Shown here: one piece after another, positions 1 to 64,000 of the stretch
How positions within the stretch are numbered: position 1 is the stretch's first letter
Layout of the letters: each line of letters starts with the position of its first letter
Assembly (NCBI RefSeq): GCF_026559675.1
Contig: NZ_CP092891.1
Span: 3,162,001 to 3,226,000 of the forward strand
From: Microbacterium oxydans
GTDB lineage: Bacteria > Actinomycetota > Actinomycetes > Actinomycetales > Microbacteriaceae
Length of the DNA: 64,000 nt
Direction of reading: 5' to 3'
Program-made: the position numbers and the translations under genes
The notes under the pieces: generated by a model
What the model saw: only the letters and a program-made list of their open reading frames with translations
What the model was told of the DNA's origin: nothing
The model's database searches: none

Positions 1-1
1 G

Positions 2-829
2 ATGTCGGCGGCGATGAAGGACCTGGAGAGCCGGGTGGGGCGCGTGCTCCTCCTCCGCTCCGCCCGGGGCGTGACCCTCACCACGGACGGCGTGGAGTTC
101 CTCGGGTACGCCCGGCAGGTCGTCGAGCAGGTCGCACTCCTCGAACAGCGATACCTCGGCCGACCACCGTCGCGACGCCTGCTCGGTGTGTCGACGCAGC
201 ACTACTCGTTCGCGGTCGACGCACTGGTGCGGATGGTCAAGGCGACCTCGGCGGCCGAGTACGAATTCTCGCTGCGGGAGACGCGGACGTGGGACATCAT
301 CGAAGACGTCCGCACCCTCCGCAGCGAGCTGGGGATCCTCTACCGGAACGACTTCAACCGCAACGTCATCGACAAGCTGCTCCGCGACTCCGGGCTCGCG
401 TTCCACCCGCTCTTCATCGCGGAACCGCACATCTTCATCTCCCGCAAGAACCCCCTCGCCACTCGAGATCGCGTGACCCTCGCCGATCTCGCCGACGTGC
501 CGAGGCTCACCTTCGACCAGGGCGCGAACAACTCCTTCTACTTCGCCGAGGAGATCCTCTCCACCCTCTCGAGCCCGCGCGATATCCGCGTGTCCGACCG
601 CGCGACCATCTTCAACCTGATGATCGGGCTCGACGGCTACACCATCTCGACGGGCATCATCAGCGATGACCTCGACCCCGAGATCGTCGCCATCCCGCTC
701 GACATCGACGAGCGCATCGAGATCGGCTGGATCGGCCACTCCGCGATCCCGCTCACCGAGCAGGCGCAGCGCTACCTCGCCGAGCTGCGGACCGTCGTGT
801 CGGACTTCGGGGTGGAACTGCTCGGCTGA
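2..829 (+). CDS. LysR-family transcriptional regulator (5' end cut by window)
   Basis: This is the C-terminal nine-tenths of a LysR-type regulator. The visible protein begins inside the N-terminal winged helix-turn-helix (MSAAMKDLESRVG, then RSARGVTLTTDGVEFL), the usual recognition-helix and wing region, so the true start lies left of the window. Residues from about 60 to 270 form the periplasmic-binding-like effector domain. Its target and ligand cannot be told. The next genes converge on it from the right, so its regulated neighbour is probably outside the window. Family call is firm. Confidence 0.9.
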   Translation: MSAAMKDLESRVGRVLLLRSARGVTLTTDGVEFLGYARQVVEQVALLEQRYLGRPPSRRLLGVSTQHYSFAVDALVRMVKATSAAEYEFSLRETRTWDIIEDVRTLRSELGILYRNDFNRNVIDKLLRDSGLAFHPLFIAEPHIFISRKNPLATRDRVTLADLADVPRLTFDQGANNSFYFAEEILSTLSSPRDIRVSDRATIFNLMIGLDGYTISTGIISDDLDPEIVAIPLDIDERIEIGWIGHSAIPLTEQAQRYLAELRTVVSDFGVELLG

Positions 830-845
830 GCGTGCTCGCGCGGCT

Positions 846-1235
846 CTATGCGAGCCAGGGGGCGCGGACCGGTGTCCGCGTCGTCTCGATCCGCAGTTTC
901 GGGTCGGAGCGGTCGATCGTCTTGTACCACTCGCTGCGGCCGTGTTGTGTGAACCCCGCGTCACCGGCACCGGGGTCGTGGGAGGCCGCGACGACTCGGC
1001 CGTCACCGCTCGAGGCGATCTGGATCGGGACGCCGGCATACGTCCCTCCGTGAGCGATGCGGAAGACGGGCAGACCCTCCTTCCGATCGATGGCCCGGAA
1101 GTAGCCGGTCTTCCCCGCTCTCTTGGTGAATCCCGGCGCCGGCGTCCACGACCGGAGTGACCAGCCGAACGTGCTGACGACCTCGTACTCCGCGCCGTCG
1201 AGCAGGGCGAACAGACCCGACTTCAGATCATCCAT
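846..1235 (-). CDS. Small hypothetical protein, operon partner of the membrane gene upstream
   Basis: A 129-residue protein with no signal peptide or membrane segment and no motif I recognise. It is rich in W, G and charged residues. Its ATG at 1235 overlaps the end of the upstream gene (stop at 1228-1230), so the two are probably translationally coupled. Coding-like composition and the overlap support it; function unknown. Confidence 0.6.
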   Translation of the reverse strand: MDDLKSGLFALLDGAEYEVVSTFGWSLRSWTPAPGFTKRAGKTGYFRAIDRKEGLPVFRIAHGGTYAGVPIQIASSGDGRVVAASHDPGAGDAGFTQHGRSEWYKTIDRSDPKLRIETTRTPVRAPWLA

Positions 1236-1863
1236 CCGCAGTGCCCTTCTGCTCGGGACGTCTCCCCGATGCGCGAAGCGCGAGCGCGTTCAACCGCTTC
1301 AGGTCCACGAACCGGTCCACGCGCACCGGCTCCTCGTCGATCCACACGGTCTTGCCGTCCACGCGCAGAACCCCGATGTACATCACCTCGTCCGCCTCGG
1401 AAGAGAACACGGTCAGCACCCAGGAGTCGGCCACGCGCCGGTGCGCGGCCGTGAGCCCCGACACGATCTCCTCGTCGGTACCTTCACGGATCGCCGAGAC
1501 CAGAGACTGGACCGGGAATGTCGCATCCACGCCGACCACGACCGGGTTCGCGAGCACACCACCCCCACGGACCCGCCAGCGCTGCGACGGCCGAAGGATC
1601 ATCACGATGCACACCGCGAAGATCACCGGCGGCAAGACGAAGGCCCCGGCGACCGCCAGCCCGGATCGCACGCGACCACCCAACAGCTCGACCGTCGCGT
1701 CCTGGTTCAGGTAGACCAGTAGGGCGACCACGACCGCGGCAGCGGCCACGACCATCCAGATCAGCATCTGCCGACGCGACCGTTCCGTCACGAACCGCTC
1801 CGGATGCGTGCGGAACCACGCGCCCAGCGACCGGGATCGGGATTGCAGCGGAGTGAAACTCAC
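1228..1863 (-). CDS. Two-TM membrane protein of unknown function
   Basis: A 211-residue protein with a basic N-terminal region, then two hydrophobic segments at roughly residues 33-53 and 68-92, followed by a cytosolic-looking alpha/beta domain of about 110 residues. The layout (two membrane helices then a soluble domain containing a WID..PV motif) is common among actinobacterial hypothetical membrane proteins. It overlaps the next gene by 8 nt. Role unknown. Confidence 0.65.
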   Translation of the reverse strand: MSFTPLQSRSRSLGAWFRTHPERFVTERSRRQMLIWMVVAAAAVVVALLVYLNQDATVELLGGRVRSGLAVAGAFVLPPVIFAVCIVMILRPSQRWRVRGGGVLANPVVVGVDATFPVQSLVSAIREGTDEEIVSGLTAAHRRVADSWVLTVFSSEADEVMYIGVLRVDGKTVWIDEEPVRVDRFVDLKRLNALALRASGRRPEQKGTADG

Positions 1864-2024
1864 GACACGGAACCGTTCATCCGACTCAGCGTAGCCAAGA
1901 GCGGGAGCGTCCGGAGGGTGACCAGCTCGGCCTCGCGATGCACGCCGCGCCTTGTTCCCTCATCGGCATCAGACCGCGGCGCAGCGTTGCGACGGCATCA
2001 CTGCTCATCCCGCGTCGAACAAGA

Positions 2025-2069
2025 CGAAGGCCCCGCTTCCCAGTGTTTCCATGGGATTCGGGGCCTTCG
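2025..2069 (-). terminator. Hairpin terminator downstream of the tRNA-Ser 3' end
   Basis: Arms CGAAGGCCCCG (2025-2035) and CGGGGCCTTCG (2059-2069) are perfectly complementary over 11 bp. It lies just beyond the encoded CCA of the tRNA fragment, where a tRNA terminator is expected on the minus strand. Confidence 0.7.
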
Positions 2070-2072
2070 TGG

Positions 2073-2100
2073 TGGCGGTGACGGTGGGATTTGAACCCAT
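2073..2100 (-). other. 3' fragment of tRNA-Ser (probable attachment site of an integrated element)
   Basis: Read on the minus strand, this is the T-arm (GGGTTCAAATCCC), the acceptor 3' strand CGTCACC, discriminator G and an encoded CCA, matching the 3' end of actinobacterial tRNA-Ser. The sequence on its 5' side (right in window coordinates) does not fold into the rest of a tRNA. A 3' end that keeps its own terminator but lacks the tRNA body is the classic displaced half left by an integrase that targets a tRNA 3' end. The complete tRNA should lie at the other end of the element, to the right; I do not see it in the window. Confidence 0.75.
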
Positions 2101-2426
2101 TCTGCAGTCCAGACCCTGGGTCCAGCTCTTGCGGAACAGCGGAAAAACAAGGAAGCGACCCACATCTGCTCACACCAGCTCACCTAGTCCCGCACGAGTT
2201 CCGTTACTGCTGCGTTACCGCTAACGCTCAGGGCAGAAGTCGGTTACGAACGTGAGCGTGAAGACGACTCAACACGCCGGGTTACGAGAGTGACGTGAGT
2301 CGCGCACGTCGCAACCCGTACCCTCAGCGACCGACTCGGCGTGGTACCGGAGCACCCGATCGCTCAGTTCGGCCTTTCGCTATTCATGTCGGTTGCCCAT
2401 CGTATGCTCGCCTCAAGGAGGCCAAC

Positions 2427-5400
2427 GTGATTGATCCGATAACTGGGGCGGCGATCTCTGCCGGCGGCAAGGTGGCTACTTCTGCTGCCGTCGGTCTCGG
2501 GAAGAAGCTGACGCTTGAATGGCGCATCGCGAGGAGCGCTGCATCCGCGGCGCAAGAGCTAGGCGTGAAAGTGCCACTAAAGCCCCTCCGCGCTGCGCTC
2601 ATGAACTCTGATTTGATGACCGCCTGCAAAACAAATGGTCCTGCTGGTACGGCTGCCAGAGAACTCCTCGACACGATTAGATGCGACGGCCTCGAGGGGC
2701 CTCCAAGCGGGTTTCTGCTCCCTCTTCTGCGGACTGCGACCGCACGACAACTAAGCGCTGGTGACTCCCAAGCGCTGGTGTACGAGCAAGTTATCGTTCC
2801 GATCACAGAGATGGCGGAGCTTGGCAAGGACACGATGGAGTCCGCTCTTGCCCACTTTCCCGCGGCGCTCGCGGAGGATGCGCGAGCGCTGGAGGGTGCG
2901 ATCGGCGAGCGGGCCTTGCTCCGGATGCTTCGAACGCTTGCCAAGCCGCAGGAGCGTGGCGAGACTCTCAAGGATTGGCTTCGTGCCCGGCCGTCGTGGC
3001 TCGAAGAGAGCGAAGCTGTGGACGGGTGGCTCGGTCTCCTAGCGATCACCTGCGGGAACCACACTAACGCGCGCGCCTGGATCGAGCGTGCGCTCGAAGG
3101 CGGAGCCACTCCACGCGCGTACTGGCTTGTGCAGATCGTGGGGATCAATCGTTCGGAGTCGGACGCACTTGACCTCCTCGCCCACGATCGCGGGCACCCG
3201 TTGATCGAGGCGATCTTAACGGACAACGAGCTCTCCGAGCGAGAGCAGCACCTGCTGGACTGGACTCCGCAGACAGCGATGCAACGAGCTCTCGCGGCCT
3301 CCATTCGCGCGCAGCAGCTAATCGAGGCGCGACGACTCGACGAGGCTATCGAGTTCTCGGTAGATGCGTTCGAAGCCGACGGGTTTGGAGCCGCAGGCGT
3401 AATCGGCGTTCGTGCTCTCATCGCGCGGTCCCTGGTGGGTGAGTTTCACACTCAAACCGAAGATCTGTCGGCGGCGCGGCGCCTCGCGATCGATATCAGA
3501 AACAGCCAGCGACGGACCGGAGTTCCCAACTCTGAGGCAGTCGTGCTTGCCATCGAAGCCTCCATGCTGCTTCAAGACTATGACCGCGCGAAGGCGCTTT
3601 TCACTGCTACCCCAGAAGGAGAGGCGACCGCTGCCGAAGCCGCTCACGCTAGTGTTCGCAACGCCGCGGCGCTCGCGCTTCTCCACACCGGACAGCTGTC
3701 AGGCGCGCACACACTAATGGGCGAAACCGCATCAGCCTCGATGCGACTGCAACTCGCAGCACGTGAGGCTGAACTCGAAGTGGAGGGTGACAAGGCCGTC
3801 CGACTATGGTCCGAAGCGGTAGATGCCACCGAGGACTGGAACGAGAAAGCAGCGATCTGCTCTGTTCTTGCTCATCGCGGCATCGTGCATCCCTTCGTCG
3901 AGATCATGCGCCCGCTCAACGCCCAGTTGTGCGACGAGATTGACAGTATTGCGGCCCTGTTTCGAGAGCAGCCCGGCGCTGAGTCGCGCGCGGCATCCGC
4001 GGCGCTAGATAACCCGAGGCTCGCCCGCGCCCTGGGCCAGTATTACGCCGAACACGAACGACCCGATGACGCTCTCCGCCTCGCCGAACAATCAGCGCGT
4101 CGGTGGGGCGATCCTGACGAATGGTTCCGGGCAGCGCGGTATCACCTCGATCGCGGCGACCATGAGAAGGCCGTCGACCGGGCACAACGGGCTATCGTTG
4201 CGGGCGGACAAGCCTGGGGGGCACGTGCGCGTGCCCTTCGACTACAAATCCAGGCGATGTATCAGGACAGGCAGTGGGAAGAGCTCATCCTGCCAGCGCG
4301 AGCTCTGCTGCGCATCGAACCCGATGCAGCCGACGCAGCCTGGTCATTGGTCTTTGCCTACAATCACGCTGCCGACGACCTCCAGGCGTTCAAGGAATGG
4401 AAAGCACACCCGGTGTGCCGTGTCCCTCATGACGCCGGTCAGGCGTCTATGTGGCTGCATCTTTTCCAGCGCTTCGGCACAGAGATGGCGCAGGTGAGCG
4501 AAGTTCTCAGTCTGAGCCATAGATTCTCTTCTCACGAGCAGGTTCGACGGCTAGCAGTGGGCGCATTGTTAATCGCCCCCATCGAGTATCGAGACACCGA
4601 AGTGCAGCTACTCGCCCTAGCTGACGAATATCACACGGACTTCCCCGATCGCCCCCGTCTGGTTTGGGCCGTGACGATGGAGGGAGATGATCCGAAGGAG
4701 CTGCTTGCTGCGATCGATCGAGCTGCCGGTGGTCCCCGCCCTACCAATGACCTTGATGCCCACCTGCGCGATGGGTCGTTGCCCGTCGGGTTGATCGCCC
4801 ACTTCTCGCGGCGGGGCCTTGCCGAGATACTCGTCAAGAGCCGCCATTCGCCTCGCTTCGCGGGTGGTTCGGATGAGAGACCCGTGGACTACACGGCCGT
4901 CGAAATAGCCAGCTTGCGGGGCGCCGCCCTGGACACAACGGCAGCCCTAACCCTCGCAACTCTTGATGACGACCTCGCGGAAGTGCTCAGCCGTGTTCCC
5001 AAACGACTGTTCGGCACATATGGTCAACTTCGCGACGCGAATGATGCGGGGATCGATTTTGAGCGGGCCGGCGATGTCTTCGTCCCGAGCACCGTCGATC
5101 AGGGTCCGACCGTCATGTTCATTCCCGAGGAGGAGGTCGCGGAGCGCCGTCGCCTGACAGAAAAGCTGATCGTTCTCCTCCGGCTCGCCGAACGATCGGA
5201 TCCGCCACAGCTGGCGCCTCCGACCGAACGATTCGAAGACCTCTTAGGAGCGTGGTCCGAGGCGATCCTCCGGGCTGCCGAAGCGGACGTTCCCCTCTGG
5301 TGCGATGATGCTGCGACTAGACAGATAGCTGGTGCCTTCGGAATATCATCCTTCGGGACGCCGACAGTTGTGGAGTACATGCGTGCCGCCGGGCAGCTCA

Positions 5401-5951
5401 CCGAAGAGCAAGCTGACGTCATCGACGCGGCTCTTATTCGTGAACATCTCGTTGGGATTCGCTACAGGAAAAACCCTTGGGAACTGGCGGCTGCTATTGG
5501 CCTCGCACCCGCCGGGCTGGGGCAGGCAATCTTGCACGGCGGTCCGACGTCCGCGGCCAGCAAAATCGAGATCATCGTTCGTGGCATGGAAAGATGCGTA
5601 GCCGAACCGGATGCGATGCAGGATTGGGCAGCCGTAGGCGCCAGATATGTCACGGGGATCGCGGGCACAGAAGAAGAAGCAGTCGACAACCTCGCGCTCT
5701 TCATCCGAGCGGCCCTAACGATGTCGTGGACTGCGGCGCACGTTCTTCAGTTCATCTTCAAGGGGTTGCGGGAGGCAGCGACGGATCGTTGGTACCCTGC
5801 GTTTCGCCAAGCAGTGACCGCACACTGGGGAAGTTTGCGATCAATCCTCCCTACCGATCTTGCAGCGACCCTGCTCCTCGGGAAGGTAAAGCTTCTACCG
5901 GATCCTGATCGGCAACTCGTGCTGGAAGTCATCTTCCGCGACGACGACTAG
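2427..5951 (+). CDS. Large helical-repeat (TPR-like) protein with PIN-like C-terminal segment, possible defence gene
   Basis: A protein of about 1174 residues. I choose the GTG at 2427 because AAGGAGG lies 5 nt upstream; the longer frame from 2295 has no such site. The N-terminus has a short Gly/Ala-rich segment that may contact membrane. Most of the protein is Ala/Leu/Arg-rich helical repeat of TPR type (clear repeat-like helices around residues 560-640). Near residues 955-1010 is a segment with WCDDAATRQIAGAFGI and then FGT, resembling PIN-domain proteins with conserved Asp. Proteins of this build occur in accessory islands beside ATPases. It is single and converges with the AAA ATPase at 6319-8607 across a strong hairpin. 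Nuclease activity is inference. Confidence 0.6.
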   Translation: MIDPITGAAISAGGKVATSAAVGLGKKLTLEWRIARSAASAAQELGVKVPLKPLRAALMNSDLMTACKTNGPAGTAARELLDTIRCDGLEGPPSGFLLPLLRTATARQLSAGDSQALVYEQVIVPITEMAELGKDTMESALAHFPAALAEDARALEGAIGERALLRMLRTLAKPQERGETLKDWLRARPSWLEESEAVDGWLGLLAITCGNHTNARAWIERALEGGATPRAYWLVQIVGINRSESDALDLLAHDRGHPLIEAILTDNELSEREQHLLDWTPQTAMQRALAASIRAQQLIEARRLDEAIEFSVDAFEADGFGAAGVIGVRALIARSLVGEFHTQTEDLSAARRLAIDIRNSQRRTGVPNSEAVVLAIEASMLLQDYDRAKALFTATPEGEATAAEAAHASVRNAAALALLHTGQLSGAHTLMGETASASMRLQLAAREAELEVEGDKAVRLWSEAVDATEDWNEKAAICSVLAHRGIVHPFVEIMRPLNAQLCDEIDSIAALFREQPGAESRAASAALDNPRLARALGQYYAEHERPDDALRLAEQSARRWGDPDEWFRAARYHLDRGDHEKAVDRAQRAIVAGGQAWGARARALRLQIQAMYQDRQWEELILPARALLRIEPDAADAAWSLVFAYNHAADDLQAFKEWKAHPVCRVPHDAGQASMWLHLFQRFGTEMAQVSEVLSLSHRFSSHEQVRRLAVGALLIAPIEYRDTEVQLLALADEYHTDFPDRPRLVWAVTMEGDDPKELLAAIDRAAGGPRPTNDLDAHLRDGSLPVGLIAHFSRRGLAEILVKSRHSPRFAGGSDERPVDYTAVEIASLRGAALDTTAALTLATLDDDLAEVLSRVPKRLFGTYGQLRDANDAGIDFERAGDVFVPSTVDQGPTVMFIPEEEVAERRRLTEKLIVLLRLAERSDPPQLAPPTERFEDLLGAWSEAILRAAEADVPLWCDDAATRQIAGAFGISSFGTPTVVEYMRAAGQLTEEQADVIDAALIREHLVGIRYRKNPWELAAAIGLAPAGLGQAILHGGPTSAASKIEIIVRGMERCVAEPDAMQDWAAVGARYVTGIAGTEEEAVDNLALFIRAALTMSWTAAHVLQFIFKGLREAATDRWYPAFRQAVTAHWGSLRSILPTDLAATLLLGKVKLLPDPDRQLVLEVIFRDDD

Positions 5952-6074
5952 GGAGAGCTCGCGGTCGCGGCCCGAGGGCTGAGAAGCACTCTCGTGCGAG
6001 CTTCGCTACTGCTGAAAACACAGGAGAACGTGGACGGCGACGTTGTCGGATAGGCCCATAAGCCTGCAGCCAAC

Positions 6075-6112
6075 ATGATGGGTGGGGCGACCTTGGTCGC
6101 CCCACCCATCAT
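6075..6112. terminator. Bidirectional terminator hairpin
   Basis: A perfect 18-bp stem (6075-6092 against 6095-6112, loop TT) lies between two convergent genes, 124 nt after the first stop and 207 nt before the second. The rest of 5952-6318 shows no gene. Confidence 0.8.
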
Positions 6113-6318
6113 CAAACGTAAATGCTGCTCGGGAGCGGTGACGGGGGCCTGAGTATGCACCTCGTGAATCTGCCCGTGACGTAGAGCTGCACCCCTGTGG
6201 CCAGTCTCGTTGCAGGTCACGACGTCCATCGGCCGCTGGGGTCGCGGGGCTGACATGGACGAGCGTCGCCAAGGTCTGGAGCTGTTCGCCGGGCCGAGCA
6301 CCTTACATATCGAAGCGA

Positions 6319-8607
6319 CTACGAGAGCGCTTCGGGGTCCACCTTCACGGCCTTACACATGTTGTCGAAGTGCTCTCTGTCAACCGCCCGCAGGAACTCC
6401 ATACAACGGCGGACTTGGCCATGCACAACCCTCGCATCGAGCACTTCGACTGTTTCGTTACCCTCGCCATGGGAAAAGCGATTGCAGAAGTCGTACACGT
6501 CACGATATGGCTCATCGGGGTCAGCCAGCACTAGTGCTTCCAGCTGCTGGAGGAAGTTCGGCAGATGCGGTGCCTTATAGCTAGCGAATGACTCGAGTAC
6601 CCGCCTGGCGGCATTGGGGAGCAAGAACAGGCGCTCATGATCCTCGCCGTCGTGGACCCCCTTCATCACCATCGAGAAGAGATACGCATACTCGGATGTG
6701 CTGTTCCGCAGGAGATCCGGCAACGGGCCGACCTTCGTCGCCCGCTTCCCTTCCTTCGTGGCTGCGAACATTTCCAGGAACGCGACCCTCGGGAATCTCG
6801 CCTCATTGGTATCGCCGTCGCGCAGAGCCTTGGCAGATGCGCTCCACCTGCTCCTATGCGATGTGATGAAGAGGCGTAGCAAATTGAAGTCATGAGTCAG
6901 AACGACGTACTGACCGAAGTTCTGAAGAGTGCTAAAAAGCCACTGATGGGTGGCAAACAATGCTTCGCGGTCAAGCGAACTGGAAGGGTCGTCAATCACA
7001 ACGATGCGTTCCCGCGGGTCGATACCGTGTGTCTGCTGATCTTCAAGGTTCCGGAGAAAGTAGAGCAGCGACAACGTGGTGCGTTCTCCCTCGCTCAAAT
7101 TGGTGCCCGCCTTTTCACCCCGTCGACAGGTGTAGGACTTGCCATCATCGGTCACGGCGATGCTGAGATGTGCCTTCCCATAGACACGTGCCAGATCGCG
7201 CGTGAGCTTGTCGGCCATATCCTTCGTCGTGAACTGCTCCTGCCGCACGCGATCCAGATTGCGGCTGGCTAGTTCGACCGACTTGGCAGCAGTATCGCTG
7301 GCGCTCTTCGCATCTGCTACTTGCTTCTCCAAATCGCGAAAGGCCTGGCCGTGGGATCCGACGATGTGGTCCAGAACAACCGACTTGCGCTGTTCGGTAA
7401 GCTCTCGGTGGCCTTTCGCTTGTTCGTTGTGGTCGTGTACGGCCTCTGACAGAACGGTTGCGGAGACTGCGTCGCCGAGAACAGACCAGTCGGGTTCGTC
7501 AGGGACCGCACTTGGATCAGCGACCTTGGCTGCGAGAGCGGCCTCAACAAGCTCGAGACTCCTAACGCGTGCGTCGACGTCGCCGCGCGCTCGCTCGACC
7601 GCTTGTTCATAGACAACCTGCAAGTCCCTCACAAGTTCCGACGGAGCCGGCAACGAGTCGAGCCAAGCCTCCAGGTCTTGCTTGCGTCCGGTCACAACTC
7701 GAAGCAACTGCTGTGCCGCGCTTCGGATCTCCAGCCAGCTCTTATCGAAGTGCTGAGCGAGTTGCTGTCGCCGCGCACTCGTTATCTCACCGTCGCAGAA
7801 AAGGCAGTTGTCCCGCTCTTCATGGAGCGCTAGGCCCCGCTCAACCCATGTCTGTGCGTGTGGCGCTGCTTCAAGAGCGCCGAGCGCAACCCGTGTCGGC
7901 GTACGATTCAATATGAACCCCAGCTCACTCAGCTCGCCCCTCAGCGCGAGGGGCGCAACCAGTACTGGACTAATGGCAACGGGCGGTTCCTCGCCAAGTT
8001 GCACGAGAGCGTCCGCGTGGGCGCCGTCGTCTGGGAAGTCAGTCCTCGGAGCTCGTAACATCTCTCCGACCCTGACCACCGAGTAGCGGTTTCGGCTGTA
8101 GTGGCTGTAGTCGAATCGCTGAAGCTCGCTGACAATGCGGTCTTGCGCGTCGCGCACAAGCTTGGCTGCGCGCTTCTCGAGCTTGGTTCGGAGATCTTCA
8201 GCTTCGACTGCGCTGTCGCGCAAGCCGGCGATCTCCTCTTCGAGACTCTTCTGCGTCTCCTTCGAGTCGATGGCTTCCTGCCCCAGGGTGACGATGGCCT
8301 CGGCATTCTCGCCAGCCAGGAACTCTGAGAGATTTGCTTGAACCCACGCCCGGGTGAAGACAGCCATCGCCGGCGAGGGACTACTGCCGCCAGCGGGGAC
8401 TGCGACCTTCACCTGATCGCTCGTCTCCCATACAACTCCGGTGGCGGCCTTTCCTGCGCCCAGGCTCAAGAGCAGCTCGGCGAGCGTGGACTTGCCGCTG
8501 CCGTTATGGCCGTACACGACGGTCGCGTGACCCAGCGGGCGATCTTCGGGCCACATGCCCTTCTCGAACAATCGCCATTGTTCTTTCATCTCGAGTCTGC
8601 GGAGCAT
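6319..8607 (-). CDS. AAA_13-type ATPase related to RloC/PrrC anticodon nucleases
   Basis: A 762-residue SMC/RecF-like ATPase. Walker A GHNGSGKST is at residues 33-41; a long coiled coil fills about 115-170 and 330-480; a CxxC pair (C268, C271) sits between the helices as in the zinc hook of RloC; the signature LSEGERTTLS is near 507; Walker B VVIDDPSSSLD has its first Asp at 539, followed by the H-loop LTHDFN. The C-terminal 150 residues (FCNRFSHGEG) may be the effector part. RloC and PrrC cut tRNA in response to phage; whether this protein keeps that nuclease is not shown. It stands next to a possible TPR/PIN partner and an integrase remnant, a typical defence-island setting. Confidence 0.75.
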   Translation of the reverse strand: MLRRLEMKEQWRLFEKGMWPEDRPLGHATVVYGHNGSGKSTLAELLLSLGAGKAATGVVWETSDQVKVAVPAGGSSPSPAMAVFTRAWVQANLSEFLAGENAEAIVTLGQEAIDSKETQKSLEEEIAGLRDSAVEAEDLRTKLEKRAAKLVRDAQDRIVSELQRFDYSHYSRNRYSVVRVGEMLRAPRTDFPDDGAHADALVQLGEEPPVAISPVLVAPLALRGELSELGFILNRTPTRVALGALEAAPHAQTWVERGLALHEERDNCLFCDGEITSARRQQLAQHFDKSWLEIRSAAQQLLRVVTGRKQDLEAWLDSLPAPSELVRDLQVVYEQAVERARGDVDARVRSLELVEAALAAKVADPSAVPDEPDWSVLGDAVSATVLSEAVHDHNEQAKGHRELTEQRKSVVLDHIVGSHGQAFRDLEKQVADAKSASDTAAKSVELASRNLDRVRQEQFTTKDMADKLTRDLARVYGKAHLSIAVTDDGKSYTCRRGEKAGTNLSEGERTTLSLLYFLRNLEDQQTHGIDPRERIVVIDDPSSSLDREALFATHQWLFSTLQNFGQYVVLTHDFNLLRLFITSHRSRWSASAKALRDGDTNEARFPRVAFLEMFAATKEGKRATKVGPLPDLLRNSTSEYAYLFSMVMKGVHDGEDHERLFLLPNAARRVLESFASYKAPHLPNFLQQLEALVLADPDEPYRDVYDFCNRFSHGEGNETVEVLDARVVHGQVRRCMEFLRAVDREHFDNMCKAVKVDPEALS

Positions 8608-8825
8608 GCTCTCACCGTACTGGTCACAATCGCTCGTCCACGCGCAGTACAGCCCGAGTATTCAGATGCGCCGTGCGTGCGGCGACTTCTCACGCGGTCA
8701 CTCTCACACGAGCTCCAAGTCAACGCCTCTGCTTGGCGCGCAGCCGCCGTTCGTCACTCTCGGAGCCCTGCATGACGCGGGGACATTGGGCGAGTAGCAC
8801 GACCACGATATGCAGGCTGCGCGAA

Positions 8826-9987
8826 TCAGTTAGCGTCAGACGAGTAGTGAAGCCCCCCTCCGAACGCTTCTGCCCGCGCGCTGTCGAGTGCTGATGCGAC
8901 GTCGTCGAGGTCGTCGTCAAACAGATCGGCGTACGTGTCGAGGGTCATCGCTGCGCTCGCATGCCCGAGCATGCGCTGGACCGCTTTGACGTTGGCGCCG
9001 GCGCTGATCGCGAGCGACGCCGCGGTGTGCCGAAGATCGTGGGGTGTCACGCGCGGCATGACCGCACGAAGCGCCCCTCCGCGCTCGCTCGCCTCAGCAG
9101 CAGACGCGTCCTCCAGCCGAGCGCGCTTGCATGCCCCTGCGAACCACCCGGACTTCGAGTTGCCCGGCCGAAGGTAGCCACCGGTCTCCGCAGGGAAGAT
9201 CAGTTCGTCCGGTCGCTTGAGCGTGACCGCTTGAGCCATCGCCGCATCCAGGAAGGCCGGATAGACAACAGTACGACGTTCGTGCGTCTTCGGCGTCCCG
9301 ACGACCACATGTCCGTTGACGATGACTGCGTTCGACGAGATGTTCAATCGGCGTCGCGCCACATCGACATCTGTAACCGTGAGTCCCGTCGCTTCACCCC
9401 AACGGAGACCTGTGTAGGCGAGGAAGCGCACCACGTCGGGATAGAGCGACGCCGTTGCGAGCCGTTCGACCTGCTGATGCGTAAGGTATGCCCTCTGCTT
9501 CCGAACCTTCCGGGGTCTTCACCTCCCGCGCCGGATTGGACTGGAGCCGGCGGTCGCGAACCGCTCCATCAAGGATCGATGCGAGGACCCCATGGCACCG
9601 CTTCACGGTCGTGGCTGAACGGTCAACGCTCAGCTCGGCGATCCAAGCAGCAACCTCGGTGTGCCGAATCGTTCCGACACGGCGGGTTCCCCACGCTGGC
9701 TCGACGTGCACGCGCCACGCACTCTCGTCACTGTGGAACGTGGACGGCTTCACCGCGACGGCATGCGCGGTCAGCCAGGCAGCACCGAGTTCACCGACCG
9801 TGACTCGAGACTCCCCCGGGGCGATATACGCGCCTTGCAGCTTTGCGGACTCCACCGAGGTGATGTACGCCTCAGCGTCCCGCTTACGCGTGAATCCGCC
9901 TTTGCGAGCGGTCTTTCCGTCTGGCTTGCGATATCGCGCTTCCCAGCGTTTACCGTTCTTTGTGTCGTACGAGTATGCGCTGCCCAT
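8826..9987 (-). pseudogene. int: Tyrosine-recombinase integrase, frameshifted
   Basis: The first part (from ATG at 9987, MGSAYSYDTKNGKRWE) has the arm-binding and core-binding domains of phage/ICE integrases. The reading frame then changes near 9505-9525, at the sequence after NPAREVKTP: continuing residues of the family (RKVRKQRAYLTHQQVERL) are found only in the next frame, which carries the intact catalytic domain to the stop at 8826. Catalytic residues are present: R in TGLRWGE, HDLRH, LGHAS and the tyrosine in TLDTYADL. A single-base indel explains it. The start overlaps the stop of the excisionase gene by one base. The element is probably unable to move by itself. Confidence 0.85.
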
Positions 9988-10214
9988 CAGGCGGCTTCCT
10001 CCGACGTACTTGCATACTCTTGCGCGAGCAACCATTCGTCGACAGCCTCGGGACGATAGCGGGGGCTGCGACCGATTCGGATGAACTTCGGTCCGCGGCC
10101 AGTGATACGCCATTCGCTCAGGCTGCGCTCGGTCGTGCCGAGTCGTTCGGCTAGTGTTGCCGGCGTGATCAACGAGTCCAGCAGGCTCGTGCTCACAGGG
10201 GTGGAAAAAGACAT
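9987..10214 (-). CDS. Excisionase-like small DNA-binding protein (MerR/HTH_17 fold)
   Basis: A 75-residue protein with a helix-turn-helix of the excisionase/AlpA type: LITPATLAERLGTTERSLS, then the wing GRGPKFIRIGRSPRYRPEAVDEWL. It is immediately upstream of, and shares one base with, the integrase, the usual xis-int order. Upstream of its start is a small palindrome GAAGT-CAA-ACTTC at about 10227-10239 that could be an operator. It looks intact although the integrase is broken. Confidence 0.8.
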   Translation of the reverse strand: MSFSTPVSTSLLDSLITPATLAERLGTTERSLSEWRITGRGPKFIRIGRSPRYRPEAVDEWLLAQEYASTSEEAA

Positions 10215-10436
10215 GGATCTCCCTTAGAAGTCAAACTTCCAAGAGGACCTCGTAGCCGAACCCGTTAGCGGTTGCTTGGCGTATCCACCGGTCGGACCTG
10301 CTTTGGCCCTGCCCTTTTACTGTCATTCAGGCTTGCTCACGACTGTACACAGCACCGCAGACACTTCGACGTGTACACCGATGCCAACCGTCGATGCGTT
10401 GCCACTCGCGTCGCCCCTCCGCTAGCGCGGCACGCG

Positions 10437-10806
10437 GTGTGTACCTGGTACGTACCTGCGGAATCAGAGCTTCCAGTTACACCACCAGTTACATCAAGAT
10501 CGGCGTCATTCTGCACCTCAAAGCTCCTCTCCCCCGGTGTGTACCTGGTGTACCTGGTCTAACTAGAAAAGGAGAAAGACATTGTCGTTGTCCACATCTC
10601 CATCTCGCCTGAGCCAGTAGGCCTCCTATATAGAGGTTTGCGTTCGAGGGCAGGTACACCAGGTACATTTGTGAAAATCGCAGATCAGACGCAAATAGTG
10701 CAAAACCTGCATCACCTCGTCCCGACGGCCCGAAAACCCCCCACGAACTGGGATTTCTGCCCCTCGGCCATGTACCTGGCGTTGCAGGAACATGTGCAGG
10801 TACACG
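10437..10806. repeat. Array of GTACCTGGT-type repeats on both strands
   Basis: GTACCTGGT or close variants occur at 10441, 10452, 10541, 10550 (direct) and near 10651, 10658 (inverted), with further variants at 10772 and 10797. A second pair, CCAGTTACA at about 10473 and 10485, is interspersed. The density of one 9-mer in 370 nt is far above chance; it resembles iterons or a regulator-binding array. Confidence 0.65.
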
Positions 10807-11305
10807 CGCTCACCAGCGGTCAACCTGTCTGCCGAGGACCCGCATATCGAATCCCGCGGTTCTTGCAAAGTCACCTGCCACCAGAACCTGCAGCGATCGG
10901 CACGGAAGTCACGACGAACCACTCCCCGCAGCGAGATGACGTTGGACGCAGCTTGCGGGGCTTCTGTCTGTGAGCCTTCGACAAGTCAGAAGAAGACCGG
11001 GTCGAGAGATCTACAGCGTTAGCGGGCCGAGCGAAGCGACAGCCAAGCGCCCTGGGAGGTGTCGGCTACGCCGACCACCGGTCAAGTTTCCGCCGAGCGA
11101 AGCGAGGTGAGAAACGCAGCCCGGCGCCACCTCCCCTTATGCTCTTCCCTTCTTTTGGCCCCGAGGCCGAGCTTCAGCGAGGAATCGGGATCTGATCTGC
11201 TGCTTGATCGGGACTTTCACCTTGACTCAACCTCGTTGTTGACGCGCTGACTCAGGACGAAGAACGGAGCCAGCGTGTCAACAGGCGTCTCTCTTGCCCC
11301 GGAAA

Positions 11306-11370
11306 GTCGCGGATTCGTTGTTCACAAGCTTGCGAACGAAGTGGCACCTTGTGAACAACGAATCCGCGAC
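11306..11370. repeat. Perfect 23-bp inverted repeat with 19-nt spacer
   Basis: Arms at 11306-11328 and 11348-11370 are exact reverse complements. No T-run follows, so it is not an obvious terminator; a recombination, nick or hairpin-priming site of the mobile element is possible. Confidence 0.8.
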
Positions 11371-11410
11371 GGGCTTTAGCGGAAGCAGCAGATCACTTTG
11401 AGCACAATCG

Positions 11411-11547
11411 TGTCCCCATCATCCATGTCCCCAAGGCCGAATCCGAAGGGCCCGCAGGGGGTCGTGGGGACATGGCGACCCTTTTGCCTTGCGAAGTCGG
11501 GGGTGGCGTGTCCCCATGGTTTAAAACGAGGTGGCACCACGGGGACA
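11411..11547. repeat. Array of TGTCCCC repeats on both strands
   Basis: TGTCCCC is at 11411, 11426 and 11509; its complement GGGGACA is at 11466 and 11541, each in the context CNTG or ATGG/AAG. Five copies in 137 nt. Confidence 0.55.
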
Positions 11548-11894
11548 AGCCTTGAGCGAAGCGACGAAGCGCCTGTTTCCGGTCTTCGCATCATGCTTGT
11601 TCCTCCCCCGACGCGACCGCCTGGAGGCGGTTGCCTGAGGCCATCTGTTCACGCTCGACTGCTGCGACGATGACACTCATCCGACAGCTGGAAGAGACAC
11701 CGCCGCTCTCGATCTCGCCGCGATGATCCAAAACGCTTCCAGACAGGCCGAGAGAGATAGCGCCCGGAGCGCGAGCGTGAGCGCGAAAGAGCCGGCACGT
11801 TCCTCCATCGATCGCACCGAGCGCAAAGTTGTCCCGCGGCTCGCAGGCGGCAAGCACCGCTTGAGATCGATTTCGGCGCTAGAGAGTATTGATT

Positions 11895-12050
11895 TGGTCG
11901 CCAAGCGGCCACGAAACGGTCACCACTGGGCGACTGGTGACCACATAGTGGCCATCAGATGGCCTCGAGGCGGACACACTCGAATACGAATGATCGTCTG
12001 GCCTTTTGCTGGCCTCTTGCTGGCCTCTTCGGGGCCCCGTGGTGGCCACA
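11895..12050. repeat. Array of TGGYCRCCA / TGGCCA repeats with near-helical spacing
   Basis: Related palindromic elements occur at 11895, 11905, 11918, 11935, 11949 and 11960, then TGGCC at 11999, 12010, 12021 and TGGCCA at 12043. Spacings are mostly 10-17 nt, which would put several on the same DNA face. Confidence 0.55.
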
Positions 12051-12219
12051 CGGAGCTGTATAGATAGCAGGATATCCACATAGTGGGAGCGCTTCGTGAC
12101 CCGCGTGTCCGTTTGGACTACTCGCTCTCTCCGGACAGTCGGTCGTATGAAGACCGTGCAGAACGGGCTAGGTTCGTGGTCCGGAGGAATGTCCGCGGTG
12201 TCAGTTACTGTCCTGATCG

Positions 12220-13389
12220 ATGAGCACCAACGACACCTCCTCCCAGCCAGATCCAGCATCGCAGAAGTCCTCGCGTCGGCGTCGGGACGGCGGCAGGCGC
12301 TCAGGGGCTCCGCGTGCGGCGCACGCCCTCCCGCTGTGGCGACTGGCGGGCGATGGTCTCGTGCCGGTACTCCCCCAACCTTTCGCTCTCGAGACCAATC
12401 TCGAGGACTTGATCGAGTCCACACCTGAGTTAGTAGGCGAGAGGGTCCTGATCATCGGTCGACAGGTCAAAACACCATTCGGCCGTGTCCTGGATCTCCT
12501 CGGGCTCAGAGAAGACGGCTCCACTAAAACGATGGAGCTGAAGCGGGATCGCGCGAAGGATCTAGAGGTTGGTCAAGTCATCTCCTACGGTGCGTGGGTA
12601 GATGGCCTCGATCGAGCATCGCTGGAAGCCGTCTTCGAGGAGTACATCCTCGAGCGCAACCAACGGTTGAGACGAGAAGCGACGGTCGCCCCTTCTCTCG
12701 CGCAGGCATACGCTGAGTATTTCGGTAAGCCGATGCCAGCGGTCCTCAATCAAACTCAGACGATGTCTCTCGTCGCCCGACAGATCGATGCAGCCACTTT
12801 GCAGGCGGTCAAGTTCCTGCGCGAGAAGGATCTACCGATCAGCCTCTATGTGGTCGGTGCTTCTCGGCATCGCGGTGAAACCTTTGTGACAGCCAGCGAA
12901 TGGATCGACCTTGGCCCCAAACAGAAACAGATCAGCGTGCGCGCGCAGCTCGAGGAACTTCACCTAGCAACGGTCGCTGCGGTTGAGCACAGCACCAGCC
13001 AGTTGCTCAGCCATATCCACAAGCAGCGGCCGGAGCGCTCCCGTTACGACGGACCATTCTTCACGAAGGGCTCGCACGGCGACATCCTGTGTTTCGCGCA
13101 GCTTTTCATGCCTCGCTTCACCACTTCGTTTGTCCCCTACCCGCTCCTGGACGCGCTTTACGACTGGTGGATCAACGAGCAAGCATCTGTCGGCGTAGAA
13201 CGGTTGAAGCCCACGCACGGGTTTGCACACCAACTGAGGAACGCCGTCAGTATGGTTGGAGGCTGGCGCAAGGACAGAAAATACTGGGACGAGGATCCAT
13301 CCCTCGAACATGAACGACTTCGCCTGCTCGTTGGTGGCTGGCCGTTGCCAGCCCCAGGTCAGCTGCTCAGTGGTTACGCTCGCATGTGA
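12220..13389 (+). CDS. NucS/DUF91-like (PD-(D/E)XK) protein of a mobile element
   Basis: A 389-residue protein with a basic, disordered N-terminus (about 1-40). Residues 70-130 show the RecB-like nuclease pattern of the DUF91/NucS family: ERVLIIGRQVKTPFGRVLDLL (Asp of the site), MELKRDR (E-x-K), then GQVISYGAWVDG (Gln-x3-Tyr). The C-terminal 100 residues (VPYPLLDALYDWW and following) recall the small domain at the end of phage and plasmid primases, a weaker resemblance. It lies just after the repeat arrays, so a role in element DNA processing is plausible but inferred. Confidence 0.65.
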   Translation: MSTNDTSSQPDPASQKSSRRRRDGGRRSGAPRAAHALPLWRLAGDGLVPVLPQPFALETNLEDLIESTPELVGERVLIIGRQVKTPFGRVLDLLGLREDGSTKTMELKRDRAKDLEVGQVISYGAWVDGLDRASLEAVFEEYILERNQRLRREATVAPSLAQAYAEYFGKPMPAVLNQTQTMSLVARQIDAATLQAVKFLREKDLPISLYVVGASRHRGETFVTASEWIDLGPKQKQISVRAQLEELHLATVAAVEHSTSQLLSHIHKQRPERSRYDGPFFTKGSHGDILCFAQLFMPRFTTSFVPYPLLDALYDWWINEQASVGVERLKPTHGFAHQLRNAVSMVGGWRKDRKYWDEDPSLEHERLRLLVGGWPLPAPGQLLSGYARM

Positions 13390-13481
13390 GATCGACTCCG
13401 CCGCGCGCGTCGCTCCGAGCACTCATCGGATTAGCGCGGTCACCAACCCGAGATTCGGGCGTCGGGACAGGGGGAAGACGG

Positions 13482-13700
13482 ATGGACCAGCAACCTCTGA
13501 CCGAGGCCGAAGTCATGCGCGCCTTAGCTCTGATTCAAAAGGGGCAGCAGCTCGGAGGGCATCAGCCGAGTGCCCAAGATCTCGACCGCGCTCGGCGCAT
13601 CCTCACTGGAGAGCTATCCCCGGAAGACGCACGAGTCGAGGTTCAAGCGGCACTTCAGGCGCTCGTCGACGGCGAACGGGGGCATCCGCCTACCCGGTGA
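13482..13700 (+). CDS. VbhA-like antitoxin-domain protein
   Basis: A 72-residue protein starting at ATG 13482, preceded by GGGGGAAG. The pattern QQLGGHQPSAQDLDRARRI followed by LTGELSPEDARVEV matches the helical antitoxin domain of VbhA, which inhibits Fic toxins. No Fic gene is next to it, so it is an orphan or acts in trans. Its 3' end overlaps the convergent gene at 13690 by 11 nt. Confidence 0.6.
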   Translation: MDQQPLTEAEVMRALALIQKGQQLGGHQPSAQDLDRARRILTGELSPEDARVEVQAALQALVDGERGHPPTR

Positions 13701-14037
13701 ACGTGTCTTCCACCAGCGCCTGAGCAGCGCCAACAACCTCGTCGAATCGGCCCTCGCGGATGGCGGTGATGGCGGTGTCCTCTCCTCGAAGGAAGGGATT
13801 CGCGCCGATGAACCACAGCCGCGCTACGTGCTCCCCTTCAGCGTCACTGACTGAGCGCCAGACCGCATCCGCACACTCCAAACGTCTGATCGCTTCTGTG
13901 TCAGGGCGAGGACCGCTATCTTCACTCCACCTCGTCGCAGCTTGCGTGTCTTTCGCCCCAGCCAACGTCGATACGAGCGTCGGACCCAATACGGCGGTCA
14001 GACGACGAACGAGTGGTACGTGGCTAGACACGATCAT
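13690..14037 (-). CDS. MbcA/ParS-like antitoxin-type protein
   Basis: A 115-residue protein. The N-terminal half looks like a degenerate Xre-type helix-turn-helix (LVRRLTAVLG to TRWSEDSG), the C-terminal half has the motif RLWFIGANPFLRGED followed by AIREGRFDEVVGAAQA, typical of the DUF2384-like end of MbcA/ParS antitoxins. No RES-domain toxin is adjacent. It converges with the VbhA-like gene and diverges from the GIY-YIG gene. Confidence 0.65.
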   Translation of the reverse strand: MIVSSHVPLVRRLTAVLGPTLVSTLAGAKDTQAATRWSEDSGPRPDTEAIRRLECADAVWRSVSDAEGEHVARLWFIGANPFLRGEDTAITAIREGRFDEVVGAAQALVEDTFTG

Positions 14038-14184
14038 GCTGAGATCTTATTCGTGCCGGTCCGACTCTCGTGATTGGGAGTTCAATCGAGCCAGCACCTC
14101 AGCAATGGAGGATCCTGTTTCCTTGACTCCGAAGTACACCAGAGTTCACAACGTACATAAGAGTTCACAGCCCGGAGGATGACC

Positions 14185-15282
14185 ATGGAACTCGAGATCA
14201 CCGTCACCCCGTGCGAGACTCTCGTATGGGCGCCAGCGGAGCGAGCCGCGCAGAACCTGCGTCGGGAGCTCACTGAGTTCGGGTACCTCGTCCGCGACGC
14301 AGACCCGTTCGAGCTGACCAGCGCCGGCCTCATCCCTAAAGGTGCGCACCTCGAGTTCGACCCCGCGCGCATCTTCGATGTAGGGATCGGCGCGGAGGCG
14401 AATGCGAGTCTTCACGCGCTGACGGACTCCGGACACTCGCTCGTCTGGCACCGATGGCAGACGCGGCTCTCACGGAAGGTCTGGGGCGTGCCTGTGGCGA
14501 TACCGCGCAAGGGCCGACCGCGCGCCGTCGGCATCGAGAGAGCCACACATTTCGGCACGGCGGTGCGCAGTCACTTCGGGCTCGGACTCCGCATCTCTCG
14601 CGAGACCTACGCGACGATCAACAAGCGCTCGTCGCTGCCGCGATGGCGCCGTGAGGACAACCCCGAGCTGTGGGATTCCCTCGACTGGTCGTACGAAGAC
14701 GCCGAACACCGCTTCCACTCCGACGAATGGTGCGAAGAGCATCGCGAGAGAGCACTGCAGAACTTCGACTTGAACATGGCGCACTTCGCCTCCCTCGATC
14801 GCGAGGAGTTCGAGCGCGCTCTGCAGTCGGCTGTCGCCAGCCGGCGCGGCATGGTCGAAGTCACGGACCTGACGAAGTGGGACGGCGTGCCCGGGCTCTA
14901 CATCATGGTGCTCGACGAGTACTGCCAGGTGTATGTCGGCGTCGCGAACTCGTCGACGGGGATCGCGAAGCGCATCCGCCAGCACTGGACCAACCAGAAG
15001 CAGTTCGACCGACTCATCTGGGGCAACGTCACCTCATCGATTCTCTCGATCGACAGCCTCCGGGCCCTCGACACCACCCGCATCTTCGCTCTCAAGACCA
15101 AGCGCACGTTCGACGACGAGAACCCGCTCCTCGAGCAGTTCCCGAGGAAGTTCACGCTGAACCGTGTCATGGGCGGCAACGACGTCGTCCACCTCGCCGG
15201 CTTCCTCGGCGTCGCGGCCGTCATGAGGACTCGCGAGTTCATAACCGATGGCTCGTCGACGGCCGAGCTGGATCCTGCGTGA
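14185..15282 (+). CDS. GIY-YIG-like nuclease-domain protein
   Basis: The ATG at 14185 is preferred (GGAGG 7 nt upstream) over the one at 14179. Of about 365 residues, the first 200 have no clear family; the segment near residues 235-285 has GLYIMVLDEYCQVYVGVA, then RIRQHW, the two-strand plus helix core of GIY-YIG endonucleases (Tyr, Tyr and Arg visible). The stop overlaps the GTG of the HNH gene, so the two are coupled. Two direct copies of AGAGTTCACA (14141 and 14160) precede the gene and may bind a regulator. Confidence 0.65.
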   Translation: MELEITVTPCETLVWAPAERAAQNLRRELTEFGYLVRDADPFELTSAGLIPKGAHLEFDPARIFDVGIGAEANASLHALTDSGHSLVWHRWQTRLSRKVWGVPVAIPRKGRPRAVGIERATHFGTAVRSHFGLGLRISRETYATINKRSSLPRWRREDNPELWDSLDWSYEDAEHRFHSDEWCEEHRERALQNFDLNMAHFASLDREEFERALQSAVASRRGMVEVTDLTKWDGVPGLYIMVLDEYCQVYVGVANSSTGIAKRIRQHWTNQKQFDRLIWGNVTSSILSIDSLRALDTTRIFALKTKRTFDDENPLLEQFPRKFTLNRVMGGNDVVHLAGFLGVAAVMRTREFITDGSSTAELDPA

Positions 15283-15968
15283 CGGTCGCGGTCCACTCTC
15301 TGCCTGACGACGCCGCCGCCCGGTACAGCGAGACTCTCGCCGGCGTCGCCGCGGCACTGCCGTCGCTCGAGCTGGCCGAGCAGCGCCTCGCCCCCATTGG
15401 CGGCGAGGTGTGGATGGGTAGTCTCACGCTTCACGGCTCGACCACCGCCAGCAACGATGTGCGCACATCGCGCCACGTCTCCGACCGCACGAGAGCACAG
15501 GTGTTCCTCCGAGACGGGTTCCTCTGCACCTACTGCGGCGGCCGGACGATCCCGCGCTGCATCCTCGTCGCGATCAGCGATGTCTTCCCCGAAGCATTCC
15601 CGTACTATGCCCACTACCGCCGAGGGACGGTGCACCCCGCCTACTGGGCGCTCGCTCCCGAGGCTGATCACAAGCTCGCCCACGCCAGCGGCGGCTCAAG
15701 CGACGTCGACAACCTCACAACCCTGCACGCGATGTGCAACACCCGGAAGTCGAGCCTCGCTGCGGAGACGCTTCCCAAGGTGAACCTCGTCTCGCCTGCC
15801 GCCGAGACCCATTGGGACGGCCTCCTCTCGCGATACGCCGACATCGTCATCGCGGGCAACCACCGCGGTCGCCGGCATTCAGCCTCCGGCTACCACGACC
15901 AGTGGCTGCGGCGCTCCGACCGCCAAGCGGACGTCGCGAGAGTGCACGAAACGCTGACCTCGGACTGA
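15279..15968 (+). CDS. HNH endonuclease
   Basis: Starts at GTG 15279, overlapping the previous stop (GTGA). The 229-residue protein has a zinc-site CTYC after VFLRDGF, then EADHKLAHASGGSSDVDNL and HAMCNTRKSS, the full HNH pattern (D-H, N, C..C for zinc). Coupling to a GIY-YIG protein is unusual and suggests one two-nuclease function, perhaps restriction of foreign DNA. Confidence 0.8.
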   Translation: MTVAVHSLPDDAAARYSETLAGVAAALPSLELAEQRLAPIGGEVWMGSLTLHGSTTASNDVRTSRHVSDRTRAQVFLRDGFLCTYCGGRTIPRCILVAISDVFPEAFPYYAHYRRGTVHPAYWALAPEADHKLAHASGGSSDVDNLTTLHAMCNTRKSSLAAETLPKVNLVSPAAETHWDGLLSRYADIVIAGNHRGRRHSASGYHDQWLRRSDRQADVARVHETLTSD

Positions 15969-15982
15969 CACCCTCGCGACGA

Positions 15983-16606
15983 TCAGGCCAGCAGAGCCGC
16001 CACCTCGTGGAACGCCTCGCGTCGACGCTTCACGCGGGCTGCGCGCTCCTCTACGTCGCGCACGAACAGCGCCTGAGGTGACGGATGGAACGTGCGCACG
16101 ACGGTGAGTCCACGCTCCCGCTCGATGGTCGGCGCGATGCGCAAGAGTCGTCGCCACGCATGATCTGCGTCACCGCCCTGGAGCAGAACGACCTTCATCT
16201 TCGGTGCGAGCTCCAGCAGGTGCAGGATCGTCTCGACCCCGGCATCCAGCTCTGACGCCTTCGGCGCTCGGTTGATGTACCAGGGGTAAGCGTTCCACGG
16301 GAGCAGCTCGAAGGGTGAGATCCCGGCCTCCTCGAGCAACACCGCCTGCAGCTCAGCGCTGCCGTCGTTGTTCTCGACGCAGATGAAGCCACTGCCGACC
16401 TCTTCTTGCGTCGCCGGTCCCGGGTCGCGAAGGATGCTCAGCACCCGGGCCTCGATACCGCCATGGAGCGGTGCGACGTATGGCGCCCAGCCTCGACCCG
16501 CCTCGCGCAACTCGTCGACGTATTCGTTCACGGGCGCGATGTGCGGCGCATAGCGATCAGCCCACTGCTGCTCGCGGAACGCCTCGATGGCCATCTGCTT
16601 CGGCAT
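15983..16606 (-). CDS. Uracil-DNA-glycosylase-superfamily protein
   Basis: A 207-residue protein with the superfamily layout: the SILRDPGPATQ loop (about residues 57-67) as the first active-site motif, a central ISPFELLPWNAYPWYINR segment and a late FHPSPQA motif. It is more distant than family 1 UDG and lacks the Fe-S cysteines of family 4. Probably a base-excision or DNA-editing enzyme; substrate not known. Confidence 0.6.
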   Translation of the reverse strand: MPKQMAIEAFREQQWADRYAPHIAPVNEYVDELREAGRGWAPYVAPLHGGIEARVLSILRDPGPATQEEVGSGFICVENNDGSAELQAVLLEEAGISPFELLPWNAYPWYINRAPKASELDAGVETILHLLELAPKMKVVLLQGGDADHAWRRLLRIAPTIERERGLTVVRTFHPSPQALFVRDVEERAARVKRRREAFHEVAALLA

Positions 16607-16630
16607 GGCTTGACCGTAGCAGTGCGCTGC

Positions 16631-17779
16631 TCACCGGGCGGAGGCAGCGTCAATCTCGACGCCAGCTCGGTCTCGCCAGAGCTGCAGGTGATGCTCGATG
16701 GTCGCTTGATCTCCCCGAAGCGCGGCTTCGCTGACGGGCGTGAAAAGAGCCAGCACGTCCGATTCGTCGAGGGTGCTGAGCCAGCCCGCGAAGGCTGGTC
16801 GCTTGTCGTCGCCGTAGAAATCGGCGAGCATCTCCAGGAGATCGCGTCTGACGCCTTCGCCAGCCATACGTCGGGTGAGGCGCGTGTGGGCTGCGTCCTG
16901 ACTGGCGGCGTTCCACGCATCCGAGAACGACGCGTACGCTCGCGAAAGGTCGAGGTTTGGTGGGATCTTCGGTAGATCTGTTCGTCCTCTCACCAGGATT
17001 GGAACGGCCTGCTCTCGGACCCATTCCTCTAACTGCCCCAGTTCGTGCATGAGGGTGTGCACTGTGCCGGTGTGAGGTCTCCGGACAACCACCTCCGGCC
17101 ACATCGAAACGCCCATCTTCGTACCCCGGGGAACGGAAGCAAGAACGCTGCCAACTTCAGCAATCTGTTGCTCGCCGGCGCGCAATTCGGTGTGTGATCC
17201 ATCCTCGAGGTCGACCCGACCGACTCGGGTCAGCGTGACGCTCGGTTCTCGGTGCTTCGCAAAGTTCGTGTGCTCTGCGAGACGTCTCAGGGGGTGCAAG
17301 TCCACGTCTCGGCGGTGGAAAGGCTGGAGCCGGTGAAGGCGTTCGTACAGCTCGCTCCCGCGGGCAAAGACGCCCAACGATCTGCGTCGCTTGTCGGAGG
17401 CCCAGTCATCGAACGCTTCCACCGAGAGCTTCGCCGGTACCTCAATCAGGGCCGCCTCTTTGCGATCCAGGTCGCGCCCCAGCTGCGACTCGACCTCCGC
17501 GAACAGACAGTGTTCCATGAGGTTGCGGGTCTGATTGAGAGCGTCGGCGAACAGCCGAGGCACTGCCTGTGGCAGCGGTGCGATCGCAGCGAGCACGACC
17601 TCCTCGGTGGTCAGCGTCAACCGCTGAGTCAGTTTCAGGGGGTCGGCAGCCAAGTACGGATGCAAGACCTGACCGAGCCGCAGAATCTGCACATCGATGT
17701 GTGCAGCGGTGTACAGCGCATGTTCTTGATGCTGCGGCAGCCAGCTCTCACTCATTCGCGTCATCCGGTCGCGGGCCAC
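16631..17779 (-). CDS. Hypothetical protein of about 380 residues
   Basis: No family recognised. The protein is helical, Leu/Arg/Glu-rich, without signal peptide or membrane helix. Several N-terminal Met choices exist (residues 1, 6, 9). It is codirectional with the glycosylase-like gene 24 nt downstream and so may share its transcript. The 324 nt to its right (17780-18103) hold no gene or structure I can support. Confidence 0.55.
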   Translation of the reverse strand: MARDRMTRMSESWLPQHQEHALYTAAHIDVQILRLGQVLHPYLAADPLKLTQRLTLTTEEVVLAAIAPLPQAVPRLFADALNQTRNLMEHCLFAEVESQLGRDLDRKEAALIEVPAKLSVEAFDDWASDKRRRSLGVFARGSELYERLHRLQPFHRRDVDLHPLRRLAEHTNFAKHREPSVTLTRVGRVDLEDGSHTELRAGEQQIAEVGSVLASVPRGTKMGVSMWPEVVVRRPHTGTVHTLMHELGQLEEWVREQAVPILVRGRTDLPKIPPNLDLSRAYASFSDAWNAASQDAAHTRLTRRMAGEGVRRDLLEMLADFYGDDKRPAFAGWLSTLDESDVLALFTPVSEAALRGDQATIEHHLQLWRDRAGVEIDAASAR

Positions 17780-18103
17780 CTGAACGCTGAGCCTGTCCCA
17801 TGTCGTGAGCCTAATCCCGGCGTCAGACCCTCTGATCTACTTTGCAGACGCGCGCACCCTCGCGATCCCGCTCGAGCACCGCTCAAGCAGCAGATATCAA
17901 CTCAGCCCCATCTCACTTCAACGCCTGGCCCACTACCCCCGATAAGACCAGTTATCCCGACTATCGGCACCGTGGACCCGACCGTTCGTTCCTTGGACGG
18001 CGACCGCAGCGGCTGCAGGCGAGCAGCCCAGCTGAAGCGTCCAGGCGGCGGTGGGGCTACTCGCCCACACCGCCGCCTCGAACTCGGCTCACACGACTCC
18101 GGG

Positions 18104-19084
18104 TCAGCGGATGACTCTGCGGGCGAACTCTCGCATCTGCTCAAGACACTCCTTGGCGACCGCATTGGTCCGATGACGGTTCACGTACCCGTGCTCGAGC
18201 GAATCCACCGACTGATCCCGATAGAAGTACTCGTAGGGAAGGCCGTCGCGATCGAGAACGTCGCGCAGTGCCTCGGCTGACTGTCGGAAGAAGGGCTCGA
18301 CGTTGCTGGCGTTGATGAACACCGGAGGGTAGGACCCTGCGATGTTGCCGGGAACGTCGGTCTGCTCGGCCTGCTCGCTGCCTTCGAGGTCGGTGTCCCC
18401 CAGCCAGGTCTCGGACAGCGTCCTCATGTTCTCGTCAGCTAGGTCGCCGAGCCCAAGCGCCGCTTCGTCGACGATGAGGCCGCGCACCTGTCCAGCTCGC
18501 ACTGACGGCTCGATGCCGAGCCGTTCCGCGTAGCGTTCGTCGGAAACGACGAGTCCGTAGATCTCTGTGAGGTTCGCCCCCGCGCTGCCGCCCATGATCA
18601 CGATCCGGGCGGTGTCCACCGCGAACTCGTCACGGTGGCTCTGCAGGAAGGAGATCACATGATCGACCTGCTTGACCTGCGTCGGATAGCGGTGGTCCGG
18701 AGCGAACGCGTACTCGGGACAGACGACGCAGAAGCCGTCGTCGAGGAACGGCTTGATGAGGGACTTCACCCCGACCTGCGTCTCGTCAGCCAGGGGGTCA
18801 CCGGCGACCTTGTCTCCGAAAAGGAACCCGCCACCGTGAAAGTAGATCAGCACTGGACGTGGTTGCTCGAGATTCGTGTCCGGGTACCAGACGTCCAGGA
18901 AGCTGTTCGGATACTCCGTTCCGTAGGGGACATCGTTGATGTAGAGCACGCCGTCGTCGCCGACTTGGGAAGCGCGTTCTCTCGCCGGGGTGAAGGAGTT
19001 CGCGGGACGATTGCGCCCCAGCTTCACCATCACGGCTTCCTGCACGGCACGTGCGCGCAGGTCGGATGCATCTGGTCTGGCCAT
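18104..19084 (-). CDS. Alpha/beta-hydrolase, carboxylesterase/lipase type (HSL-like)
   Basis: Starts at ATG 19084 (MARPDASDLRARAVQEAV); the longer frame runs into the upstream gene. About 326 residues. The oxyanion motif HGGG (YFHGGGFLFG) and nucleophile GGSAG are clear, with the catalytic His late in SLEHGYVNRHR. It lacks a signal peptide, so it acts in the cytosol. It follows the damaged GH1 gene by 22 nt in one transcription unit, which suggests joint use on acylated glycosides, for example esterase plus glucosidase. Confidence 0.8.
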   Translation of the reverse strand: MARPDASDLRARAVQEAVMVKLGRNRPANSFTPARERASQVGDDGVLYINDVPYGTEYPNSFLDVWYPDTNLEQPRPVLIYFHGGGFLFGDKVAGDPLADETQVGVKSLIKPFLDDGFCVVCPEYAFAPDHRYPTQVKQVDHVISFLQSHRDEFAVDTARIVIMGGSAGANLTEIYGLVVSDERYAERLGIEPSVRAGQVRGLIVDEAALGLGDLADENMRTLSETWLGDTDLEGSEQAEQTDVPGNIAGSYPPVFINASNVEPFFRQSAEALRDVLDRDGLPYEYFYRDQSVDSLEHGYVNRHRTNAVAKECLEQMREFARRVIR

Positions 19085-19106
19085 GTTCTTCTGCTCTCTC
19101 GTTCTC

Positions 19107-20300
19107 TCAGCGCGAGACCATGCGGTGCGATCTGGCCATGTCCCCGAGCCAGGCGAGGCTGGGGCGCGGCGCACGCACGAATGTCTCCCGGTCGACGGCG
19201 ATGAGCCCGAAGGTCGGGCCCCACTCCCCCCACTCGTAGTTGTCCAGCGCGCTCCAATACAGGTACCCGCGAACATCGATGCCATCGGCGATCCCGGAGC
19301 GGACCTCATCCAAGGCTCCGGACATGTAGTCGATGCGCTGCGTGTCGTCCGCAGTGGCGACACCGTTCTCCGTCACGAGCAGAGGCGTACCGCCCGTGAC
19401 GTGCCAGGCGTTGCGAAGCGCACGCCCGACGGCATCCGGTCGGAAGGGCCAGCCGGTCATGGTCTGCCGCTCAGCCGGAGAGTACGGAAGCAGTCCGTTC
19501 GGGCCGATGACTCGGGTCGTTTACGACTGGACGCCCACGAAATCATCTTCACGCGACACCTCGAGGTAACGGTCCTCCCAGGCCCACTTGACCTCCGCCA
19601 TGACCTTCTCGCTGCCAGGCTGAGCTTCGAAGCCCTGCCCGGATACCGTCCATCCCAGCTTCGCGTCCGTGCGAGCGCGGAGCACCTCGATGGCCCGTCG
19701 GTGAGCTTCCGTGAGCGTCGCAGTCACAGTGCTGGACGGCATGCTGAGCGCGAGACCCGCGATCGGGCGATCATCCATGGCGGCTACGCTGCTCTCCGCA
19801 GCCGCGAGTTTCGCCGGCATCTCGGCGAGCAACGCGATCATATTCGGCTCGTTGATCGTGCAGATCCAAGGAACATCACCCAGGATCTCCGCTGCCTTCC
19901 CGGCAAACCTGGCGAACAGGTCCACGGCGTCCGGCGCGTTCCAGCCACCCCTCTGAGAGAACCACAGCGGAGTGGTGAAGTGATGCAGCGTGACGACGGG
20001 CGTGAGCCCGAGTTCGAACGCTGTGGAGATCATGTCGCGATAGTGCGCCAGTTCCTGGGCGTCGAACTCTCCGGGTCGCGGCTCGATCCGCGCCCACTCG
20101 AGGCTGAATCTGTACGAGTCGAGGCCCGCGCCGGCGAGCAGCTCCATGTCCTCGCGATAGCGGTGGTAGGAGTCCACTGCCTGACCGCTACGCTCCTTGA
20201 AAGGCGAGTTCGGCGAGGTCTCGAGGCGCCACCAGTTGGAGTTGGTGTTGTTGCCCTCGGTCTGGTGCGCCGACGTCGCGGCGCCCCACAGGAAACTTAC
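19107..20300 (-). pseudogene. Glycoside hydrolase family 1 (beta-glucosidase), inactivated
   Basis: Full-length GH1 in one frame (398 codons): N-terminal SFLWGAATSAHQTEG, acid/base Glu in TINEPN, nucleophile Glu in LLVTENG and the C-terminal YWSALDNYEWGEWG are all present. Two lesions are visible. The codon after the Shine-Dalgarno GGGAGG (6 nt spacing, 20307-20312) is GTA at 20298-20300 rather than GTG. The codon at 19521-19523 is TAA where a Tyr codon fits (VQS-stop-TTRVIGPNG). Otherwise no frameshift, so decay is recent, or one lesion is a sequencing error. Confidence 0.85.
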
Positions 20301-20480
20301 GGGAGACCTCCCAGCGTCTCGACCGAATTGGCGATATCAGTCAATGATGCCCCGTGAACGCCGGCGCGAAGCCGTCGCCGGATGCCGCGTCAACGTGACT
20401 CCCCGCTCAGTCCCCTCGAGCTGCCTATCGGGTAAGACGCGAGGCAGCGCACTAAGCCACTAATCATGTCTTCAACTGAG

Positions 20481-20493
20481 CATCTGATATATT
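20481..20493 (+). promoter_or_regulatory. Operator-like motif (CATCTGATATATT)
   Basis: Copy 1 of the recurrent motif, 29 nt before the GTG of the secreted protein at 20522. One mismatch to CATCTAATATATT. Confidence 0.6.
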
Positions 20494-20521
20494 TACCTCT
20501 CATCTCAAGATTGGAACCACC

Positions 20522-21466
20522 GTGCGAATGCTCACCAAGGGCCTTGCAGCCGCAAGCCTCACCGCCGCCGTCCTCGCCGCCGGAATCGTGCCCGCCCAGG
20601 CCGCGACGACACAACTCCCCACAGAGAACGCCCCCACCGCCGCGCAGAATGCCTTTTCGACGATCTCGGTCGACACGGTCCATGCCGGGGACCGCTACAT
20701 CACCGGAAAGGTCACCGGCGACGCGAGGACCGTACGCGTCCTCGGTGTCATCCCCGGCCGAGGCCTCGACGGTACCGTTGAGGCCGACGGATCGTTCCGC
20801 GTCGACCTCTCCCCGTTCGCCAGTCGCATCTATCCGATGCAGCGGCTGAACACGATTGCCCTCGACGCCTCGGGCCGCATGATCGGCTCATCGGTCTTCA
20901 TCGTCGAGTTCGGAGAGCCCGACGCCCCGGCACCCGAACGTGATCTGCTCGTCGGGACGGTCACGTCCGACTCGACGCGCATCTCCGGTTCGGCAACGCC
21001 CGGCACGTCGGTCGTCATCGACGGTATCCCCGGCGCCCGCCCCGGCGCCGTCGTCACCAAAGACGGCAACTACACCATCGACGTCGGGCGCTACACGCTG
21101 ACCGCCGGTCAGGAGCTGACGGCCGTGAACGTCAACGCCAGCACGCTCGAGCCACTCGGCAAGCAGGTCACCTTCACGGTGGGCGCCGGCTCCGAAACGC
21201 CCGCCCCCGAGCCGTCCGGCGACATCGAGGCGAACCCCTTCCGCATGGGGCAGTATGTGGTGACGGGCACCGCGCCGGCCGGATCGACCTCGGTGGCCGT
21301 CGAGATCCTCGGAACCACTCAGTTCGGCACGATCGACGAGACCGGCAAGTTCTCGGTGCCTGTCGGCAGCCTGATCTACATGCTGCGCCCCGGGGTCACC
21401 ATCTCCGTGTGGGCGAGCGACGCGGACGGCAACTCTGTCGAGACCGAGATCACCGTCTCGCGCTGA
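20522..21466 (+). CDS. Secreted protein with three Ig-like repeats
   Basis: A 314-residue protein with a standard Sec signal peptide (about 1-28, ending PAQAA). The remainder has three beta-sandwich repeats of roughly 75-85 residues, with recurrent patterns such as ISGSATPGTSVVIDG and VTGTAPAGSTSVAVEI, typical of bacterial Ig domains (Big_6 type). There is no membrane anchor or sorting signal, so it is probably released or bound non-covalently to the wall. The start may be GTG 20522 or ATG 20528. Motif copy 1 precedes it and a strong terminator follows. Confidence 0.75.
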   Translation: MRMLTKGLAAASLTAAVLAAGIVPAQAATTQLPTENAPTAAQNAFSTISVDTVHAGDRYITGKVTGDARTVRVLGVIPGRGLDGTVEADGSFRVDLSPFASRIYPMQRLNTIALDASGRMIGSSVFIVEFGEPDAPAPERDLLVGTVTSDSTRISGSATPGTSVVIDGIPGARPGAVVTKDGNYTIDVGRYTLTAGQELTAVNVNASTLEPLGKQVTFTVGAGSETPAPEPSGDIEANPFRMGQYVVTGTAPAGSTSVAVEILGTTQFGTIDETGKFSVPVGSLIYMLRPGVTISVWASDADGNSVETEITVSR

Positions 21467-21475
21467 CGATCCCGT

Positions 21476-21510
21476 GGGATGCCCCGAGGTCGTGCGCCTC
21501 GGGGCATCCC
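21476..21510 (+). terminator. Strong hairpin terminator
   Basis: A 14-bp perfect stem, GGGATGCCCCGAGG against CCTCGGGGCATCCC, with a 7-nt loop, 9 nt after the stop codon. Confidence 0.85.
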
Positions 21511-21739
21511 GCGTATCCGGAACCGATCGACACCTCAGTTGACGAACGCCGAGGCCGGACAGGTCCTCGCACGCTCGCGCGCTCAGGCACGTGCGCTTTG
21601 CCTTCGAGCAGACGTGGCCCCCGCCGCATTCTTCAGCCAGTTCTTCTGGAGCGTCGGTGGGTGCTTGCACGCGTCAGACTCGCCGGGAGCGGATGTGGCC
21701 CGTTCCCGCATCTTCGCGTCCAGAGCTTCACTGCCACCG

Positions 21740-21995
21740 ACTCGTCCGGGCCACCCGCGACGAACTACCACTTCACGAGATACTCATGCGGTGCCGGTAG
21801 CGGGCGGGCCTTGCCGCCTCTGCGGCGATGGCTATCCCCCGCGATCCCGGCCAGTCGAATCAGCTGCGCGACGCCCTTCTTCCCGCATCGGATCCGCAAC
21901 CCGAGCCGCAGCTCCACGTGCACGCGGCGCGCCCCGTAGCTGACTCGGGAGTCCCTGCGAGTGCGGACGATCGCGACCGTCAGTTCCTCGTCGAC
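21740..21995 (-). pseudogene. IS3-family transposase (orfB) fragment
   Basis: On the minus strand the frame reads VDEELTVAIVRTRRDSRVSY, then GARRVHVELRLGL, RIRCGKKGVAQLIRLAGI and PHEYLVKW-stop-FVAGGPDE. This is the N-terminal part of IS3-type orfB (YGARRVHAEL, RLMRLAGI, then HEDLVKRQF in the family), with a nonsense codon and no catalytic DDE domain. The rest of 21511-22230 has no gene. Confidence 0.7.
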
Positions 21996-22236
21996 TCGTG
22001 CTCACTCCGATGGGAGGGCGGCTCTTCCACGCGCAGTGCCGCTATGCCGCTGCGGCTCGACGATCCCGGGTCGGAGCCTGAGGATCAGCGCGCGTGGAAG
22101 CGGACAGGGTTCCGACGAGGAGTCAACCGCGGCTGGAGCTCGAAGGGTTGACCGGACAGGGCAATAGATATTGGTCGACCTGTCGATGCGCGCTTCGGCT
22201 TGGCGGGCGGGAGCGCGCCACCCGTCCACACCTAAG

Positions 22237-22249
22237 CATCTAACATATT
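22237..22249 (+). promoter_or_regulatory. Operator-like motif (CATCTAACATATT) at the start of the protease gene
   Basis: Copy 2, ending 3 nt before the ATG at 22253. TAACAT inside it could be the -10 hexamer, with a leaderless transcript starting at or near the ATG; no ribosome-binding site is visible. Confidence 0.7.
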
Positions 22250-22252
22250 CCT

Positions 22253-24160
22253 ATGAAGTTCCGAATTATTGCAATCGCTATAGCCAGCGCTGCTCTAGCG
22301 ACGACCTTGCCAGCCGCCGCGGCTGAGGCTCTGCCCTCCGCAGGTAGGGGTTCCGCAACGAGCACCAGCGTTCCTACCGAAGCAACGGCAACCAGTCTGT
22401 CAGCTGCCGCCGCGCAGCAGGTTGAGTTCATCTTGTCGAAGCAGTTACCTAGCGGGGCGATCCAGAAGACCGATGGACATATTGAGCCGTACGCCGCGAA
22501 CACCGCCGCCCTTGGCCTGCTCGCTTCGGGGACCACTGTCGGGCGGACTGCAACTCACAAGTGGATGGAATGGACGCTCACTCATCTCAACGTCGGGTCA
22601 GACGTCGATGGACTCTCATACACGATCAGCGATTGGTCCGTTGCGGATGGCCAGGAACAACCGCATCAAGGCAATGCTGACCATCCGGTTCCATATGACT
22701 CGGTCGACAGCTACGCGGCGACGACTCTCATGGTGGCGGAGGCCGCTTATCGGACAGGAGACCCGGAGCTTCAGGCGTTCGTAGAGGAGAACATCCTCAC
22801 GTACGAAGCGATCGCGAACCTGCTGACCTATGCCCCACCGAATGGAGTGCGCATGCCCGACGGGCTCACCCGTGCGCTCGGGCGTTTCAGTTCGGAGTAC
22901 ACAATGGACAACTCGGAAGTTTTCGCGGGACTGAAGGCCTTCGGTGCACTGGAGTATGAGCTTGGCCGTGCGACCGAGGAGTACAACTACTACGACATCT
23001 GGGCGGGAACAACCCGCAACGCGATGCGAGAGCATCTTTTCACGGGCGATGGTTGGGATCTCGCCAAGGGCAGCGCCGGGAATGGCGAGTTCTACCAGTC
23101 CGGCATGCCGAACTACTTTCCCATTGTCTTCGGAGTTACCTCCGCGACGTCACCGGAATCGGTCACCGCGTGGGATGCGCTTCGTACGCGGTGGCCTCAC
23201 TGGGCGACCCGCGAGATCGGCACATGCGCGCCAGCGACATCTCTTGCTGCATCTGGAATCACCATGGGGAACGACGACGACGCACAGACACTTCTGGAAC
23301 AGACTGTCGCGGCCTTCGCGACTGACTCCTGGTCCTATCCCGCGACGTGCCCACAGGGCACGGACAAGATCGGCTCCTACTGGCACAGCGGTGAGGCCGG
23401 ATGGTTCCTGATAGCGGCGAAGGGACTTGGCGTCACCCCCGCACCCGAGATTGACTGGAACGACGCCATCAACCCTGCCGGCAGCGCCAAAGTTGAGCAA
23501 CGCGGCACCATTGGGGGCGGCGTATGGCTCCACGAGGGGTGGTACTACCTGCCGACCGCCGGCCACGTCGTCTACACCCTCGGGAACCCGGAGATAGAGT
23601 TCGGGACCGGCCGCGGAATGCTGGGACGCACTTCCCACAGCACCCGGGCAAACGGCGAATCAGGAATGAGAGACATCGGACTCGTCGCGACCGGAACACG
23701 ACCGATCGAGCCGCGCGTCCGGATCTCCAACACTGCGAAGGCAGATATATCTCGCATCGCAACTCCCGCTGATCTCACCGCAGGGACCGAAGTCTGCCAC
23801 TCCGGCACCTCAACGGACACCCTGGCCGCGGGTGGCTACCGATGCGGCACGCTGACCAAAGACTGCAAACGATCATCCGAACTCTGCGACATGATGAACG
23901 CCGAAGGCGTCGTGAGCAGCGGCGATTCCGGCGGTCTCGTCTGGATCCGCCAACCCGATGACAGCATCACTCTCGTCGGGTGGGTCTCCGCGCGAACCGC
24001 AACCGCTGGCTACTTCGTCCCAGCCTGGGCGCTACAAGACCACACATGGACTGCTTCGCAGACATGGGTACCTGGAAACGCGGAGGCTCCCCCCTTCCCG
24101 ACGGGCCGACAGGACACCGGCTGTTTCGTGACAACCGCGGGATGCGTCCGAGTCGAATGA
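22253..24160 (+). CDS. Secreted fusion: six-hairpin glycosidase-like region plus trypsin-like serine protease
   Basis: A 635-residue protein with signal peptide (about 1-25). Residues 50-400 are helical with repeated aromatic/Gly turns (for example AANTAALGLLASG, DSYAATTLMVAEAAY, SYWHSGEAGWFLIAAKGLG), resembling an (alpha/alpha)6-barrel of polysaccharide enzymes. Residues 415-610 carry a complete chymotrypsin-type triad in order: H438 in LPTAGH, D474 in MRDIGLV and S559 in SSGDSGGLV. Cysteine pairs fit disulfides. It may process glycoproteins or wall-attached targets, an inference. The motif overlapping its start puts it in the proposed regulon. Confidence 0.7.
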   Translation: MKFRIIAIAIASAALATTLPAAAAEALPSAGRGSATSTSVPTEATATSLSAAAAQQVEFILSKQLPSGAIQKTDGHIEPYAANTAALGLLASGTTVGRTATHKWMEWTLTHLNVGSDVDGLSYTISDWSVADGQEQPHQGNADHPVPYDSVDSYAATTLMVAEAAYRTGDPELQAFVEENILTYEAIANLLTYAPPNGVRMPDGLTRALGRFSSEYTMDNSEVFAGLKAFGALEYELGRATEEYNYYDIWAGTTRNAMREHLFTGDGWDLAKGSAGNGEFYQSGMPNYFPIVFGVTSATSPESVTAWDALRTRWPHWATREIGTCAPATSLAASGITMGNDDDAQTLLEQTVAAFATDSWSYPATCPQGTDKIGSYWHSGEAGWFLIAAKGLGVTPAPEIDWNDAINPAGSAKVEQRGTIGGGVWLHEGWYYLPTAGHVVYTLGNPEIEFGTGRGMLGRTSHSTRANGESGMRDIGLVATGTRPIEPRVRISNTAKADISRIATPADLTAGTEVCHSGTSTDTLAAGGYRCGTLTKDCKRSSELCDMMNAEGVVSSGDSGGLVWIRQPDDSITLVGWVSARTATAGYFVPAWALQDHTWTASQTWVPGNAEAPPFPTGRQDTGCFVTTAGCVRVE

Positions 24161-24462
24161 CGCCGGCGGCAATGAAGCATCGCACGGCATGCCCATCACT
24201 CCTCTTGTTTGGGATGTTGCTCTGCCCGCCGTAGACCACAGGCGCCGGCTGAGGGTGCCCGGCGTCGCCAATGTGGGGCTTTCGTTGGAGAGCTGACACA
24301 CATGGCCACCACCCACTCCTGCGGCCAGTTCCCGAGGGAGTGGGTGGGGCATGCCACGAGCCAGACTCGCCGGATTCCTGCTCGTCGTAGCCATGCTCCC
24401 TTCAGCATTCGGCCGTGCCCGCCACCCGTTCCCGCATCTTGAACCCCCGAGGGTCGAGCCCT
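24161..24462. other. Gene-free stretch with sequence shared with the IS-remnant region
   Basis: No supportable gene. Several short blocks match 21600-21710 in the same order: GCGGCCAGTTC-like, CAGACTCGCCGG, and GTTCCCGCATCTT (24431 and 21701), suggesting both regions descend from one repeated element. Confidence 0.4.
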
Positions 24463-24715
24463 TTATTGGAGGCGGGAGACGGTTTCGATAGCGAGCTCTG
24501 CGGCGACGGGGTCGTTGTCGGTCACGGCCGCCTGCAGCCGTGGGTAGCCGTCTTCGAGGGCGGGCCATCTGGTGGTCGTCTCATCGCGGGTGGCGGTGAG
24601 CAGGTACGCGAGCGTGTCGATGATTTCCCGGGTGGCTCGCACGAGGCACGGGTTCGGGCACGCGTCGAGGAACAGGTGGATCAGTTCCCACCCTGCCTGC
24701 GCATGGGCATTCGTC
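24463..24715 (-). pseudogene. C-terminal stub of an FCD-type GntR regulator
   Basis: The last 80 or so codons match the end of the intact regulator at 30616-31260 almost residue for residue: LFLDACPNPCLVRATREIID against LFIAACSNSYLINATRDTIE, and GYPRLQAAVTDNDPVAAELA against GYPRLRDAVTAGDATAAELA. The DNA-binding half is missing; the match ends abruptly near 24715. It lies divergently upstream of the secreted protein at 25089, as does the other broken copy beside 38213. Confidence 0.85.
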
Positions 24716-24776
24716 TGCCTGCTTTCCCACCGACTCATGGACACATGCGGAACCGCGAGAGGCGCCCTTGCCCGAC

Positions 24777-24890
24777 ATGGTGGCTGACTACCGGTGGACA
24801 CCAGGGTCCGAAGCACTCGAGACCCTGATCGCCGGACAACAAGACCAACTCCGTCTTGCCCACCGATTGTGGAAGCTCTGGAAAGCGTAG
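24777..24890 (+). pseudogene. Short ORF, possible 5' remnant of a TnpB-like transposon gene
   Basis: A 37-codon frame, MVADYRWTPGSEALETLIAG then QQDQLRLAHRLWKLW. The helix pattern around QLRLAHR resembles the start of TnpB/Cas12-like proteins (RLAHRxRN), but it is too short to prove this. It abuts the break point of the GntR stub. Confidence 0.25.
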
Positions 24891-25067
24891 AAACCCCGAG
24901 GACACCTGCCAAGGCCCCGTACAGCCGCCAAGTGCAACCCCGCTATGACGCCATGGAAGCCGTTCAGAACGGTGCGCGTGCCCTCGGCCCTGCATTCTGC
25001 GTGCTCGACGCCGGGTTCGGGCCCGAGTTGCGAGGGCAGTCCATGCACACCGCCCCAATATGCTAAC

Positions 25068-25080
25068 CGTCTAATATACG
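25068..25080 (+). promoter_or_regulatory. Operator-like motif (CGTCTAATATACG)
   Basis: Copy 3, ending 8 nt before the ATG at 25089. TAATAT fits a -10 hexamer, and no Shine-Dalgarno separates it from the start, consistent with a leaderless message. Confidence 0.65.
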
Positions 25081-25088
25081 CTGTTGGC

Positions 25089-26285
25089 ATGTCTATTCTC
25101 TTGAAGGTAGTTGCGTTGGCCGCCGCGCTGGTGGTGGCATCACCACTGAGTAGTGCAGGGTCAGTGATGCCGAGTGACGGCTTATCTACCCCCGCCAACG
25201 CAGCAGCGCCGTCGGGGTTGGGGCAACTCGAGGGACCCTTGGCCTTCCTCCAGCGCCAAAACCATCCGGGATTTCCGTCGTCGTATAGCTCGTACGATGC
25301 AGCGTTGAACAAGACGACGCACCCCGATGCGGCGTCCGCGATCGGCAGTCCCACAGCGGCATCTGTTCAGCTACCCCCTTTGGACACATACGGCCCCGTC
25401 ATCATCAACAGTCAGTGCCTTCAGATGGGTGCACCGCAGATCCCGTCCTACCGGTACGAAGCGACTTTGGCGCCATGCTCAGGGTCCGCCTCTCAAATGA
25501 TGATGGTGGACTCCGACGAGTACACCATCAGCCCCTACCTGTACCCGCAGCTGATATGGGCACCCGGATGGGCCTTCCACATACCAGACCGGACGAATTC
25601 GACGTTCTCGCTGCTACCACAGGGACTCGTCGCGACGGGCGTTTCCCCCACCTCATTGAATATCCTCACCCCGGGTGAGGGTGACGGACTGAGCACGAAC
25701 GAACCAACCATCACCGGGAAGGGAGAGCCTGGCGTCACCGTCACTGTCTCCCTCCTCTCCCCGATCGGTGAGCCGTCCGGCGCGACACTGTGCACCACCA
25801 CGGTCGACCCCACCGGTGCATGGGAGTGCACGACGGCACCTCTGCTCGACGGTGTCGTTCACATCGGCGCCATGCACACGGACGCAAACAACATCCCCAG
25901 CGCAGACCGACACACCTTCCATATCGACGCCGTCAACACCCCCGTGCGAATCACAACCCCCACCGACGGAGAAACCATCGCCCTCAACGCGGAGGGGTAC
26001 TTCAGCTTCGGCGGCGACGGTGACACCCAGGCAACCGTCATCCTGCGCGACGCGACCGGCGCCCAACTCTGCACAGACGAAACCGACTACTCCGGAAAGT
26101 GGCTTTGCGCAGCAAAACTACCCGACGGGCCCTCCACCATCACAGCCGAACAAACGACCTCCTCCGGCCAAACCTCGATCCACACCATCACCATCATCGG
26201 AGTCCGCGACGACCCAGACTCCCCCCTCATCAACTTCCCCGCGATCGTCAGCGCACTCACCCACCTCCTCACACCGGCGCCGTAG
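25089..26285 (+). CDS. Secreted protein, two-cysteine module plus two Ig-like domains
   Basis: Start at ATG 25089, right behind the motif. The 398-residue protein has a signal peptide (about 1-24), a low-complexity stretch, then a module with NSQCLQ (C110) and APCSGSASQ (C130, Q136) that recalls a single ricin-lectin-like repeat, then Ig-like domains at about 193-280 and 283-372, each with a Cys pair of the pattern LCT..GxWxC. It ends DPDSPLINFPAIV plus a Leu-rich tail. The same plan is seen in the proteins at 28101 and 38213. Function unknown; adhesin or glycan-binding surface protein is inference. Confidence 0.7.
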   Translation: MSILLKVVALAAALVVASPLSSAGSVMPSDGLSTPANAAAPSGLGQLEGPLAFLQRQNHPGFPSSYSSYDAALNKTTHPDAASAIGSPTAASVQLPPLDTYGPVIINSQCLQMGAPQIPSYRYEATLAPCSGSASQMMMVDSDEYTISPYLYPQLIWAPGWAFHIPDRTNSTFSLLPQGLVATGVSPTSLNILTPGEGDGLSTNEPTITGKGEPGVTVTVSLLSPIGEPSGATLCTTTVDPTGAWECTTAPLLDGVVHIGAMHTDANNIPSADRHTFHIDAVNTPVRITTPTDGETIALNAEGYFSFGGDGDTQATVILRDATGAQLCTDETDYSGKWLCAAKLPDGPSTITAEQTTSSGQTSIHTITIIGVRDDPDSPLINFPAIVSALTHLLTPAP

Positions 26286-26320
26286 CGCAACGAGTGTTCG
26301 CCGCCAGAAACCGTGCTTGA

Positions 26321-26456
26321 TCCAGCGCCTACGCCTGGGGAGCCCTCTTCCGCATCCTCAAACGCCAAACCGTCTGGGACGACACCCCACGGTTCACCGG
26401 TCCACACCCGAAGCAAACCTCGCCATCGGGTAACACCCACGGGCCACCCCACCCGT
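26321..26456 (+). other. Short coding-like remnant
   Basis: Between stops, one frame reads AYAWGALFRILKRQTVWDD then TPRFTGPHPKQTSPSG, with natural codon use, but there is no start and no family I recognise. Probably the end of a deleted gene. Confidence 0.3.
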
Positions 26457-26463
26457 GAGAAAA

Positions 26464-26495
26464 GCGAGGCCGCCGGCCCTACCCGGCGGCCTCGC
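26464..26495 (+). terminator. Hairpin terminator
   Basis: A 13-bp perfect stem, GCGAGGCCGCCGG against CCGGCGGCCTCGC, 6-nt loop. It separates the secreted gene from the beta-lactamase. Confidence 0.8.
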
Positions 26496-26589
26496 CACAC
26501 ACCCACTCCCGGCCACGCCTCAACTGTCCTCTTCGGAGAACTCAGCTCAACAGGACAGTGTCCCAACCAGCGCCGAAAGTGATGCACTC

Positions 26590-27519
26590 GTGAACGCATT
26601 CCTCCACACTCCTGCCCGAATCTCTCTGGCAGCAGTCGTCGCCGCAGGACTACTCACCGGATGCTCCCCGAGCGCCGACGCGCGGGGAGCCGACGCAACC
26701 CAAACCGCGACGATCGCCTCGGCGCCCGCGTCAATCGACCTGTCCGCAGAGTTGGAACAGCTGGAGAGCGAATCTGACGCCCGCATCGGTGTCAGCGCGT
26801 TCGACACCGGCACTGGCCAGACCGTCTCGTACGGGGCGGATGACAGATTCGGATTCGCTTCCAGCTTCAAGGCATTCGTCGCTGGAGGGTTCCTCCTTGC
26901 AGTCCCTGTAGCTGAACGGGACACAGTCGTCACCTGGACGCAAGAAGACATCGACGCCGCCGGTTACTCTCCGATCACTAGCGAGCACATCAGCGACGGG
27001 CTCACCCTGTCCCAGCTCGCAGAAGCCGCTGTGCGGGCCAGCGACAACACCGCCACCAACATCATCCTCAGAAGGATCGGTGGGCCCGCAGGTCTTCAGG
27101 AAATCCTCCGACAGGCCGGCGACAACACCTCACAGATCGTCAACTACGAACCCGATCTCAACATCATCGAACCGGGCAGCACCGATGACACCACCACACC
27201 CGCCGCGTTCGCTGCAGGCATTGGAGCCTTCCTGACCGGAACTGTGCTCGCAGCGTCCGACAAAGCGATGCTGATGGAATGGATGAGCGGCAACCCCTCC
27301 GGCGACCCCCTCATCCGCGCAGGAGCACCCGAAGGATGGACCGTCGCAGACAAGTCCGGCGGAGCCTATGGCATCCGCAATGACATCGCCATCATCACCC
27401 CGCCGGACCGCGAACCCATCATCCTCACCATCCTCACCCTGAAGAACGCCCCGGACGCAGAATACGAGAACGCCACCGTCGCAGACACCGCGAAAGTGGT
27501 TCTTGACGCCCTGAAATAG
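26590..27519 (+). CDS. Class A beta-lactamase lipoprotein
   Basis: GTG start at 26590; 309 residues. The N-terminus is a lipoprotein signal with lipobox LLTGC. All class A motifs are present: SSFK (active-site Ser and Lys), SDN in RASDNTA, the omega-loop E-x-x-L-N (YEPDLNIIEPGSTDDTTTP) and KSG in ADKSGGAYG. It should hydrolyse beta-lactams outside the membrane. No motif copy and no BlaI-type repressor is next to it. Length and motifs suggest a working enzyme. Confidence 0.92.
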   Translation: MNAFLHTPARISLAAVVAAGLLTGCSPSADARGADATQTATIASAPASIDLSAELEQLESESDARIGVSAFDTGTGQTVSYGADDRFGFASSFKAFVAGGFLLAVPVAERDTVVTWTQEDIDAAGYSPITSEHISDGLTLSQLAEAAVRASDNTATNIILRRIGGPAGLQEILRQAGDNTSQIVNYEPDLNIIEPGSTDDTTTPAAFAAGIGAFLTGTVLAASDKAMLMEWMSGNPSGDPLIRAGAPEGWTVADKSGGAYGIRNDIAIITPPDREPIILTILTLKNAPDAEYENATVADTAKVVLDALK

Positions 27520-28050
27520 GGGATTTCGATCCTGGCCACGCAGGACAAGAACACTCGCAAGTTGTCCCCGGAGGACACTCCAGCCCCGGCATCGAATTCA
27601 AGGGCGCATACGTCGCAAACACCAGCAACCGGAAAGTCTCCTTTCCTGTCAACTTTGCAGATGTCTCCAGCCTGACTCGATGCCTCACCCTGGCAGGCAA
27701 CCCCAGCAGCTAACGTCTCAAGTAGCGCCACAACCAACCAGGACGGTGGGGACCCCAAAGCGTGGCCCCCACCGTCCTGAACCACCCCATGGCGGCTTCT
27801 CTTGCCTACTCCGCGATCAGCTAAGTGACATCGCGTCCGCGCCACCCTGTAGACGATGCCTGACCTCTTTGCCCCGCGGCTTCACATCACACCAATCGAG
27901 TTAATGAGCATTAGCCAATAATGGTTATTGTGTCAACTTATGTTGCCGATCCCTCTCGCTTCACTACATCCACGGGCGACGCCAGGGATGACCGGCGGGG
28001 TCAGCGAGTCAGCGACGATGCCCTTCTCGGCCCACAACGCGACCCGACCA
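27520..28050. other. Gap with a gene-end remnant and a terminator
   Basis: The + frame ending at the TAA 27711-27713 (GIEFKGAYVANTSNRKVS, then FPVNFADVSSLTRCL) looks like the end of a lost secreted-protein gene, without a start. A perfect 13-bp hairpin (27739-27751 against 27766-27778) follows as its terminator. Nothing supportable lies in 27780-28050. Confidence 0.4.
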
Positions 28051-28051
28051 G

Positions 28052-28083
28052 CATCCAACATATTCTTTATGATTAGATGGTCT
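28052..28083 (+). promoter_or_regulatory. Two operator-like motifs, opposite orientation
   Basis: Copy 4 (CATCCAACATATT, 28052-28064) and copy 5 (reverse complement of CATCTAATCATAA, 28067-28079) lie 18-49 nt before the ATG at 28101. The 15-mer ATGATTAGATGGTCT (28069-28083) recurs exactly at 32076-32090. Confidence 0.7.
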
Positions 28084-28100
28084 CTTGATATGCTGGTTGC

Positions 28101-29015
28101 ATGTATAGGAAGATGCTCGCATGGGGTGCGGTCCTGGTGACCGTCACGCTCTCGACGGTTCTGGCGTCCGCGCAGGAATCGTCCGCAACAACGCTTGAGC
28201 ACAACTCGTCAGCCGTAGACACCGATGACGCGTTCCTTGAAACCAGAATGACCATGGGTTACATGGTTCGCGTCACCGGCGGCAGCGTTTTTACGATGGA
28301 CTACGCCATCCGGGAATTCGAGGGAGACCTCAGCGCCGAGTGGTACAACTCGCCACCTCTTGCCGGCGAGGACGAGCCCTGGTTCGGCATCATGGCTCGC
28401 ATCCCCAGCGCCAGCGCGCCAGGACCCGTAACCTTCGGCGACCGGTGTTTCATCGGGGACGATACGGACAACTCTGTCCACTTGGGCTCTTGCGAGAGCC
28501 CGGCTGTGGTCACGTTCGAAACCGTCTGGGTGCCCTTCCCCCAGGTAGGTGGGTATTCCTACAGTTTGCAACTCATCGGGACGTTCCCAGGAGGTACTCG
28601 AGGTGCGCTCTCCCCCCAGGGAGACGGTCGGCTGGTACTCGACGAAACCATGCCCGAGGAATTCCTGTCCGGGAAGGAGATGACGATCGGTGATGGCGCC
28701 GGCGAGCAGCTCACGATGACGTCACATGAGGGCGGTGAAGTCTTCACCGACGGAGAATCCATCTCTGGCACCGCCCTGCCAGGCGCGCGAATAAGTATCA
28801 CCAGCGGCCCCGCAACAGTGGGTTCTTGCGCTGCCGACAAGACCATGCGGTGGGAGTGCACCGTCACCGTTCACCACGACGGCCCCGTCACACTGACTAT
28901 CAACTCCGGGAACTACAGCGCGCCCCTCCAACTCGACCTGATCGTCGTAGATTCTGCTCCACCCACCCCCCTCATCGACCTTGGCGGGCTCCTCGCCCTG
29001 ATCACCCGAAGCTGA
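28101..29015 (+). CDS. Secreted protein, two-cysteine module plus one Ig-like domain
   Basis: A 304-residue protein with signal peptide (about 1-24). C116 and C131 match the spacing of the cysteine module in the proteins at 25089 and 38213. Residues 203-283 form one Ig-like domain (ESISGTALPGARISI, then SCAADKTMRWEC). The tail reads DSAPPTPLIDLGGLLALITRS, close to the tails of its relatives but without a membrane helix. Sequence identity to the others is low outside these points, so it is a diverged paralog. Two motif copies precede it. Confidence 0.7.
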   Translation: MYRKMLAWGAVLVTVTLSTVLASAQESSATTLEHNSSAVDTDDAFLETRMTMGYMVRVTGGSVFTMDYAIREFEGDLSAEWYNSPPLAGEDEPWFGIMARIPSASAPGPVTFGDRCFIGDDTDNSVHLGSCESPAVVTFETVWVPFPQVGGYSYSLQLIGTFPGGTRGALSPQGDGRLVLDETMPEEFLSGKEMTIGDGAGEQLTMTSHEGGEVFTDGESISGTALPGARISITSGPATVGSCAADKTMRWECTVTVHHDGPVTLTINSGNYSAPLQLDLIVVDSAPPTPLIDLGGLLALITRS

Positions 29016-29103
29016 CGCGACTGGAAGCCATACGCCCAAGGCCCACCCCATTCCGACGGCAACTGGAACCGCGACGCCACTGCGGCGTTGCAGCGCAGTT
29101 CCA

Positions 29104-29298
29104 ACGCAAGTCACCATCGAAGTGTCTAACGACAACGCTCACTGGGTCCATTTCGGCTCCACCACTCCCGCGTCTACCACGCAAGGAGCGACCCAAATTA
29201 TCGCGCCAGGACTCGCCAACGAACGATATATCCGCATCGCTACCTCAACCTCGCCTGACACTAGGACCTTCCTTGACGAGGTCACCATCACCAACTAG
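29104..29298 (+). pseudogene. C-terminal fragment of a discoidin-like domain protein
   Basis: A start-less frame reads TQVTIEVSNDNAHWVHFG and later GLANERYIRIATST, FLDEVTITN-stop. This is the end of an F5/8 type C (discoidin-like) sugar-binding domain, where W-V-F and YIRI..FLDEV are typical. Only about 64 codons remain. Confidence 0.6.
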
Positions 29299-29420
29299 TC
29301 CCCTCAGGGGCGATAACTGACGCACTAACTCCGGTGGAGCACGGCTTTGCAAACCCGAGTGACCGCCGCCACTGATCCGCCCTAGGTCTCGTTCCGACAT
29401 TTCATCTGGGAGTTGGAACG

Positions 29421-29519
29421 ATGTCGAGAATCTACCCATCCGAGGTTCGCGAACTAACGCTGCGGTTGCTGGCCGTCGCGTGTGCCGTCCCTTACATGGG
29501 GCATACCTCTGCTGCGTAG
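29421..29519 (+). pseudogene. IS3-like orfA N-terminal remnant
   Basis: MSRIYPSEVRELTLRLLAV resembles the first residues of IS3-type orfA (MxRxYPxEFRxxAVxL) and the frame stops after 32 codons. The flank around 29390-29420 (CGTTCC..GGAACG) may be the rest of an IS end. Confidence 0.4.
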
Positions 29520-29560
29520 CGTGGGGGGCGCAGCTGACGCAGAGCAGAGAGGAGTCGCAG

Positions 29561-29986
29561 ATGTTGACGAAACTACGGTCAAAGGCGGGGTCCATGGTGG
29601 GTTCCGCGATCCTTGCGGGGGCCTTGCTCGCCGGCCCCGGTGCAGCCGTCGTCGTCGCTGGCCTGATGGGAGTCACTGTCACCGTCGTCTGGGTCGACGG
29701 CGGCACCGTCTATCACGTGTGCGAGGAGGTCTCGGACATCCAGACCGGAAACGAGAAACGCACCGGCACCACCGCTCAGGCCGTCGAAGCCGGCGAGAGC
29801 CGCCTCACCCTCAAGTTCGCATCCGAACTGCGCGCCTGTGGCCTCGCCACTCCCGAGAACACTGACGAGATCGAGGTGGCGCTGCGCTCGATCCAAGGCG
29901 GCGCCGTCGACACACCCCTCCCCGCACCCGTTTGGGCCGACCCGGAAGATGCCCCCATCTCCGTTGCGGAAGTCCCCGCCACATAG
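29561..29986 (+). CDS. Small membrane or secreted protein of unknown function
   Basis: Start at ATG 29561, preceded by GAGAGGAG. The 141-residue protein has a hydrophobic N-terminus (about residues 12-45, two short stretches) followed by a soluble region with two cysteines (YHVCEEV and LRACGLA). It could be anchored by the N-terminal helix. No family recognised. The Cys pair suggests an extracytoplasmic domain. Confidence 0.55.
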   Translation: MLTKLRSKAGSMVGSAILAGALLAGPGAAVVVAGLMGVTVTVVWVDGGTVYHVCEEVSDIQTGNEKRTGTTAQAVEAGESRLTLKFASELRACGLATPENTDEIEVALRSIQGGAVDTPLPAPVWADPEDAPISVAEVPAT

Positions 29987-30408
29987 TCACCCTGCAGTGT
30001 CGCGCCGCTCCGATCGCACCCTACAGTGGCTCGCTGCTGCCACCTGGGTTCACCGATCCCCGAGTTGGGCGGAACACGGCTCGACGTTTGTGACCGCGCC
30101 GCTACGACGGGTACAGGAGGTGGACCATTGCCCGCGACCTGGGTTCACCCCTCTCCGCGGAGTCCGGAATTACGCTCGGGCAATCTGCCACTCGGGCATG
30201 CAGCGTGCAGGGTGATGCTCGACCGGCGCCCAGGTGCACGTGCAGAGGGCGACGGTTCTGTCGCTGCCGAGTAGGCGCCGTAGGCGCGAAGCGAGCCAGC
30301 TCCGCCGACGCCATCGCAAGCGACTCATGCCGAGTACGCAACAGTGGGATAGCGGCCCAGGACGTGCTGCACCGCAGACAGGGCGACTCTAGTCAGCTGG
30401 CATAAACT

Positions 30409-30427
30409 CATCTAACCATCATAGATG
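30409..30427 (+). promoter_or_regulatory. Palindromic operator CATCTA-N7-TAGATG
   Basis: Copy 6 and the best palindrome: both 6-bp arms are perfect. It lies 188 nt before the chosen GntR start, or 2 nt before an alternative ATG at 30430. Its position fits autoregulation. The rest of 29987-30408 shows nothing supportable beyond a repeated ACCTGGGTTCACC (about 30041 and 30137). Confidence 0.75.
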
Positions 30428-30615
30428 CTATGTCTGTGTGTCCTCTGCGGACCGGCGATCACACGCTCTGTGTCGATGCCTTCTCCAACCTCCGCATTGC
30501 ACCGCGTCTCGACGAGTTGTCGGCTGGCGCCCGAGCGAGTACAGGCTCCCAACTGAGACGTGTATGGGGCCGCGCTACACTGGCGGCTGCTGTTCAGAAA
30601 TATCAAGGGAGATGT

Positions 30616-31260
30616 ATGCCTGTTCCGGGTTCTGACGTGAGTGGGGCTGTCGAGCGTGTGTCATTGCGGATGACGGCTGCGGAGCGGATTCGTACGGCGA
30701 TTCTTGAGGGCACGCTGGTGCCAGGAGAGCAATTGAACGACCAGGACCTGCAGGCCTGGTTGGGGATCTCTCGGACCCCGATCCGGGAGGCCCTGAATGA
30801 CTTGGCGCGCGTAGGCCTGGTGGAGATGTCGCCGCAGCGCTATACCCGCGTCGCGACCCCCAAGCCCGAGGATCGCACTCTGATTCTGCAAACATTGGGT
30901 GCGCTCGTGGGCGGTGTCGTCCGAGTCACGACCGGCACTCTCAGCGAAAGCCAGCGCGCGGAGATCCTCGCCGCATTGGACACCGTGACCGCCACGGTCG
31001 AGCAGCGGGACACAGCCGGGCACGGGCACGCAGCATGGGCCATGGTGGATCTATTCATCGCCGCATGCTCGAATTCCTATCTGATCAACGCGACGCGCGA
31101 CACAATCGAGGCGCTCAACTATCAGCTGGTTGCGACCCGAACGCCTACCTCGACCGCGTGGGACACACTCGACAGCGGATACCCGCGGCTTCGTGACGCT
31201 GTCACTGCCGGCGACGCGACCGCCGCGGAACTCGCCATCGAAACGATCTTCCGCCTCTGA
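30616..31260 (+). CDS. GntR-family regulator with FCD-like domain, intact copy
   Basis: Start at ATG 30616 (AAGGGAGA upstream); the frame is open from 30430 but that extension is not protein-like. The 214-residue protein has the winged helix at about 18-80 (ERIRTAILEGTLVPGEQL, ISRTPIREALNDLARVGLV) and an FCD-type helical domain at 90-214. The position normally holding FH (metal-ligand His) in FCD proteins reads DLFIAA, so metal binding may be lost. Two broken copies of this gene occur in the window, each beside a motif-bearing secreted gene. It is the obvious candidate to bind the motif. Confidence 0.85.
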   Translation: MPVPGSDVSGAVERVSLRMTAAERIRTAILEGTLVPGEQLNDQDLQAWLGISRTPIREALNDLARVGLVEMSPQRYTRVATPKPEDRTLILQTLGALVGGVVRVTTGTLSESQRAEILAALDTVTATVEQRDTAGHGHAAWAMVDLFIAACSNSYLINATRDTIEALNYQLVATRTPTSTAWDTLDSGYPRLRDAVTAGDATAAELAIETIFRL

Positions 31261-31506
31261 CCTCCATCAGGAAAGCCGCAGCTGTCGGTTGCTTCAGGCT
31301 TGTTCGGCGAGGTGGGCCCAGCGACGGCCGGCCCAGATCCCGCACGGGAAGCTGCGAGCTCATCCAACGAATGCGAACGAGTTCGCAGCTGCCATCACAT
31401 CGCGCGCGGCGTCGACGGGGTGCTGGTCACGGATGAACCGGGCCGGTGCCTCGAACCCCCAGCGCGGGATTCGACCCCATCATCCAACTCTGGATCGTGG
31501 CGGCGT

Positions 31507-32039
31507 CTACATGATCGGTAGTTGAATCGCTGATAGCGCCCGTTGATCCATTGGCCGGGCTGCAGCGCGCCCACTCGGGAAGGCCCAGATTGCGAGGAGG
31601 GCGGGGGCTACTCCGAGGAGCAGGAGTGGCGTGGTCCAGTCGGTGGCAAGCATGGCGCCGACGAGCACTTGTGGGATAAATGCTCCGAGGGATGTGGCGG
31701 CGTAGTTGAATCCCAGGGCTGCGCCTGCGGATCGCGGACCGGCGAACGGCGCGATGTGGGTGAAGTGCGCGCCCTGCCATGCGCAGCCGGCGATCCCGGC
31801 GACGACGAAGGCTCCCACAGCGAGCGGTAGCGGAAGACGTTCGCCCCCGAAAAGCAGGCTGGCGAGGCAGACGGCTTGTAGGGCGCTGAGGGCTCGCACG
31901 ATTGCGGGGCGGGTGAGAGCGGGCACGAGATCCGTGCCGACCCCCAACAGCACACGGAAGGCTCCGCCTGCGAGTTGCATCACGGCGACAACGGCGATGC
32001 CCCCCCTGCGACAGGCAGGTCGTAGATCTCGCTGAGCAT
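31507..32039 (-). pseudogene. MFS transporter C-terminal half, frameshifted
   Basis: About 155 codons encode four to five membrane helices of an MFS permease (LGFNYAATSLGAFIPQVLVG). Upstream the frame continues as MLSEIYDLPVAGG only if one base is removed from the C7 run at 32000-32006; the N-terminal half is absent. Its broken 5' end runs into the operator region of the divergent gene at 32111. The 246 nt between gntR and this fragment hold no gene. Confidence 0.7.
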
Positions 32040-32073
32040 CACGGGTCTATGGTCGCCGTAGTCAACCAAGTTT

Positions 32074-32086
32074 TGATGATTAGATG
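32074..32086 (-). promoter_or_regulatory. Operator-like motif (reverse orientation)
   Basis: Copy 7, CATCTAATCATCA read on the minus strand, 24 nt before the ATG at 32111. It shares 15 identical bases with the site at 28069-28083. Confidence 0.7.
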
Positions 32087-32110
32087 GTCTTATTGCTAGC
32101 TTTAGTTCTC

Positions 32111-34669
32111 ATGAGCAAGTCTCGAGCACTGTCGCTCCGCGCTGTCGCTGTTGCGAGCTCGGTTGTTGGGCTGTTCTGCCTCATGGGAGTTCCCGCTGCG
32201 GCTGGAGCAACAGTGATAGCGTCATCCCCTCAGCTGTCTGCGCAATGGGTGCCGATCGGGCCGAACGGTCAGGCGGGCGCCATCGCCATCGCCCCTGGCG
32301 CCAAAGAGCACGCCGCCCTCATCCCGTCCTTTGGAGTGGAGCTTTGGGTCACTGATGATTCGGGTGTGACGTGGCGCCAGCTCCCTGATGTTCCGGGAGT
32401 GCGCAATGCCGGGGACACGAATCGGGTTGTCATTGATCCGGCGGACGGCTCCCATTGGTGGTACGCGGGGACAGCCATCGCCAGTGCTGAATCAGTGCTC
32501 CTCGAGACCGTTGACGGGGGGCAGACCTGGTCCGAGGCCGCGCGCTTCCCCGGGGAGCTGCTTACGTTCCTTGTCACCGGCCCCGAATCCGCTCTTGTCG
32601 TTGCGACGTCCACAGGGGCGACCACGACAACGGTCCATACCCGCAACGGGTCGGATGCCTGGAGCTCTCAGTCGCTAGATACGGGTGCCCGGGTCTTGAA
32701 GGTCATCTCCCACGGCGACGCACTCATTCTTCGCGGAGCTTTCGCTGCGTGGCGGCTCGATAGTCCCGGTAGCGGTTCTGATGCGGTCGAGATCTACCGG
32801 GTGAGTGACGCTTCGCGGCGTGCGGTGGAAGAGCAACAGACCAATGCACGCACCAGCGACGAGGATGTGAATCAGATCTGGGATATGGCCAGCACCGAAT
32901 CGGTCGTCCTCGTGAAGGAATTGGGCGGCAAGATTGTGGGGTCGACGGACGCGGGCACCACGTGGACCGACTGGGGTGTACCGCATGATGTGTCTGCGAT
33001 CTCCAGCAATGGCGATGCCCTGTACTTGGTCCGCAGCGGCCCACCCCCTCGATGGGTGGATATCACCACCGACGCGGGGGCGAGCTTCACGCCGTTGCGG
33101 ATTCCCGATGACGGTGCGATCGAGCACCAGTTCACCACCTGGGCGGATGGGTCCCTTACCTCCGCGAATCCGAGATCCGGCCTCTATCGCACGACCGACA
33201 ACGGGCACCGGTGGGACCGCACAGGCGTTCAAGGAACGAGCGGTCTCGATCTTCTCGCCCATGGGAACCGACTCTTCGCCGGGACCGAGTATGGACTCGC
33301 GAGCACGACCATCCCGGCGGTTTCCCCGGAGTGGGGGACAACGGGCGGCGAGGCGCGGGTGGGGACGACCACAGCCGAGCTCGCAGATGCAGGCGACGAT
33401 CAGTTGGTGTGGAAAGCGGTCAACGCGACATTCAACGAACTCGATGTGCACTCGTCCGCCGACGATGGGAAGACCTGGAACAAGCGAACCAACGTGTACG
33501 GCGTGGCCCGGGAACTGCTGGTGCATCCCGCAGACCCGGACACGGTGATCCTCACCTGGCAGCTCGCATCAAGGTGCGGCGTGCACGTTACGCACGATGG
33601 TGGGAACACGTGGACCACGTCATTGAGCGAGTGCTTCGACGCCGTGATCGGCGATCCGAACGACCCGGACCGTGTCTGGTTTGGCGGCCCCGCCGGACTA
33701 TTCCGCTCTGACGACGGCGGCGCGACGGGTGAACAAGTATCCGACATCCCCACGTCCACGATCCTGCTCGACAAACACCAAATCATCATCGGGGGCGACA
33801 AACTTCACACAAGCGACGATGATGGCGCGACGTTCACCCAGAGCACTCGACCTGCACCCACCTCCTCGAGCGCGAACACGAACTTCACCTCCCTCGTTCG
33901 ATCCGGCCCTCGTCTCTTCGTCGGGTTCACAACCGGAGCAAACACCGCCAATACGGGCGTGCTTGTCAGTTCGGACGGCGGTAGCACGTGGGCCGGATTC
34001 TCGACCGGACTCCAAAACTCGGAAGTCCTCTCTCTCGCGATCAGTCCCGACGGCAACACGCTCTTTGCGGGAACCCGCAATGGAGGGGTCCACTCAACAC
34101 CCCTCCCCCCGCGCATAGCCCCCTCAGCAACCGCTGACACCGCGCACACGGTGTTCGGCGAAATGGTATCGATCAACGTGCTCGACAATGACAGCGGGGG
34201 CGACTTGCGGATCGATCCCGAGACCGTCGCACTCCAATCTCCCGAAGACGGAACGTGGAACATGTCACTGAAGCTGCCACGTGTCGGCGCATTTACTGTT
34301 GACCCCACGGACGGCACCGTGGCATTCGTGCCCGACGCGTCATTCAGCGGCACGACCCGACCAGTGACCTACCGCTTCACGAACACGGACGGTGAAACGG
34401 CGCACGCGGAACTGAAAGTCGTCGTCGCCGCTCCGACCGCCCCCGACGACGGATCGGGATCTGGATCCGGATCCGGATCCAACTCTGGGAACGGAGTAAA
34501 CCCGCCCGGCGGCTCTAAGCCGGGAGTGGGATATCTGGCGAACACCGGCACCGATCCGATGCCCATCATCGCAGCCGCTGTGGCCCTCCTTGCCGCCGGC
34601 ACCACTCTGGCCGTCCGCGCACGCCGTCGTCGTCGCGCTCCACACCATCACGCAGGGATTGATCTATGA
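32111..34669 (+). CDS. Cell-wall-anchored beta-propeller/CshA-repeat protein with LANTG sorting signal
   Basis: ATG 32111 (MSKSRALSLR) gives a normal signal peptide ending AAAGA. About 852 residues. Residues 40-650 have repeated BNR/Ycf48-type blades (S-x-D-x-G-x-T-W: DDSGVTWRQL, VDGGQTWSE, SADDGKTWNK, HDGGNTWTT, SSDGGSTWAG). Residues 670-775 fit a CshA-type fibril repeat (VSINVLDNDSGGD, then PVTYRFTNTDGETA). A Gly/Ser linker follows, then LANTG, a hydrophobic helix and RARRRRR, a class E sortase signal. It should be covalently attached to peptidoglycan. The last bases overlap the peptide transporter start. Confidence 0.8.
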   Translation: MSKSRALSLRAVAVASSVVGLFCLMGVPAAAGATVIASSPQLSAQWVPIGPNGQAGAIAIAPGAKEHAALIPSFGVELWVTDDSGVTWRQLPDVPGVRNAGDTNRVVIDPADGSHWWYAGTAIASAESVLLETVDGGQTWSEAARFPGELLTFLVTGPESALVVATSTGATTTTVHTRNGSDAWSSQSLDTGARVLKVISHGDALILRGAFAAWRLDSPGSGSDAVEIYRVSDASRRAVEEQQTNARTSDEDVNQIWDMASTESVVLVKELGGKIVGSTDAGTTWTDWGVPHDVSAISSNGDALYLVRSGPPPRWVDITTDAGASFTPLRIPDDGAIEHQFTTWADGSLTSANPRSGLYRTTDNGHRWDRTGVQGTSGLDLLAHGNRLFAGTEYGLASTTIPAVSPEWGTTGGEARVGTTTAELADAGDDQLVWKAVNATFNELDVHSSADDGKTWNKRTNVYGVARELLVHPADPDTVILTWQLASRCGVHVTHDGGNTWTTSLSECFDAVIGDPNDPDRVWFGGPAGLFRSDDGGATGEQVSDIPTSTILLDKHQIIIGGDKLHTSDDDGATFTQSTRPAPTSSSANTNFTSLVRSGPRLFVGFTTGANTANTGVLVSSDGGSTWAGFSTGLQNSEVLSLAISPDGNTLFAGTRNGGVHSTPLPPRIAPSATADTAHTVFGEMVSINVLDNDSGGDLRIDPETVALQSPEDGTWNMSLKLPRVGAFTVDPTDGTVAFVPDASFSGTTRPVTYRFTNTDGETAHAELKVVVAAPTAPDDGSGSGSGSGSNSGNGVNPPGGSKPGVGYLANTGTDPMPIIAAAVALLAAGTTLAVRARRRRRAPHHHAGIDL

Positions 34670-36132
34670 ACACGATGACAGCGGGAACCGCTGAGCCGAC
34701 CGACACCCGCTTCTTCGGTCAGCCATGGTCGCTGGTGCATATTTTTGGCGTGGAGATGTGGGAGCGGTTCAGCTTCTACGGCATGCAGGGCATCCTGCTT
34801 ATTTACCTTTACTACTCGGCCGCGCAGGGAGGTCTCGGCATCCCCGAAGCGGTCGCCGGCGGGATCGTCGGCGCGTACGGCGGTTCGGTGTACCTGTCGA
34901 CGATCCTCGGCGCCTGGCTCGCCGATCGTCTGTTCGGCTCGGAGCGGGTGCTGTTCGCCAGCGCGATCATCATCGTGGCAGGACACGTCGCCCTCGCCCT
35001 GCTGCCCGGGCTGCTCGGGGTGGGCGTCGGACTCGTGCTCGTGGCGCTCGGATCCGGCGGCCTCAAGGCGAACGCGACCTCGGTCGTGGGCACGCTCTAC
35101 GCCCCCGACGACACCAGGCGCGACGCCGGCTTCTCGCTGTTCTATCTCGGGATCAATCTCGGAGCCTTCCTCGGGCCAATCCTCGCCGGTGTACTGCAGT
35201 CGACTCTCGGATTCCACTACGGCTTCGGACTCGCAGCGATCGGCATGACGCTGGGGCTTGTGCAGTACTCGTTCGGTCGACGCGCCCTGCCCGCCTCCGC
35301 CCGAGAGGTGCCGAATCCACTCCCGAAGTCCCGCTATCCGCTCGTCAGCACCATCGCAGCGGGGACTGTGGTCGTCATCGCCGTGCTGGCGCTGACCGGC
35401 GTGATCCGCGCAGACAACCTTGCGGTCATCGTCATCGGCCTCACCGTGATCGCATCGATCGCCTACTTCGCCGTGATCCTCGGCAGTCATCGGGTCGACG
35501 GCACCGAGCGGTCGCGCGTCTGGGCGTTCCTGCCGCTGTTCGTGACGAGCGTCGCATTCTGGTCGCTGTACCAGCAGCAGTTCACGGTGCTCACGGTCTA
35601 CTCGGATCAGCGTCTCGACCGCAACCTGTTCGGCTGGGAGATGCCGGTGTCATGGGTGCAGTCGATCAACCCGGTCTTCGTCATCATCCTGTCCGGCGTC
35701 TTCGCGGTGATCTGGACCCGCCTGGGGAGGCGCCAACCATCGACTCCGGCGAAGTTCGGGCTCAGCGCGATCATCATGGGCGGTGCGTTCCTGCTGTTCC
35801 TGCCCTTCGCGGGCGGCGGTGCGAACTCGACGCCACTGCTGGCGATCGTCGGCATCCTGTTCGTGTTCACGGTGGCCGAGCTGCTGCTCTCGCCGGTCGG
35901 ACTCTCGGTAGCGACCAAACTCGCCCCCGCCGCGTTCCGCACCCAGATGGTGGCACTGTTCTTCCTCTCGATTGCCCTCGGCACCGCGATCTCCGGCTGG
36001 CTGGTGCAGTTCTACGACCCGAAGAACGAGGTGCCGTACTTCTCGATCCTCGGCGCGATCGCGATCGCCGTCGGCATCGGACTGCTGCTCTCGATCAAGC
36101 CCGTACTCAGGCTTATGAAGGGCGTGCCCTAG
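34666..36132 (+). CDS. POT/PTR2-family proton-coupled di/tripeptide transporter
   Basis: A 488-residue membrane protein with about 14 helices. The POT signature ExxERFxxYG is present as EMWERFSFYGM near residues 28-38, and GSGGLKANATSVVG is the second conserved region. It imports short peptides with protons. The ATG overlaps the TGA of the surface-protein gene (ATGA), so both come from one mRNA downstream of motif copy 7. Base composition is closer to the core chromosome than that of the upstream gene. Confidence 0.88.
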   Translation: MNTMTAGTAEPTDTRFFGQPWSLVHIFGVEMWERFSFYGMQGILLIYLYYSAAQGGLGIPEAVAGGIVGAYGGSVYLSTILGAWLADRLFGSERVLFASAIIIVAGHVALALLPGLLGVGVGLVLVALGSGGLKANATSVVGTLYAPDDTRRDAGFSLFYLGINLGAFLGPILAGVLQSTLGFHYGFGLAAIGMTLGLVQYSFGRRALPASAREVPNPLPKSRYPLVSTIAAGTVVVIAVLALTGVIRADNLAVIVIGLTVIASIAYFAVILGSHRVDGTERSRVWAFLPLFVTSVAFWSLYQQQFTVLTVYSDQRLDRNLFGWEMPVSWVQSINPVFVIILSGVFAVIWTRLGRRQPSTPAKFGLSAIIMGGAFLLFLPFAGGGANSTPLLAIVGILFVFTVAELLLSPVGLSVATKLAPAAFRTQMVALFFLSIALGTAISGWLVQFYDPKNEVPYFSILGAIAIAVGIGLLLSIKPVLRLMKGVP

Positions 36133-36265
36133 CGAGCCAATCAATCGCAGGTGGGCGATGGTGGCGCAGTCGGTATGTGCGCATTCTGGAGTGGAGATCA
36201 CCCCGGCGAATCTCTCTGCGTCGAGAACGCCCGCACGGCGGCCGCAGGTGATGAGGACGCAGCGT

Positions 36266-36877
36266 TCAGGCTGGGATGAGCACGCTGCCATTGTCGATGT
36301 TCTCAACCGCGCGGACATAACTGTGGGCGACCGCTACCGCCGACACGGGGGCAAACCCTGGGAACAAGTCGAGCGCTGAACCTTCGGCGAGGACTGTGGG
36401 GCTTACAGCATTGAGCCGCAGGCCGCGCGGAAGTTCGGCAGCTGCGCCACGCACAAACGCCTCCAACGCGCCGTTCGCGGCTGCCGAAGCAGTTCCAGCA
36501 CGCACGGGTTCGCGGGCAAGAACTCCAGATGTGACAGTCAGCGAGCCCCCGTCGGAGACGAAGGGGATCGCACCCAGGATCACCCTGATCTGCTCCATGG
36601 CTTTCCCGGCGAGTGCACTAGCAATACCCTCACTTCCCAGTTGAGAGAGAGGCCGGAATGGCGCGCTTCCGAAGGCTGTAATCACAGCATCGACGCGGCC
36701 GAGCTCAGCAAAGTAGCCAACAACACCTTCGTCAGTTTCGACATCGATCGCCGGTGTCGTTGAGCGGCTGACGGCAAGCACCTCGTGACCGCGGGCACGC
36801 AAGGCCGAGCACACGGCGGTTCCGATCAGGCCGGTACCTCCGACGACCACTATCCGCCGCTGGACCATATGGCTCAC
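36266..36877 (-). CDS. Short-chain dehydrogenase/reductase (short form)
   Basis: I choose the GTG at 36877 because AAGGAG lies 6 nt upstream. About 203 residues: NAD(P)-binding GGTGLIGTAVCSAL at the N-terminus, the VTSGVLA catalytic-Ser region, and LRLNAVSPTVLAE. The usual YxxxK is replaced by a region with ASAAANGALEAF, as in the small SDR group that lacks the active Tyr. Role unknown. It stands alone among gene remnants. Confidence 0.75.
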   Translation of the reverse strand: MSHMVQRRIVVVGGTGLIGTAVCSALRARGHEVLAVSRSTTPAIDVETDEGVVGYFAELGRVDAVITAFGSAPFRPLSQLGSEGIASALAGKAMEQIRVILGAIPFVSDGGSLTVTSGVLAREPVRAGTASAAANGALEAFVRGAAAELPRGLRLNAVSPTVLAEGSALDLFPGFAPVSAVAVAHSYVRAVENIDNGSVLIPA

Positions 36878-37628
36878 TTTGCGCTCCTTATCAACGACGG
36901 GGTCAACCATCAGGATACCGGCGTATAGCGGATCTCTGCCTGCTCAAGCGGCGACGAAGTGGAGGCTGCCGGCAGTGCTAGCCGTGCAGACCTCCGCGGT
37001 ACTGCCACTGTTCGGGTGACGTCAATGGCGTCGACGACCGCGACGAGCTGCCTCATCTCGGAGATCTCCAGCACCGGCACGGGCGTCAGTGGCGCGGTGG
37101 CCACTGGCGGCGCACACCCCCAAGTACGAGGACGCTCACGAGGATCGCTCCCCCGCGCAGGTGGTTCATGCGACCGGGCCCTGCTGTTCAGCGGGTACTG
37201 ATTCGCCGGCGATTTCGTCGGCGCCGCCGGATGGGGCTCAGCCTGCAACGGTCGTCCCTCGAGTGGATGAAACCGCCCGAGGGATGCGCAGACAAGCGAA
37301 ACGGGCCGCTTGCGATGACCCGCCTCCCCCATGAGCTGCCCTCGCGAAAGCATTGCGCCTGCTCGTGCGCTGTCCCTCGAATTTGGCGGAAGGCAATGCC
37401 TCCGAGAGGCTAATGATTGCGGCGCTCCATACGTCCGCGTTCGCGCCGCATCTCCCTCTTGTCTACGCGCCATAGGAAGACCGCCGCAACACTCAGAACA
37501 GCGAGGGCCGCGAGCTGAAGTGGCCAGCTGCCCCCAGGATCAACCTCGCTGGCGGCTGCGAGAAGAAGTGTCAACGATGCCCCCCTTCCAGGGGCTGGGC
37601 GGTCCCGGCAGATTTTGGTTCAGTGTAG
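36878..37628. other. Gene-poor stretch with remnants
   Basis: A minus-strand frame ending at the stop 37410-37412 (from about 37578) encodes one membrane helix and a charged tail (LQLAALAVLSVAAVFLWRVD), the end of a lost transporter gene. A second minus frame near 36915-37080 (VLEISEMRQLVAVVDAIDV) also looks like a gene end. Neither has a start. Nothing else can be supported. Confidence 0.4.
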
Positions 37629-37994
37629 CTATACAGATTCACGGCGCTCCCCAAATCGCCGCACCGTGGTCACAACCGCCCCGGACCACTCCCCCGACAA
37701 GAGCACCGAGCGTCTGCAACACGGCCGTACGATCCTCGGGTTTGGCGACCGTGACCCGCGTGTAACGCTACGGCGCGGTCTCCACCAACCCGATCCGAGT
37801 GAGGCCACTGAGCGCTTCACGCACCGGCGTACGCGACATCCCCAACCAGCGCTGCAACTCTTCATCACTGAGCCGCTCCCCCGGCACGAGCGTCCCATCA
37901 AAGATCGTCGCCCGAATCCGGTCTACCGCAACCTCTCGCAACGACACCCTCGCCGGCCTGTCGCCTCCCGCACCACCCGCTGACCGGTAGGCAC
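37629..37994 (-). pseudogene. FCD-type GntR regulator, nonsense-mutated and truncated copy
   Basis: The DNA-binding half matches the intact regulator closely (VDRIRATIFDGTLVPGERLS against AERIRTAILEGTLVPGEQLN; GMSRTPVREALSGLTRIGLV). A TAG at 37768-37770 replaces the Gln codon of SPQRYTRV, a one-base C-to-T change, and a one-base frameshift follows at VVR. The FCD domain is missing. The start is also out of frame with the rest. It is divergent from the secreted gene at 38213 with motif copy 8 between them. Confidence 0.85.
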
Positions 37995-38062
37995 AGGTTG
38001 CGGCGGCGCCCGCGAGCGTTCAGTTGATTAACAGAGCTACACATGTAATAGTATGAGCGTAG

Positions 38063-38075
38063 AAAATATTAGATG
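38063..38075 (-). promoter_or_regulatory. Operator-like motif between the broken gntR and the secreted gene
   Basis: Copy 8, CATCTAATATTTT on the minus strand, about 70 nt from the gntR remnant start and 138 nt from the GTG at 38213. Confidence 0.65.
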
Positions 38076-38212
38076 AGTAGCGCGGATGGGTGCTCCATGC
38101 CGCGCAATGGGGATTCGGTCTATCCGACCCCGAACACCACTGCCGGCGTGACTGCAGGGCTCGCTCTGCGTGCTGTGCAGTGACCACCCCACCAATCAAA
38201 GGAACAATCACT

Positions 38213-39187
38213 GTGAACAAGTTCACGAAGATCGTCGCGGGCATCGGGCTCGCGACCGCGACACTGGGCGCCTTCGCCATGCCCGCCAACGCCGCCACCG
38301 AACCCACTACCCACGCAGCGGCATCCACCGCCGCGGCCCAGGGCGACCGCGTCACAGGCATCGTCAACTTCCTCTACGAGCCGTTCCCCGGGGATGCACC
38401 GCGATTCAGCATGGCAAGACACCCGAACCCGACTCATCCGACATACACCGACCTTGTTCAGGTCGCTGATTCGACCTCAAGTCTCCCGCATGCCGCATGG
38501 GAGCTTCCTGCCGCTGGCACACACGGTCCGATCAAGCTCGCAGGAACAAACGACTGCATCACTGATAGGCCAGGAGAAAACGGCGCCAAGTGGGCGGCAT
38601 GCGATGGCTCCGCCGCACAAGAGTTCACGGTCGTCTTGCGATCTGACGGCTATTACGAGGCCCAGAGGACCGACAACTCTAAGAGCGTTCTGAACAACGG
38701 CGGCGCCGTGAACAACAATGCCGCTATCGTCAGGTTCTACGCGCCAGGTGCAGCATTCATGATCTCGAACTACTCGTCCCTGACCCCGGTCCCCGGACAC
38801 ACCGTCGTCCCCGTTGACATCACGGGTCCGGTCGATGGTGAGGTGTCGGATACCCGTAACCCGACGATCACGGGTACGGGTGACGAGGGCGCGGAGGTCA
38901 TCCTCACCGATGACGCCGGTACCGAGCTGTGCCGTGCGACGGTCTCGAGCGGTGCATGGTCCTGCACGGTGGGCGTGAACCTGCCGGACGGTCCGATCAA
39001 GATCACCGCGACGCAGACCGCGACCGACGGCACCACGACGACCGACAACGTCTCGATCATCATCGCTGACCCGCTGAACAGCCCGGTCATCGACCCCACC
39101 CTCGCCGGTGGTGCAGGCATCGCCCTGTTCGCCATCGCCGGCACCGTCATCGCCATCCGCAACCGCAAGAACAAGGCCACGATCTAA
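38213..39187 (+). CDS. Secreted, membrane-anchored protein, two-cysteine module plus Ig-like domain
   Basis: GTG start at 38213 with AAAGGAAC upstream. The 324-residue protein has a signal peptide (1-27, MPANA), the module with NDCITD (C115), AACDGSAAQEF (C130, Q136), and one Ig-like domain at about 202-286 (PTITGTGDEGAEVIL, ELCRATVSSGAWSC). The tail DPLNSPVIDPTLAGG is followed by a membrane helix and RNRKNKATI, so it stays in the membrane with the body outside. It is the best-preserved member of the family (25089, 28101). A strong terminator follows. Confidence 0.78.
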   Translation: MNKFTKIVAGIGLATATLGAFAMPANAATEPTTHAAASTAAAQGDRVTGIVNFLYEPFPGDAPRFSMARHPNPTHPTYTDLVQVADSTSSLPHAAWELPAAGTHGPIKLAGTNDCITDRPGENGAKWAACDGSAAQEFTVVLRSDGYYEAQRTDNSKSVLNNGGAVNNNAAIVRFYAPGAAFMISNYSSLTPVPGHTVVPVDITGPVDGEVSDTRNPTITGTGDEGAEVILTDDAGTELCRATVSSGAWSCTVGVNLPDGPIKITATQTATDGTTTTDNVSIIIADPLNSPVIDPTLAGGAGIALFAIAGTVIAIRNRKNKATI

Positions 39188-39210
39188 CCACCCGCAGCCT
39201 TACAACGATG

Positions 39211-39243
39211 AAGGTCCCCCGCTCAGCGTGAGCGGGGGACCTT
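39211..39243 (+). terminator. Strong hairpin terminator
   Basis: A 14-bp perfect stem AAGGTCCCCCGCTC against GAGCGGGGGACCTT, 5-nt loop, followed by CTTCTT. Confidence 0.85.
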
Positions 39244-39745
39244 CTTCGTTGCCTGCGGAAGACAACTGGATGTCGAGGGGACGGCGTCGCTCGCCGAGCT
39301 CCACAGGGGACCGCTCAGCGACTGCCAACAAAGACCTGTCGCCGCTCCCCAAGGAATCAATCAAAATCAAAGGAGGCGGCGACAGTTACTACTACGGTAC
39401 CCCGAACGCCTATGAGGATTCAGGATGCAAAGCCAATACTGTGAACCCCGAGAATGCCACCACAGGCGGAAGCCGCCCACGCTCCTTTGAACCGGGCGTG
39501 AGAGGCCACGAAGACCCCCGTTCGCGGGGAATGGGGGCTAGCAAAGGGCACCCCTGCGTCGAAGGCGGACGCTATCATTCCGGCCGCTCGAGCACACCCT
39601 GCAAGCCATTGACGGCCTGCTCGACGCCGTCGTACGCGTCAGCCTCCAGAACATCGACGACCCCACTCGCGCACAGCTCGCCACGAAGACGGCCGCCGCG
39701 CGTGCCCACCACACCGTGCAGTATGTCGACATCGCGTTGACCTAG
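39244..39745. other. Gap with unassigned coding-like fragments
   Basis: Between the terminator and the anchor fragment, a + frame ending at the TAG 39743-39745 (AIDGLLDAVVRVSLQNID, then AARAHHTVQYVDIALT) has helical, protein-like composition but no start and no family. Nothing else can be supported. Confidence 0.3.
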
Positions 39746-39900
39746 ACTGCCTCCGACAGCTCCGTCTCCGCTGACACGGTTTCCTTCACCGTCCCCGTCA
39801 GCGGTACCGTCACTGCAGTTGGAGCAGCTTCTGTTTTCACCATCGCGGCCACCATCCTCGCCGTCCTCAAACGCAAGAAGTCAGCCATCACTCTCGGCAC
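39746..39900 (+). pseudogene. C-terminal anchor fragment of another surface-protein paralog
   Basis: The frame after the TAG reads TASDSSVSADTVSFTVPVSG, then GAASVFTIAATILAVLKRKK SAIT. The helix plus basic tail parallels GIALFAIAGTVIAIRNRKNK of the protein at 38213. Only the end of the gene survives. Confidence 0.5.
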
Positions 39901-39934
39901 CTCCTGGTCGTCGAGCGCGCATCAGCGCGGCTCT

Positions 39935-40240
39935 TCACAAGGTGCTCAGATCAGTGGACCGGCACTCCCACAGGCGTAGTTCCACACGACTGTCACAGAG
40001 TTCTTCGCGCAACAGTAGGAGCAGCTGCTGACCTTCGACGCGATGCGACCGCTCGTCATCCGCGGAGGCCCACCCCCTCTCCCAGGAGTAGCGCTCATGG
40101 AAAGTTGCACTCCACCGATACAACCGTGTGCGTAGAGCGCTGGAGACGTTCCCCTCGCTCAGGGGCGTCCGCCCTTGACAGCCCTCCGCGCGCCACACCG
40201 GCCACATCGAACCGAACTCGTTCTGGAGATAGATCGGCAT
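39935..40240 (-). CDS. Conserved small actinobacterial protein of unknown function
   Basis: ATG at 40240 follows AAAGGAG with 5 nt spacing. The 101-residue protein has the pattern of a widespread actinobacterial family: MPIYLQNEFGSMWPVW, LYRWSATFHERYSWERGW, then an EGQQLLLLLREEL helix and VELRLWEC. No function is known to me. Confidence 0.65.
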   Translation of the reverse strand: MPIYLQNEFGSMWPVWRAEGCQGRTPLSEGNVSSALRTRLYRWSATFHERYSWERGWASADDERSHRVEGQQLLLLLREELCDSRVELRLWECRSTDLSTL

Positions 40241-40668
40241 GGCTGCTCCTTTCGACACTCAGGCGCCTGTTCTCGCCCGATACACCTTCAGAGTTCCACC
40301 CAGCCATTAACGCCACCGTAAGGCTTCGTCACGACAGACGACACTGCACGCGCACCGCGGCGAAGATACTGGGGCCGGCGCAGCCGGGCGACGATACCGG
40401 TCGTCTCGTCGTGGTCATGGAGCTCGAAGACGCGAACCTCCCTCCCGCCGCGACGCAGTGGCTGCACGCGACCTCTGACCAGGTGCAGGCCTTGGTATTC
40501 AGTGGCGCTTGAGGCGCGACTCACGGAACTCGAAAGGATCCTGAACCAGCGTGCAGTTCTACGCCCAGCCCGGGTTGCCGAGGCTAGTTGCCCCCGGCCC
40601 ACGCCGAGCACCATGATGGTGCTGACCGCGCCGACACACGGGGCGGCACCACCTGTTGGAGGGCAAGC

Positions 40669-40878
40669 ATGGGTATCGAAGATCTCACCGCAAAGGCGCA
40701 GGAGTTCCTGTCGGACGACCGTGTGAAAGACGCGCTGAAGAGCGAACAGGCCGAGAACATCAGCGACAACGTCCTCGACGGGGTTGCGGGAGTGGTGAAC
40801 AAGGTCACCGGTGGCAAGTTCGAAGCCCAGGTCGACGGCGCCCGCGACGCCGCAGACAAGGCCGTCGGAAACGAGTGA
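40669..40878 (+). CDS. Rv0909/MT0933-type antitoxin-like small protein
   Basis: ATG at 40669 with GGAGG upstream. The 69-residue acidic/alanine-rich helical protein (MGIEDLTAKAQEFLSDDRVK, then a DAADKAVGNE end) matches the pattern of the MT0933-like antitoxin family. No toxin gene is adjacent; such proteins often occur alone. The interval 40241-40668 has one protein-like + frame ending at 40512 (LVVVMELEDANLPPAATQWL) that I cannot assign. Confidence 0.5.
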   Translation: MGIEDLTAKAQEFLSDDRVKDALKSEQAENISDNVLDGVAGVVNKVTGGKFEAQVDGARDAADKAVGNE

Positions 40879-40943
40879 CCAGCTCCTCACCGGTACGGTG
40901 ATCGGTGGGTGCGAGTGCGCACCGGGGTATGTGGGTGTCGAGT

Positions 40944-43088
40944 TCAGTCGTTCATGCAGAGTTGCGTTGTGGGCTGGTTCGGAATCTCCGCCACGATACA
41001 TCTGGCCTGGGCGAGTGGTGAGTCAGCGGCGTCGAAGTTCGCGGTCAGCGTGAGCGCACCATCTCCGAACGTTGTGCGTTGGATACCGTCTGCTGGTCGC
41101 TCGAAGGATGTCAGCGACAGTGTTCCTGCAGCGTCTTGCACGGTTGTGAAGAATCTTTGGAATCGCGCGAGGTCGTCGCCGTGGTCGGTGAGGACTTGGG
41201 CATCGAGCGCGAGGATGAGGGGAGTGTTGTAGAGCATGCTCGTCAACACACGGTCACCGACGAGCCCCGGGAACTTGTACAGTCCGAGCTCCCACCGGTC
41301 GGTTGTGACGACCGAGTCGTGGAGGACGGTGCTGTACATCGGGATGCGGTACCGCGGATCGAACATGGCCGTCGCAAGGTCGTCGGGCAGAGTGACGGGT
41401 TTGAAGAAGTTGTCTGGCCTGTTCACTGGCGTGTAACCGCCCCATTGCTCCTTATCCCGCTCAAATGCCCACAAGCCGTTGGCGATCGGAGTGCTGGACC
41501 CATGGGAGAAGTCGACACCAGAGCTTGCCCACGATCCAGCTGACTCAGATCCGACCACGAGCGGAAGGCCGTTGCTGTAGCCGCCGGACATGAGCCGCTC
41601 CAGCCGTTCGAGTCGCAATGCACGATCCTCCGCTTCAGTCATCGGGTGCCCGGGACTGAAGTCCTTGAACAGTTCGCCGACGGCGTCGACATCGAGGAAG
41701 TAGGAGCTTGAGCCGTTCTGGATCAGCGCATTCACACGGTCACTGATGACTCCGCTCTGCGCGTCGGCGGCGGCGAGAGCTGCGGCACTCAGGTAGCAGC
41801 CGCGCCCGCCGAACCCGGTGACAGGGTTCCCGTCGGCATCGGTGACACATCCGTCCGGCCATAGCCCAGGCCAGATCGCGAGTGGAGTATCGGCAGTTTC
41901 CGGGTCCTGAACGTTCGCCCACGTGTCGTAGGGGCCGACCAGGAAGCCAGCGTCCTTCGCGGCTTGCACGGCAGCCGCACTGACCGGGTCCGTGTCATAG
42001 CCTAGCCATGCGTTCGTGATACCAAGATCGGTGAGCTGGTCGACGATTTCTGGTTTCTGCCCAGTCCCCCAGGTGTAGGCGTGGAATGCGCCGAGGAGTT
42101 TCGCTACCTCTGGATTCGAGGCGATCTTCTCATCAAGGGTCACGATGTCGCCCGAGGTTTCAAGGTCGCGGCGGTAGTCCTGCGCAGCAGCGACCGGATT
42201 GCCGTCCGTCGGGGACATCGCAACGCGGTAACGCTGCGTGCCGCGGCTGGCACTGAAGTTGTGCTCAGCGGTCGCCCGAATACCGTGAAGCGTGTCGTCG
42301 AAGGACAGTGATGAACCGATGTCGTCGCGCATGATGTAGCTGACACCAGCACCGTTGAACGTGGCGCCCCACACCGGCAGGGTCAGCCCGCCGGCGAAGT
42401 CCCACGATGTACCCATCAGGCCCGCCGCGTCAGACGACCAGAAGGAATCTCGAACGGGGATGCTCTGCCCTTCTCCATTCGCGAACTCGATCGAAGCCAG
42501 ACCCGCCCCAGTCGGCGACACAGGCCAGGACACCCCCCGATCGGTCACTGACGTGATATCGACCTCAAGGCGACCATCGATTGCTTCCGCCGTCACGGTG
42601 ATGCCGCTGTCGTAGCTCCACCGCACCTGCCCGCCCACGGTCGTCGGTACGGATGGGGTGCCGAGATCGGTCAGCGAGGGAGCAGACCACCGAGTAGATT
42701 CGGCTCCCGCCCCGCTGTAATCGACCTGGAGGTCATCGAGGGCGATCGATACCGTGCCCGAACCAACATCCACCACGACCTGCTCCACAACCGACGCGTG
42801 CGTCGGCACCGTCACCGCGGCAGTCGTTGAGACGAGGGCGAACACCGCAACACCCGACACAGTCATCGCTCGGAACAGGGGGCGGGCGAGCACGCGCTTT
42901 CGCCACGTTTGCAGCCGATTGAGGCGAGACGTCAAGAGATGTCCAATCCATCGCAGAATCGCGATCACAACCAGCCCTCGAGGCGAGGGGTTCCTGCTAA
43001 CCAACCGATGACGCACGGGAGCGCGCAGGCTCCGCAAATTGTCCTTAGCGGGGGAGTTCTTTTCGTGAGCTGCCCCCAATACCCTCAT
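40944..43088 (-). CDS. Secreted glycoside hydrolase related to GH101/GH129
   Basis: Up to 714 residues; the start is uncertain, but a membrane/signal segment ends near THASVVE (about residue 98). Residues 110-310 are an N-terminal beta-sandwich, and 310-640 a TIM-barrel core with FHAYTWG, WLGYDTDPVSA, YFLDVDAVGELFKDFSPGHP (candidate Asp nucleophile) and VVGSESAGSWA (candidate acid/base). This resembles endo-alpha-N-acetylgalactosaminidase-type enzymes that release mucin-type glycans; the exact family and substrate are inference. No motif copy is near its start. Confidence 0.6.
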   Translation of the reverse strand: MRVLGAAHEKNSPAKDNLRSLRAPVRHRLVSRNPSPRGLVVIAILRWIGHLLTSRLNRLQTWRKRVLARPLFRAMTVSGVAVFALVSTTAAVTVPTHASVVEQVVVDVGSGTVSIALDDLQVDYSGAGAESTRWSAPSLTDLGTPSVPTTVGGQVRWSYDSGITVTAEAIDGRLEVDITSVTDRGVSWPVSPTGAGLASIEFANGEGQSIPVRDSFWSSDAAGLMGTSWDFAGGLTLPVWGATFNGAGVSYIMRDDIGSSLSFDDTLHGIRATAEHNFSASRGTQRYRVAMSPTDGNPVAAAQDYRRDLETSGDIVTLDEKIASNPEVAKLLGAFHAYTWGTGQKPEIVDQLTDLGITNAWLGYDTDPVSAAAVQAAKDAGFLVGPYDTWANVQDPETADTPLAIWPGLWPDGCVTDADGNPVTGFGGRGCYLSAAALAAADAQSGVISDRVNALIQNGSSSYFLDVDAVGELFKDFSPGHPMTEAEDRALRLERLERLMSGGYSNGLPLVVGSESAGSWASSGVDFSHGSSTPIANGLWAFERDKEQWGGYTPVNRPDNFFKPVTLPDDLATAMFDPRYRIPMYSTVLHDSVVTTDRWELGLYKFPGLVGDRVLTSMLYNTPLILALDAQVLTDHGDDLARFQRFFTTVQDAAGTLSLTSFERPADGIQRTTFGDGALTLTANFDAADSPLAQARCIVAEIPNQPTTQLCMND

Positions 43089-43297
43089 GTCTACGCGCAG
43101 GGAGGTAAAGCCAGTCGAAAGAGCACGGGAAGCTCACAGGCTCCGATCAACGCCGTGGTTGCCAGTAGTCCTCCATACGCGCATGTCTCGGGGAGTAACC
43201 GGCCGTCTGTACCGGTCTGCAACACAGGTCAGGTCAGGTCGGCAACCGCGCGACCGCCTGAAGGAATGCTCGCAGCAGGAGGGCAAGGGCGTGGCCT

Positions 43298-43444
43298 GAC
43301 TGGAAGTCCAACACGCTCCTACCGACCGCTGCGCTGTGGGACCATGAGGTCGAGGAATGGGTCGAGACGCTCGAGCTCACACCGGGCGAAACCCACGAGA
43401 TCAAGTTCGGCGCCCACGGAGATCGACCGTCGACTCGATCTCGT
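43298..43444 (+). other. Coding-like remnant in the gap upstream of the glycosidase
   Basis: One + frame reads DWKSNTLLPTAALWDHEVEE then WVETLELTPGETHEIKFG, a beta-rich gene-end pattern without a start. The rest of 43089-43452 shows nothing. Confidence 0.3.
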
Positions 43445-43452
43445 CCTGCAGA

Positions 43453-44076
43453 TCATATGCGGACGATTCCGGTTCGGACGGCCTGGGCTATTGCGGCTCC
43501 CCGATTATCGACACGGAGCTTGGTGTAGATGTGGTGCAGATGGGTCTTCACTGTGCCTTCGCTGACGAAGAGCGCGCGTCCGAGGTCACGATTCGAGTAG
43601 CCTCGGGCAAGTAGCTCAAGGACCTCTATCTCGCGAGACGTGAGTGCTTCGTCGGGCTTCTGAGTGCGCCCGAGGAGCCGAGTTGCAACGGTTGGCGACA
43701 AGGCCGAGATCCCGGCGGCTGCCGAGCGGATCGCCGAGAACAGGTCTGGCGGTCGCGAATCTTTGAGGAAGTACCCGATTGCGCCGGCTTCCACTGCGCG
43801 GACTATGTCTGAGTCCGTGTCATAGGTCGTGAAGACGAGCACGCGCGTCTCCGGCCGCGCGGTCATGAGCTGCGCTGTGAGGTCGAGTCCTGAGATATCC
43901 GATCCCAGGTTCAGGTCCATCAAGACAACGCTTGGGGAGAACTCCGCGGCGAGGGCAAGGACGACCTCAGGGTCGCCGGTCTCCGCCACGACAGCGAGAT
44001 CGTCCTGGGTGTCGATCAGTCCAGCCATGCCGTACCGAAGCACTGGATGGTCATCGACGAGCATGACTCGGATCAT
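43453..44076 (-). CDS. NarL/FixJ-type response regulator (SenR-like)
   Basis: A 207-residue regulator: receiver domain with acidic pair DD, phospho-acceptor Asp in VLMDLNL (about residue 54), Thr in FTTYD and Lys in FLKDS; LuxR-type helix-turn-helix at 140-205 (SREIEVLELLARGYSNRDLG). The ATG overlaps the stop of the sensor kinase by 4 nt. Together with the secreted HbpS-like protein it resembles the HbpS-SenS-SenR system of Streptomyces. Confidence 0.9.
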   Translation of the reverse strand: MIRVMLVDDHPVLRYGMAGLIDTQDDLAVVAETGDPEVVLALAAEFSPSVVLMDLNLGSDISGLDLTAQLMTARPETRVLVFTTYDTDSDIVRAVEAGAIGYFLKDSRPPDLFSAIRSAAAGISALSPTVATRLLGRTQKPDEALTSREIEVLELLARGYSNRDLGRALFVSEGTVKTHLHHIYTKLRVDNRGAAIAQAVRTGIVRI

Positions 44077-45239
44077 CCCGCAATATCCGTATCGTGCGTC
44101 GGTACCGTGATGGAGACGATGGTTCCCATTCCCGGCGCGGATGCCACTTCGAGTTCGCCTCCCGCGGTGATCGCTCGCCAGCGCATCGCTCTCAGCCCGT
44201 AGCCGGCTTCGGGGTCAGGGGTGGCGAGAACGTCAAAGCCTGCACCGTCATCTCCGACGTCGACGCCGACCTGCGAGGCCGCGTAGGTGAGTGTGACGAT
44301 GATGCGCTCAGCGCGGGCGTGACGTGATGCGTTGGCGACTGCCTCTTGGGCCACTCTGAGAAGCGCGTGGGCTTGGCTCTCGGTCACGGGCCGCTCCGTC
44401 CCGATCATGTGCAACTGCGCGCCCGCTTCTGCGGCGACGTCGGCCAGGGCTGCGCCCAGTGACCTGCCTGCGAGATCTGCAGTCGACAGCCCGTTCACCA
44501 GTCGCCGGGTCTCGACCAGATTGGCGCGCAGAACGTCCTGCGCTCTCGCGGCACCCGGAGATACCGTCCCCATGCGCTGCTCATCTGTTTCGAGAAGCAG
44601 CAGCGCGCTGGCTGTCCCCTGCACGACGGTGTCATGCAGTTCCGCGGCGACGCGTCGCCGTTCCGTCTCGATACCCGCTTCCCTCTCTGTGAGCGAGAGC
44701 CGTTGCTGCGTGTCCTCCAGTTCAGCAATCAATGCTCCACGCACTTCATGCAGCCGTTCAAGGGCAGCGTATGCGAGCGTGAGAATGCCTCCGGCGCAGA
44801 GTGGTCCGAAGAGCATTCCCGCGTCGCTCCACTCAGACCAGCGGAACAGGCTCACTCCGACAGCGATCACGATAAGTGCCGTCACGCCAAAGGCCCACCC
44901 CGTCGGATAGGCCCGGTGCGCGGCGAAGAAGAGCGGCACGGCGCACCAGGCGAAGCTTGGTGCGCCGACGACGAGCAGCATCCAGATGCCGATCGCAAGA
45001 CCGGCACCGATGCGTCGACGGACCGGGGTGGGATGTCCGACTCGGCCGATGAGATATGCAATCCATGAGACGGAAGCGCCAGCGAGCACGAGTGCACCCA
45101 TGTCGTCGAGACCATGGTTACCCAGATACCGGGACCCGCACACCACAAGCAGGACCGCGAACGAGATATCCACGGCGAGGTCTATGGACTTCATCTCCGC
45201 AGGACGGACGACGGAGAGGGACGCGATCTGGGTGTTCAT
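44073..45239 (-). CDS. NarL-type sensor histidine kinase (SenS-like)
   Basis: A 388-residue kinase with about five membrane helices (residues 25-160), then the HisKA_3 dimerisation domain with phospho-accepting His in RRVAAELHDTVVQG and the HATPase domain (VAQEAVANASRHA, DDGAGFD, GYGLRAMRWRA). It phosphorylates the coupled regulator. The absence of a large outer domain suits sensing through a partner such as the divergently encoded GlcG/HbpS lipoprotein. Confidence 0.9.
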   Translation of the reverse strand: MNTQIASLSVVRPAEMKSIDLAVDISFAVLLVVCGSRYLGNHGLDDMGALVLAGASVSWIAYLIGRVGHPTPVRRRIGAGLAIGIWMLLVVGAPSFAWCAVPLFFAAHRAYPTGWAFGVTALIVIAVGVSLFRWSEWSDAGMLFGPLCAGGILTLAYAALERLHEVRGALIAELEDTQQRLSLTEREAGIETERRRVAAELHDTVVQGTASALLLLETDEQRMGTVSPGAARAQDVLRANLVETRRLVNGLSTADLAGRSLGAALADVAAEAGAQLHMIGTERPVTESQAHALLRVAQEAVANASRHARAERIIVTLTYAASQVGVDVGDDGAGFDVLATPDPEAGYGLRAMRWRAITAGGELEVASAPGMGTIVSITVPTHDTDIAG

Positions 45240-45376
45240 ACCTCCATCAAGTATCCCCAGTCACCTGAGAAGCGCATCAACCGTTCGATAGATCATGCTC
45301 GGGCTGAACGGTCGATGCGCGCGAATCGACCCCAGCACAGGATGGAGAAGACCCCATCACCCGAAAGGACTCACTC

Positions 45377-45937
45377 ATGAACATCCGTCCCCGCCGCTCC
45401 TTGTTTGCCATGGCCGGCGCCACAATAGGCCTTCTTGCCCTCGTCGGCTGTACTGCGGCCACCGACTCGGCTTCCGACGAAGAACCGACCGAGGTGGCGT
45501 CCGTCGTGAGCGTGACGGAGGAGAGCGTAGTGACCCCGGCGCGCCTGAGCGCGGAGACCGCGATGGTCGCAGCCCAGGCCGCGCTCGCCCAGTGTCAGGC
45601 CGACGGCCTCGGATTCGTCAGCGTCTCGGTGGTTGATCGGTCCGGTCAGCTGCAGGCGTTCGTGCGGGGCGACAACGCGGCCGCCCACACCATCGAAGCC
45701 TCGAAGGAGAAGGCATATACGGCTGCGGCCTTCGGCGCGAACACCAGCGACCTCGCAGCCCGTGCGGATGCGTTGCGCGACCTCCCCGGCACACTGTTCC
45801 TGGCTGGCGGAGTGACCGTCAAGTCAGGCGACGCCTCGATCGCCGGCATCGGCGTAGGTGGCGCTCCCTCCGGAGATGCCGACCAGGCCTGTGCGGCCGC
45901 CGGTCTCGCCGCGATCAGCGAGGACTCTGCCAGCTAG
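45377..45937 (+). CDS. GlcG/HbpS-family lipoprotein
   Basis: A 186-residue protein with a lipoprotein signal (lipobox LVGC, Cys at about 25), then a GlcG/HbpS fold: ARLSAETAMVAAQAALAQC, VSVVDRSGQLQAFVRGD, ASKEKAYTAAAFG, FLAGGVTV and GIGVGGAPSGDADQACA. Streptomyces HbpS binds haem and tunes the kinase SenS; here the gene is divergent from such a kinase with 137 nt between the starts. Haem binding in this protein is inference. Confidence 0.8.
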   Translation: MNIRPRRSLFAMAGATIGLLALVGCTAATDSASDEEPTEVASVVSVTEESVVTPARLSAETAMVAAQAALAQCQADGLGFVSVSVVDRSGQLQAFVRGDNAAAHTIEASKEKAYTAAAFGANTSDLAARADALRDLPGTLFLAGGVTVKSGDASIAGIGVGGAPSGDADQACAAAGLAAISEDSAS

Positions 45938-46049
45938 CTCCGGTGCGCCTGGCCGCCACGTGCAGCCGGGCGCACCGACCGCTCACTCGAGATGCAGGAG
46001 CTCCGACGCCCCGGCCCTGTGCAGCCCTCGTTGACCGGGTTCAGCGCCG

Positions 46050-46220
46050 TCATCGCACGAAGCCCTTCGGCGTCTGCGTGGAGGCTGCTTCGGCTCGTGT
46101 CGCAGGATCTTTCTGGGGGCAGCGGCGGTTGGCCAATATCGACAACCGCATGACGCCGAAGGCACACAATGCACCGAGAGCCTGAGCCAGTGGGTTCGTG
46201 CAGGTGAGCACAGCGATCAC
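46050..46220 (-). CDS. Possible small membrane protein coupled to the glycosyltransferase
   Basis: The GTG at 46220 overlaps the stop of the glycosyltransferase (GTGA). The 56 codons encode one helix (NPLAQALGALCAFGVMRLSI) and a basic tail. It could be a real small protein, or the former C-terminus of the glycosyltransferase after a frameshift. Confidence 0.35.
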   Translation of the reverse strand: MIAVLTCTNPLAQALGALCAFGVMRLSILANRRCPQKDPATRAEAASTQTPKGFVR

Positions 46221-47854
46221 GCAGCCTGTAGCGACACCACGCGCTCGACCCGCGGCACAGCGCCCACCGCAGACCGCATGTTCCCGACGGCGCCTGCGGC
46301 ACGGTCCTTGCCACTGAAGGCCGTGAGGTACCACGCCGCTGCAGCACAGCCCGCGAAGACGAGCGCCGGGGCGATGGAGTGCGTGAGCAGGAGAGCCGCT
46401 ATCAGGGCGACGCACGCGACGCCCACTTCGATCGCGACGGTCGCTCGCCATCCTTTCGTGCTGCGGCGCTTCGGCGTGACCGCGAAGACAGCCCGCTTGC
46501 CGAAGGCAACCCTGGCGGTCGAACGGATCGTGACCCAGGTGATCGAGGCGAAGAGCGCAAGCCCACGGCCGAGGAACACAGCGGCGCCGATCGGGTGACG
46601 TGCGCCGATGCGACGGAAGACCTCGCCGAGGAGCGGCGCTACACCGCAGATCGCGAGAGTCGCTCCCATCCATGTCGGCATGATCGCGCCCCCATCCGGT
46701 CCGAGTGGAAGCAAACCGCCGAGGAACATGATGATCGCGAACGCGGCACCAGCAGGAGCGATCACCGTGTCGAGCAGCAGATCGATCTTCTTGGCAGCGC
46801 TCAGACGGGACCGGATGATCGTCGATGTGTACCGTCCGACGAACTCGGTGGCGCCCTCGACGAACTTGCCGTACTGCTTCTTGAAGGCGTGATAGTCGAC
46901 CGGGTAGTCCTCGCTGCTGACGAGCTCGGGCGCATAGACGATGTCGAACCCGGCTCGCTGCACTTCGAGGCTGAAGGCGAGGTCTTCCATGACCATCTCG
47001 GGGAAACCGCCGACGGCGTCCACACACTCCGCGGTGATGAGCGCACCGCGTCCCATGAAGAACGAGAAGCCGTAGGCCGAGCGAACGAGCTGCGTCACCT
47101 TCACGTGCGTCTCGAACATCGGCCCGAACTCGTCGGCGAAGCGCGACTGACCACGGTGAGGGCGATGACGCCCCTGTACGACACCGACCCCACGCGTGGC
47201 GGACTCATGGAAGAGGCGGGCGAGTGCACGCTCGACGAAGTCAGGTTGGAGCACCTCATCACTGTCGAGGATGACGAACGCGTCATAAGCGGGCCGGGTG
47301 GCGAAGAAGTGGTTGAGGTTTCCGGCCTTGTAGCCGGTCCTCTCCGCGCGCCGCATGACGTGGGCACCGGAAAGGCGGGCGAACGCGTCGATTTCGCGAC
47401 GGATCGTCGCGTCAGAGGAATCGTCGAGGATGACCGTGCTCACACCAGGGTGAGTCTGACGCATCGACGCGGCGAGGGCGTCCGCGTCGAAGTCGTTCGC
47501 CGTGCAGTACAGCAAAGCGACATGGGTCTCTGAAGCGAGCTGGCTCGCCCCAGCCGTGCGCATCTCGAGTTGACGGGCCACATCGACTTTGCGTTCCCGG
47601 TGGGCGGCGAACGGGTAGGCGGCGAGGATCGCGATGGACCGCAACCCTCCGAGCCACACTGTGCCGATGAGCGTCCCAATCAGCACAGAGAAGACCACAC
47701 CCGCCCAGCCGGAGAATCCGGTCGCCGCCCCGATGCCGACGGCCGCGACCGTGATGAGGCCGGCCCACAGTACGAGTGTGAAGACACCCACGACGATGTC
47801 CCGTCGTGAGGGAGGAGCAGACGGAGAGGGGGTTGATGCGGTTGGAAGGCTCAT
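46217..47854 (-). CDS. Membrane glycosyltransferase family 2
   Basis: A 545-residue protein with two N-terminal helices (about 20-75), a GT-A domain at 105-330 and three to four C-terminal helices. GT2 motifs are visible: LDDSSD, YKAGNLNHFF, the DxD-like LDSDEV, MVMEDLAFS (acceptor-site Asp) and QYGKFVEG in place of QxxRW. This is the cellulose-synthase/hyaluronan-synthase-like layout, so it may polymerise or export a surface glycan. The 5' region contains TCTAACCATC (47871-47880), ten bases shared with the palindromic operator at 30411, so it may belong to the proposed regulon. Confidence 0.8.
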   Translation of the reverse strand: MSLPTASTPSPSAPPSRRDIVVGVFTLVLWAGLITVAAVGIGAATGFSGWAGVVFSVLIGTLIGTVWLGGLRSIAILAAYPFAAHRERKVDVARQLEMRTAGASQLASETHVALLYCTANDFDADALAASMRQTHPGVSTVILDDSSDATIRREIDAFARLSGAHVMRRAERTGYKAGNLNHFFATRPAYDAFVILDSDEVLQPDFVERALARLFHESATRGVGVVQGRHRPHRGQSRFADEFGPMFETHVKVTQLVRSAYGFSFFMGRGALITAECVDAVGGFPEMVMEDLAFSLEVQRAGFDIVYAPELVSSEDYPVDYHAFKKQYGKFVEGATEFVGRYTSTIIRSRLSAAKKIDLLLDTVIAPAGAAFAIIMFLGGLLPLGPDGGAIMPTWMGATLAICGVAPLLGEVFRRIGARHPIGAAVFLGRGLALFASITWVTIRSTARVAFGKRAVFAVTPKRRSTKGWRATVAIEVGVACVALIAALLLTHSIAPALVFAGCAAAAWYLTAFSGKDRAAGAVGNMRSAVGAVPRVERVVSLQAA

Positions 47855-48099
47855 GATTCAATCCTGACCTTCTAACCATCTGAGCACATCAGACCACGGT
47901 ACGAGATCTGCCATCGGCCACGGGACCCCGACCCCTGCGTACCCCGGCCGGCACGCGAAAACGCCGAGCGAGCCAAGCGCCCTGACATCCGGCGCCGACA
48001 CGCGCAGTCCGATGGCCCGGTCGCCCACCTCCCCAGGCGAGCGACCGGACTGACGATACGAGATCGTCTGATTCGAGAGGCGAATCTTACTCATCTTAT

Positions 48100-48118
48100 C
48101 ATCTAATATGTTCAGATG
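48100..48118 (+). promoter_or_regulatory. Palindromic operator-like motif before the carbonic anhydrase
   Basis: Copy 9, CATCTA-ATATGTT-CAGATG, inverted repeat with one mismatch and the same N7 spacing as the site at 30409. It lies 71 nt before the ATG. A further TACTCATCT half-site sits at 48089. The remaining 47881-48088 shows no gene. Confidence 0.75.
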
Positions 48119-48189
48119 ACTAAAGCGTGGTCTGATCGAGTCCAGTCAGGACTCCACGGCACCCCGCCATTCCCTCGTCTGGAGCATCC

Positions 48190-48993
48190 ATGAACACCCG
48201 ATCCTGGGCCCCCGCTGCGGCACTGGTCGCAACTGCGGCATTCGCGCTCGCCGCCTGCAGCACCCCGGCCCCACCCGAACCGAAACCCACGACGCGAACC
48301 GGTGACGACTGGTCGTACAAGGGGTCCGAAGGCCCCGATCATTGGGGGGAGAAGGCTCCGGCATGCACAGATACCGACTCCTCGATGGAATCTCCTATCG
48401 ACATCGTCACCGCCGACATGAAGGTCGACATTACCTCCCCCGCTCTGACCTTCGCGTATCACGCGGGCGACTATGAGTTGGAGAACAACGGACACACGAT
48501 CGAAGCCGTCCCGGACGAGGACGACAACAACATCGTGACGTTCGGCGGCACGGAGTACGTGCTGCAGCAGTTCCACTTCCACGCGCACAGCGAGCACCTG
48601 ATCGACGGTGCTGCCGCCGACGCCGAGCTCCACCTCGTCCACAAGAGCGCCGCGGGCGATGTCCTCGTCCTGGGGGTGCTTCTCGAGGAGGGCGCTGCGA
48701 ACTCCTCGCTCGATGATCTGTTCGCTCAGATCCCCGAGGAGAACGGCAAAGAGGTCGAGCTGGAAACGCCGATCGACGCCTCGGATCTGGTCCCGGCCGA
48801 CTCCGCGAGCGCGCGCTACGAAGGATCGCTCACTACGCCGCCGTGCACCCAGGGCGTCCAGTGGAACGTCTTCCTGGAGCCGCAGAGCATCTCGCCCGCA
48901 CAGCTGTCTACCTTCACGAAGGTCTACCCCGACAACCACCGCCCCGTGCAGCCGCTGCACCACCGCGAGGTCACCGAGATCCCCGCCGATTGA
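48190..48993 (+). CDS. Alpha-type carbonic anhydrase lipoprotein
   Basis: A 267-residue protein with lipobox LAAC (Cys 23) and the alpha-CA fold: WSYKG..GPDHWG near 35-50, ESPIDI, the zinc ligands in QQFHFHAHSEH and ELHLVH, then YEGSLTTPPCTQGVQW (catalytic loop) and NHRPVQPL. It interconverts CO2 and bicarbonate at the cell surface. ATG 48190 has GGAG 9 nt upstream. The palindromic motif in front links it to the surface-protein regulon. Confidence 0.92.
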   Translation: MNTRSWAPAAALVATAAFALAACSTPAPPEPKPTTRTGDDWSYKGSEGPDHWGEKAPACTDTDSSMESPIDIVTADMKVDITSPALTFAYHAGDYELENNGHTIEAVPDEDDNNIVTFGGTEYVLQQFHFHAHSEHLIDGAAADAELHLVHKSAAGDVLVLGVLLEEGAANSSLDDLFAQIPEENGKEVELETPIDASDLVPADSASARYEGSLTTPPCTQGVQWNVFLEPQSISPAQLSTFTKVYPDNHRPVQPLHHREVTEIPAD

Positions 48994-49077
48994 CCCTGTC
49001 CTTCCCCCGAGACGCAGACCGAATCCCATACGCCGCGGCGGGTGTGCACGCATCCGTCAGTCACAGAAGAGGCCCCC

Positions 49078-50457
49078 ATGACCACTCCCCCCATCCCGCG
49101 GATCAGCCGCCTCGCTCTCCTCGTGGGCATCGCCGCCGCCACAGTCGGAATCATCTACGGATATGACTCGTCGAACATCGGCGGGGCGATGCTCTATCTG
49201 GCTGACGACTTCGGCCTCACGCTCGGCGAACAGCAACTGGTCACGACAACCGTCGTCGTCGGCGAGATCCTGGGGGCTGTCCTCGGTGGCTCCCTCGCCA
49301 ACCGTGTCGGCCGGAAACCGGCCATGGTCCTCGTTGCTGCTGCCTTCGCCCTCTTCTCACTGCTTTCCGGTCTCGCGCCCACGCTGCTCGTGCTGGTGGT
49401 CGCCCGGTTCCTCCTGGGGGTCACCATCGGGGTCTCGGTCGTCGTCGTCCCCGTGTTCGTCGCCGAATCGGCACCGACCCGCTCTCGCGGAGCCTTCCTC
49501 GTCATGTATCAGGTCGCGACGGTCGTGGGCATCATCCTCGGATACCTGATCGCGATGGCTCTCGCTCCTACCGAGAGCTGGCGGTGGATGCTCGGTCTCG
49601 CGGCGGTCCCCGGAATCATCATCACGGGCGTGCTCCTCCGCCTGCCGGACACCGCTCATTGGTATCTGATGAAGGGGCGCGTCGCGGACGCCCGCCGGAC
49701 GCTCGCGCGCCTGGAGGGAACCAGCATCGACATCGAGGCCGAGATCGCAGCCATCACCGCAGCGCAGTCGACGGGTCGGCGAGCGCGCTGGACCGACATG
49801 CTTCGCCGGCCCTACGTGCGCGCCACGGTCTTCGTCGTCGGACTCGGGTTCTTCGTGCAGATCACCGGCATCAACGCGATCGTCTACTACAGCCCGCGCA
49901 TCTTCGAGGCGATGGGCTTCACCGATGACATCGTCAAGCTCGGCCTCTCCGCTCTCGTGCAGGTCGCCGGGCTCCTCGCCGTCTTCGTGGCACTGCTCGT
50001 GATCGACCGTCTCGGCCGACGCCCGGTGCTGCTGATCGGCATCGGAACGATGATCGCCGCGAACATCCTGCTCGTGTTCGTCTTCCTCGCAGGAGGAGGC
50101 GAGTTCAGCGGGATGCTCGTCGCACTCGGATTCGTCGGCCTGGTGCTCTTCACGGCCGGCTTCACCTTCGGCTTCGGCTCGTTGGTCTGGGTCTACGCCG
50201 GCGAGGCCATGCCCGCGCACCTGCGCTCGCTCGGCGCCAGCACGATGCTGACCTCGGACCTCGTCGCCAACGTGATCGTCGGCGCCGTCTTCCTGAGCAT
50301 GCTCACCCAGCTCGGAGGCGCCGGAACGTTCGTCGTCTTCGGCCTGCTCGCTGCGGCCGCTTTCGTATTCGTCGTGTGGCTCGCGCCCGAGACCAAGGGG
50401 CGCCCTCTGGACGACATCGGGCAGTTCTGGGAGAACGGCGGGCGTTGGAAGAGCTGA
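49078..50457 (+). CDS. MFS sugar transporter (sugar:proton symporter family)
   Basis: A 459-residue, 12-helix permease. Start ATG 49078 is taken because AGAAGAGG precedes it. Family features: GYDSSNIGGAML after helix 1, RVGRKPAM between helices 2 and 3, QITGINAIVYYSP in helix 7 and PETKGRPL at the C-terminal end of helix 12. It most likely imports a hexose or pentose. It follows the carbonic anhydrase by 84 nt and may share its transcript. Confidence 0.88.
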   Translation: MTTPPIPRISRLALLVGIAAATVGIIYGYDSSNIGGAMLYLADDFGLTLGEQQLVTTTVVVGEILGAVLGGSLANRVGRKPAMVLVAAAFALFSLLSGLAPTLLVLVVARFLLGVTIGVSVVVVPVFVAESAPTRSRGAFLVMYQVATVVGIILGYLIAMALAPTESWRWMLGLAAVPGIIITGVLLRLPDTAHWYLMKGRVADARRTLARLEGTSIDIEAEIAAITAAQSTGRRARWTDMLRRPYVRATVFVVGLGFFVQITGINAIVYYSPRIFEAMGFTDDIVKLGLSALVQVAGLLAVFVALLVIDRLGRRPVLLIGIGTMIAANILLVFVFLAGGGEFSGMLVALGFVGLVLFTAGFTFGFGSLVWVYAGEAMPAHLRSLGASTMLTSDLVANVIVGAVFLSMLTQLGGAGTFVVFGLLAAAAFVFVVWLAPETKGRPLDDIGQFWENGGRWKS

Positions 50458-50459
50458 TC

Positions 50460-51335
50460 TCACATGGACAGAGGGTGCCCGACCACGTCGAGGTCCCACC
50501 CGGCGATGAGCCGGGTGAGCTCGCGTGTCTCTTCGTACGGCAGAAGATGCCCTCTGTTCGGGAAGACATGAAACGTGCCGCTCCGAAGACCGCTCCCCTC
50601 TTGTGTGCAGGCTTCGGCAGGGCTGAGCGGGTCAGCGTCGGCCCCAAGAATCAGCGTGGGCGACGCCATGGCGTCGACGAAGCCGGCCAACGTCTCCACG
50701 GATGAGGCCGCGAAGCTCTCGAGCACGACATTCCGTGACGCGAAGGACCCGGCTTCACGGAGGTGCTCCTCGCGAATCCACTTGCGAAGCGCAGGTTCTC
50801 TGGTGCTGGTCATGAGAGAACCTGCGACGCCTGCGACCAGTCTGCTCGCGAGCAGGCGATGTGCGAGGTCCTCGGGGAGAAGGCTCGCGAGGGCGTAGTA
50901 CGCGCGGGCTGCGGCAGTGGCGAGCTTGCGCGGTCCGTTCATCGGCGGCTGCAGAATCGGGTTCACCAGCACGGCGGCGTCGTGCTCGGCTCCTCGTGCG
51001 ATGGCCGACCCGACGATGACGGTACCGAACGAGTGGCCCAGCAGCATCCGTTGTCGGGGCATCTGCTGCGTGAGCTCAACCAGCCAGCGACCGTACCCTG
51101 CAGCGTCGTGCACGCCCTCGAGCGGGGTGGACCGACCGGCACCGGGGAGATCCGGCACGTGCACCCGATATCCGTGCGAGGCGAGCCCGACCGCGAGCGG
51201 TTCGAGACCGAAGTGCGTGCCTCGGAAGCCGTGTACCGCGAGGACACCTGGACCGTCTTCCGGCCCGTAGGCGTGGACGGCTGTCCTCGACCCGTACGCG
51301 CTGACCGTGGTGACCTCCGTTGCGTCATGCCGCAT
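50460..51335 (-). CDS. Alpha/beta-hydrolase
   Basis: A 291-residue hydrolase with the oxyanion motif VHGFRG, the nucleophile elbow GHSFG, the acid Asp in LILGADADPLSP and the catalytic His in PNRGHLLPYEE. It overlaps the preceding glycosyltransferase gene by 11 nt and ends only 2 nt from the convergent MFS stop. It is the last gene of the operon DMT exporter - glycosyltransferase - hydrolase. Substrate unknown. Confidence 0.82.
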   Translation of the reverse strand: MRHDATEVTTVSAYGSRTAVHAYGPEDGPGVLAVHGFRGTHFGLEPLAVGLASHGYRVHVPDLPGAGRSTPLEGVHDAAGYGRWLVELTQQMPRQRMLLGHSFGTVIVGSAIARGAEHDAAVLVNPILQPPMNGPRKLATAAARAYYALASLLPEDLAHRLLASRLVAGVAGSLMTSTREPALRKWIREEHLREAGSFASRNVVLESFAASSVETLAGFVDAMASPTLILGADADPLSPAEACTQEGSGLRSGTFHVFPNRGHLLPYEETRELTRLIAGWDLDVVGHPLSM

Positions 51336-52539
51336 GGGGCGCCCCGACCTCGAGCCTCTGGGATCGGCGTCGTCCGTGAATCGCCTGCGCCTGTTCGTAC
51401 AGCTCTTCCGCCCGGGCGGTGAGTCGACTCTGCGCGAAACTCTCAGAGGGCGGGCGCCGGGTGCCGGCCGCGAGCTCGCACCGGACGAATTCGCGGATGA
51501 CTGCGGAGAACGACGCGATGGACGCGTCCGCCGCCGTGTACCGAAGGTCTTCCGGGAGGTCGAGGGCGATGTTCCTGTCTCGCAGGATCACCGGTGTACC
51601 GACGGATACCGCCTCGTAGACGGTCAGGCCCTGCGTCTCGTAGCCGATCGAGCTCTGCACGACGGCGTCAGCGTTGCGCATCGCCCAGAGCACGTCCTGG
51701 TGGGGCACGGCTCCGAAGAAGGTGACGTGCGAGTCGATGCCGAGCTCGACCGTGCGCCTCCGAGCATGGGCCAGGTCTCCCCCGGCACCGTACACATGGA
51801 CATCGGCGTCGACGCCCGCCCTCGCGAAAGCCTCGAAGAAGTCGCCGATGCGCTTCTCCTGGCTGACTCTCCCCGGCCAGAGGAGAACGGGCCTGCTCCT
51901 CGGCTTTCGAGACGAAGTCCGCACGACGTCGAGCAGTGCGTCGTCGACTCCCGTCGGAAGCACATGGATCTCGTCATCGATACCGTAGGTGTGCAGGCGT
52001 GCAGCGAAATGCGTGCTCGGTGCGATCACCACGTCTGCGCGGTCGGCGAAGGCTCTCGTGTAGTCGGCGATCGTGCGAATCTTCGAGGCGTTCAGATAGT
52101 GCTGCTGCGCGGCGAAGAGCATCCGGAAGATCGCACGCGGAAACGGGAGGATCGCCGGCAGACCGACTTCGATGTTCGTGTGCATCGTATGCACGAGCGG
52201 CAGATCGTGCCGTGCCGCGAACCGATACCCGTTCCACGCACCCCAGACGTCACCCTGGATGTGCACGCAGTCGACGGGCGCCTTCCGGGCGAACGCACGG
52301 TCGATGGCCTCGTCGAATCGCGGGCCGGCGATGCTGAACGAATGCTCGCCGACCTGGGCGGCCCCGACGAGCACATCATCGGCGCGGGCATATTGGCTCG
52401 ACGGGGTGCGCTTCGATTTCGGCGTGCACGCGGTGACCGTGTGTCCGCGGAGCTCGAGATGCTTCCGCTGCAGTCCGAGCGAGACCTGCAGACCGCCGAG
52501 AGTGGCGGGGTGCTGGTCGCTGAAGAACGCGATGTGCAT
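51325..52539 (-). CDS. Glycosyltransferase family 4
   Basis: Start at ATG 52539 (MHIAFFSDQHPATLGGLQVS); 404 residues. GT-B fold with GGLQ at the donor/acceptor entrance, VLLWPGRVSQEKRIGDFFEA, and the EX7E-like region SSIGYETQGLTVYEAVSVGTP. It probably transfers a sugar to a lipid or glycan carrier in the cytosol. It is coupled to the hydrolase and lies 11 nt behind the exporter-like gene, suggesting synthesis and movement of one glycolipid. Confidence 0.85.
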   Translation of the reverse strand: MHIAFFSDQHPATLGGLQVSLGLQRKHLELRGHTVTACTPKSKRTPSSQYARADDVLVGAAQVGEHSFSIAGPRFDEAIDRAFARKAPVDCVHIQGDVWGAWNGYRFAARHDLPLVHTMHTNIEVGLPAILPFPRAIFRMLFAAQQHYLNASKIRTIADYTRAFADRADVVIAPSTHFAARLHTYGIDDEIHVLPTGVDDALLDVVRTSSRKPRSRPVLLWPGRVSQEKRIGDFFEAFARAGVDADVHVYGAGGDLAHARRRTVELGIDSHVTFFGAVPHQDVLWAMRNADAVVQSSIGYETQGLTVYEAVSVGTPVILRDRNIALDLPEDLRYTAADASIASFSAVIREFVRCELAAGTRRPPSESFAQSRLTARAEELYEQAQAIHGRRRSQRLEVGAPHAA

Positions 52540-52550
52540 GATGGCTGTTC

Positions 52551-53462
52551 CTAACTGTGGGAGACGGGGGATTCCGGGACCGAAGCCGGCGCGGGCCGGA
52601 TGGTCTTCCGACGGAGCCTGCTGACGCCCGCGACGCCCACACAGGCGATCGCACCGCACGCGATCAACCCGGCGATGGCGGGAAGGGTGAGCGAGACCTC
52701 ACCGAGGACCACGATCCCGACGACGGCGGCAGCGAGCGGGTCGACGATGGTGAGGGCGGCGACGACGACCGGGACGGGGAAGAACCGGTGCGAGCGCTGC
52801 AGGAGCAGGTTCGCGACGAGCCCTCCGAGCGCGACGGTGCCGAGCCCGAGCAGCGTCGCCGGCTGCGTCAGAGTGACGACCAGGCCGTCCTCGAGCACGA
52901 GCGTGACGATCGTCTTGAACACGGTGGTGATGCTGCCGAACACCATCGCCCCCATGATGAGACCGAACACGCGGGCGCCCGTCACCGATGATCTGCGGCC
53001 GAGCAGCACGGCGCTCCCCCCCAGTGCCGTGAGGCCGGCGAGGATCACTGTCGTGACGACGAGCTGCGCATGGTGATCGAGAGCTGGCGCGCCGGACGCA
53101 GGATGAGTCGCCAGGATGGCGACGAACCCGAGGATGCCGATCATGCACAGCAGCACGGACAGCACGCCGGCGCGAGTCATCGTCACCCGTCCCGCGAGGG
53201 CACCGAAAGAGGCCGAGGCGGCGAGCGCGACGACGCTCATCGACTGCACCGCGCTGACCGGAGTCAATGCGAGGGCGATGAAGTTGGTCGACACCGCCAC
53301 TCCGAGAAGCAGGAGCCCGAGAAGCCAGCGGGGCGAACGTGTGAAGGTGCACCAACGCCCCTCGCTTTCGTAGACAGCGCGGGATTGCAACTCGGACCCG
53401 GATGCGAGCAGCAGTGCGCCCCCGAACGCGACGAGCAGACCGAGGAAGAAGGACAGGTTCAT
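52551..53462 (-). CDS. DMT-superfamily transporter (EamA/NIPA-like)
   Basis: A 303-residue protein with nine to ten membrane helices in two similar halves, for example LTPVSAVQSMSVVALA in the first and VVVAALTIVDPLAAAVVGI in the second, and a short basic tail. It may export a product of the downstream glycosyltransferase, or a cation, judging from NIPA-like features. The 319 nt to its right (53463-53781) form a divergent promoter region without clear boxes. Confidence 0.75.
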   Translation of the reverse strand: MNLSFFLGLLVAFGGALLLASGSELQSRAVYESEGRWCTFTRSPRWLLGLLLLGVAVSTNFIALALTPVSAVQSMSVVALAASASFGALAGRVTMTRAGVLSVLLCMIGILGFVAILATHPASGAPALDHHAQLVVTTVILAGLTALGGSAVLLGRRSSVTGARVFGLIMGAMVFGSITTVFKTIVTLVLEDGLVVTLTQPATLLGLGTVALGGLVANLLLQRSHRFFPVPVVVAALTIVDPLAAAVVGIVVLGEVSLTLPAIAGLIACGAIACVGVAGVSRLRRKTIRPAPASVPESPVSHS

Positions 53463-53781
53463 GACGCTCTTCCCACTGGTTCGAACGCGGCGGAGGCATC
53501 GCCGACGTCTCGACGCGGAGCCGTTGCTGGCGTGTTCATTTCGGTCCTCTTTCCGGCGATGGGCACGCTGTGACGTGCACTGTTCACGCTAGAAATCAGG
53601 CCCCGGGCGCCGATACCAACCACGGGTCGAACCTCGATGGCCGGCCTCGGCCCACTTCCACCTGTGGGTGGTGGTCAGCACTTTCGCGACCCCGTAGTGT
53701 CGGGACTCCGCGTATCTCTCACCGAGCATTCGCGGGGATGAAGCGCCAGACTGGGAGCACACGGAGAGGAGCGGAAAGCCG

Positions 53782-55002
53782 ATGAACCACAACGCCGCGG
53801 CATACGACGAGCCAGTGCTGCGGCGACCACGCCTCGTCCGCTGGTTCGCTGATCGCCCTCGCATCGCCGATGTCGTCGTGATCCTCGCTTGCACGGTACC
53901 GGCCGTCGCCGCGCTTATCCTCAGCCCGCCTCCACATGCCTGGCTCGGATACCTGTGCGTCGCGGGCATCGCGGTCGCGTTCTGGTGGCGCCGCTCCCAT
54001 CCGCTCATCGCCCTGATCGTCGTTCTCGCACTTGCGACCCTGAACCCCAGCGCAACGACGAATCCGCTGCCCGCGTTCGTGGAGGTCGTCTTCGCCGTCT
54101 ACGCCGTGGCCGCCTTTGCCCGCCTGCCTGTCGCTCTGCTTGGGTTCCTCCTCAGCGAAGCGGTGATCTTCGCGGCGTCGTATGCCACGGTCTTGCTGGA
54201 CTTCCGCGAGGATCCCGCATCGATCGGATTGCGACCGACTTCCCTGGTCGCTCTCGCACTCGGTATCGCGGTGCGCGCCAGCCGATCCCGACGCATGGCG
54301 ATCGAAGAGGTCATCGCCCTGCGTGAGGATCGCGCGGCGGCAATGGAACGGGCGCGAATCACAGCGGAGATGCACGATGTCGTCGCCCATTCCGTCACGG
54401 TCATGATCGCGCTCGCGGGAGGGGCCGCGGCCGGCTGGGAGAAGCACCCCGAGCGGGCACGGCATGCGCTCGACCAGCTGTCCACCGTCGGCGCCAACAC
54501 GCTCGAGGAGATGCAGCGCATCCTTCGGGTGCTTCGCGAGAACGACGATGATCTGGACCGCAATCTGCAGTCATCCGGCCATGATCTACCGTCGCTCGAC
54601 GAGCTCGTCGAGGTGTTCCGCACGGCGGGGCTTCCCGTCGCCCTCACCGTCTGCCCGTCGGAGCACGGCCCGTTGCCGGACGCCGATCCGGCGTTGAGGA
54701 CGACCGTGTACCGGATCGTCCAGGAAGCCCTCACGAACGCTCTGCGACATGCGCGCGATGCCTCCCGGGTCGACGTCGAGGTCGTCTACCTCGAAAGCCA
54801 CATCACCGTGACCGTCACGGACGACGGTCACGGAGCCGCACTCGGACCGAGCGTGGGCGCGGGAGTGGGACTGCGTGCGATGCGAGAACGTGCCGCCGCC
54901 TTTCACGGCGAGTTCGAGGCGGGGCCGATGCTGACGAGCGGGGACCAGTCGAGACCTGGATGGCGAACCCGCGTATCCCTGCCGGTGAGGAGACACTCCT
55001 GA
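53782..55002 (+). CDS. NarL-type sensor histidine kinase
   Basis: A 406-residue kinase: four to five membrane helices (residues 25-175), HisKA_3 with the His in ARITAEMHDVVAHSVTVM, and HATPase motifs RIVQEALTNALRHA, DDGHGA and GVGLRAMRERAA. The MHDVVAHS box is typical of DesK-like actinobacterial kinases. The stop shares a base with the start of the regulator. Confidence 0.9.
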   Translation: MNHNAAAYDEPVLRRPRLVRWFADRPRIADVVVILACTVPAVAALILSPPPHAWLGYLCVAGIAVAFWWRRSHPLIALIVVLALATLNPSATTNPLPAFVEVVFAVYAVAAFARLPVALLGFLLSEAVIFAASYATVLLDFREDPASIGLRPTSLVALALGIAVRASRSRRMAIEEVIALREDRAAAMERARITAEMHDVVAHSVTVMIALAGGAAAGWEKHPERARHALDQLSTVGANTLEEMQRILRVLRENDDDLDRNLQSSGHDLPSLDELVEVFRTAGLPVALTVCPSEHGPLPDADPALRTTVYRIVQEALTNALRHARDASRVDVEVVYLESHITVTVTDDGHGAALGPSVGAGVGLRAMRERAAAFHGEFEAGPMLTSGDQSRPGWRTRVSLPVRRHS

Positions 55003-55709
55003 TGACCCACGCGCTTCGCACACCGATCCGTGTCGTCGTCGTCGACGATCAGCCACTCGAGCGCACCGGGAATGCCTTGATCTTGGATTCCGACGACGAC
55101 ATCCAAGTGATCGGTGAGGCCGGCAACGGCATGGAGGCCATCGACATCGTCGGAGCCAATCCGCCCGATGTCGTTCTCATGGACGTCCGCATGCCGGTGA
55201 TGAACGGCCTCGAAGCCACCAGCGTCATCACCGCGAGACACCCCGCCACTCGCGTCATCGTCCTCACGACCTTCGACCTGGACGAGTACGCGTTCGGCAG
55301 CCTGAAAGCCGGCGCCAGCGCGTTTCTCCTCAAGAGCAGCAAGCCGGCAGTCCTCATAGATGCGGTGAAGACCGTCGCATCAGGGTCAGCGGTCGCGGCC
55401 CCGAGCCTGACGGCCAAGCTCATCGAGCACTATCTCACCCCTCCAGCCCCGCATGTTTCCGTGCCGACGAACACAGACGACGCCGTGGAAGTCCGCCGTG
55501 GGGTTCTCGACGTGCTCAGCCCACGCGAGCGAGAGATCTTCTCCGCCATCGTTCTGGGCCGCACGAACTCGGAGATCAGCGTGGAGTTCTTCTTGGCGCC
55601 ATCCACCGTCAAATCCCATATCAACTCGATCTTCTCGAAGCTCGCGCTCCGCGATCGCGTGCATGCGGTCATCCTCGGTTACGAGTTGGGACTGGCGACT
55701 CAGGGCTGA
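55002..55709 (+). CDS. NarL/LuxR-type response regulator
   Basis: ATG 55002 with GAGGAG upstream, overlapping the kinase stop (TGATG). 235 residues: receiver with DD, phospho-Asp in VVLMDVRMP, Thr in LTTFD, Lys in FLLKSS; LuxR helix-turn-helix at 168-230 (SPREREIFSAIVLGRTNSEI). A likely partner of the kinase just upstream; target genes unknown. Confidence 0.9.
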   Translation: MTHALRTPIRVVVVDDQPLERTGNALILDSDDDIQVIGEAGNGMEAIDIVGANPPDVVLMDVRMPVMNGLEATSVITARHPATRVIVLTTFDLDEYAFGSLKAGASAFLLKSSKPAVLIDAVKTVASGSAVAAPSLTAKLIEHYLTPPAPHVSVPTNTDDAVEVRRGVLDVLSPREREIFSAIVLGRTNSEISVEFFLAPSTVKSHINSIFSKLALRDRVHAVILGYELGLATQG

Positions 55710-55895
55710 GGCCGGGGGCGGCGCTATGGAGCGACGGGAAGCTGCTGCCCCAGTGCGGAGAAGGTGATCATGGATGAGCGACACCTGCGCGAATGCTCTG
55801 AACGTGATGGGCATTTTCGCTCAGCTTTAGCCTCTCGCGCGTAGACATGGTCGCACGGGTCAGCCAAGAGCGGGTGGCCCGCTTTCCCCTCAATG

Positions 55896-55936
55896 AGGTG
55901 GGTTCCGCCGGGTTCGGGTCCCGGCGGGGCCCACCT
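55896..55936. terminator. Bidirectional hairpin terminator
   Basis: Arms 55896-55912 and 55920-55936 pair over 17 positions with one mismatch, loop 7 nt, after the two-component operon. The rest of 55710-56024 shows no gene. Confidence 0.75.
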
Positions 55937-56024
55937 CGACCAGTTGCCATCACTCGCGATCACCCCGGCACATCCCGACGTTGACCATCAGCATCCGACG
56001 AGATCGCGGGCTCCAAGGAGTTGC

Positions 56025-56234
56025 ATGTCTCCCCTTCGCCGCGCGATACATCGCGCTCGCTCCGGTCTCACGAACGTTCGATCAAAAGCTCGCCTCTTCG
56101 GCTGCTTCACGGCCTGCGCGCTCTCGTCGACGCTCGTCGTCGTTCTGTGCCTGACGCTGTTCCTGGTCTGGGCTGCGTTGTCGGCGGGGAGCGCCGCGGC
56201 ACTCATGCTGCTCTTCTCAGATCTTCCGATCTGA
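56025..56234 (+). CDS. Small membrane protein
   Basis: ATG 56025 follows AAGGAG by 4 nt. The 69-residue protein is basic for 28 residues, then has a hydrophobic stretch to the end (STLVVVLCLTLFLVWAALSA). No family recognised. It converges with the DUF4436 gene 27 nt away. Confidence 0.55.
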   Translation: MSPLRRAIHRARSGLTNVRSKARLFGCFTACALSSTLVVVLCLTLFLVWAALSAGSAAALMLLFSDLPI

Positions 56235-56261
56235 CAATCTCGACGTCGAGAATCCTCCCGG

Positions 56262-57194
56262 CTAGTTCCTGTCTGAAACCAGCTCGTCATCGAGCTCACG
56301 GCGACGGAAGAACGAGCTCTCCCGCCAGAGAAGATAACCGCCCGTCCACACCAGCATGATCGCGATCAGGCAGATACAGGGAAAAAGCACGATGAAGTCG
56401 AGGGCCGTACCGATGGGCGGAGCCCCCGGCATCGCCGCGCGCAGCGCCGGGAAGGAGAGCATCGTCGCAGAGAGCCAGATGACATTCGAGAACTCCAGCT
56501 TGCGCCGCAGGATCGCGCTGCCGATCGTGACGACAGCCATCAGCGTCGTGATGAGGATCGCGAGCACATAGAACGACACGAGCGTCACACTGAGCGCATC
56601 ACGGAAGCCATCGATCGTCACGGGCTGGACGCTGTTCCCGTCGACGGTCGTCGGTGCCTCCATGGTTCCGCTGAGCACCCAGGGGCGGGCCGAGTTCTCC
56701 ATCTGGACCACGAACGGGATGCTCTTTCCCGACTCCTCGTCACGAACACTCAACTGGAAGTTCGCGAACGGGCGGTCCAACGGGTACGCGCTGTCACCGC
56801 GGTCGAGCGAGAGACTCATGGCCGTCGGGTCGACGATCGACTCCCCCGGATAGGTCACGACCGAGGTGGTCACCCCGCCACTGGAGATCTCGATGCGCAG
56901 GCCGCGCGACATCTCACCCGCTTTGTCACCGACGAGATCCCCATGAGGGATGGGCAGGATGTTCGCACTCATCACCCGATTGGTGAGGTCGACCTCCTGG
57001 ACCTTCATCTGCAGCGTGAGATAGTTCTCGCTCGTGCTCTCCTCCGCCCCCTCGAGGGGGACCTTGGTGGAGGCGTCGAGGAGACCGCTGAACCCGACGA
57101 TCACGTAGTAGACCGCCAGGATCGCGACGGCGGCTCCGAGGATCCAGGGCGCAGGATTGCGACGCGAGCGGACGGCGGTGTCATTCACAGTCAT
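56262..57194 (-). CDS. DUF4436-family membrane protein
   Basis: A 310-residue protein with one N-terminal helix (about 17-38), an outer beta-rich domain of 170 residues (VQEVDLTNRVMSANILPIP, PLDRPFANFQLSV) and three C-terminal helices with conserved charged loops (RRKLEFSNVIWLSATML). This is the DUF4436 layout. The ATG overlaps the stop of the surface-protein gene by 4 nt, so they are made together, perhaps as an anchor and its partner. Confidence 0.75.
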   Translation of the reverse strand: MTVNDTAVRSRRNPAPWILGAAVAILAVYYVIVGFSGLLDASTKVPLEGAEESTSENYLTLQMKVQEVDLTNRVMSANILPIPHGDLVGDKAGEMSRGLRIEISSGGVTTSVVTYPGESIVDPTAMSLSLDRGDSAYPLDRPFANFQLSVRDEESGKSIPFVVQMENSARPWVLSGTMEAPTTVDGNSVQPVTIDGFRDALSVTLVSFYVLAILITTLMAVVTIGSAILRRKLEFSNVIWLSATMLSFPALRAAMPGAPPIGTALDFIVLFPCICLIAIMLVWTGGYLLWRESSFFRRRELDDELVSDRN

Positions 57195-59293
57195 TCAGTG
57201 TTCTCCTGGGGACGAGAAGTGTCATCGGAATCGGTCTGGATCGGTGGGGCCGCCGCGACGCGAGCGCGGCGAGCCTGCTCGGTCACCGTCGCAGCGAGAG
57301 CGAAAAGCAGAAGAGCGAGCAGGGGGAGGAACGCTCCGGGGAAGCTCGCCATATCGAGGGTGAGGAACGACGCTGTCGCGGCCTCACCGCCACCGGCCAC
57401 CTCAATCGTCGAGGTCGCCGCATTGGCCTGTTCCCGCTCGGACGAGTTCACGACCAGCTGCTGGCGGACCCTCTCCGGAGCATTGAGCGCGTCTGCGTAG
57501 AGACGGATCTTCACATCGGCGGTCTCGCCGGGCAGGAGAGTGATCGTGCACGAGAACGTGGTGGTGAGCACGGCGCATTCGCCGCCCGGTTCCACACGCA
57601 CGGTGCGGTAGATCATGCCCTTGTCCACCGTGCCGCTGAACGTGATGGTGACGGCTTCGTCTGCCGTGCTGGGTCCGATGGTCCCACGCATCGCGGAGAC
57701 GGTGCCGGGGACGACCGACGCCCCGGGAAAGCGAATGTTCAACGCGAGCGGACGCGTTGACGGCACGGGTGGCGTCGGGTCTGGCTTCGCCGCCGGCGGA
57801 GGTACCGGCGCGGGTGTCGGCCGCGGGGTCGCGGGCGCAGGTGCCGGACGTGATGGTCCCGAAGACGTCGGCGGTGCGACGGCGGGCGGCGAGACGACGG
57901 TCGGCGCGACCACCTGGAAGGTGCGTGTGCTGCTTCGCGGCGACGTCAGACCGCCGAGCGACTGCGTGGCCCGCACGGCGACCGTTCCGACGGCGAAAGG
58001 TTGCACCGGCGCGCAGCTCCATGCCCCGCTGCTCGACGTGGTCGCGGAGCACACGAGGGTTCCCGCCGCATCGTGCACGGAGACGGCGGCACCGGCGAGG
58101 GCGGTGCCGGAGATCGAGATCGACCTATTCGTCGTGGTGCTCCCCGCAGCGGGGCCGGTGATCACCGGGGCGGATGGCGCTGCAACCACGACATCAGCCG
58201 CAGCGACGACCGGGGAGGAAGCGTCGTTGATCGAGCTCGCCGAAGCACTGACGGTGTAGGTGGTACCGGCGGCCGTCCCCGCGGGCACCCTGCCGACGAT
58301 CGAGATCACGACCGTCGTCCCCGGCGCCAGATCGCCCAGGCCGACGCCGCCACTCAGAAGGGCGCAGTCCGTCGCGGTTCCGGCAACGGTGCAGGTCGTC
58401 GCGGGAAGCCCTCCCAGTTCGACGGAAGCGGAGACCCCGGTCGCGGTTCCAGGGCCGGAGTTGCCGATGCTGACCGTTCGCTCGAACGCCACGGTCGGCA
58501 CCGCGCTCGCCGGGCCGGCCTGACTCACGGTGAGCGCCGCGGGCTCGAGCACCTCGATCGTGTGCACGGTCGAGGCCGCGGACAGGTCACCTGCGGGGCT
58601 GGCCTGGGTCGCGGCGATGGCACGGCTTCCGAAAGCGAGCGGCGTCGACGGCGTGCAGCTCCAGGTCGTGCTTGCGTCAGCCGCGACGGTGCACACGCTC
58701 GCCCCGTCGACCGAGGCGATCACGCTGTTGCCTGCACGCTTGGTGCCGCTGATCGCGGGGGAGGTCTCGAGCGTCCGAAGCCCGTCGGCCGGAGCGGTGA
58801 GCGTGGGGGCCGGAGGCGCCAGTACTGTGATCCCGTAGAACGCCTCCTCTCCGCCGACGATGTTCGTGAGGGCGCTGGTGTATCCCGCAGCCGCAGTGTC
58901 GGAGATACGCAGCACGACGGTGACGATGTTGTTCGGCCCCCACCCTCCGGCCCCTGAGGGGCCGCACTGCACGCTCACACCAGCACCCGTGCACGGAAAG
59001 GGGAAGGATCCCGAGGCGGCGGACCCGCTCGCTGAGACAATCGATGTCCCGGCAGGCGCTCGCACCGTCCAGTTGGACGCGACGGGGCCGGCGAAATCGT
59101 TACGGATGACGACCGTGACATCGTCGCCGGGATACCCGGATCCCGCCTGCACCTGAGTCATCGCGTGCGCACTCGTCGCGGAGACCGGGAAGACGGCGAG
59201 GCCCGTGGCCACGAGGAGCCCTACCAACACCAACGCGAGAAGACGGGCGGGCGACGGCAGCTGCCTCCACCGCCGAGACTCGTACGCACGCAT
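57191..59293 (-). CDS. Large surface protein with DUF11 and Ig-like domains
   Basis: A 700-residue protein: long signal peptide (about 1-45), an N-terminal beta domain, Ig-like (Big_6) domains near 165-245 and 375-455 (ITGPAAGSTTTNRSISISGT, GAWSCAP), a DUF11-like domain between them (VSIGNSGPGTATGVSASVEL), a Pro/Thr-rich linker (460-520), another beta domain, then one C-terminal helix (PGAFLPLLALLLFALAATVT) and a polar tail. It should sit in the membrane with the body outside. It has the same Ig type as the island proteins but core-like base composition and no motif copy. Confidence 0.78.
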   Translation of the reverse strand: MRAYESRRWRQLPSPARLLALVLVGLLVATGLAVFPVSATSAHAMTQVQAGSGYPGDDVTVVIRNDFAGPVASNWTVRAPAGTSIVSASGSAASGSFPFPCTGAGVSVQCGPSGAGGWGPNNIVTVVLRISDTAAAGYTSALTNIVGGEEAFYGITVLAPPAPTLTAPADGLRTLETSPAISGTKRAGNSVIASVDGASVCTVAADASTTWSCTPSTPLAFGSRAIAATQASPAGDLSAASTVHTIEVLEPAALTVSQAGPASAVPTVAFERTVSIGNSGPGTATGVSASVELGGLPATTCTVAGTATDCALLSGGVGLGDLAPGTTVVISIVGRVPAGTAAGTTYTVSASASSINDASSPVVAAADVVVAAPSAPVITGPAAGSTTTNRSISISGTALAGAAVSVHDAAGTLVCSATTSSSGAWSCAPVQPFAVGTVAVRATQSLGGLTSPRSSTRTFQVVAPTVVSPPAVAPPTSSGPSRPAPAPATPRPTPAPVPPPAAKPDPTPPVPSTRPLALNIRFPGASVVPGTVSAMRGTIGPSTADEAVTITFSGTVDKGMIYRTVRVEPGGECAVLTTTFSCTITLLPGETADVKIRLYADALNAPERVRQQLVVNSSEREQANAATSTIEVAGGGEAATASFLTLDMASFPGAFLPLLALLLFALAATVTEQARRARVAAAPPIQTDSDDTSRPQENTE

Positions 59294-59338
59294 TCATCCA
59301 GGCTAGGGCAGTATTCCGGTCGACAACACGTTCGGACG

Positions 59339-60445
59339 TCAATCGACGGAAATAGGAAGCTCTACCCGGAATCGACAGCCGCCGGGCACCAGGTCCGCCA
59401 CGACACTGCCCGCATGCGCGCTGACCACGCTGTGGACAATGGCGAGGCCCAGGCCAGTGCCCGGTGACGACATCCGTGTCGCGTCTCCCCGCCACCCCGG
59501 TTCGAACACTCGCGCGAGAGCGAGCGGATCCGCAGTTTCGCATGCATCCTCGATATCGAATCGCGCTGCGCCGCGCCCGTCCTCGGACAGCACGATCCTC
59601 ACCGTCGAGCCGAATGTGGTGTAGCGCACGGCATTCTCCACGAGGTTCTGGAACGCTCTGTGCAGACGCCTCGGATCCCCCGTCACGAGCAGAGCGGAAG
59701 GTGAGGCGAGATCGATCCTGACCTCCTTCTGCCAGGCGATCGGGCGCACGGCCGCGACCACTGCAGCGGTAACGACCACGAGGTCGACCGAGTCTCGTCG
59801 CGGTGTCGCGGAAGCGGATACGACAGAGGAGTACTCGACCAGGTCGTCCACCAGGCCGGCGAGGGACTCCGTCTGCTCGGAGATGCGCCGCAGGTAGGGA
59901 CCCGGGTCGGTGACGACGCCGTCTTCGATCGACTCCGCCATGGCGCGGATGCCCGCCAACGGAGTGCGGAGATCATGCGAGATCCACGAGATCGCCTCGA
60001 CCCTCGCGCGCTCCAGTTGCAGCTCCCGACTGCGCGCCCTGTGCAGTTCCTGTGCGGCATCGCTCAGCGCGGCGCCCACATCGTGGAACTCGCGGTTCGT
60101 GTCGGCCCGGGGAACCGACGGCTGGGCACCGGCGGCGATCGCGCGTGTCATGGCGTGGAGGCGACGGCTGCCCGCCCGCACGCGGAGGCCGAGGGCGAGG
60201 GCGACGCCCGCCGACACCGCGGCACCGACGATGACGGCGGTGGTGATGATCGCCAGGTCTTCCGCCCCGAGCACCATGAAACGCACGGCAACCACCGAAG
60301 ACCCGATCACGACGGCACTCCCCGACAAGGAGGCGATCACGACGTGCAGGAAGAGGGGCTTGTCTCGGGTCTTCCAGATGACGGCGAGCGCAGCGGCACC
60401 GATCACGAGAGCGATGACCGCGGACCACAGGGCCGCGGGCCACAT
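59339..60445 (-). CDS. HisKA-type sensor histidine kinase
   Basis: ATG 60445 (MWPAALWSAVIALVIG) shares its A with the TGA of the regulator gene. 368 residues: three to four membrane helices within 110 residues, a HAMP-like linker, HisKA with SWISHDLRTPLAGIRAM (phospho-His), and HATPase motifs NLVENAVRYT and GTGLGLAIVHSVV. No periplasmic sensor domain, so it may sense envelope stress in the membrane plane. It lies 46 nt upstream of the surface-protein operon. Confidence 0.88.
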   Translation of the reverse strand: MWPAALWSAVIALVIGAAALAVIWKTRDKPLFLHVVIASLSGSAVVIGSSVVAVRFMVLGAEDLAIITTAVIVGAAVSAGVALALGLRVRAGSRRLHAMTRAIAAGAQPSVPRADTNREFHDVGAALSDAAQELHRARSRELQLERARVEAISWISHDLRTPLAGIRAMAESIEDGVVTDPGPYLRRISEQTESLAGLVDDLVEYSSVVSASATPRRDSVDLVVVTAAVVAAVRPIAWQKEVRIDLASPSALLVTGDPRRLHRAFQNLVENAVRYTTFGSTVRIVLSEDGRGAARFDIEDACETADPLALARVFEPGWRGDATRMSSPGTGLGLAIVHSVVSAHAGSVVADLVPGGCRFRVELPISVD

Positions 60446-61167
60446 CACGTACTGATCTCCGATGAGTTCGGCGCACACAGGTAGTAGCCGGCACCCCAAG
60501 AGGTGCGAAGGTAGGTCGGCTTCCCCGGATCGGGCTCGATCTTCTCCCTGAGCCGACGGATGTGCACGGTGACGGTCGACTCGTCGCCGATCTCCCATCC
60601 CCACACGTGCCGGAGCAGCGCCCCGCGGTCGAACACCTGGTCGGGGCGTCGCATCAGGAAGGCGAGGAGTCCGAACTCACGGGACGTGAGGTCCAGTTCC
60701 TCCCCGTGGAGCAGAATCCTGCGACGTGCACCGTCGAGCCGCAGGGCGCCTACAGCGGCATCGGACGCTGGAGCCGTGGTCGCGATCGAACGACGCAGCA
60801 GGCCCTGCACGCGCAGCACCACCTCGCGGGGGGAGAACGGCTTGACGATGTAGTCGTCCGCTCCGGCCTCGAGCCCGCTGATCCGGTCTTCTTCCGAACC
60901 GAGGGCGGTGAGCAGCAGGACCGGCACGGTGCTCGTTTCCCGCACACGACGACACACCTCGATCCCGTCGATACCGGGGAGCATGCGGTCGAGGACGACC
61001 ACGTCGGCGCGGGACTGCTCGAGGTCGTCGAGGGCCGCGAACGCATCGCCCACGGCCGTGACGGAGAACCCCGCCTGACGTAGATAACCGACCAGGACGT
61101 CTTGGATGACGGGGTCGTCTTCGACGACGAGGACACGTCGATCGTCGAGGGCCTCGTGCTGCGTCAT
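60445..61167 (-). CDS. OmpR/PhoB-type response regulator
   Basis: ATG 61167 (MTQHEALDDRRVLVVEDD); 240 residues. Receiver with phospho-Asp in VVVLDRMLPG, Lys in YIVKPFSPRE; winged helix at the C-terminus (LDLTSREFGLLAFLMRRPDQ, DESTVTVHIRRLREKIE). It precedes its kinase in an operon that reads toward the DUF4436/surface-protein pair, which may be the target. Confidence 0.9.
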   Translation of the reverse strand: MTQHEALDDRRVLVVEDDPVIQDVLVGYLRQAGFSVTAVGDAFAALDDLEQSRADVVVLDRMLPGIDGIEVCRRVRETSTVPVLLLTALGSEEDRISGLEAGADDYIVKPFSPREVVLRVQGLLRRSIATTAPASDAAVGALRLDGARRRILLHGEELDLTSREFGLLAFLMRRPDQVFDRGALLRHVWGWEIGDESTVTVHIRRLREKIEPDPGKPTYLRTSWGAGYYLCAPNSSEIST

Positions 61168-61308
61168 TTCCCCCACGCTACGTGTCCACGACCGCAGAAC
61201 CGCTGGGAATCCGGCATTCCGGAGCGATCGTAAGCAGCACGTAAGAACCTGGGCCGAGAACGGGCGAACACGAAATCTAGCGTCGAAGAGGTACAGAAAG
61301 GAACCACC

Positions 61309-62829
61309 GTGACTTCCTCCTCGGCTGCTTCTCGCCCCCTCGCCTCCGTCCTCCCGCCCGCCTCCTTCGGGCCCGGGTCCGCGTACCCCACGACGACGGT
61401 CACCGCGCTGATCGAGGCGCAGATCGCTCGCCATCCCTCAGCCGTCGCGGTTCGGGACCCGCACGCAGAGCTCACCTACGCGGAGCTGGATCGCGAGGCG
61501 TCCGCTCTCGCTGCCCGACTTCGCGACGTCGGTGTCGGCCGTGGCGACGTCGTGGGCATCTTCCTGCAGCGCTCGGTCTCGATGGTCGTCGGCATCCTCG
61601 CCGTGCTCAAGACCGGTGCCGCGTATTGCCCGCAGGACGCGCGGATCTCCCCCGTCGCGCAACTGCGTCACATCGCCGCGAAGGCGAAGATGCCGGTGGT
61701 CCTGACCACGGCCGCGCACCGTGCCGCGATGCCGGAGGGACCGGTCGTGTTCGCGATCGACGAGGCAGCGGACGCGCTCTCCCTCGCTCCTGCCGCTCTC
61801 GGAACCCCGGAAGACCCGTGCGCCGTGATCTTCACGTCCGGAACGACCGGAACCCCCAACGGCGTGGTCGTCACGCACGCGAATCTGGTGAATCTGCTGT
61901 CGCAGCACCCGGGGAACCTCGGCATCACTCCCGGAACGACCGTCGGCCAGATCCTGAACATCGCCTTCGACATGGCGGCCTGGGAGATCCTGGGCACGCT
62001 GAGCAACGGGGGGACACTCGTGATCCGCGGCTCCGACATCGCTGCCACGGCCGAGACCGTCGACGTCGTCATCGCGACGCCCAGCATCGTCGCCGGCCTC
62101 TCTTCCGAGCGCGCGCGAGCTCGCACGGTGGCCGTCGCCGGCGAGCGCTGTCCACAGCCGCTGGCAGATGAATGGGCTGTGGGACGCCGCTTCCTCAACT
62201 CCTGCGGGCCCACCGAGATCACCATCATCAACACGCTCGTGGAGCATGCGCCGGGGAGAGACATGTCGATCGGTACGCCGATCCCGGGCACGAGCGTCTA
62301 TGTGCTCGATGAGCAGCGCCACCCGGTACCGGGGGGCGAGGTCGGCGAGATGTGGGTCGGCGGAGTCGGTGTGACCGCCGGCTACCTCGGCGATCAGGAA
62401 CTGACCGATGCGAGATACCTGCCCGATCCGTTCCACCCCGACGGCGGCCGCATGTTCCGCACCCGGGATCTCGGGCGGTGGACGTCCGACGGCGTCCTCG
62501 ACCACCTCGGCCGGACCGACGACCAGATCAAGGTGCGCGGCTTCCGCGTGGAGCTCGACTCGGTGGCGCGAGCGCTGGAGCGGGCGAGCGGATGCGAGAA
62601 GGCCGTGGTCGTGCAGCTCGATTCCCGCACGCTGGGCGCGGTGATCACGCCGAGCACGGCAGACCCGGATGCAGCGCGTGCCGCGGCTTCCGCGGTGCTG
62701 CCGTACTACAGCGTGCCCGCCGTCATCCGCACACTCGACGCCCTGCCCCTCAGCCCCCGCGGCAAGGTCGATCGGGCCCTGCTGACGCAGACGCTCACGG
62801 AATCCGTGTCGCTGGAGAAGGCCGCATGA
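61309..62829 (+). CDS. Stand-alone adenylation enzyme (NRPS-like AMP-binding)
   Basis: GTG start at 61309 after GAAAGGAAC; 506 residues. Core motifs: LTYAELDREASALA (A1/A2), FTSGTTGTPNGVVVTH (P-loop A3), NSCGPTEITIINT (A5), GEMWVGGVGVTAGY (A6), RTRDLGRW (A7), GRTDDQIKVRGFRVEL (A8) and the catalytic Lys in PRGKVDR (A10). No carrier-protein domain is attached. It activates an amino or carboxylic acid. The stop overlaps the start of the next gene (ATGA). Confidence 0.88.
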   Translation: MTSSSAASRPLASVLPPASFGPGSAYPTTTVTALIEAQIARHPSAVAVRDPHAELTYAELDREASALAARLRDVGVGRGDVVGIFLQRSVSMVVGILAVLKTGAAYCPQDARISPVAQLRHIAAKAKMPVVLTTAAHRAAMPEGPVVFAIDEAADALSLAPAALGTPEDPCAVIFTSGTTGTPNGVVVTHANLVNLLSQHPGNLGITPGTTVGQILNIAFDMAAWEILGTLSNGGTLVIRGSDIAATAETVDVVIATPSIVAGLSSERARARTVAVAGERCPQPLADEWAVGRRFLNSCGPTEITIINTLVEHAPGRDMSIGTPIPGTSVYVLDEQRHPVPGGEVGEMWVGGVGVTAGYLGDQELTDARYLPDPFHPDGGRMFRTRDLGRWTSDGVLDHLGRTDDQIKVRGFRVELDSVARALERASGCEKAVVVQLDSRTLGAVITPSTADPDAARAAASAVLPYYSVPAVIRTLDALPLSPRGKVDRALLTQTLTESVSLEKAA

Positions 62830-64000
62830 CCGCGCTGCCCGGGCCACCGACGCAAGCAGCCGCCCTCCCGCCCGTGGGATCGGCGGCGCGCATCCGACGC
62901 TCGCGTCATCTCAAGCCCTACAACCGTCTGCTCTGGCTCGCATGCCTCGGCAACCTCGCCGCGGCCGTGGTGCTGCTGTCGACCGACGACCTCACCGCCG
63001 ACACAGCCTTCACGGCGGCCGGCATCAACATCGCGGTCGCGGCCCTCGTCCGTCAGCAGCTCGTGATCAATGCGCTGTTCTGGCTGGCGACCCGGGCGAA
63101 GACGCACCTCCCGCTGCGGGTGCGGTGGGGGCTCGGCAAGATCTACAGCTTCGGTGGCGTCCATGTCGGTGCCGCGATCAGTGCCTCGTGCTGGTACGTC
63201 ATGTTCTGTGTGCTCACGATCCACGCCGGTGAGGATGCGTTCCTCATCGCGACGATGCTCGCCGCGACGGTGATCCTCGTCGGCATGCTCGTGACGTCGC
63301 TGCCGCGGATGCGAGCCGGCCACCACAACGTGTTCGAGCTCGTGCACCGCTTCGGCGGCTGGTCGCTGCTGGCCGTTATCTGGGCGCAGACCATCGCACT
63401 GACTCTCGCGGAGGGCGGCGGCTCACTGTCGGTCGCCTCCTCCCCCGCGGTGTGGCTGCTCGCCGTGACCACGCTCAGCATCGCGGCTCCATGGCTCCGG
63501 CTGCGCCGTGTTCCCGTCCGTGTCGTGAAGCCGTCGGATCACGTGGCGATCGCCGAGTTCGACTACGGCGTCACGCCCTTCGCCGGGTCGTCCACGGCGG
63601 TCAGCCGCCATCCGCTTCGAGAGTGGCATTCCTTCGCCAACGTGCCGTCGCCCGGACGCTCCGGCTTCCGCCTGACCATCTCCCGGGCCGGTGACTGGAC
63701 GGGTGACTTCATCGACGACCAGCCGCAGCATGTGTGGGTGAAAGGCATACCGACGGCCGGCGTGGGCAACATCGATCAGCTGTTCCGCTCGGTGCTGTGG
63801 GTCGCGACCGGCAGCGGCATCGGCCCGTGTCTCCCGCACCTCCTGGCGAAGACGGCTCCGGCGCGGCTCCTCTGGTCCACGCGCACGCCGGAGCGGACCT
63901 ACGGCGAGGAGCTCGTGGCGGAGATCCGTGAGGCGATCCCCTCGGCGGTCATCTGGGACACCACGGAGCGGGGCAAGCCCGACCTGCTGCAGCTCGCCTA
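62826..64000 (+). CDS. Membrane flavoprotein with ferredoxin-NADP reductase-like domain (TmpA-like), 3' end outside window
   Basis: The frame opens at ATG 62826 and has no stop before the window ends. The first 215 residues have about six membrane helices with scattered His (VHVGAA, RAGHHNVFELVHRFGG). The cytosolic part begins near 225 and includes HPLREWHSFANV (flavin-binding-like) and ATGSGIGPCLPHLL (NAD(P)-binding). It pairs with the adenylation enzyme, an arrangement reminiscent of fungal NRPS-like/TmpA membrane oxidoreductases. Reduction of an activated acid or of a membrane substrate is inference. Confidence 0.7.
   Translation, partial: MTALPGPPTQAAALPPVGSAARIRRSRHLKPYNRLLWLACLGNLAAAVVLLSTDDLTADTAFTAAGINIAVAALVRQQLVINALFWLATRAKTHLPLRVRWGLGKIYSFGGVHVGAAISASCWYVMFCVLTIHAGEDAFLIATMLAATVILVGMLVTSLPRMRAGHHNVFELVHRFGGWSLLAVIWAQTIALTLAEGGGSLSVASSPAVWLLAVTTLSIAAPWLRLRRVPVRVVKPSDHVAIAEFDYGVTPFAGSSTAVSRHPLREWHSFANVPSPGRSGFRLTISRAGDWTGDFIDDQPQHVWVKGIPTAGVGNIDQLFRSVLWVATGSGIGPCLPHLLAKTAPARLLWSTRTPERTYGEELVAEIREAIPSAVIWDTTERGKPDLLQLA

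Follow-up and report, generated by a model that had tools for sequence, protein, structure and literature searches.

Gene content of the locus

The window, the whole stretch of DNA that was analysed, comprises 64,000 nt of the Microbacterium oxydans genome (contig NZ_CP092891.1, positions 3,162,001 to 3,226,000). Positions are counted from its first letter, also past its end. An earlier note listed nine positions of a short motif, and all nine do carry it. The copies and the associated genes are:

20481..20493, + strand: motif copy CATCTGATATATT, 34 nt before the ATG at 20528 (19.7 bits)
20528..21466, + strand: secreted Big_6/Big_15 protein whose sequence shows no C-terminal anchor
22237..22249, + strand: motif copy CATCTAACATATT, 3 nt before the ATG at 22253
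22253..24160, + strand: secreted GDSGG protein, weak serine-protease match (19.4 bits, cut-off 175)
24469..24801, - strand: GntR gene remnant, C-terminal part, 45% identical to 30616
25068..25080, + strand: weak motif copy CGTCTAATATACG, 8 nt before the ATG at 25089 (15.6 bits)
25089..26285, + strand: secreted Big_6 protein, ending in SPLIN and a short tail
28052..28079: composite of paired, opposed motif copies (28052 on the + strand, 28067 on the - strand)
28101..29015, + strand: secreted protein, Big_6 match below cut-off, ending in TPLID and a short tail
30409..30427, + strand: motif copy with inverted arm, CATCTAACCATCATAGATG (15.8 bits)
30616..31260, + strand: GntR/FCD regulator, 59-64% identical homologs in three Mycetocola
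32074..32086, - strand: motif copy CATCTAATCATCA, 24 nt before the preferred start at 32111
32111..34669, + strand: secreted BNR/Vps10-like protein with CshA repeat; the ORF opens at 32084
37681..37950, - strand: GntR gene remnant, DNA-binding part, 70% identical to 30616
38063..38075, - strand: motif copy CATCTAATATTTT, 137 nt before the GTG at 38213 (24.3 bits)
38213..39187, + strand: surface protein matching Big-type domains, with the C-terminal signal SPVIDPTLAGGAGIALFAIAG...RNRK
48100..48118, + strand: motif copy with inverted arm, CATCTAATATGTTCAGATG, 71 nt before the ATG at 48190 (21.2 bits)
48190..48993, + strand: alpha-carbonic anhydrase, lipoprotein-like N-terminus (by eye)

In genome G595, the exosortase/GntR locus encodes a homolog of the protein 22253..24160 (39% identity over 223 positions). 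The protein 25089..26285 shows 28% identity over 353 aligned positions to a putative exosortase substrate of the same genome; its ORF opens at 24945, and the start at 25089 is preferred because a signal-peptide-like stretch begins there. The C-terminus of 32111..34669 consists of LANTG, a membrane stretch and arginines, and is matched by sortase-anchor models below their cut-offs. The C-terminal signal of 38213..39187, a putative sorting signal, resembles that of putative XrtR substrates of other genera. The ends of this protein are near-identical to a copy at 74327, past the window end. A LuxR-type response regulator and a kinase are encoded at 43453-45239, and a further regulator/kinase-like pair at 80909-82755 (by eye). 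Rfam and tRNA scans of the window gave no match.

Occurrence and extent of the motif

An exact search of the whole 3.78-Mb genome for CATCTAAYAT gave six copies. All six copies lie inside 54 kb and are intergenic by our own gene calls, and a control word has no match genome-wide. Among 395 other related genomes, none has more than four copies. The 13-mer described in the earlier note is a loose consensus: the copy at 22237 is exact, those at 20481, 28052, 38063 and 48100 have one mismatch, that at 25068 has three, and those at 28067 (-), 30409 and 32074 (-) are not within three mismatches, the common part being only CATCTAAYCAT. With up to two mismatches, it matches the genome 10 times, eight of these in the cluster, and the reversed control gives zero. 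With up to three mismatches in the window only, 7 matches were found where 2.7 are expected, and 4 of 100 shuffles were as high. The search of the window alone is a weak test; the whole-genome search is a strong one. With up to one mismatch, the word HATCYAAYATDTT has 9 of its 10 genome-wide matches in the cluster; the share of the respective locus is 3/7 in G575, 3/5 in G595 and 2/2 in G632, and between 1 and 5 matches were counted in 17 of 19 other genomes. A looser word gives 19 to 27 matches per genome, mostly background. Among the exact words found elsewhere is CATCCAATATGTT, which occurs outside the cluster at position 1174266 of the same genome and also in G002.

The motif is a real signal and, in this genome, is almost confined to one 56-kb stretch. 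An AT-rich word might have clustered by chance in intergenic DNA, which would agree with the modest window excess at three mismatches and with the low-threshold matches that a reversed matrix also yields. The genome-wide confinement, the zero control matches, the shuffles and the conservation in other species (see below) speak against it, and chance is so improbable that it can practically be set aside.

A position matrix was built from 13 sites of this genome. In a leave-one-out analysis of both strands of 124 kb, these take ranks 2 to 17, and the lowest scores belong to 25068 (rank 17), 30409 (16), and 28052 and 28073 (14). The earlier note had seen no convincing copy before 20.4 kb or after 48.2 kb. 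The former holds except for a weak copy at 2671 (12.4 bits) and one with three mismatches at 6299. The latter holds inside the window; past its end there are strong copies at 69242, 71694, 71751, 76076 and 76129. The cluster reaches as far as 76.1 kb and there brackets an exosortase locus, which lies 5 to 12 kb past the window end and would be the core of the regulon, so that 48 kb is not its boundary. Motif copies are found upstream of the GntR genes 68522, 75305 and 30616 and in the gap between xrtR and wecB. Between 20 and 49 kb, all matches of at least 12 bits precede genes for exported proteins or GntR 30616. The sequence data favor the candidate surface-protein regulon that had been proposed.

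One arm versus dyad

The repeats reported previously are as described, each with no further copy in 124 kb: the inverted repeats CATCTA-N7-YAGATG at 30409 and 48100, the 15-mer common to 28069 and 32076, and TCTAACCATC, present both at 30411 and at 47871 (the 15-mer and TCTAACCATC were searched on the + strand). A reading of the inverted repeat as a general feature of the sites was not supported. When 25 sites were aligned with their flanks, the information was confined to positions 0 to 11 of CATCTAATATTT, a single 12-bp arm, with a weaker preference at -2 and -4. A general dyad was rejected, as the 25 sites have no regular second arm and the full dyad occurs only twice in 124 kb.

A two-armed form is seen at more distant GntR genes. 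Of 49 such loci, 33 have the palindrome YRAHATDTYR no further than 80 bp upstream of the start (control 0; background 0.004 per 84 bp), in many cases right at the start codon. The six other Microbacterium loci with 67854-, 68522- and 75305-like GntR genes (see below) have two or three words of this palindromic class each, and all but one of these words (L145:10648) lie at matrix matches of at least 10 bits. None of 14 sites of M. oxydans matches the full class, the single arm being retained. A literature search with the letters of the palindrome gave no GntR paper among the matches listed.

The exosortase locus and the GntR paralogs

The exosortase past the window end is XrtR (NCBIfam NF012138, 190.8 bits versus a curated cut-off of 150). 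C102, R147 and H167 are invariant in five aligned sequences, including that of M. oxydans; we take Cys, Arg and His to be the active-site residues of the exosortase family. The XrtR neighbourhood includes wecB, a glycosyltransferase gene and the gene of a surface protein that carries a C-terminal signal; the XrtR loci of G410, G210, G469 and G496 share this content. A small membrane protein is encoded nearby, as in G410, G469, G496 and G234. Other XrtR stretches (29-40 kb; five genomes in four other genera) contain no GntR relative, whereas six intact GntR genes are present here (30616 and five more around the exosortase locus), along with three GntR remnants and a broader range of exported proteins. 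A scan of the genome contigs revealed no named XrtR relatives.

All six GntR proteins have the DNA-binding domain (PF00392), and four have the FCD domain (PF07729, E 0.01), which is not recognised at this cut-off in 72934 and 75305. None reaches an NCBIfam equivalog cut-off. All six have nearly the same recognition-helix region, SRTPx(R/K)EA, a sequence also common across the GntR family at large. The winged helix and, where recognised, the FCD domain are shared with FCD-type regulators of solved structure (3ihu, 3sxy, 4p9f McbR and others).

The three GntR remnants and the duplicated surface gene (98% and 91% identical blocks) raise the question of whether the window copies are mostly non-functional leftovers of a repeatedly duplicated module of GntR and surface genes. 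The retention of only one arm and the weakness of 30409 and 25068 would fit. In a self-comparison (blastn, E 0.01), however, the flanks of no two copies aligned, the copy at 38063 is outside the duplicated block (38099-38310), and the matches between 20 and 49 kb are placed as described above. We rate leftovers as quite improbable.

Conservation in related genomes

The exosortase loci of G575, G595 and G632 contain counterparts of three GntR genes (67854, 68522 and 75305; the trio). As had been suggested, related Microbacteriaceae were scanned with the matrix. The gaps of these loci contain 7 matches (16.6 to 21.8 bits), far above the shuffled loci (mean 0.19 matches of at least 15 bits in 200 block shuffles, maximum 2), and none of 43 exosortase stretches without GntR reaches 15 bits (best 14.7); the threshold of 15 bits was set after the scores on these first loci had been seen. 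Among the loci examined after it was fixed, G670, G752, G720, Mycetocola lacteus and Mycetocola saprophilus were positive. Mycetocola tolaasinivorans was negative: it has 68522-, 67854- and 30616-like genes and no match of at least 12 bits in 12.7 kb. At 10 bits, the three first loci have 8, 9 and 5 matches (reversed matrix: 5, 2 and 0) and the 43 stretches have 29 (control: 11); therefore, AT-rich gaps add noise. For a wider word, the exact matches that fall in the trio gap or locus number 2 of 3 in G670 and in G752, and 2 of 2 in G720 and in G632. The divergent gap has a block, CTCTAATCATCCAATATGTTAG, that is invariant in five genomes and is resembled by the composite at 28052..28079. As the GntR proteins of G575, G632 and G670 are 64-86% identical to one another, few lineages are independent (M. 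oxydans, G595, the G575 group and Mycetocola).

In G670 and G752, trio and motif are present and an exosortase match is absent. In related Microbacterium, the motif follows the GntR genes rather than the exosortase. Presence of the same motif in other XrtR genomes was also considered and rejected: G234, G410, G210, G469 and G496 have at most one exact CATCTAAYAT each (that of G234 being far from XrtR), and matrix matches there are at most 13.3 bits, so the motif does not travel with XrtR. The XrtR neighbourhood of G234 was used only through tblastn.

The earlier note took the motif as a candidate GntR operator, with 30616 as its regulator. The operator part is supported by the co-occurrence with the trio and by the palindromes at distant GntR loci. 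The specific assignment fared less well. Three 30616/67076-like genes in G657 have no motif nearby, nor do second-tier homologs in G735, G796, G644 and G082. All six other Microbacterium trio loci have matches of at least 15 bits, and tblastn finds only 67854-, 68522- and 75305-like GntR genes there. In Mycetocola, the 30616-like gene adjoins a 67854/68522-like pair. By this co-occurrence, the trio tracks the motif better than 30616 does, and it is the best candidate for the motif binder among paralogs or heteromers.

Instead of a GntR operator, the motif might be a promoter element, with TAAYAT as its -10 hexamer preceded by a fixed sequence, or the site of an alternative sigma factor or two-component system. 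At 22237, the placement of TAACAT would suit the -10 element of a leaderless promoter, and the start-codon position of many distant palindromes points the same way. A two-component site could be served by the regulator/kinase pairs at 43453-45239 and 80909-82755; a similar pair adjoins the Mycetocola GntR genes (by eye). Yet the copies at 28067, 32074, 38063 and 69242 are oriented opposite to the gene they precede, as are 76076 and 76129 if they serve GntR 75305. The 43 exosortase stretches have promoters of their own and do not reach 15 bits, the motif stays with the trio where the exosortase is absent, and the distant palindromes are two-armed. We consider a promoter element or such a site unlikely.

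A candidate GntR-controlled exosortase regulon

What the genomes display is the motif, its confinement, its positions and its co-occurrence with GntR genes across species. The likely explanation is that the motif serves as an operator arm for several paralogous GntR regulators, which belong to the FCD type wherever their second domain can be identified and whose genes lie inside and near the XrtR locus. Their targets would be their own genes, xrtR, the glycosyltransferase gene, wecB and the genes of exported proteins specific to the lineage (Big-domain, protease-like and LANTG proteins, carbonic anhydrase). FCD-type GntR regulators are often repressors of their own operon, and the paralogs are probably repressors that would bind the motif, cover the core promoter and be released by a ligand. 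In some copies, the motif runs into or directly adjoins a possible -10 or -35 element. Many FadR-like members have a TNGTNNNACNA-type operator, from which the operator class here differs.

It is tempting to speculate, even if this is distinctly unlikely, that the array of sister GntR proteins with one shared operator is a coat switch choosing which exosortase- or sortase-anchored proteins are displayed. Modules of regulator and surface gene would be duplicated and their middle domains would diverge; a 7-bp repeat that is prone to slippage, within one signal-peptide region, may contribute.

The earlier note knew of no described system of this make-up. A parallel is described by Haft 2006 (PMC1569441) for the PEP-CTERM/EpsH system of Proteobacteria, where a cis-motif is located upstream of 99 of 167 exosortase-sorted proteins. 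The distribution of the regulators PrsK/PrsR/PrsT matches that motif, and they are often encoded near glycosyltransferase or exopolysaccharide genes. Both systems have a cis-motif upstream of exosortase-linked proteins; there, an NtrC-like response regulator (PrsR) acts with sigma-54 in Gram-negatives, whereas GntR paralogs encoded inside the exosortase locus of an actinobacterium and a different motif are found here. The regulators identified in the region are of GntR and LuxR type. The same paper noted that more regulators and motifs awaited discovery. Among the matches listed, literature searches returned no GntR version of an exosortase regulon and no paper on exosortase regulation in Actinobacteria, nothing for exosortase with Microbacterium or for exosortase, Actinobacteria and sorting signal, and only unrelated papers for exosortase R/XrtR.

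Gram-positive exosortases are known to us mainly from sequence models. With a candidate operator, candidate regulators and a regulon named, the system could be switched on, and its substrates and purpose could be tested.

Motif copies and the genes behind them

The operator-like motif (CATCTAAYAT type) is present at all nine places named in the earlier note, in a looser form than was described there. The 13-base consensus is exact at 22237 and has one mismatch in four copies, but it has three mismatches at 25068 and is not matched at 28067 (minus strand), 30409 and 32074 (minus strand), which have only CATCTAAYCAT in common. The excess at three mismatches is modest in the window (7 found versus 2.7 expected; 4 of 100 shuffles reach this number). 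The whole-genome counts decide whether the motif is real. With up to two mismatches, 8 of 10 matches in the 3.78-Mb genome are in the cluster (reversed control: 0). Exact CATCTAAYAT occurs six times, always between 22237 and 76138 (numbering continued past the window end) and always in intergenic DNA according to our own script-based gene calls. It was found in 37 of 396 genomes (this one included), the next best having four copies and no other genome of the genus more than two. The cluster does not end at 48 kb; past the window end, further copies are at 69242, 71694, 71751, 76076 and 76129. In the window, a motif copy is upstream of the following genes (start coordinates):

20528, Big-domain protein
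22253, GDSGG-motif protein with a weak serine-protease match
25089, Big-type protein
28101, Big-type protein
30616, GntR regulator
32111, BNR/CshA protein with LANTG tail
38213, protein with a membrane tail, matching Big-type models
48190, alpha-carbonic anhydrase

The start codons at 25089 and 32111 were chosen because signal-peptide-like stretches begin there. GntR remnants are found at 24469-24801, 37681-37950 and 73858-74226. The cluster also holds a beta-lactamase-family lipoprotein-like gene (26590-27519), with no motif copy of at least 12 bits just upstream, and a GH129-type glycosidase with a signal-like N-terminus (40944-43088), without a motif copy. A likely defence island just precedes the regulon: next to an integrase of phage type (8826-9434), genes 6319-8607, 12361-13389 and 14179-15282 match the PADLOC models PDC-S06 (366 bits), PDC-S11 (128 bits) and UzuA (358 bits), respectively.

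The exosortase locus past the window end

67076-67732, minus, GntR/FCD gene, first of three in tandem
67854-68525, minus, GntR/FCD gene, second of the tandem
68522-69211, minus, GntR/FCD gene, third of the tandem
69242-69254, motif CATCTAGTATTTG, 17.3 bits, 30 nt upstream of GntR 68522
69426-70784, minus, glycosyltransferase
70794-71411, minus, exosortase R (XrtR), 190.8 bits (cut-off 150)
71478-71657, minus, 59-residue membrane protein
71694-71706 and 71751-71763, two motif copies in a divergent gap
71804-72937, plus, wecB, 295.6 bits (cut-off 210)
72934-73536, minus, GntR gene
74327-75130, minus, second copy of surface gene 38213
75305-76021, minus, GntR gene
76076-76088 and 76129-76141, two motif copies upstream of GntR 75305

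A 7-bp tandem duplication in surface gene 74327 throws the signal-peptide region out of frame, which could be phase variation or decay. The surface-gene pair (38099-39171 and 74327-75241) is 91% and 98% identical at its ends, with divergent middles. The motif-like TGTCTAATATTTC at 66542-66554 overlaps the start assigned to a DsbA-like gene, a possible extra regulon member, which is followed by a DsbD-like gene.

Among 148 genomes, only this one passes the XrtR family cut-off, and a strong match is absent from all others of the 366 Microbacterium genomes (next best 73.9 bits versus 362). In other genera of the family, strong relatives were found in 5 of 398 genomes, not counting this one (G234, G410, G210, G469 and G496; four genera). 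In the last four of these, the neighbours of XrtR are wecB, a glycosyltransferase and a surface protein whose end combines TP plus hydrophobic residues with a membrane stretch and arginines, much as in 38213 and 74327. The XrtR stretches read from these other genera showed no GntR relative, and the five genomes have the exact motif once or not at all.

The motif at other GntR loci

All 38 other Microbacterium genomes matching in the exosortase search, which carry another exosortase, were read. In three (G575, G595 and G632), GntR 67854, 68522 and 75305 (the trio) have counterparts at the locus, adjoining wecB, a surface protein, a small protein, the exosortase and a glycosyltransferase. A matrix trained only on 13 sites of the M. 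oxydans genome has 3, 2 and 2 matches of at least 15 bits in these loci and none in 43 exosortase stretches without GntR (best 14.7), a line set after those scores were seen. The 43 comprise 35 from Microbacterium, three from other genera and five XrtR stretches; some pairs are close relatives, and for one (L182, from G720) the GntR genes are on another contig. The seven matches occupy the gap ahead of the 68522-like GntR, the one separating wecB from the 75305-like GntR, or a gap preceding the exosortase or the glycosyltransferase. When the three loci are block-shuffled (n = 200), the average falls to 0.19 matches; the M. oxydans region has 14 versus 0.63 shuffled, the matrix being trained on 13 of these. 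Lowering the line to 10 bits adds noise: the three loci then have 8, 9 and 5 matches (reversed matrix: 5, 2 and 0) and the 43 stretches have 29 (control: 11).

G670 (locus L145) was also scanned, and G752 and G720 were added from an alignment search of 335 genomes for 67854-like proteins. All six loci have the complete trio and no better match to 30616 (tblastn), with matches of at least 15 bits in the divergent gap. G670 and G752 do not match the exosortase S model and are not among the 39 genomes of the exosortase search; thus, the motif still accompanies the regulators in genomes that lack the exosortase. Species counts are not fully independent: in G575, G632 and G670, the 67854- and 68522-like proteins are 77-86% identical (75305-like: 64%), and G752 and G720 look equally close in the divergent gap.

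In Mycetocola lacteus, which has 68522-, 67854- and 30616-like GntRs, matches reach 24.3 bits, some beside surface-polysaccharide-like genes (judged by eye). Two of its contigs (L202 and L203) are identical over their first 11,930 bases, by a repeat or an assembly effect. Mycetocola saprophilus has one match above 15 bits. In Mycetocola tolaasinivorans, these three GntR genes are present but nothing reaches 12 bits, which counts against the motif as a GntR operator. G657 has three 30616/67076-like GntRs with no motif nearby, and only one of five second-tier homologs (in G047) has a related site pair at its GntR gene.

A palindromic class in the wider family

Among 49 distant loci (GntR homologs of Jiangella, Promicromonospora, Streptomyces and others), 33 have the palindromic word YRAHATDTYR, mostly CAATATATTG, in the 80 bp preceding the GntR start (control word: 0 of 49; background 0.004 per 84 bp, or roughly one in 22 kb). 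The six other Microbacterium trio loci have two or three such words each, including TAATATATCA, CAATATGTTA and TAATATTTCG, and all but one are at matrix matches of at least 10 bits. None of the 14 M. oxydans sites has the full palindrome; they keep one arm, mostly CTAAYAT. The divergent gap of five genomes holds an invariant CTCTAATCATCCAATATGTTAG, whose two parts recur, separated by a longer spacer, in the opposed copies at 28052-28079. In five Brevibacterium GntR loci (L233, L239, L248, L253 and L256), CATCTAATCACTT occurs twice downstream of the GntR start, the copies lying about 1.05-1.12 kb from each other.

Proposed working and known parallels

The GntR paralogs would act as repressors by binding the motif. 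The site would cover a plausible -10 element of a leaderless promoter at 22237, as it would at the start codons of many distant homologs; elsewhere, it is mostly some tens of bases away from the start codon. Since the recognition-helix region is near-identical in the six GntRs of this genome, several may read one operator. In our literature searches, judged from titles and abstract openings, no paper joining exosortases and GntR regulation was found. In Proteobacteria, exosortase-substrate genes share a cis-motif with a sigma-54 site, its distribution matching that of PrsK, PrsR and PrsT (PMC1569441), and RpoN dependence was shown for one such gene (PMC9850573). The regulators differ, being GntR here and PrsK/PrsR/PrsT with sigma-54 there. 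By analogy, and as far as can be told from sequence, the Microbacterium regulon may work like the proteobacterial PrsR/sigma-54 exosortase regulon.
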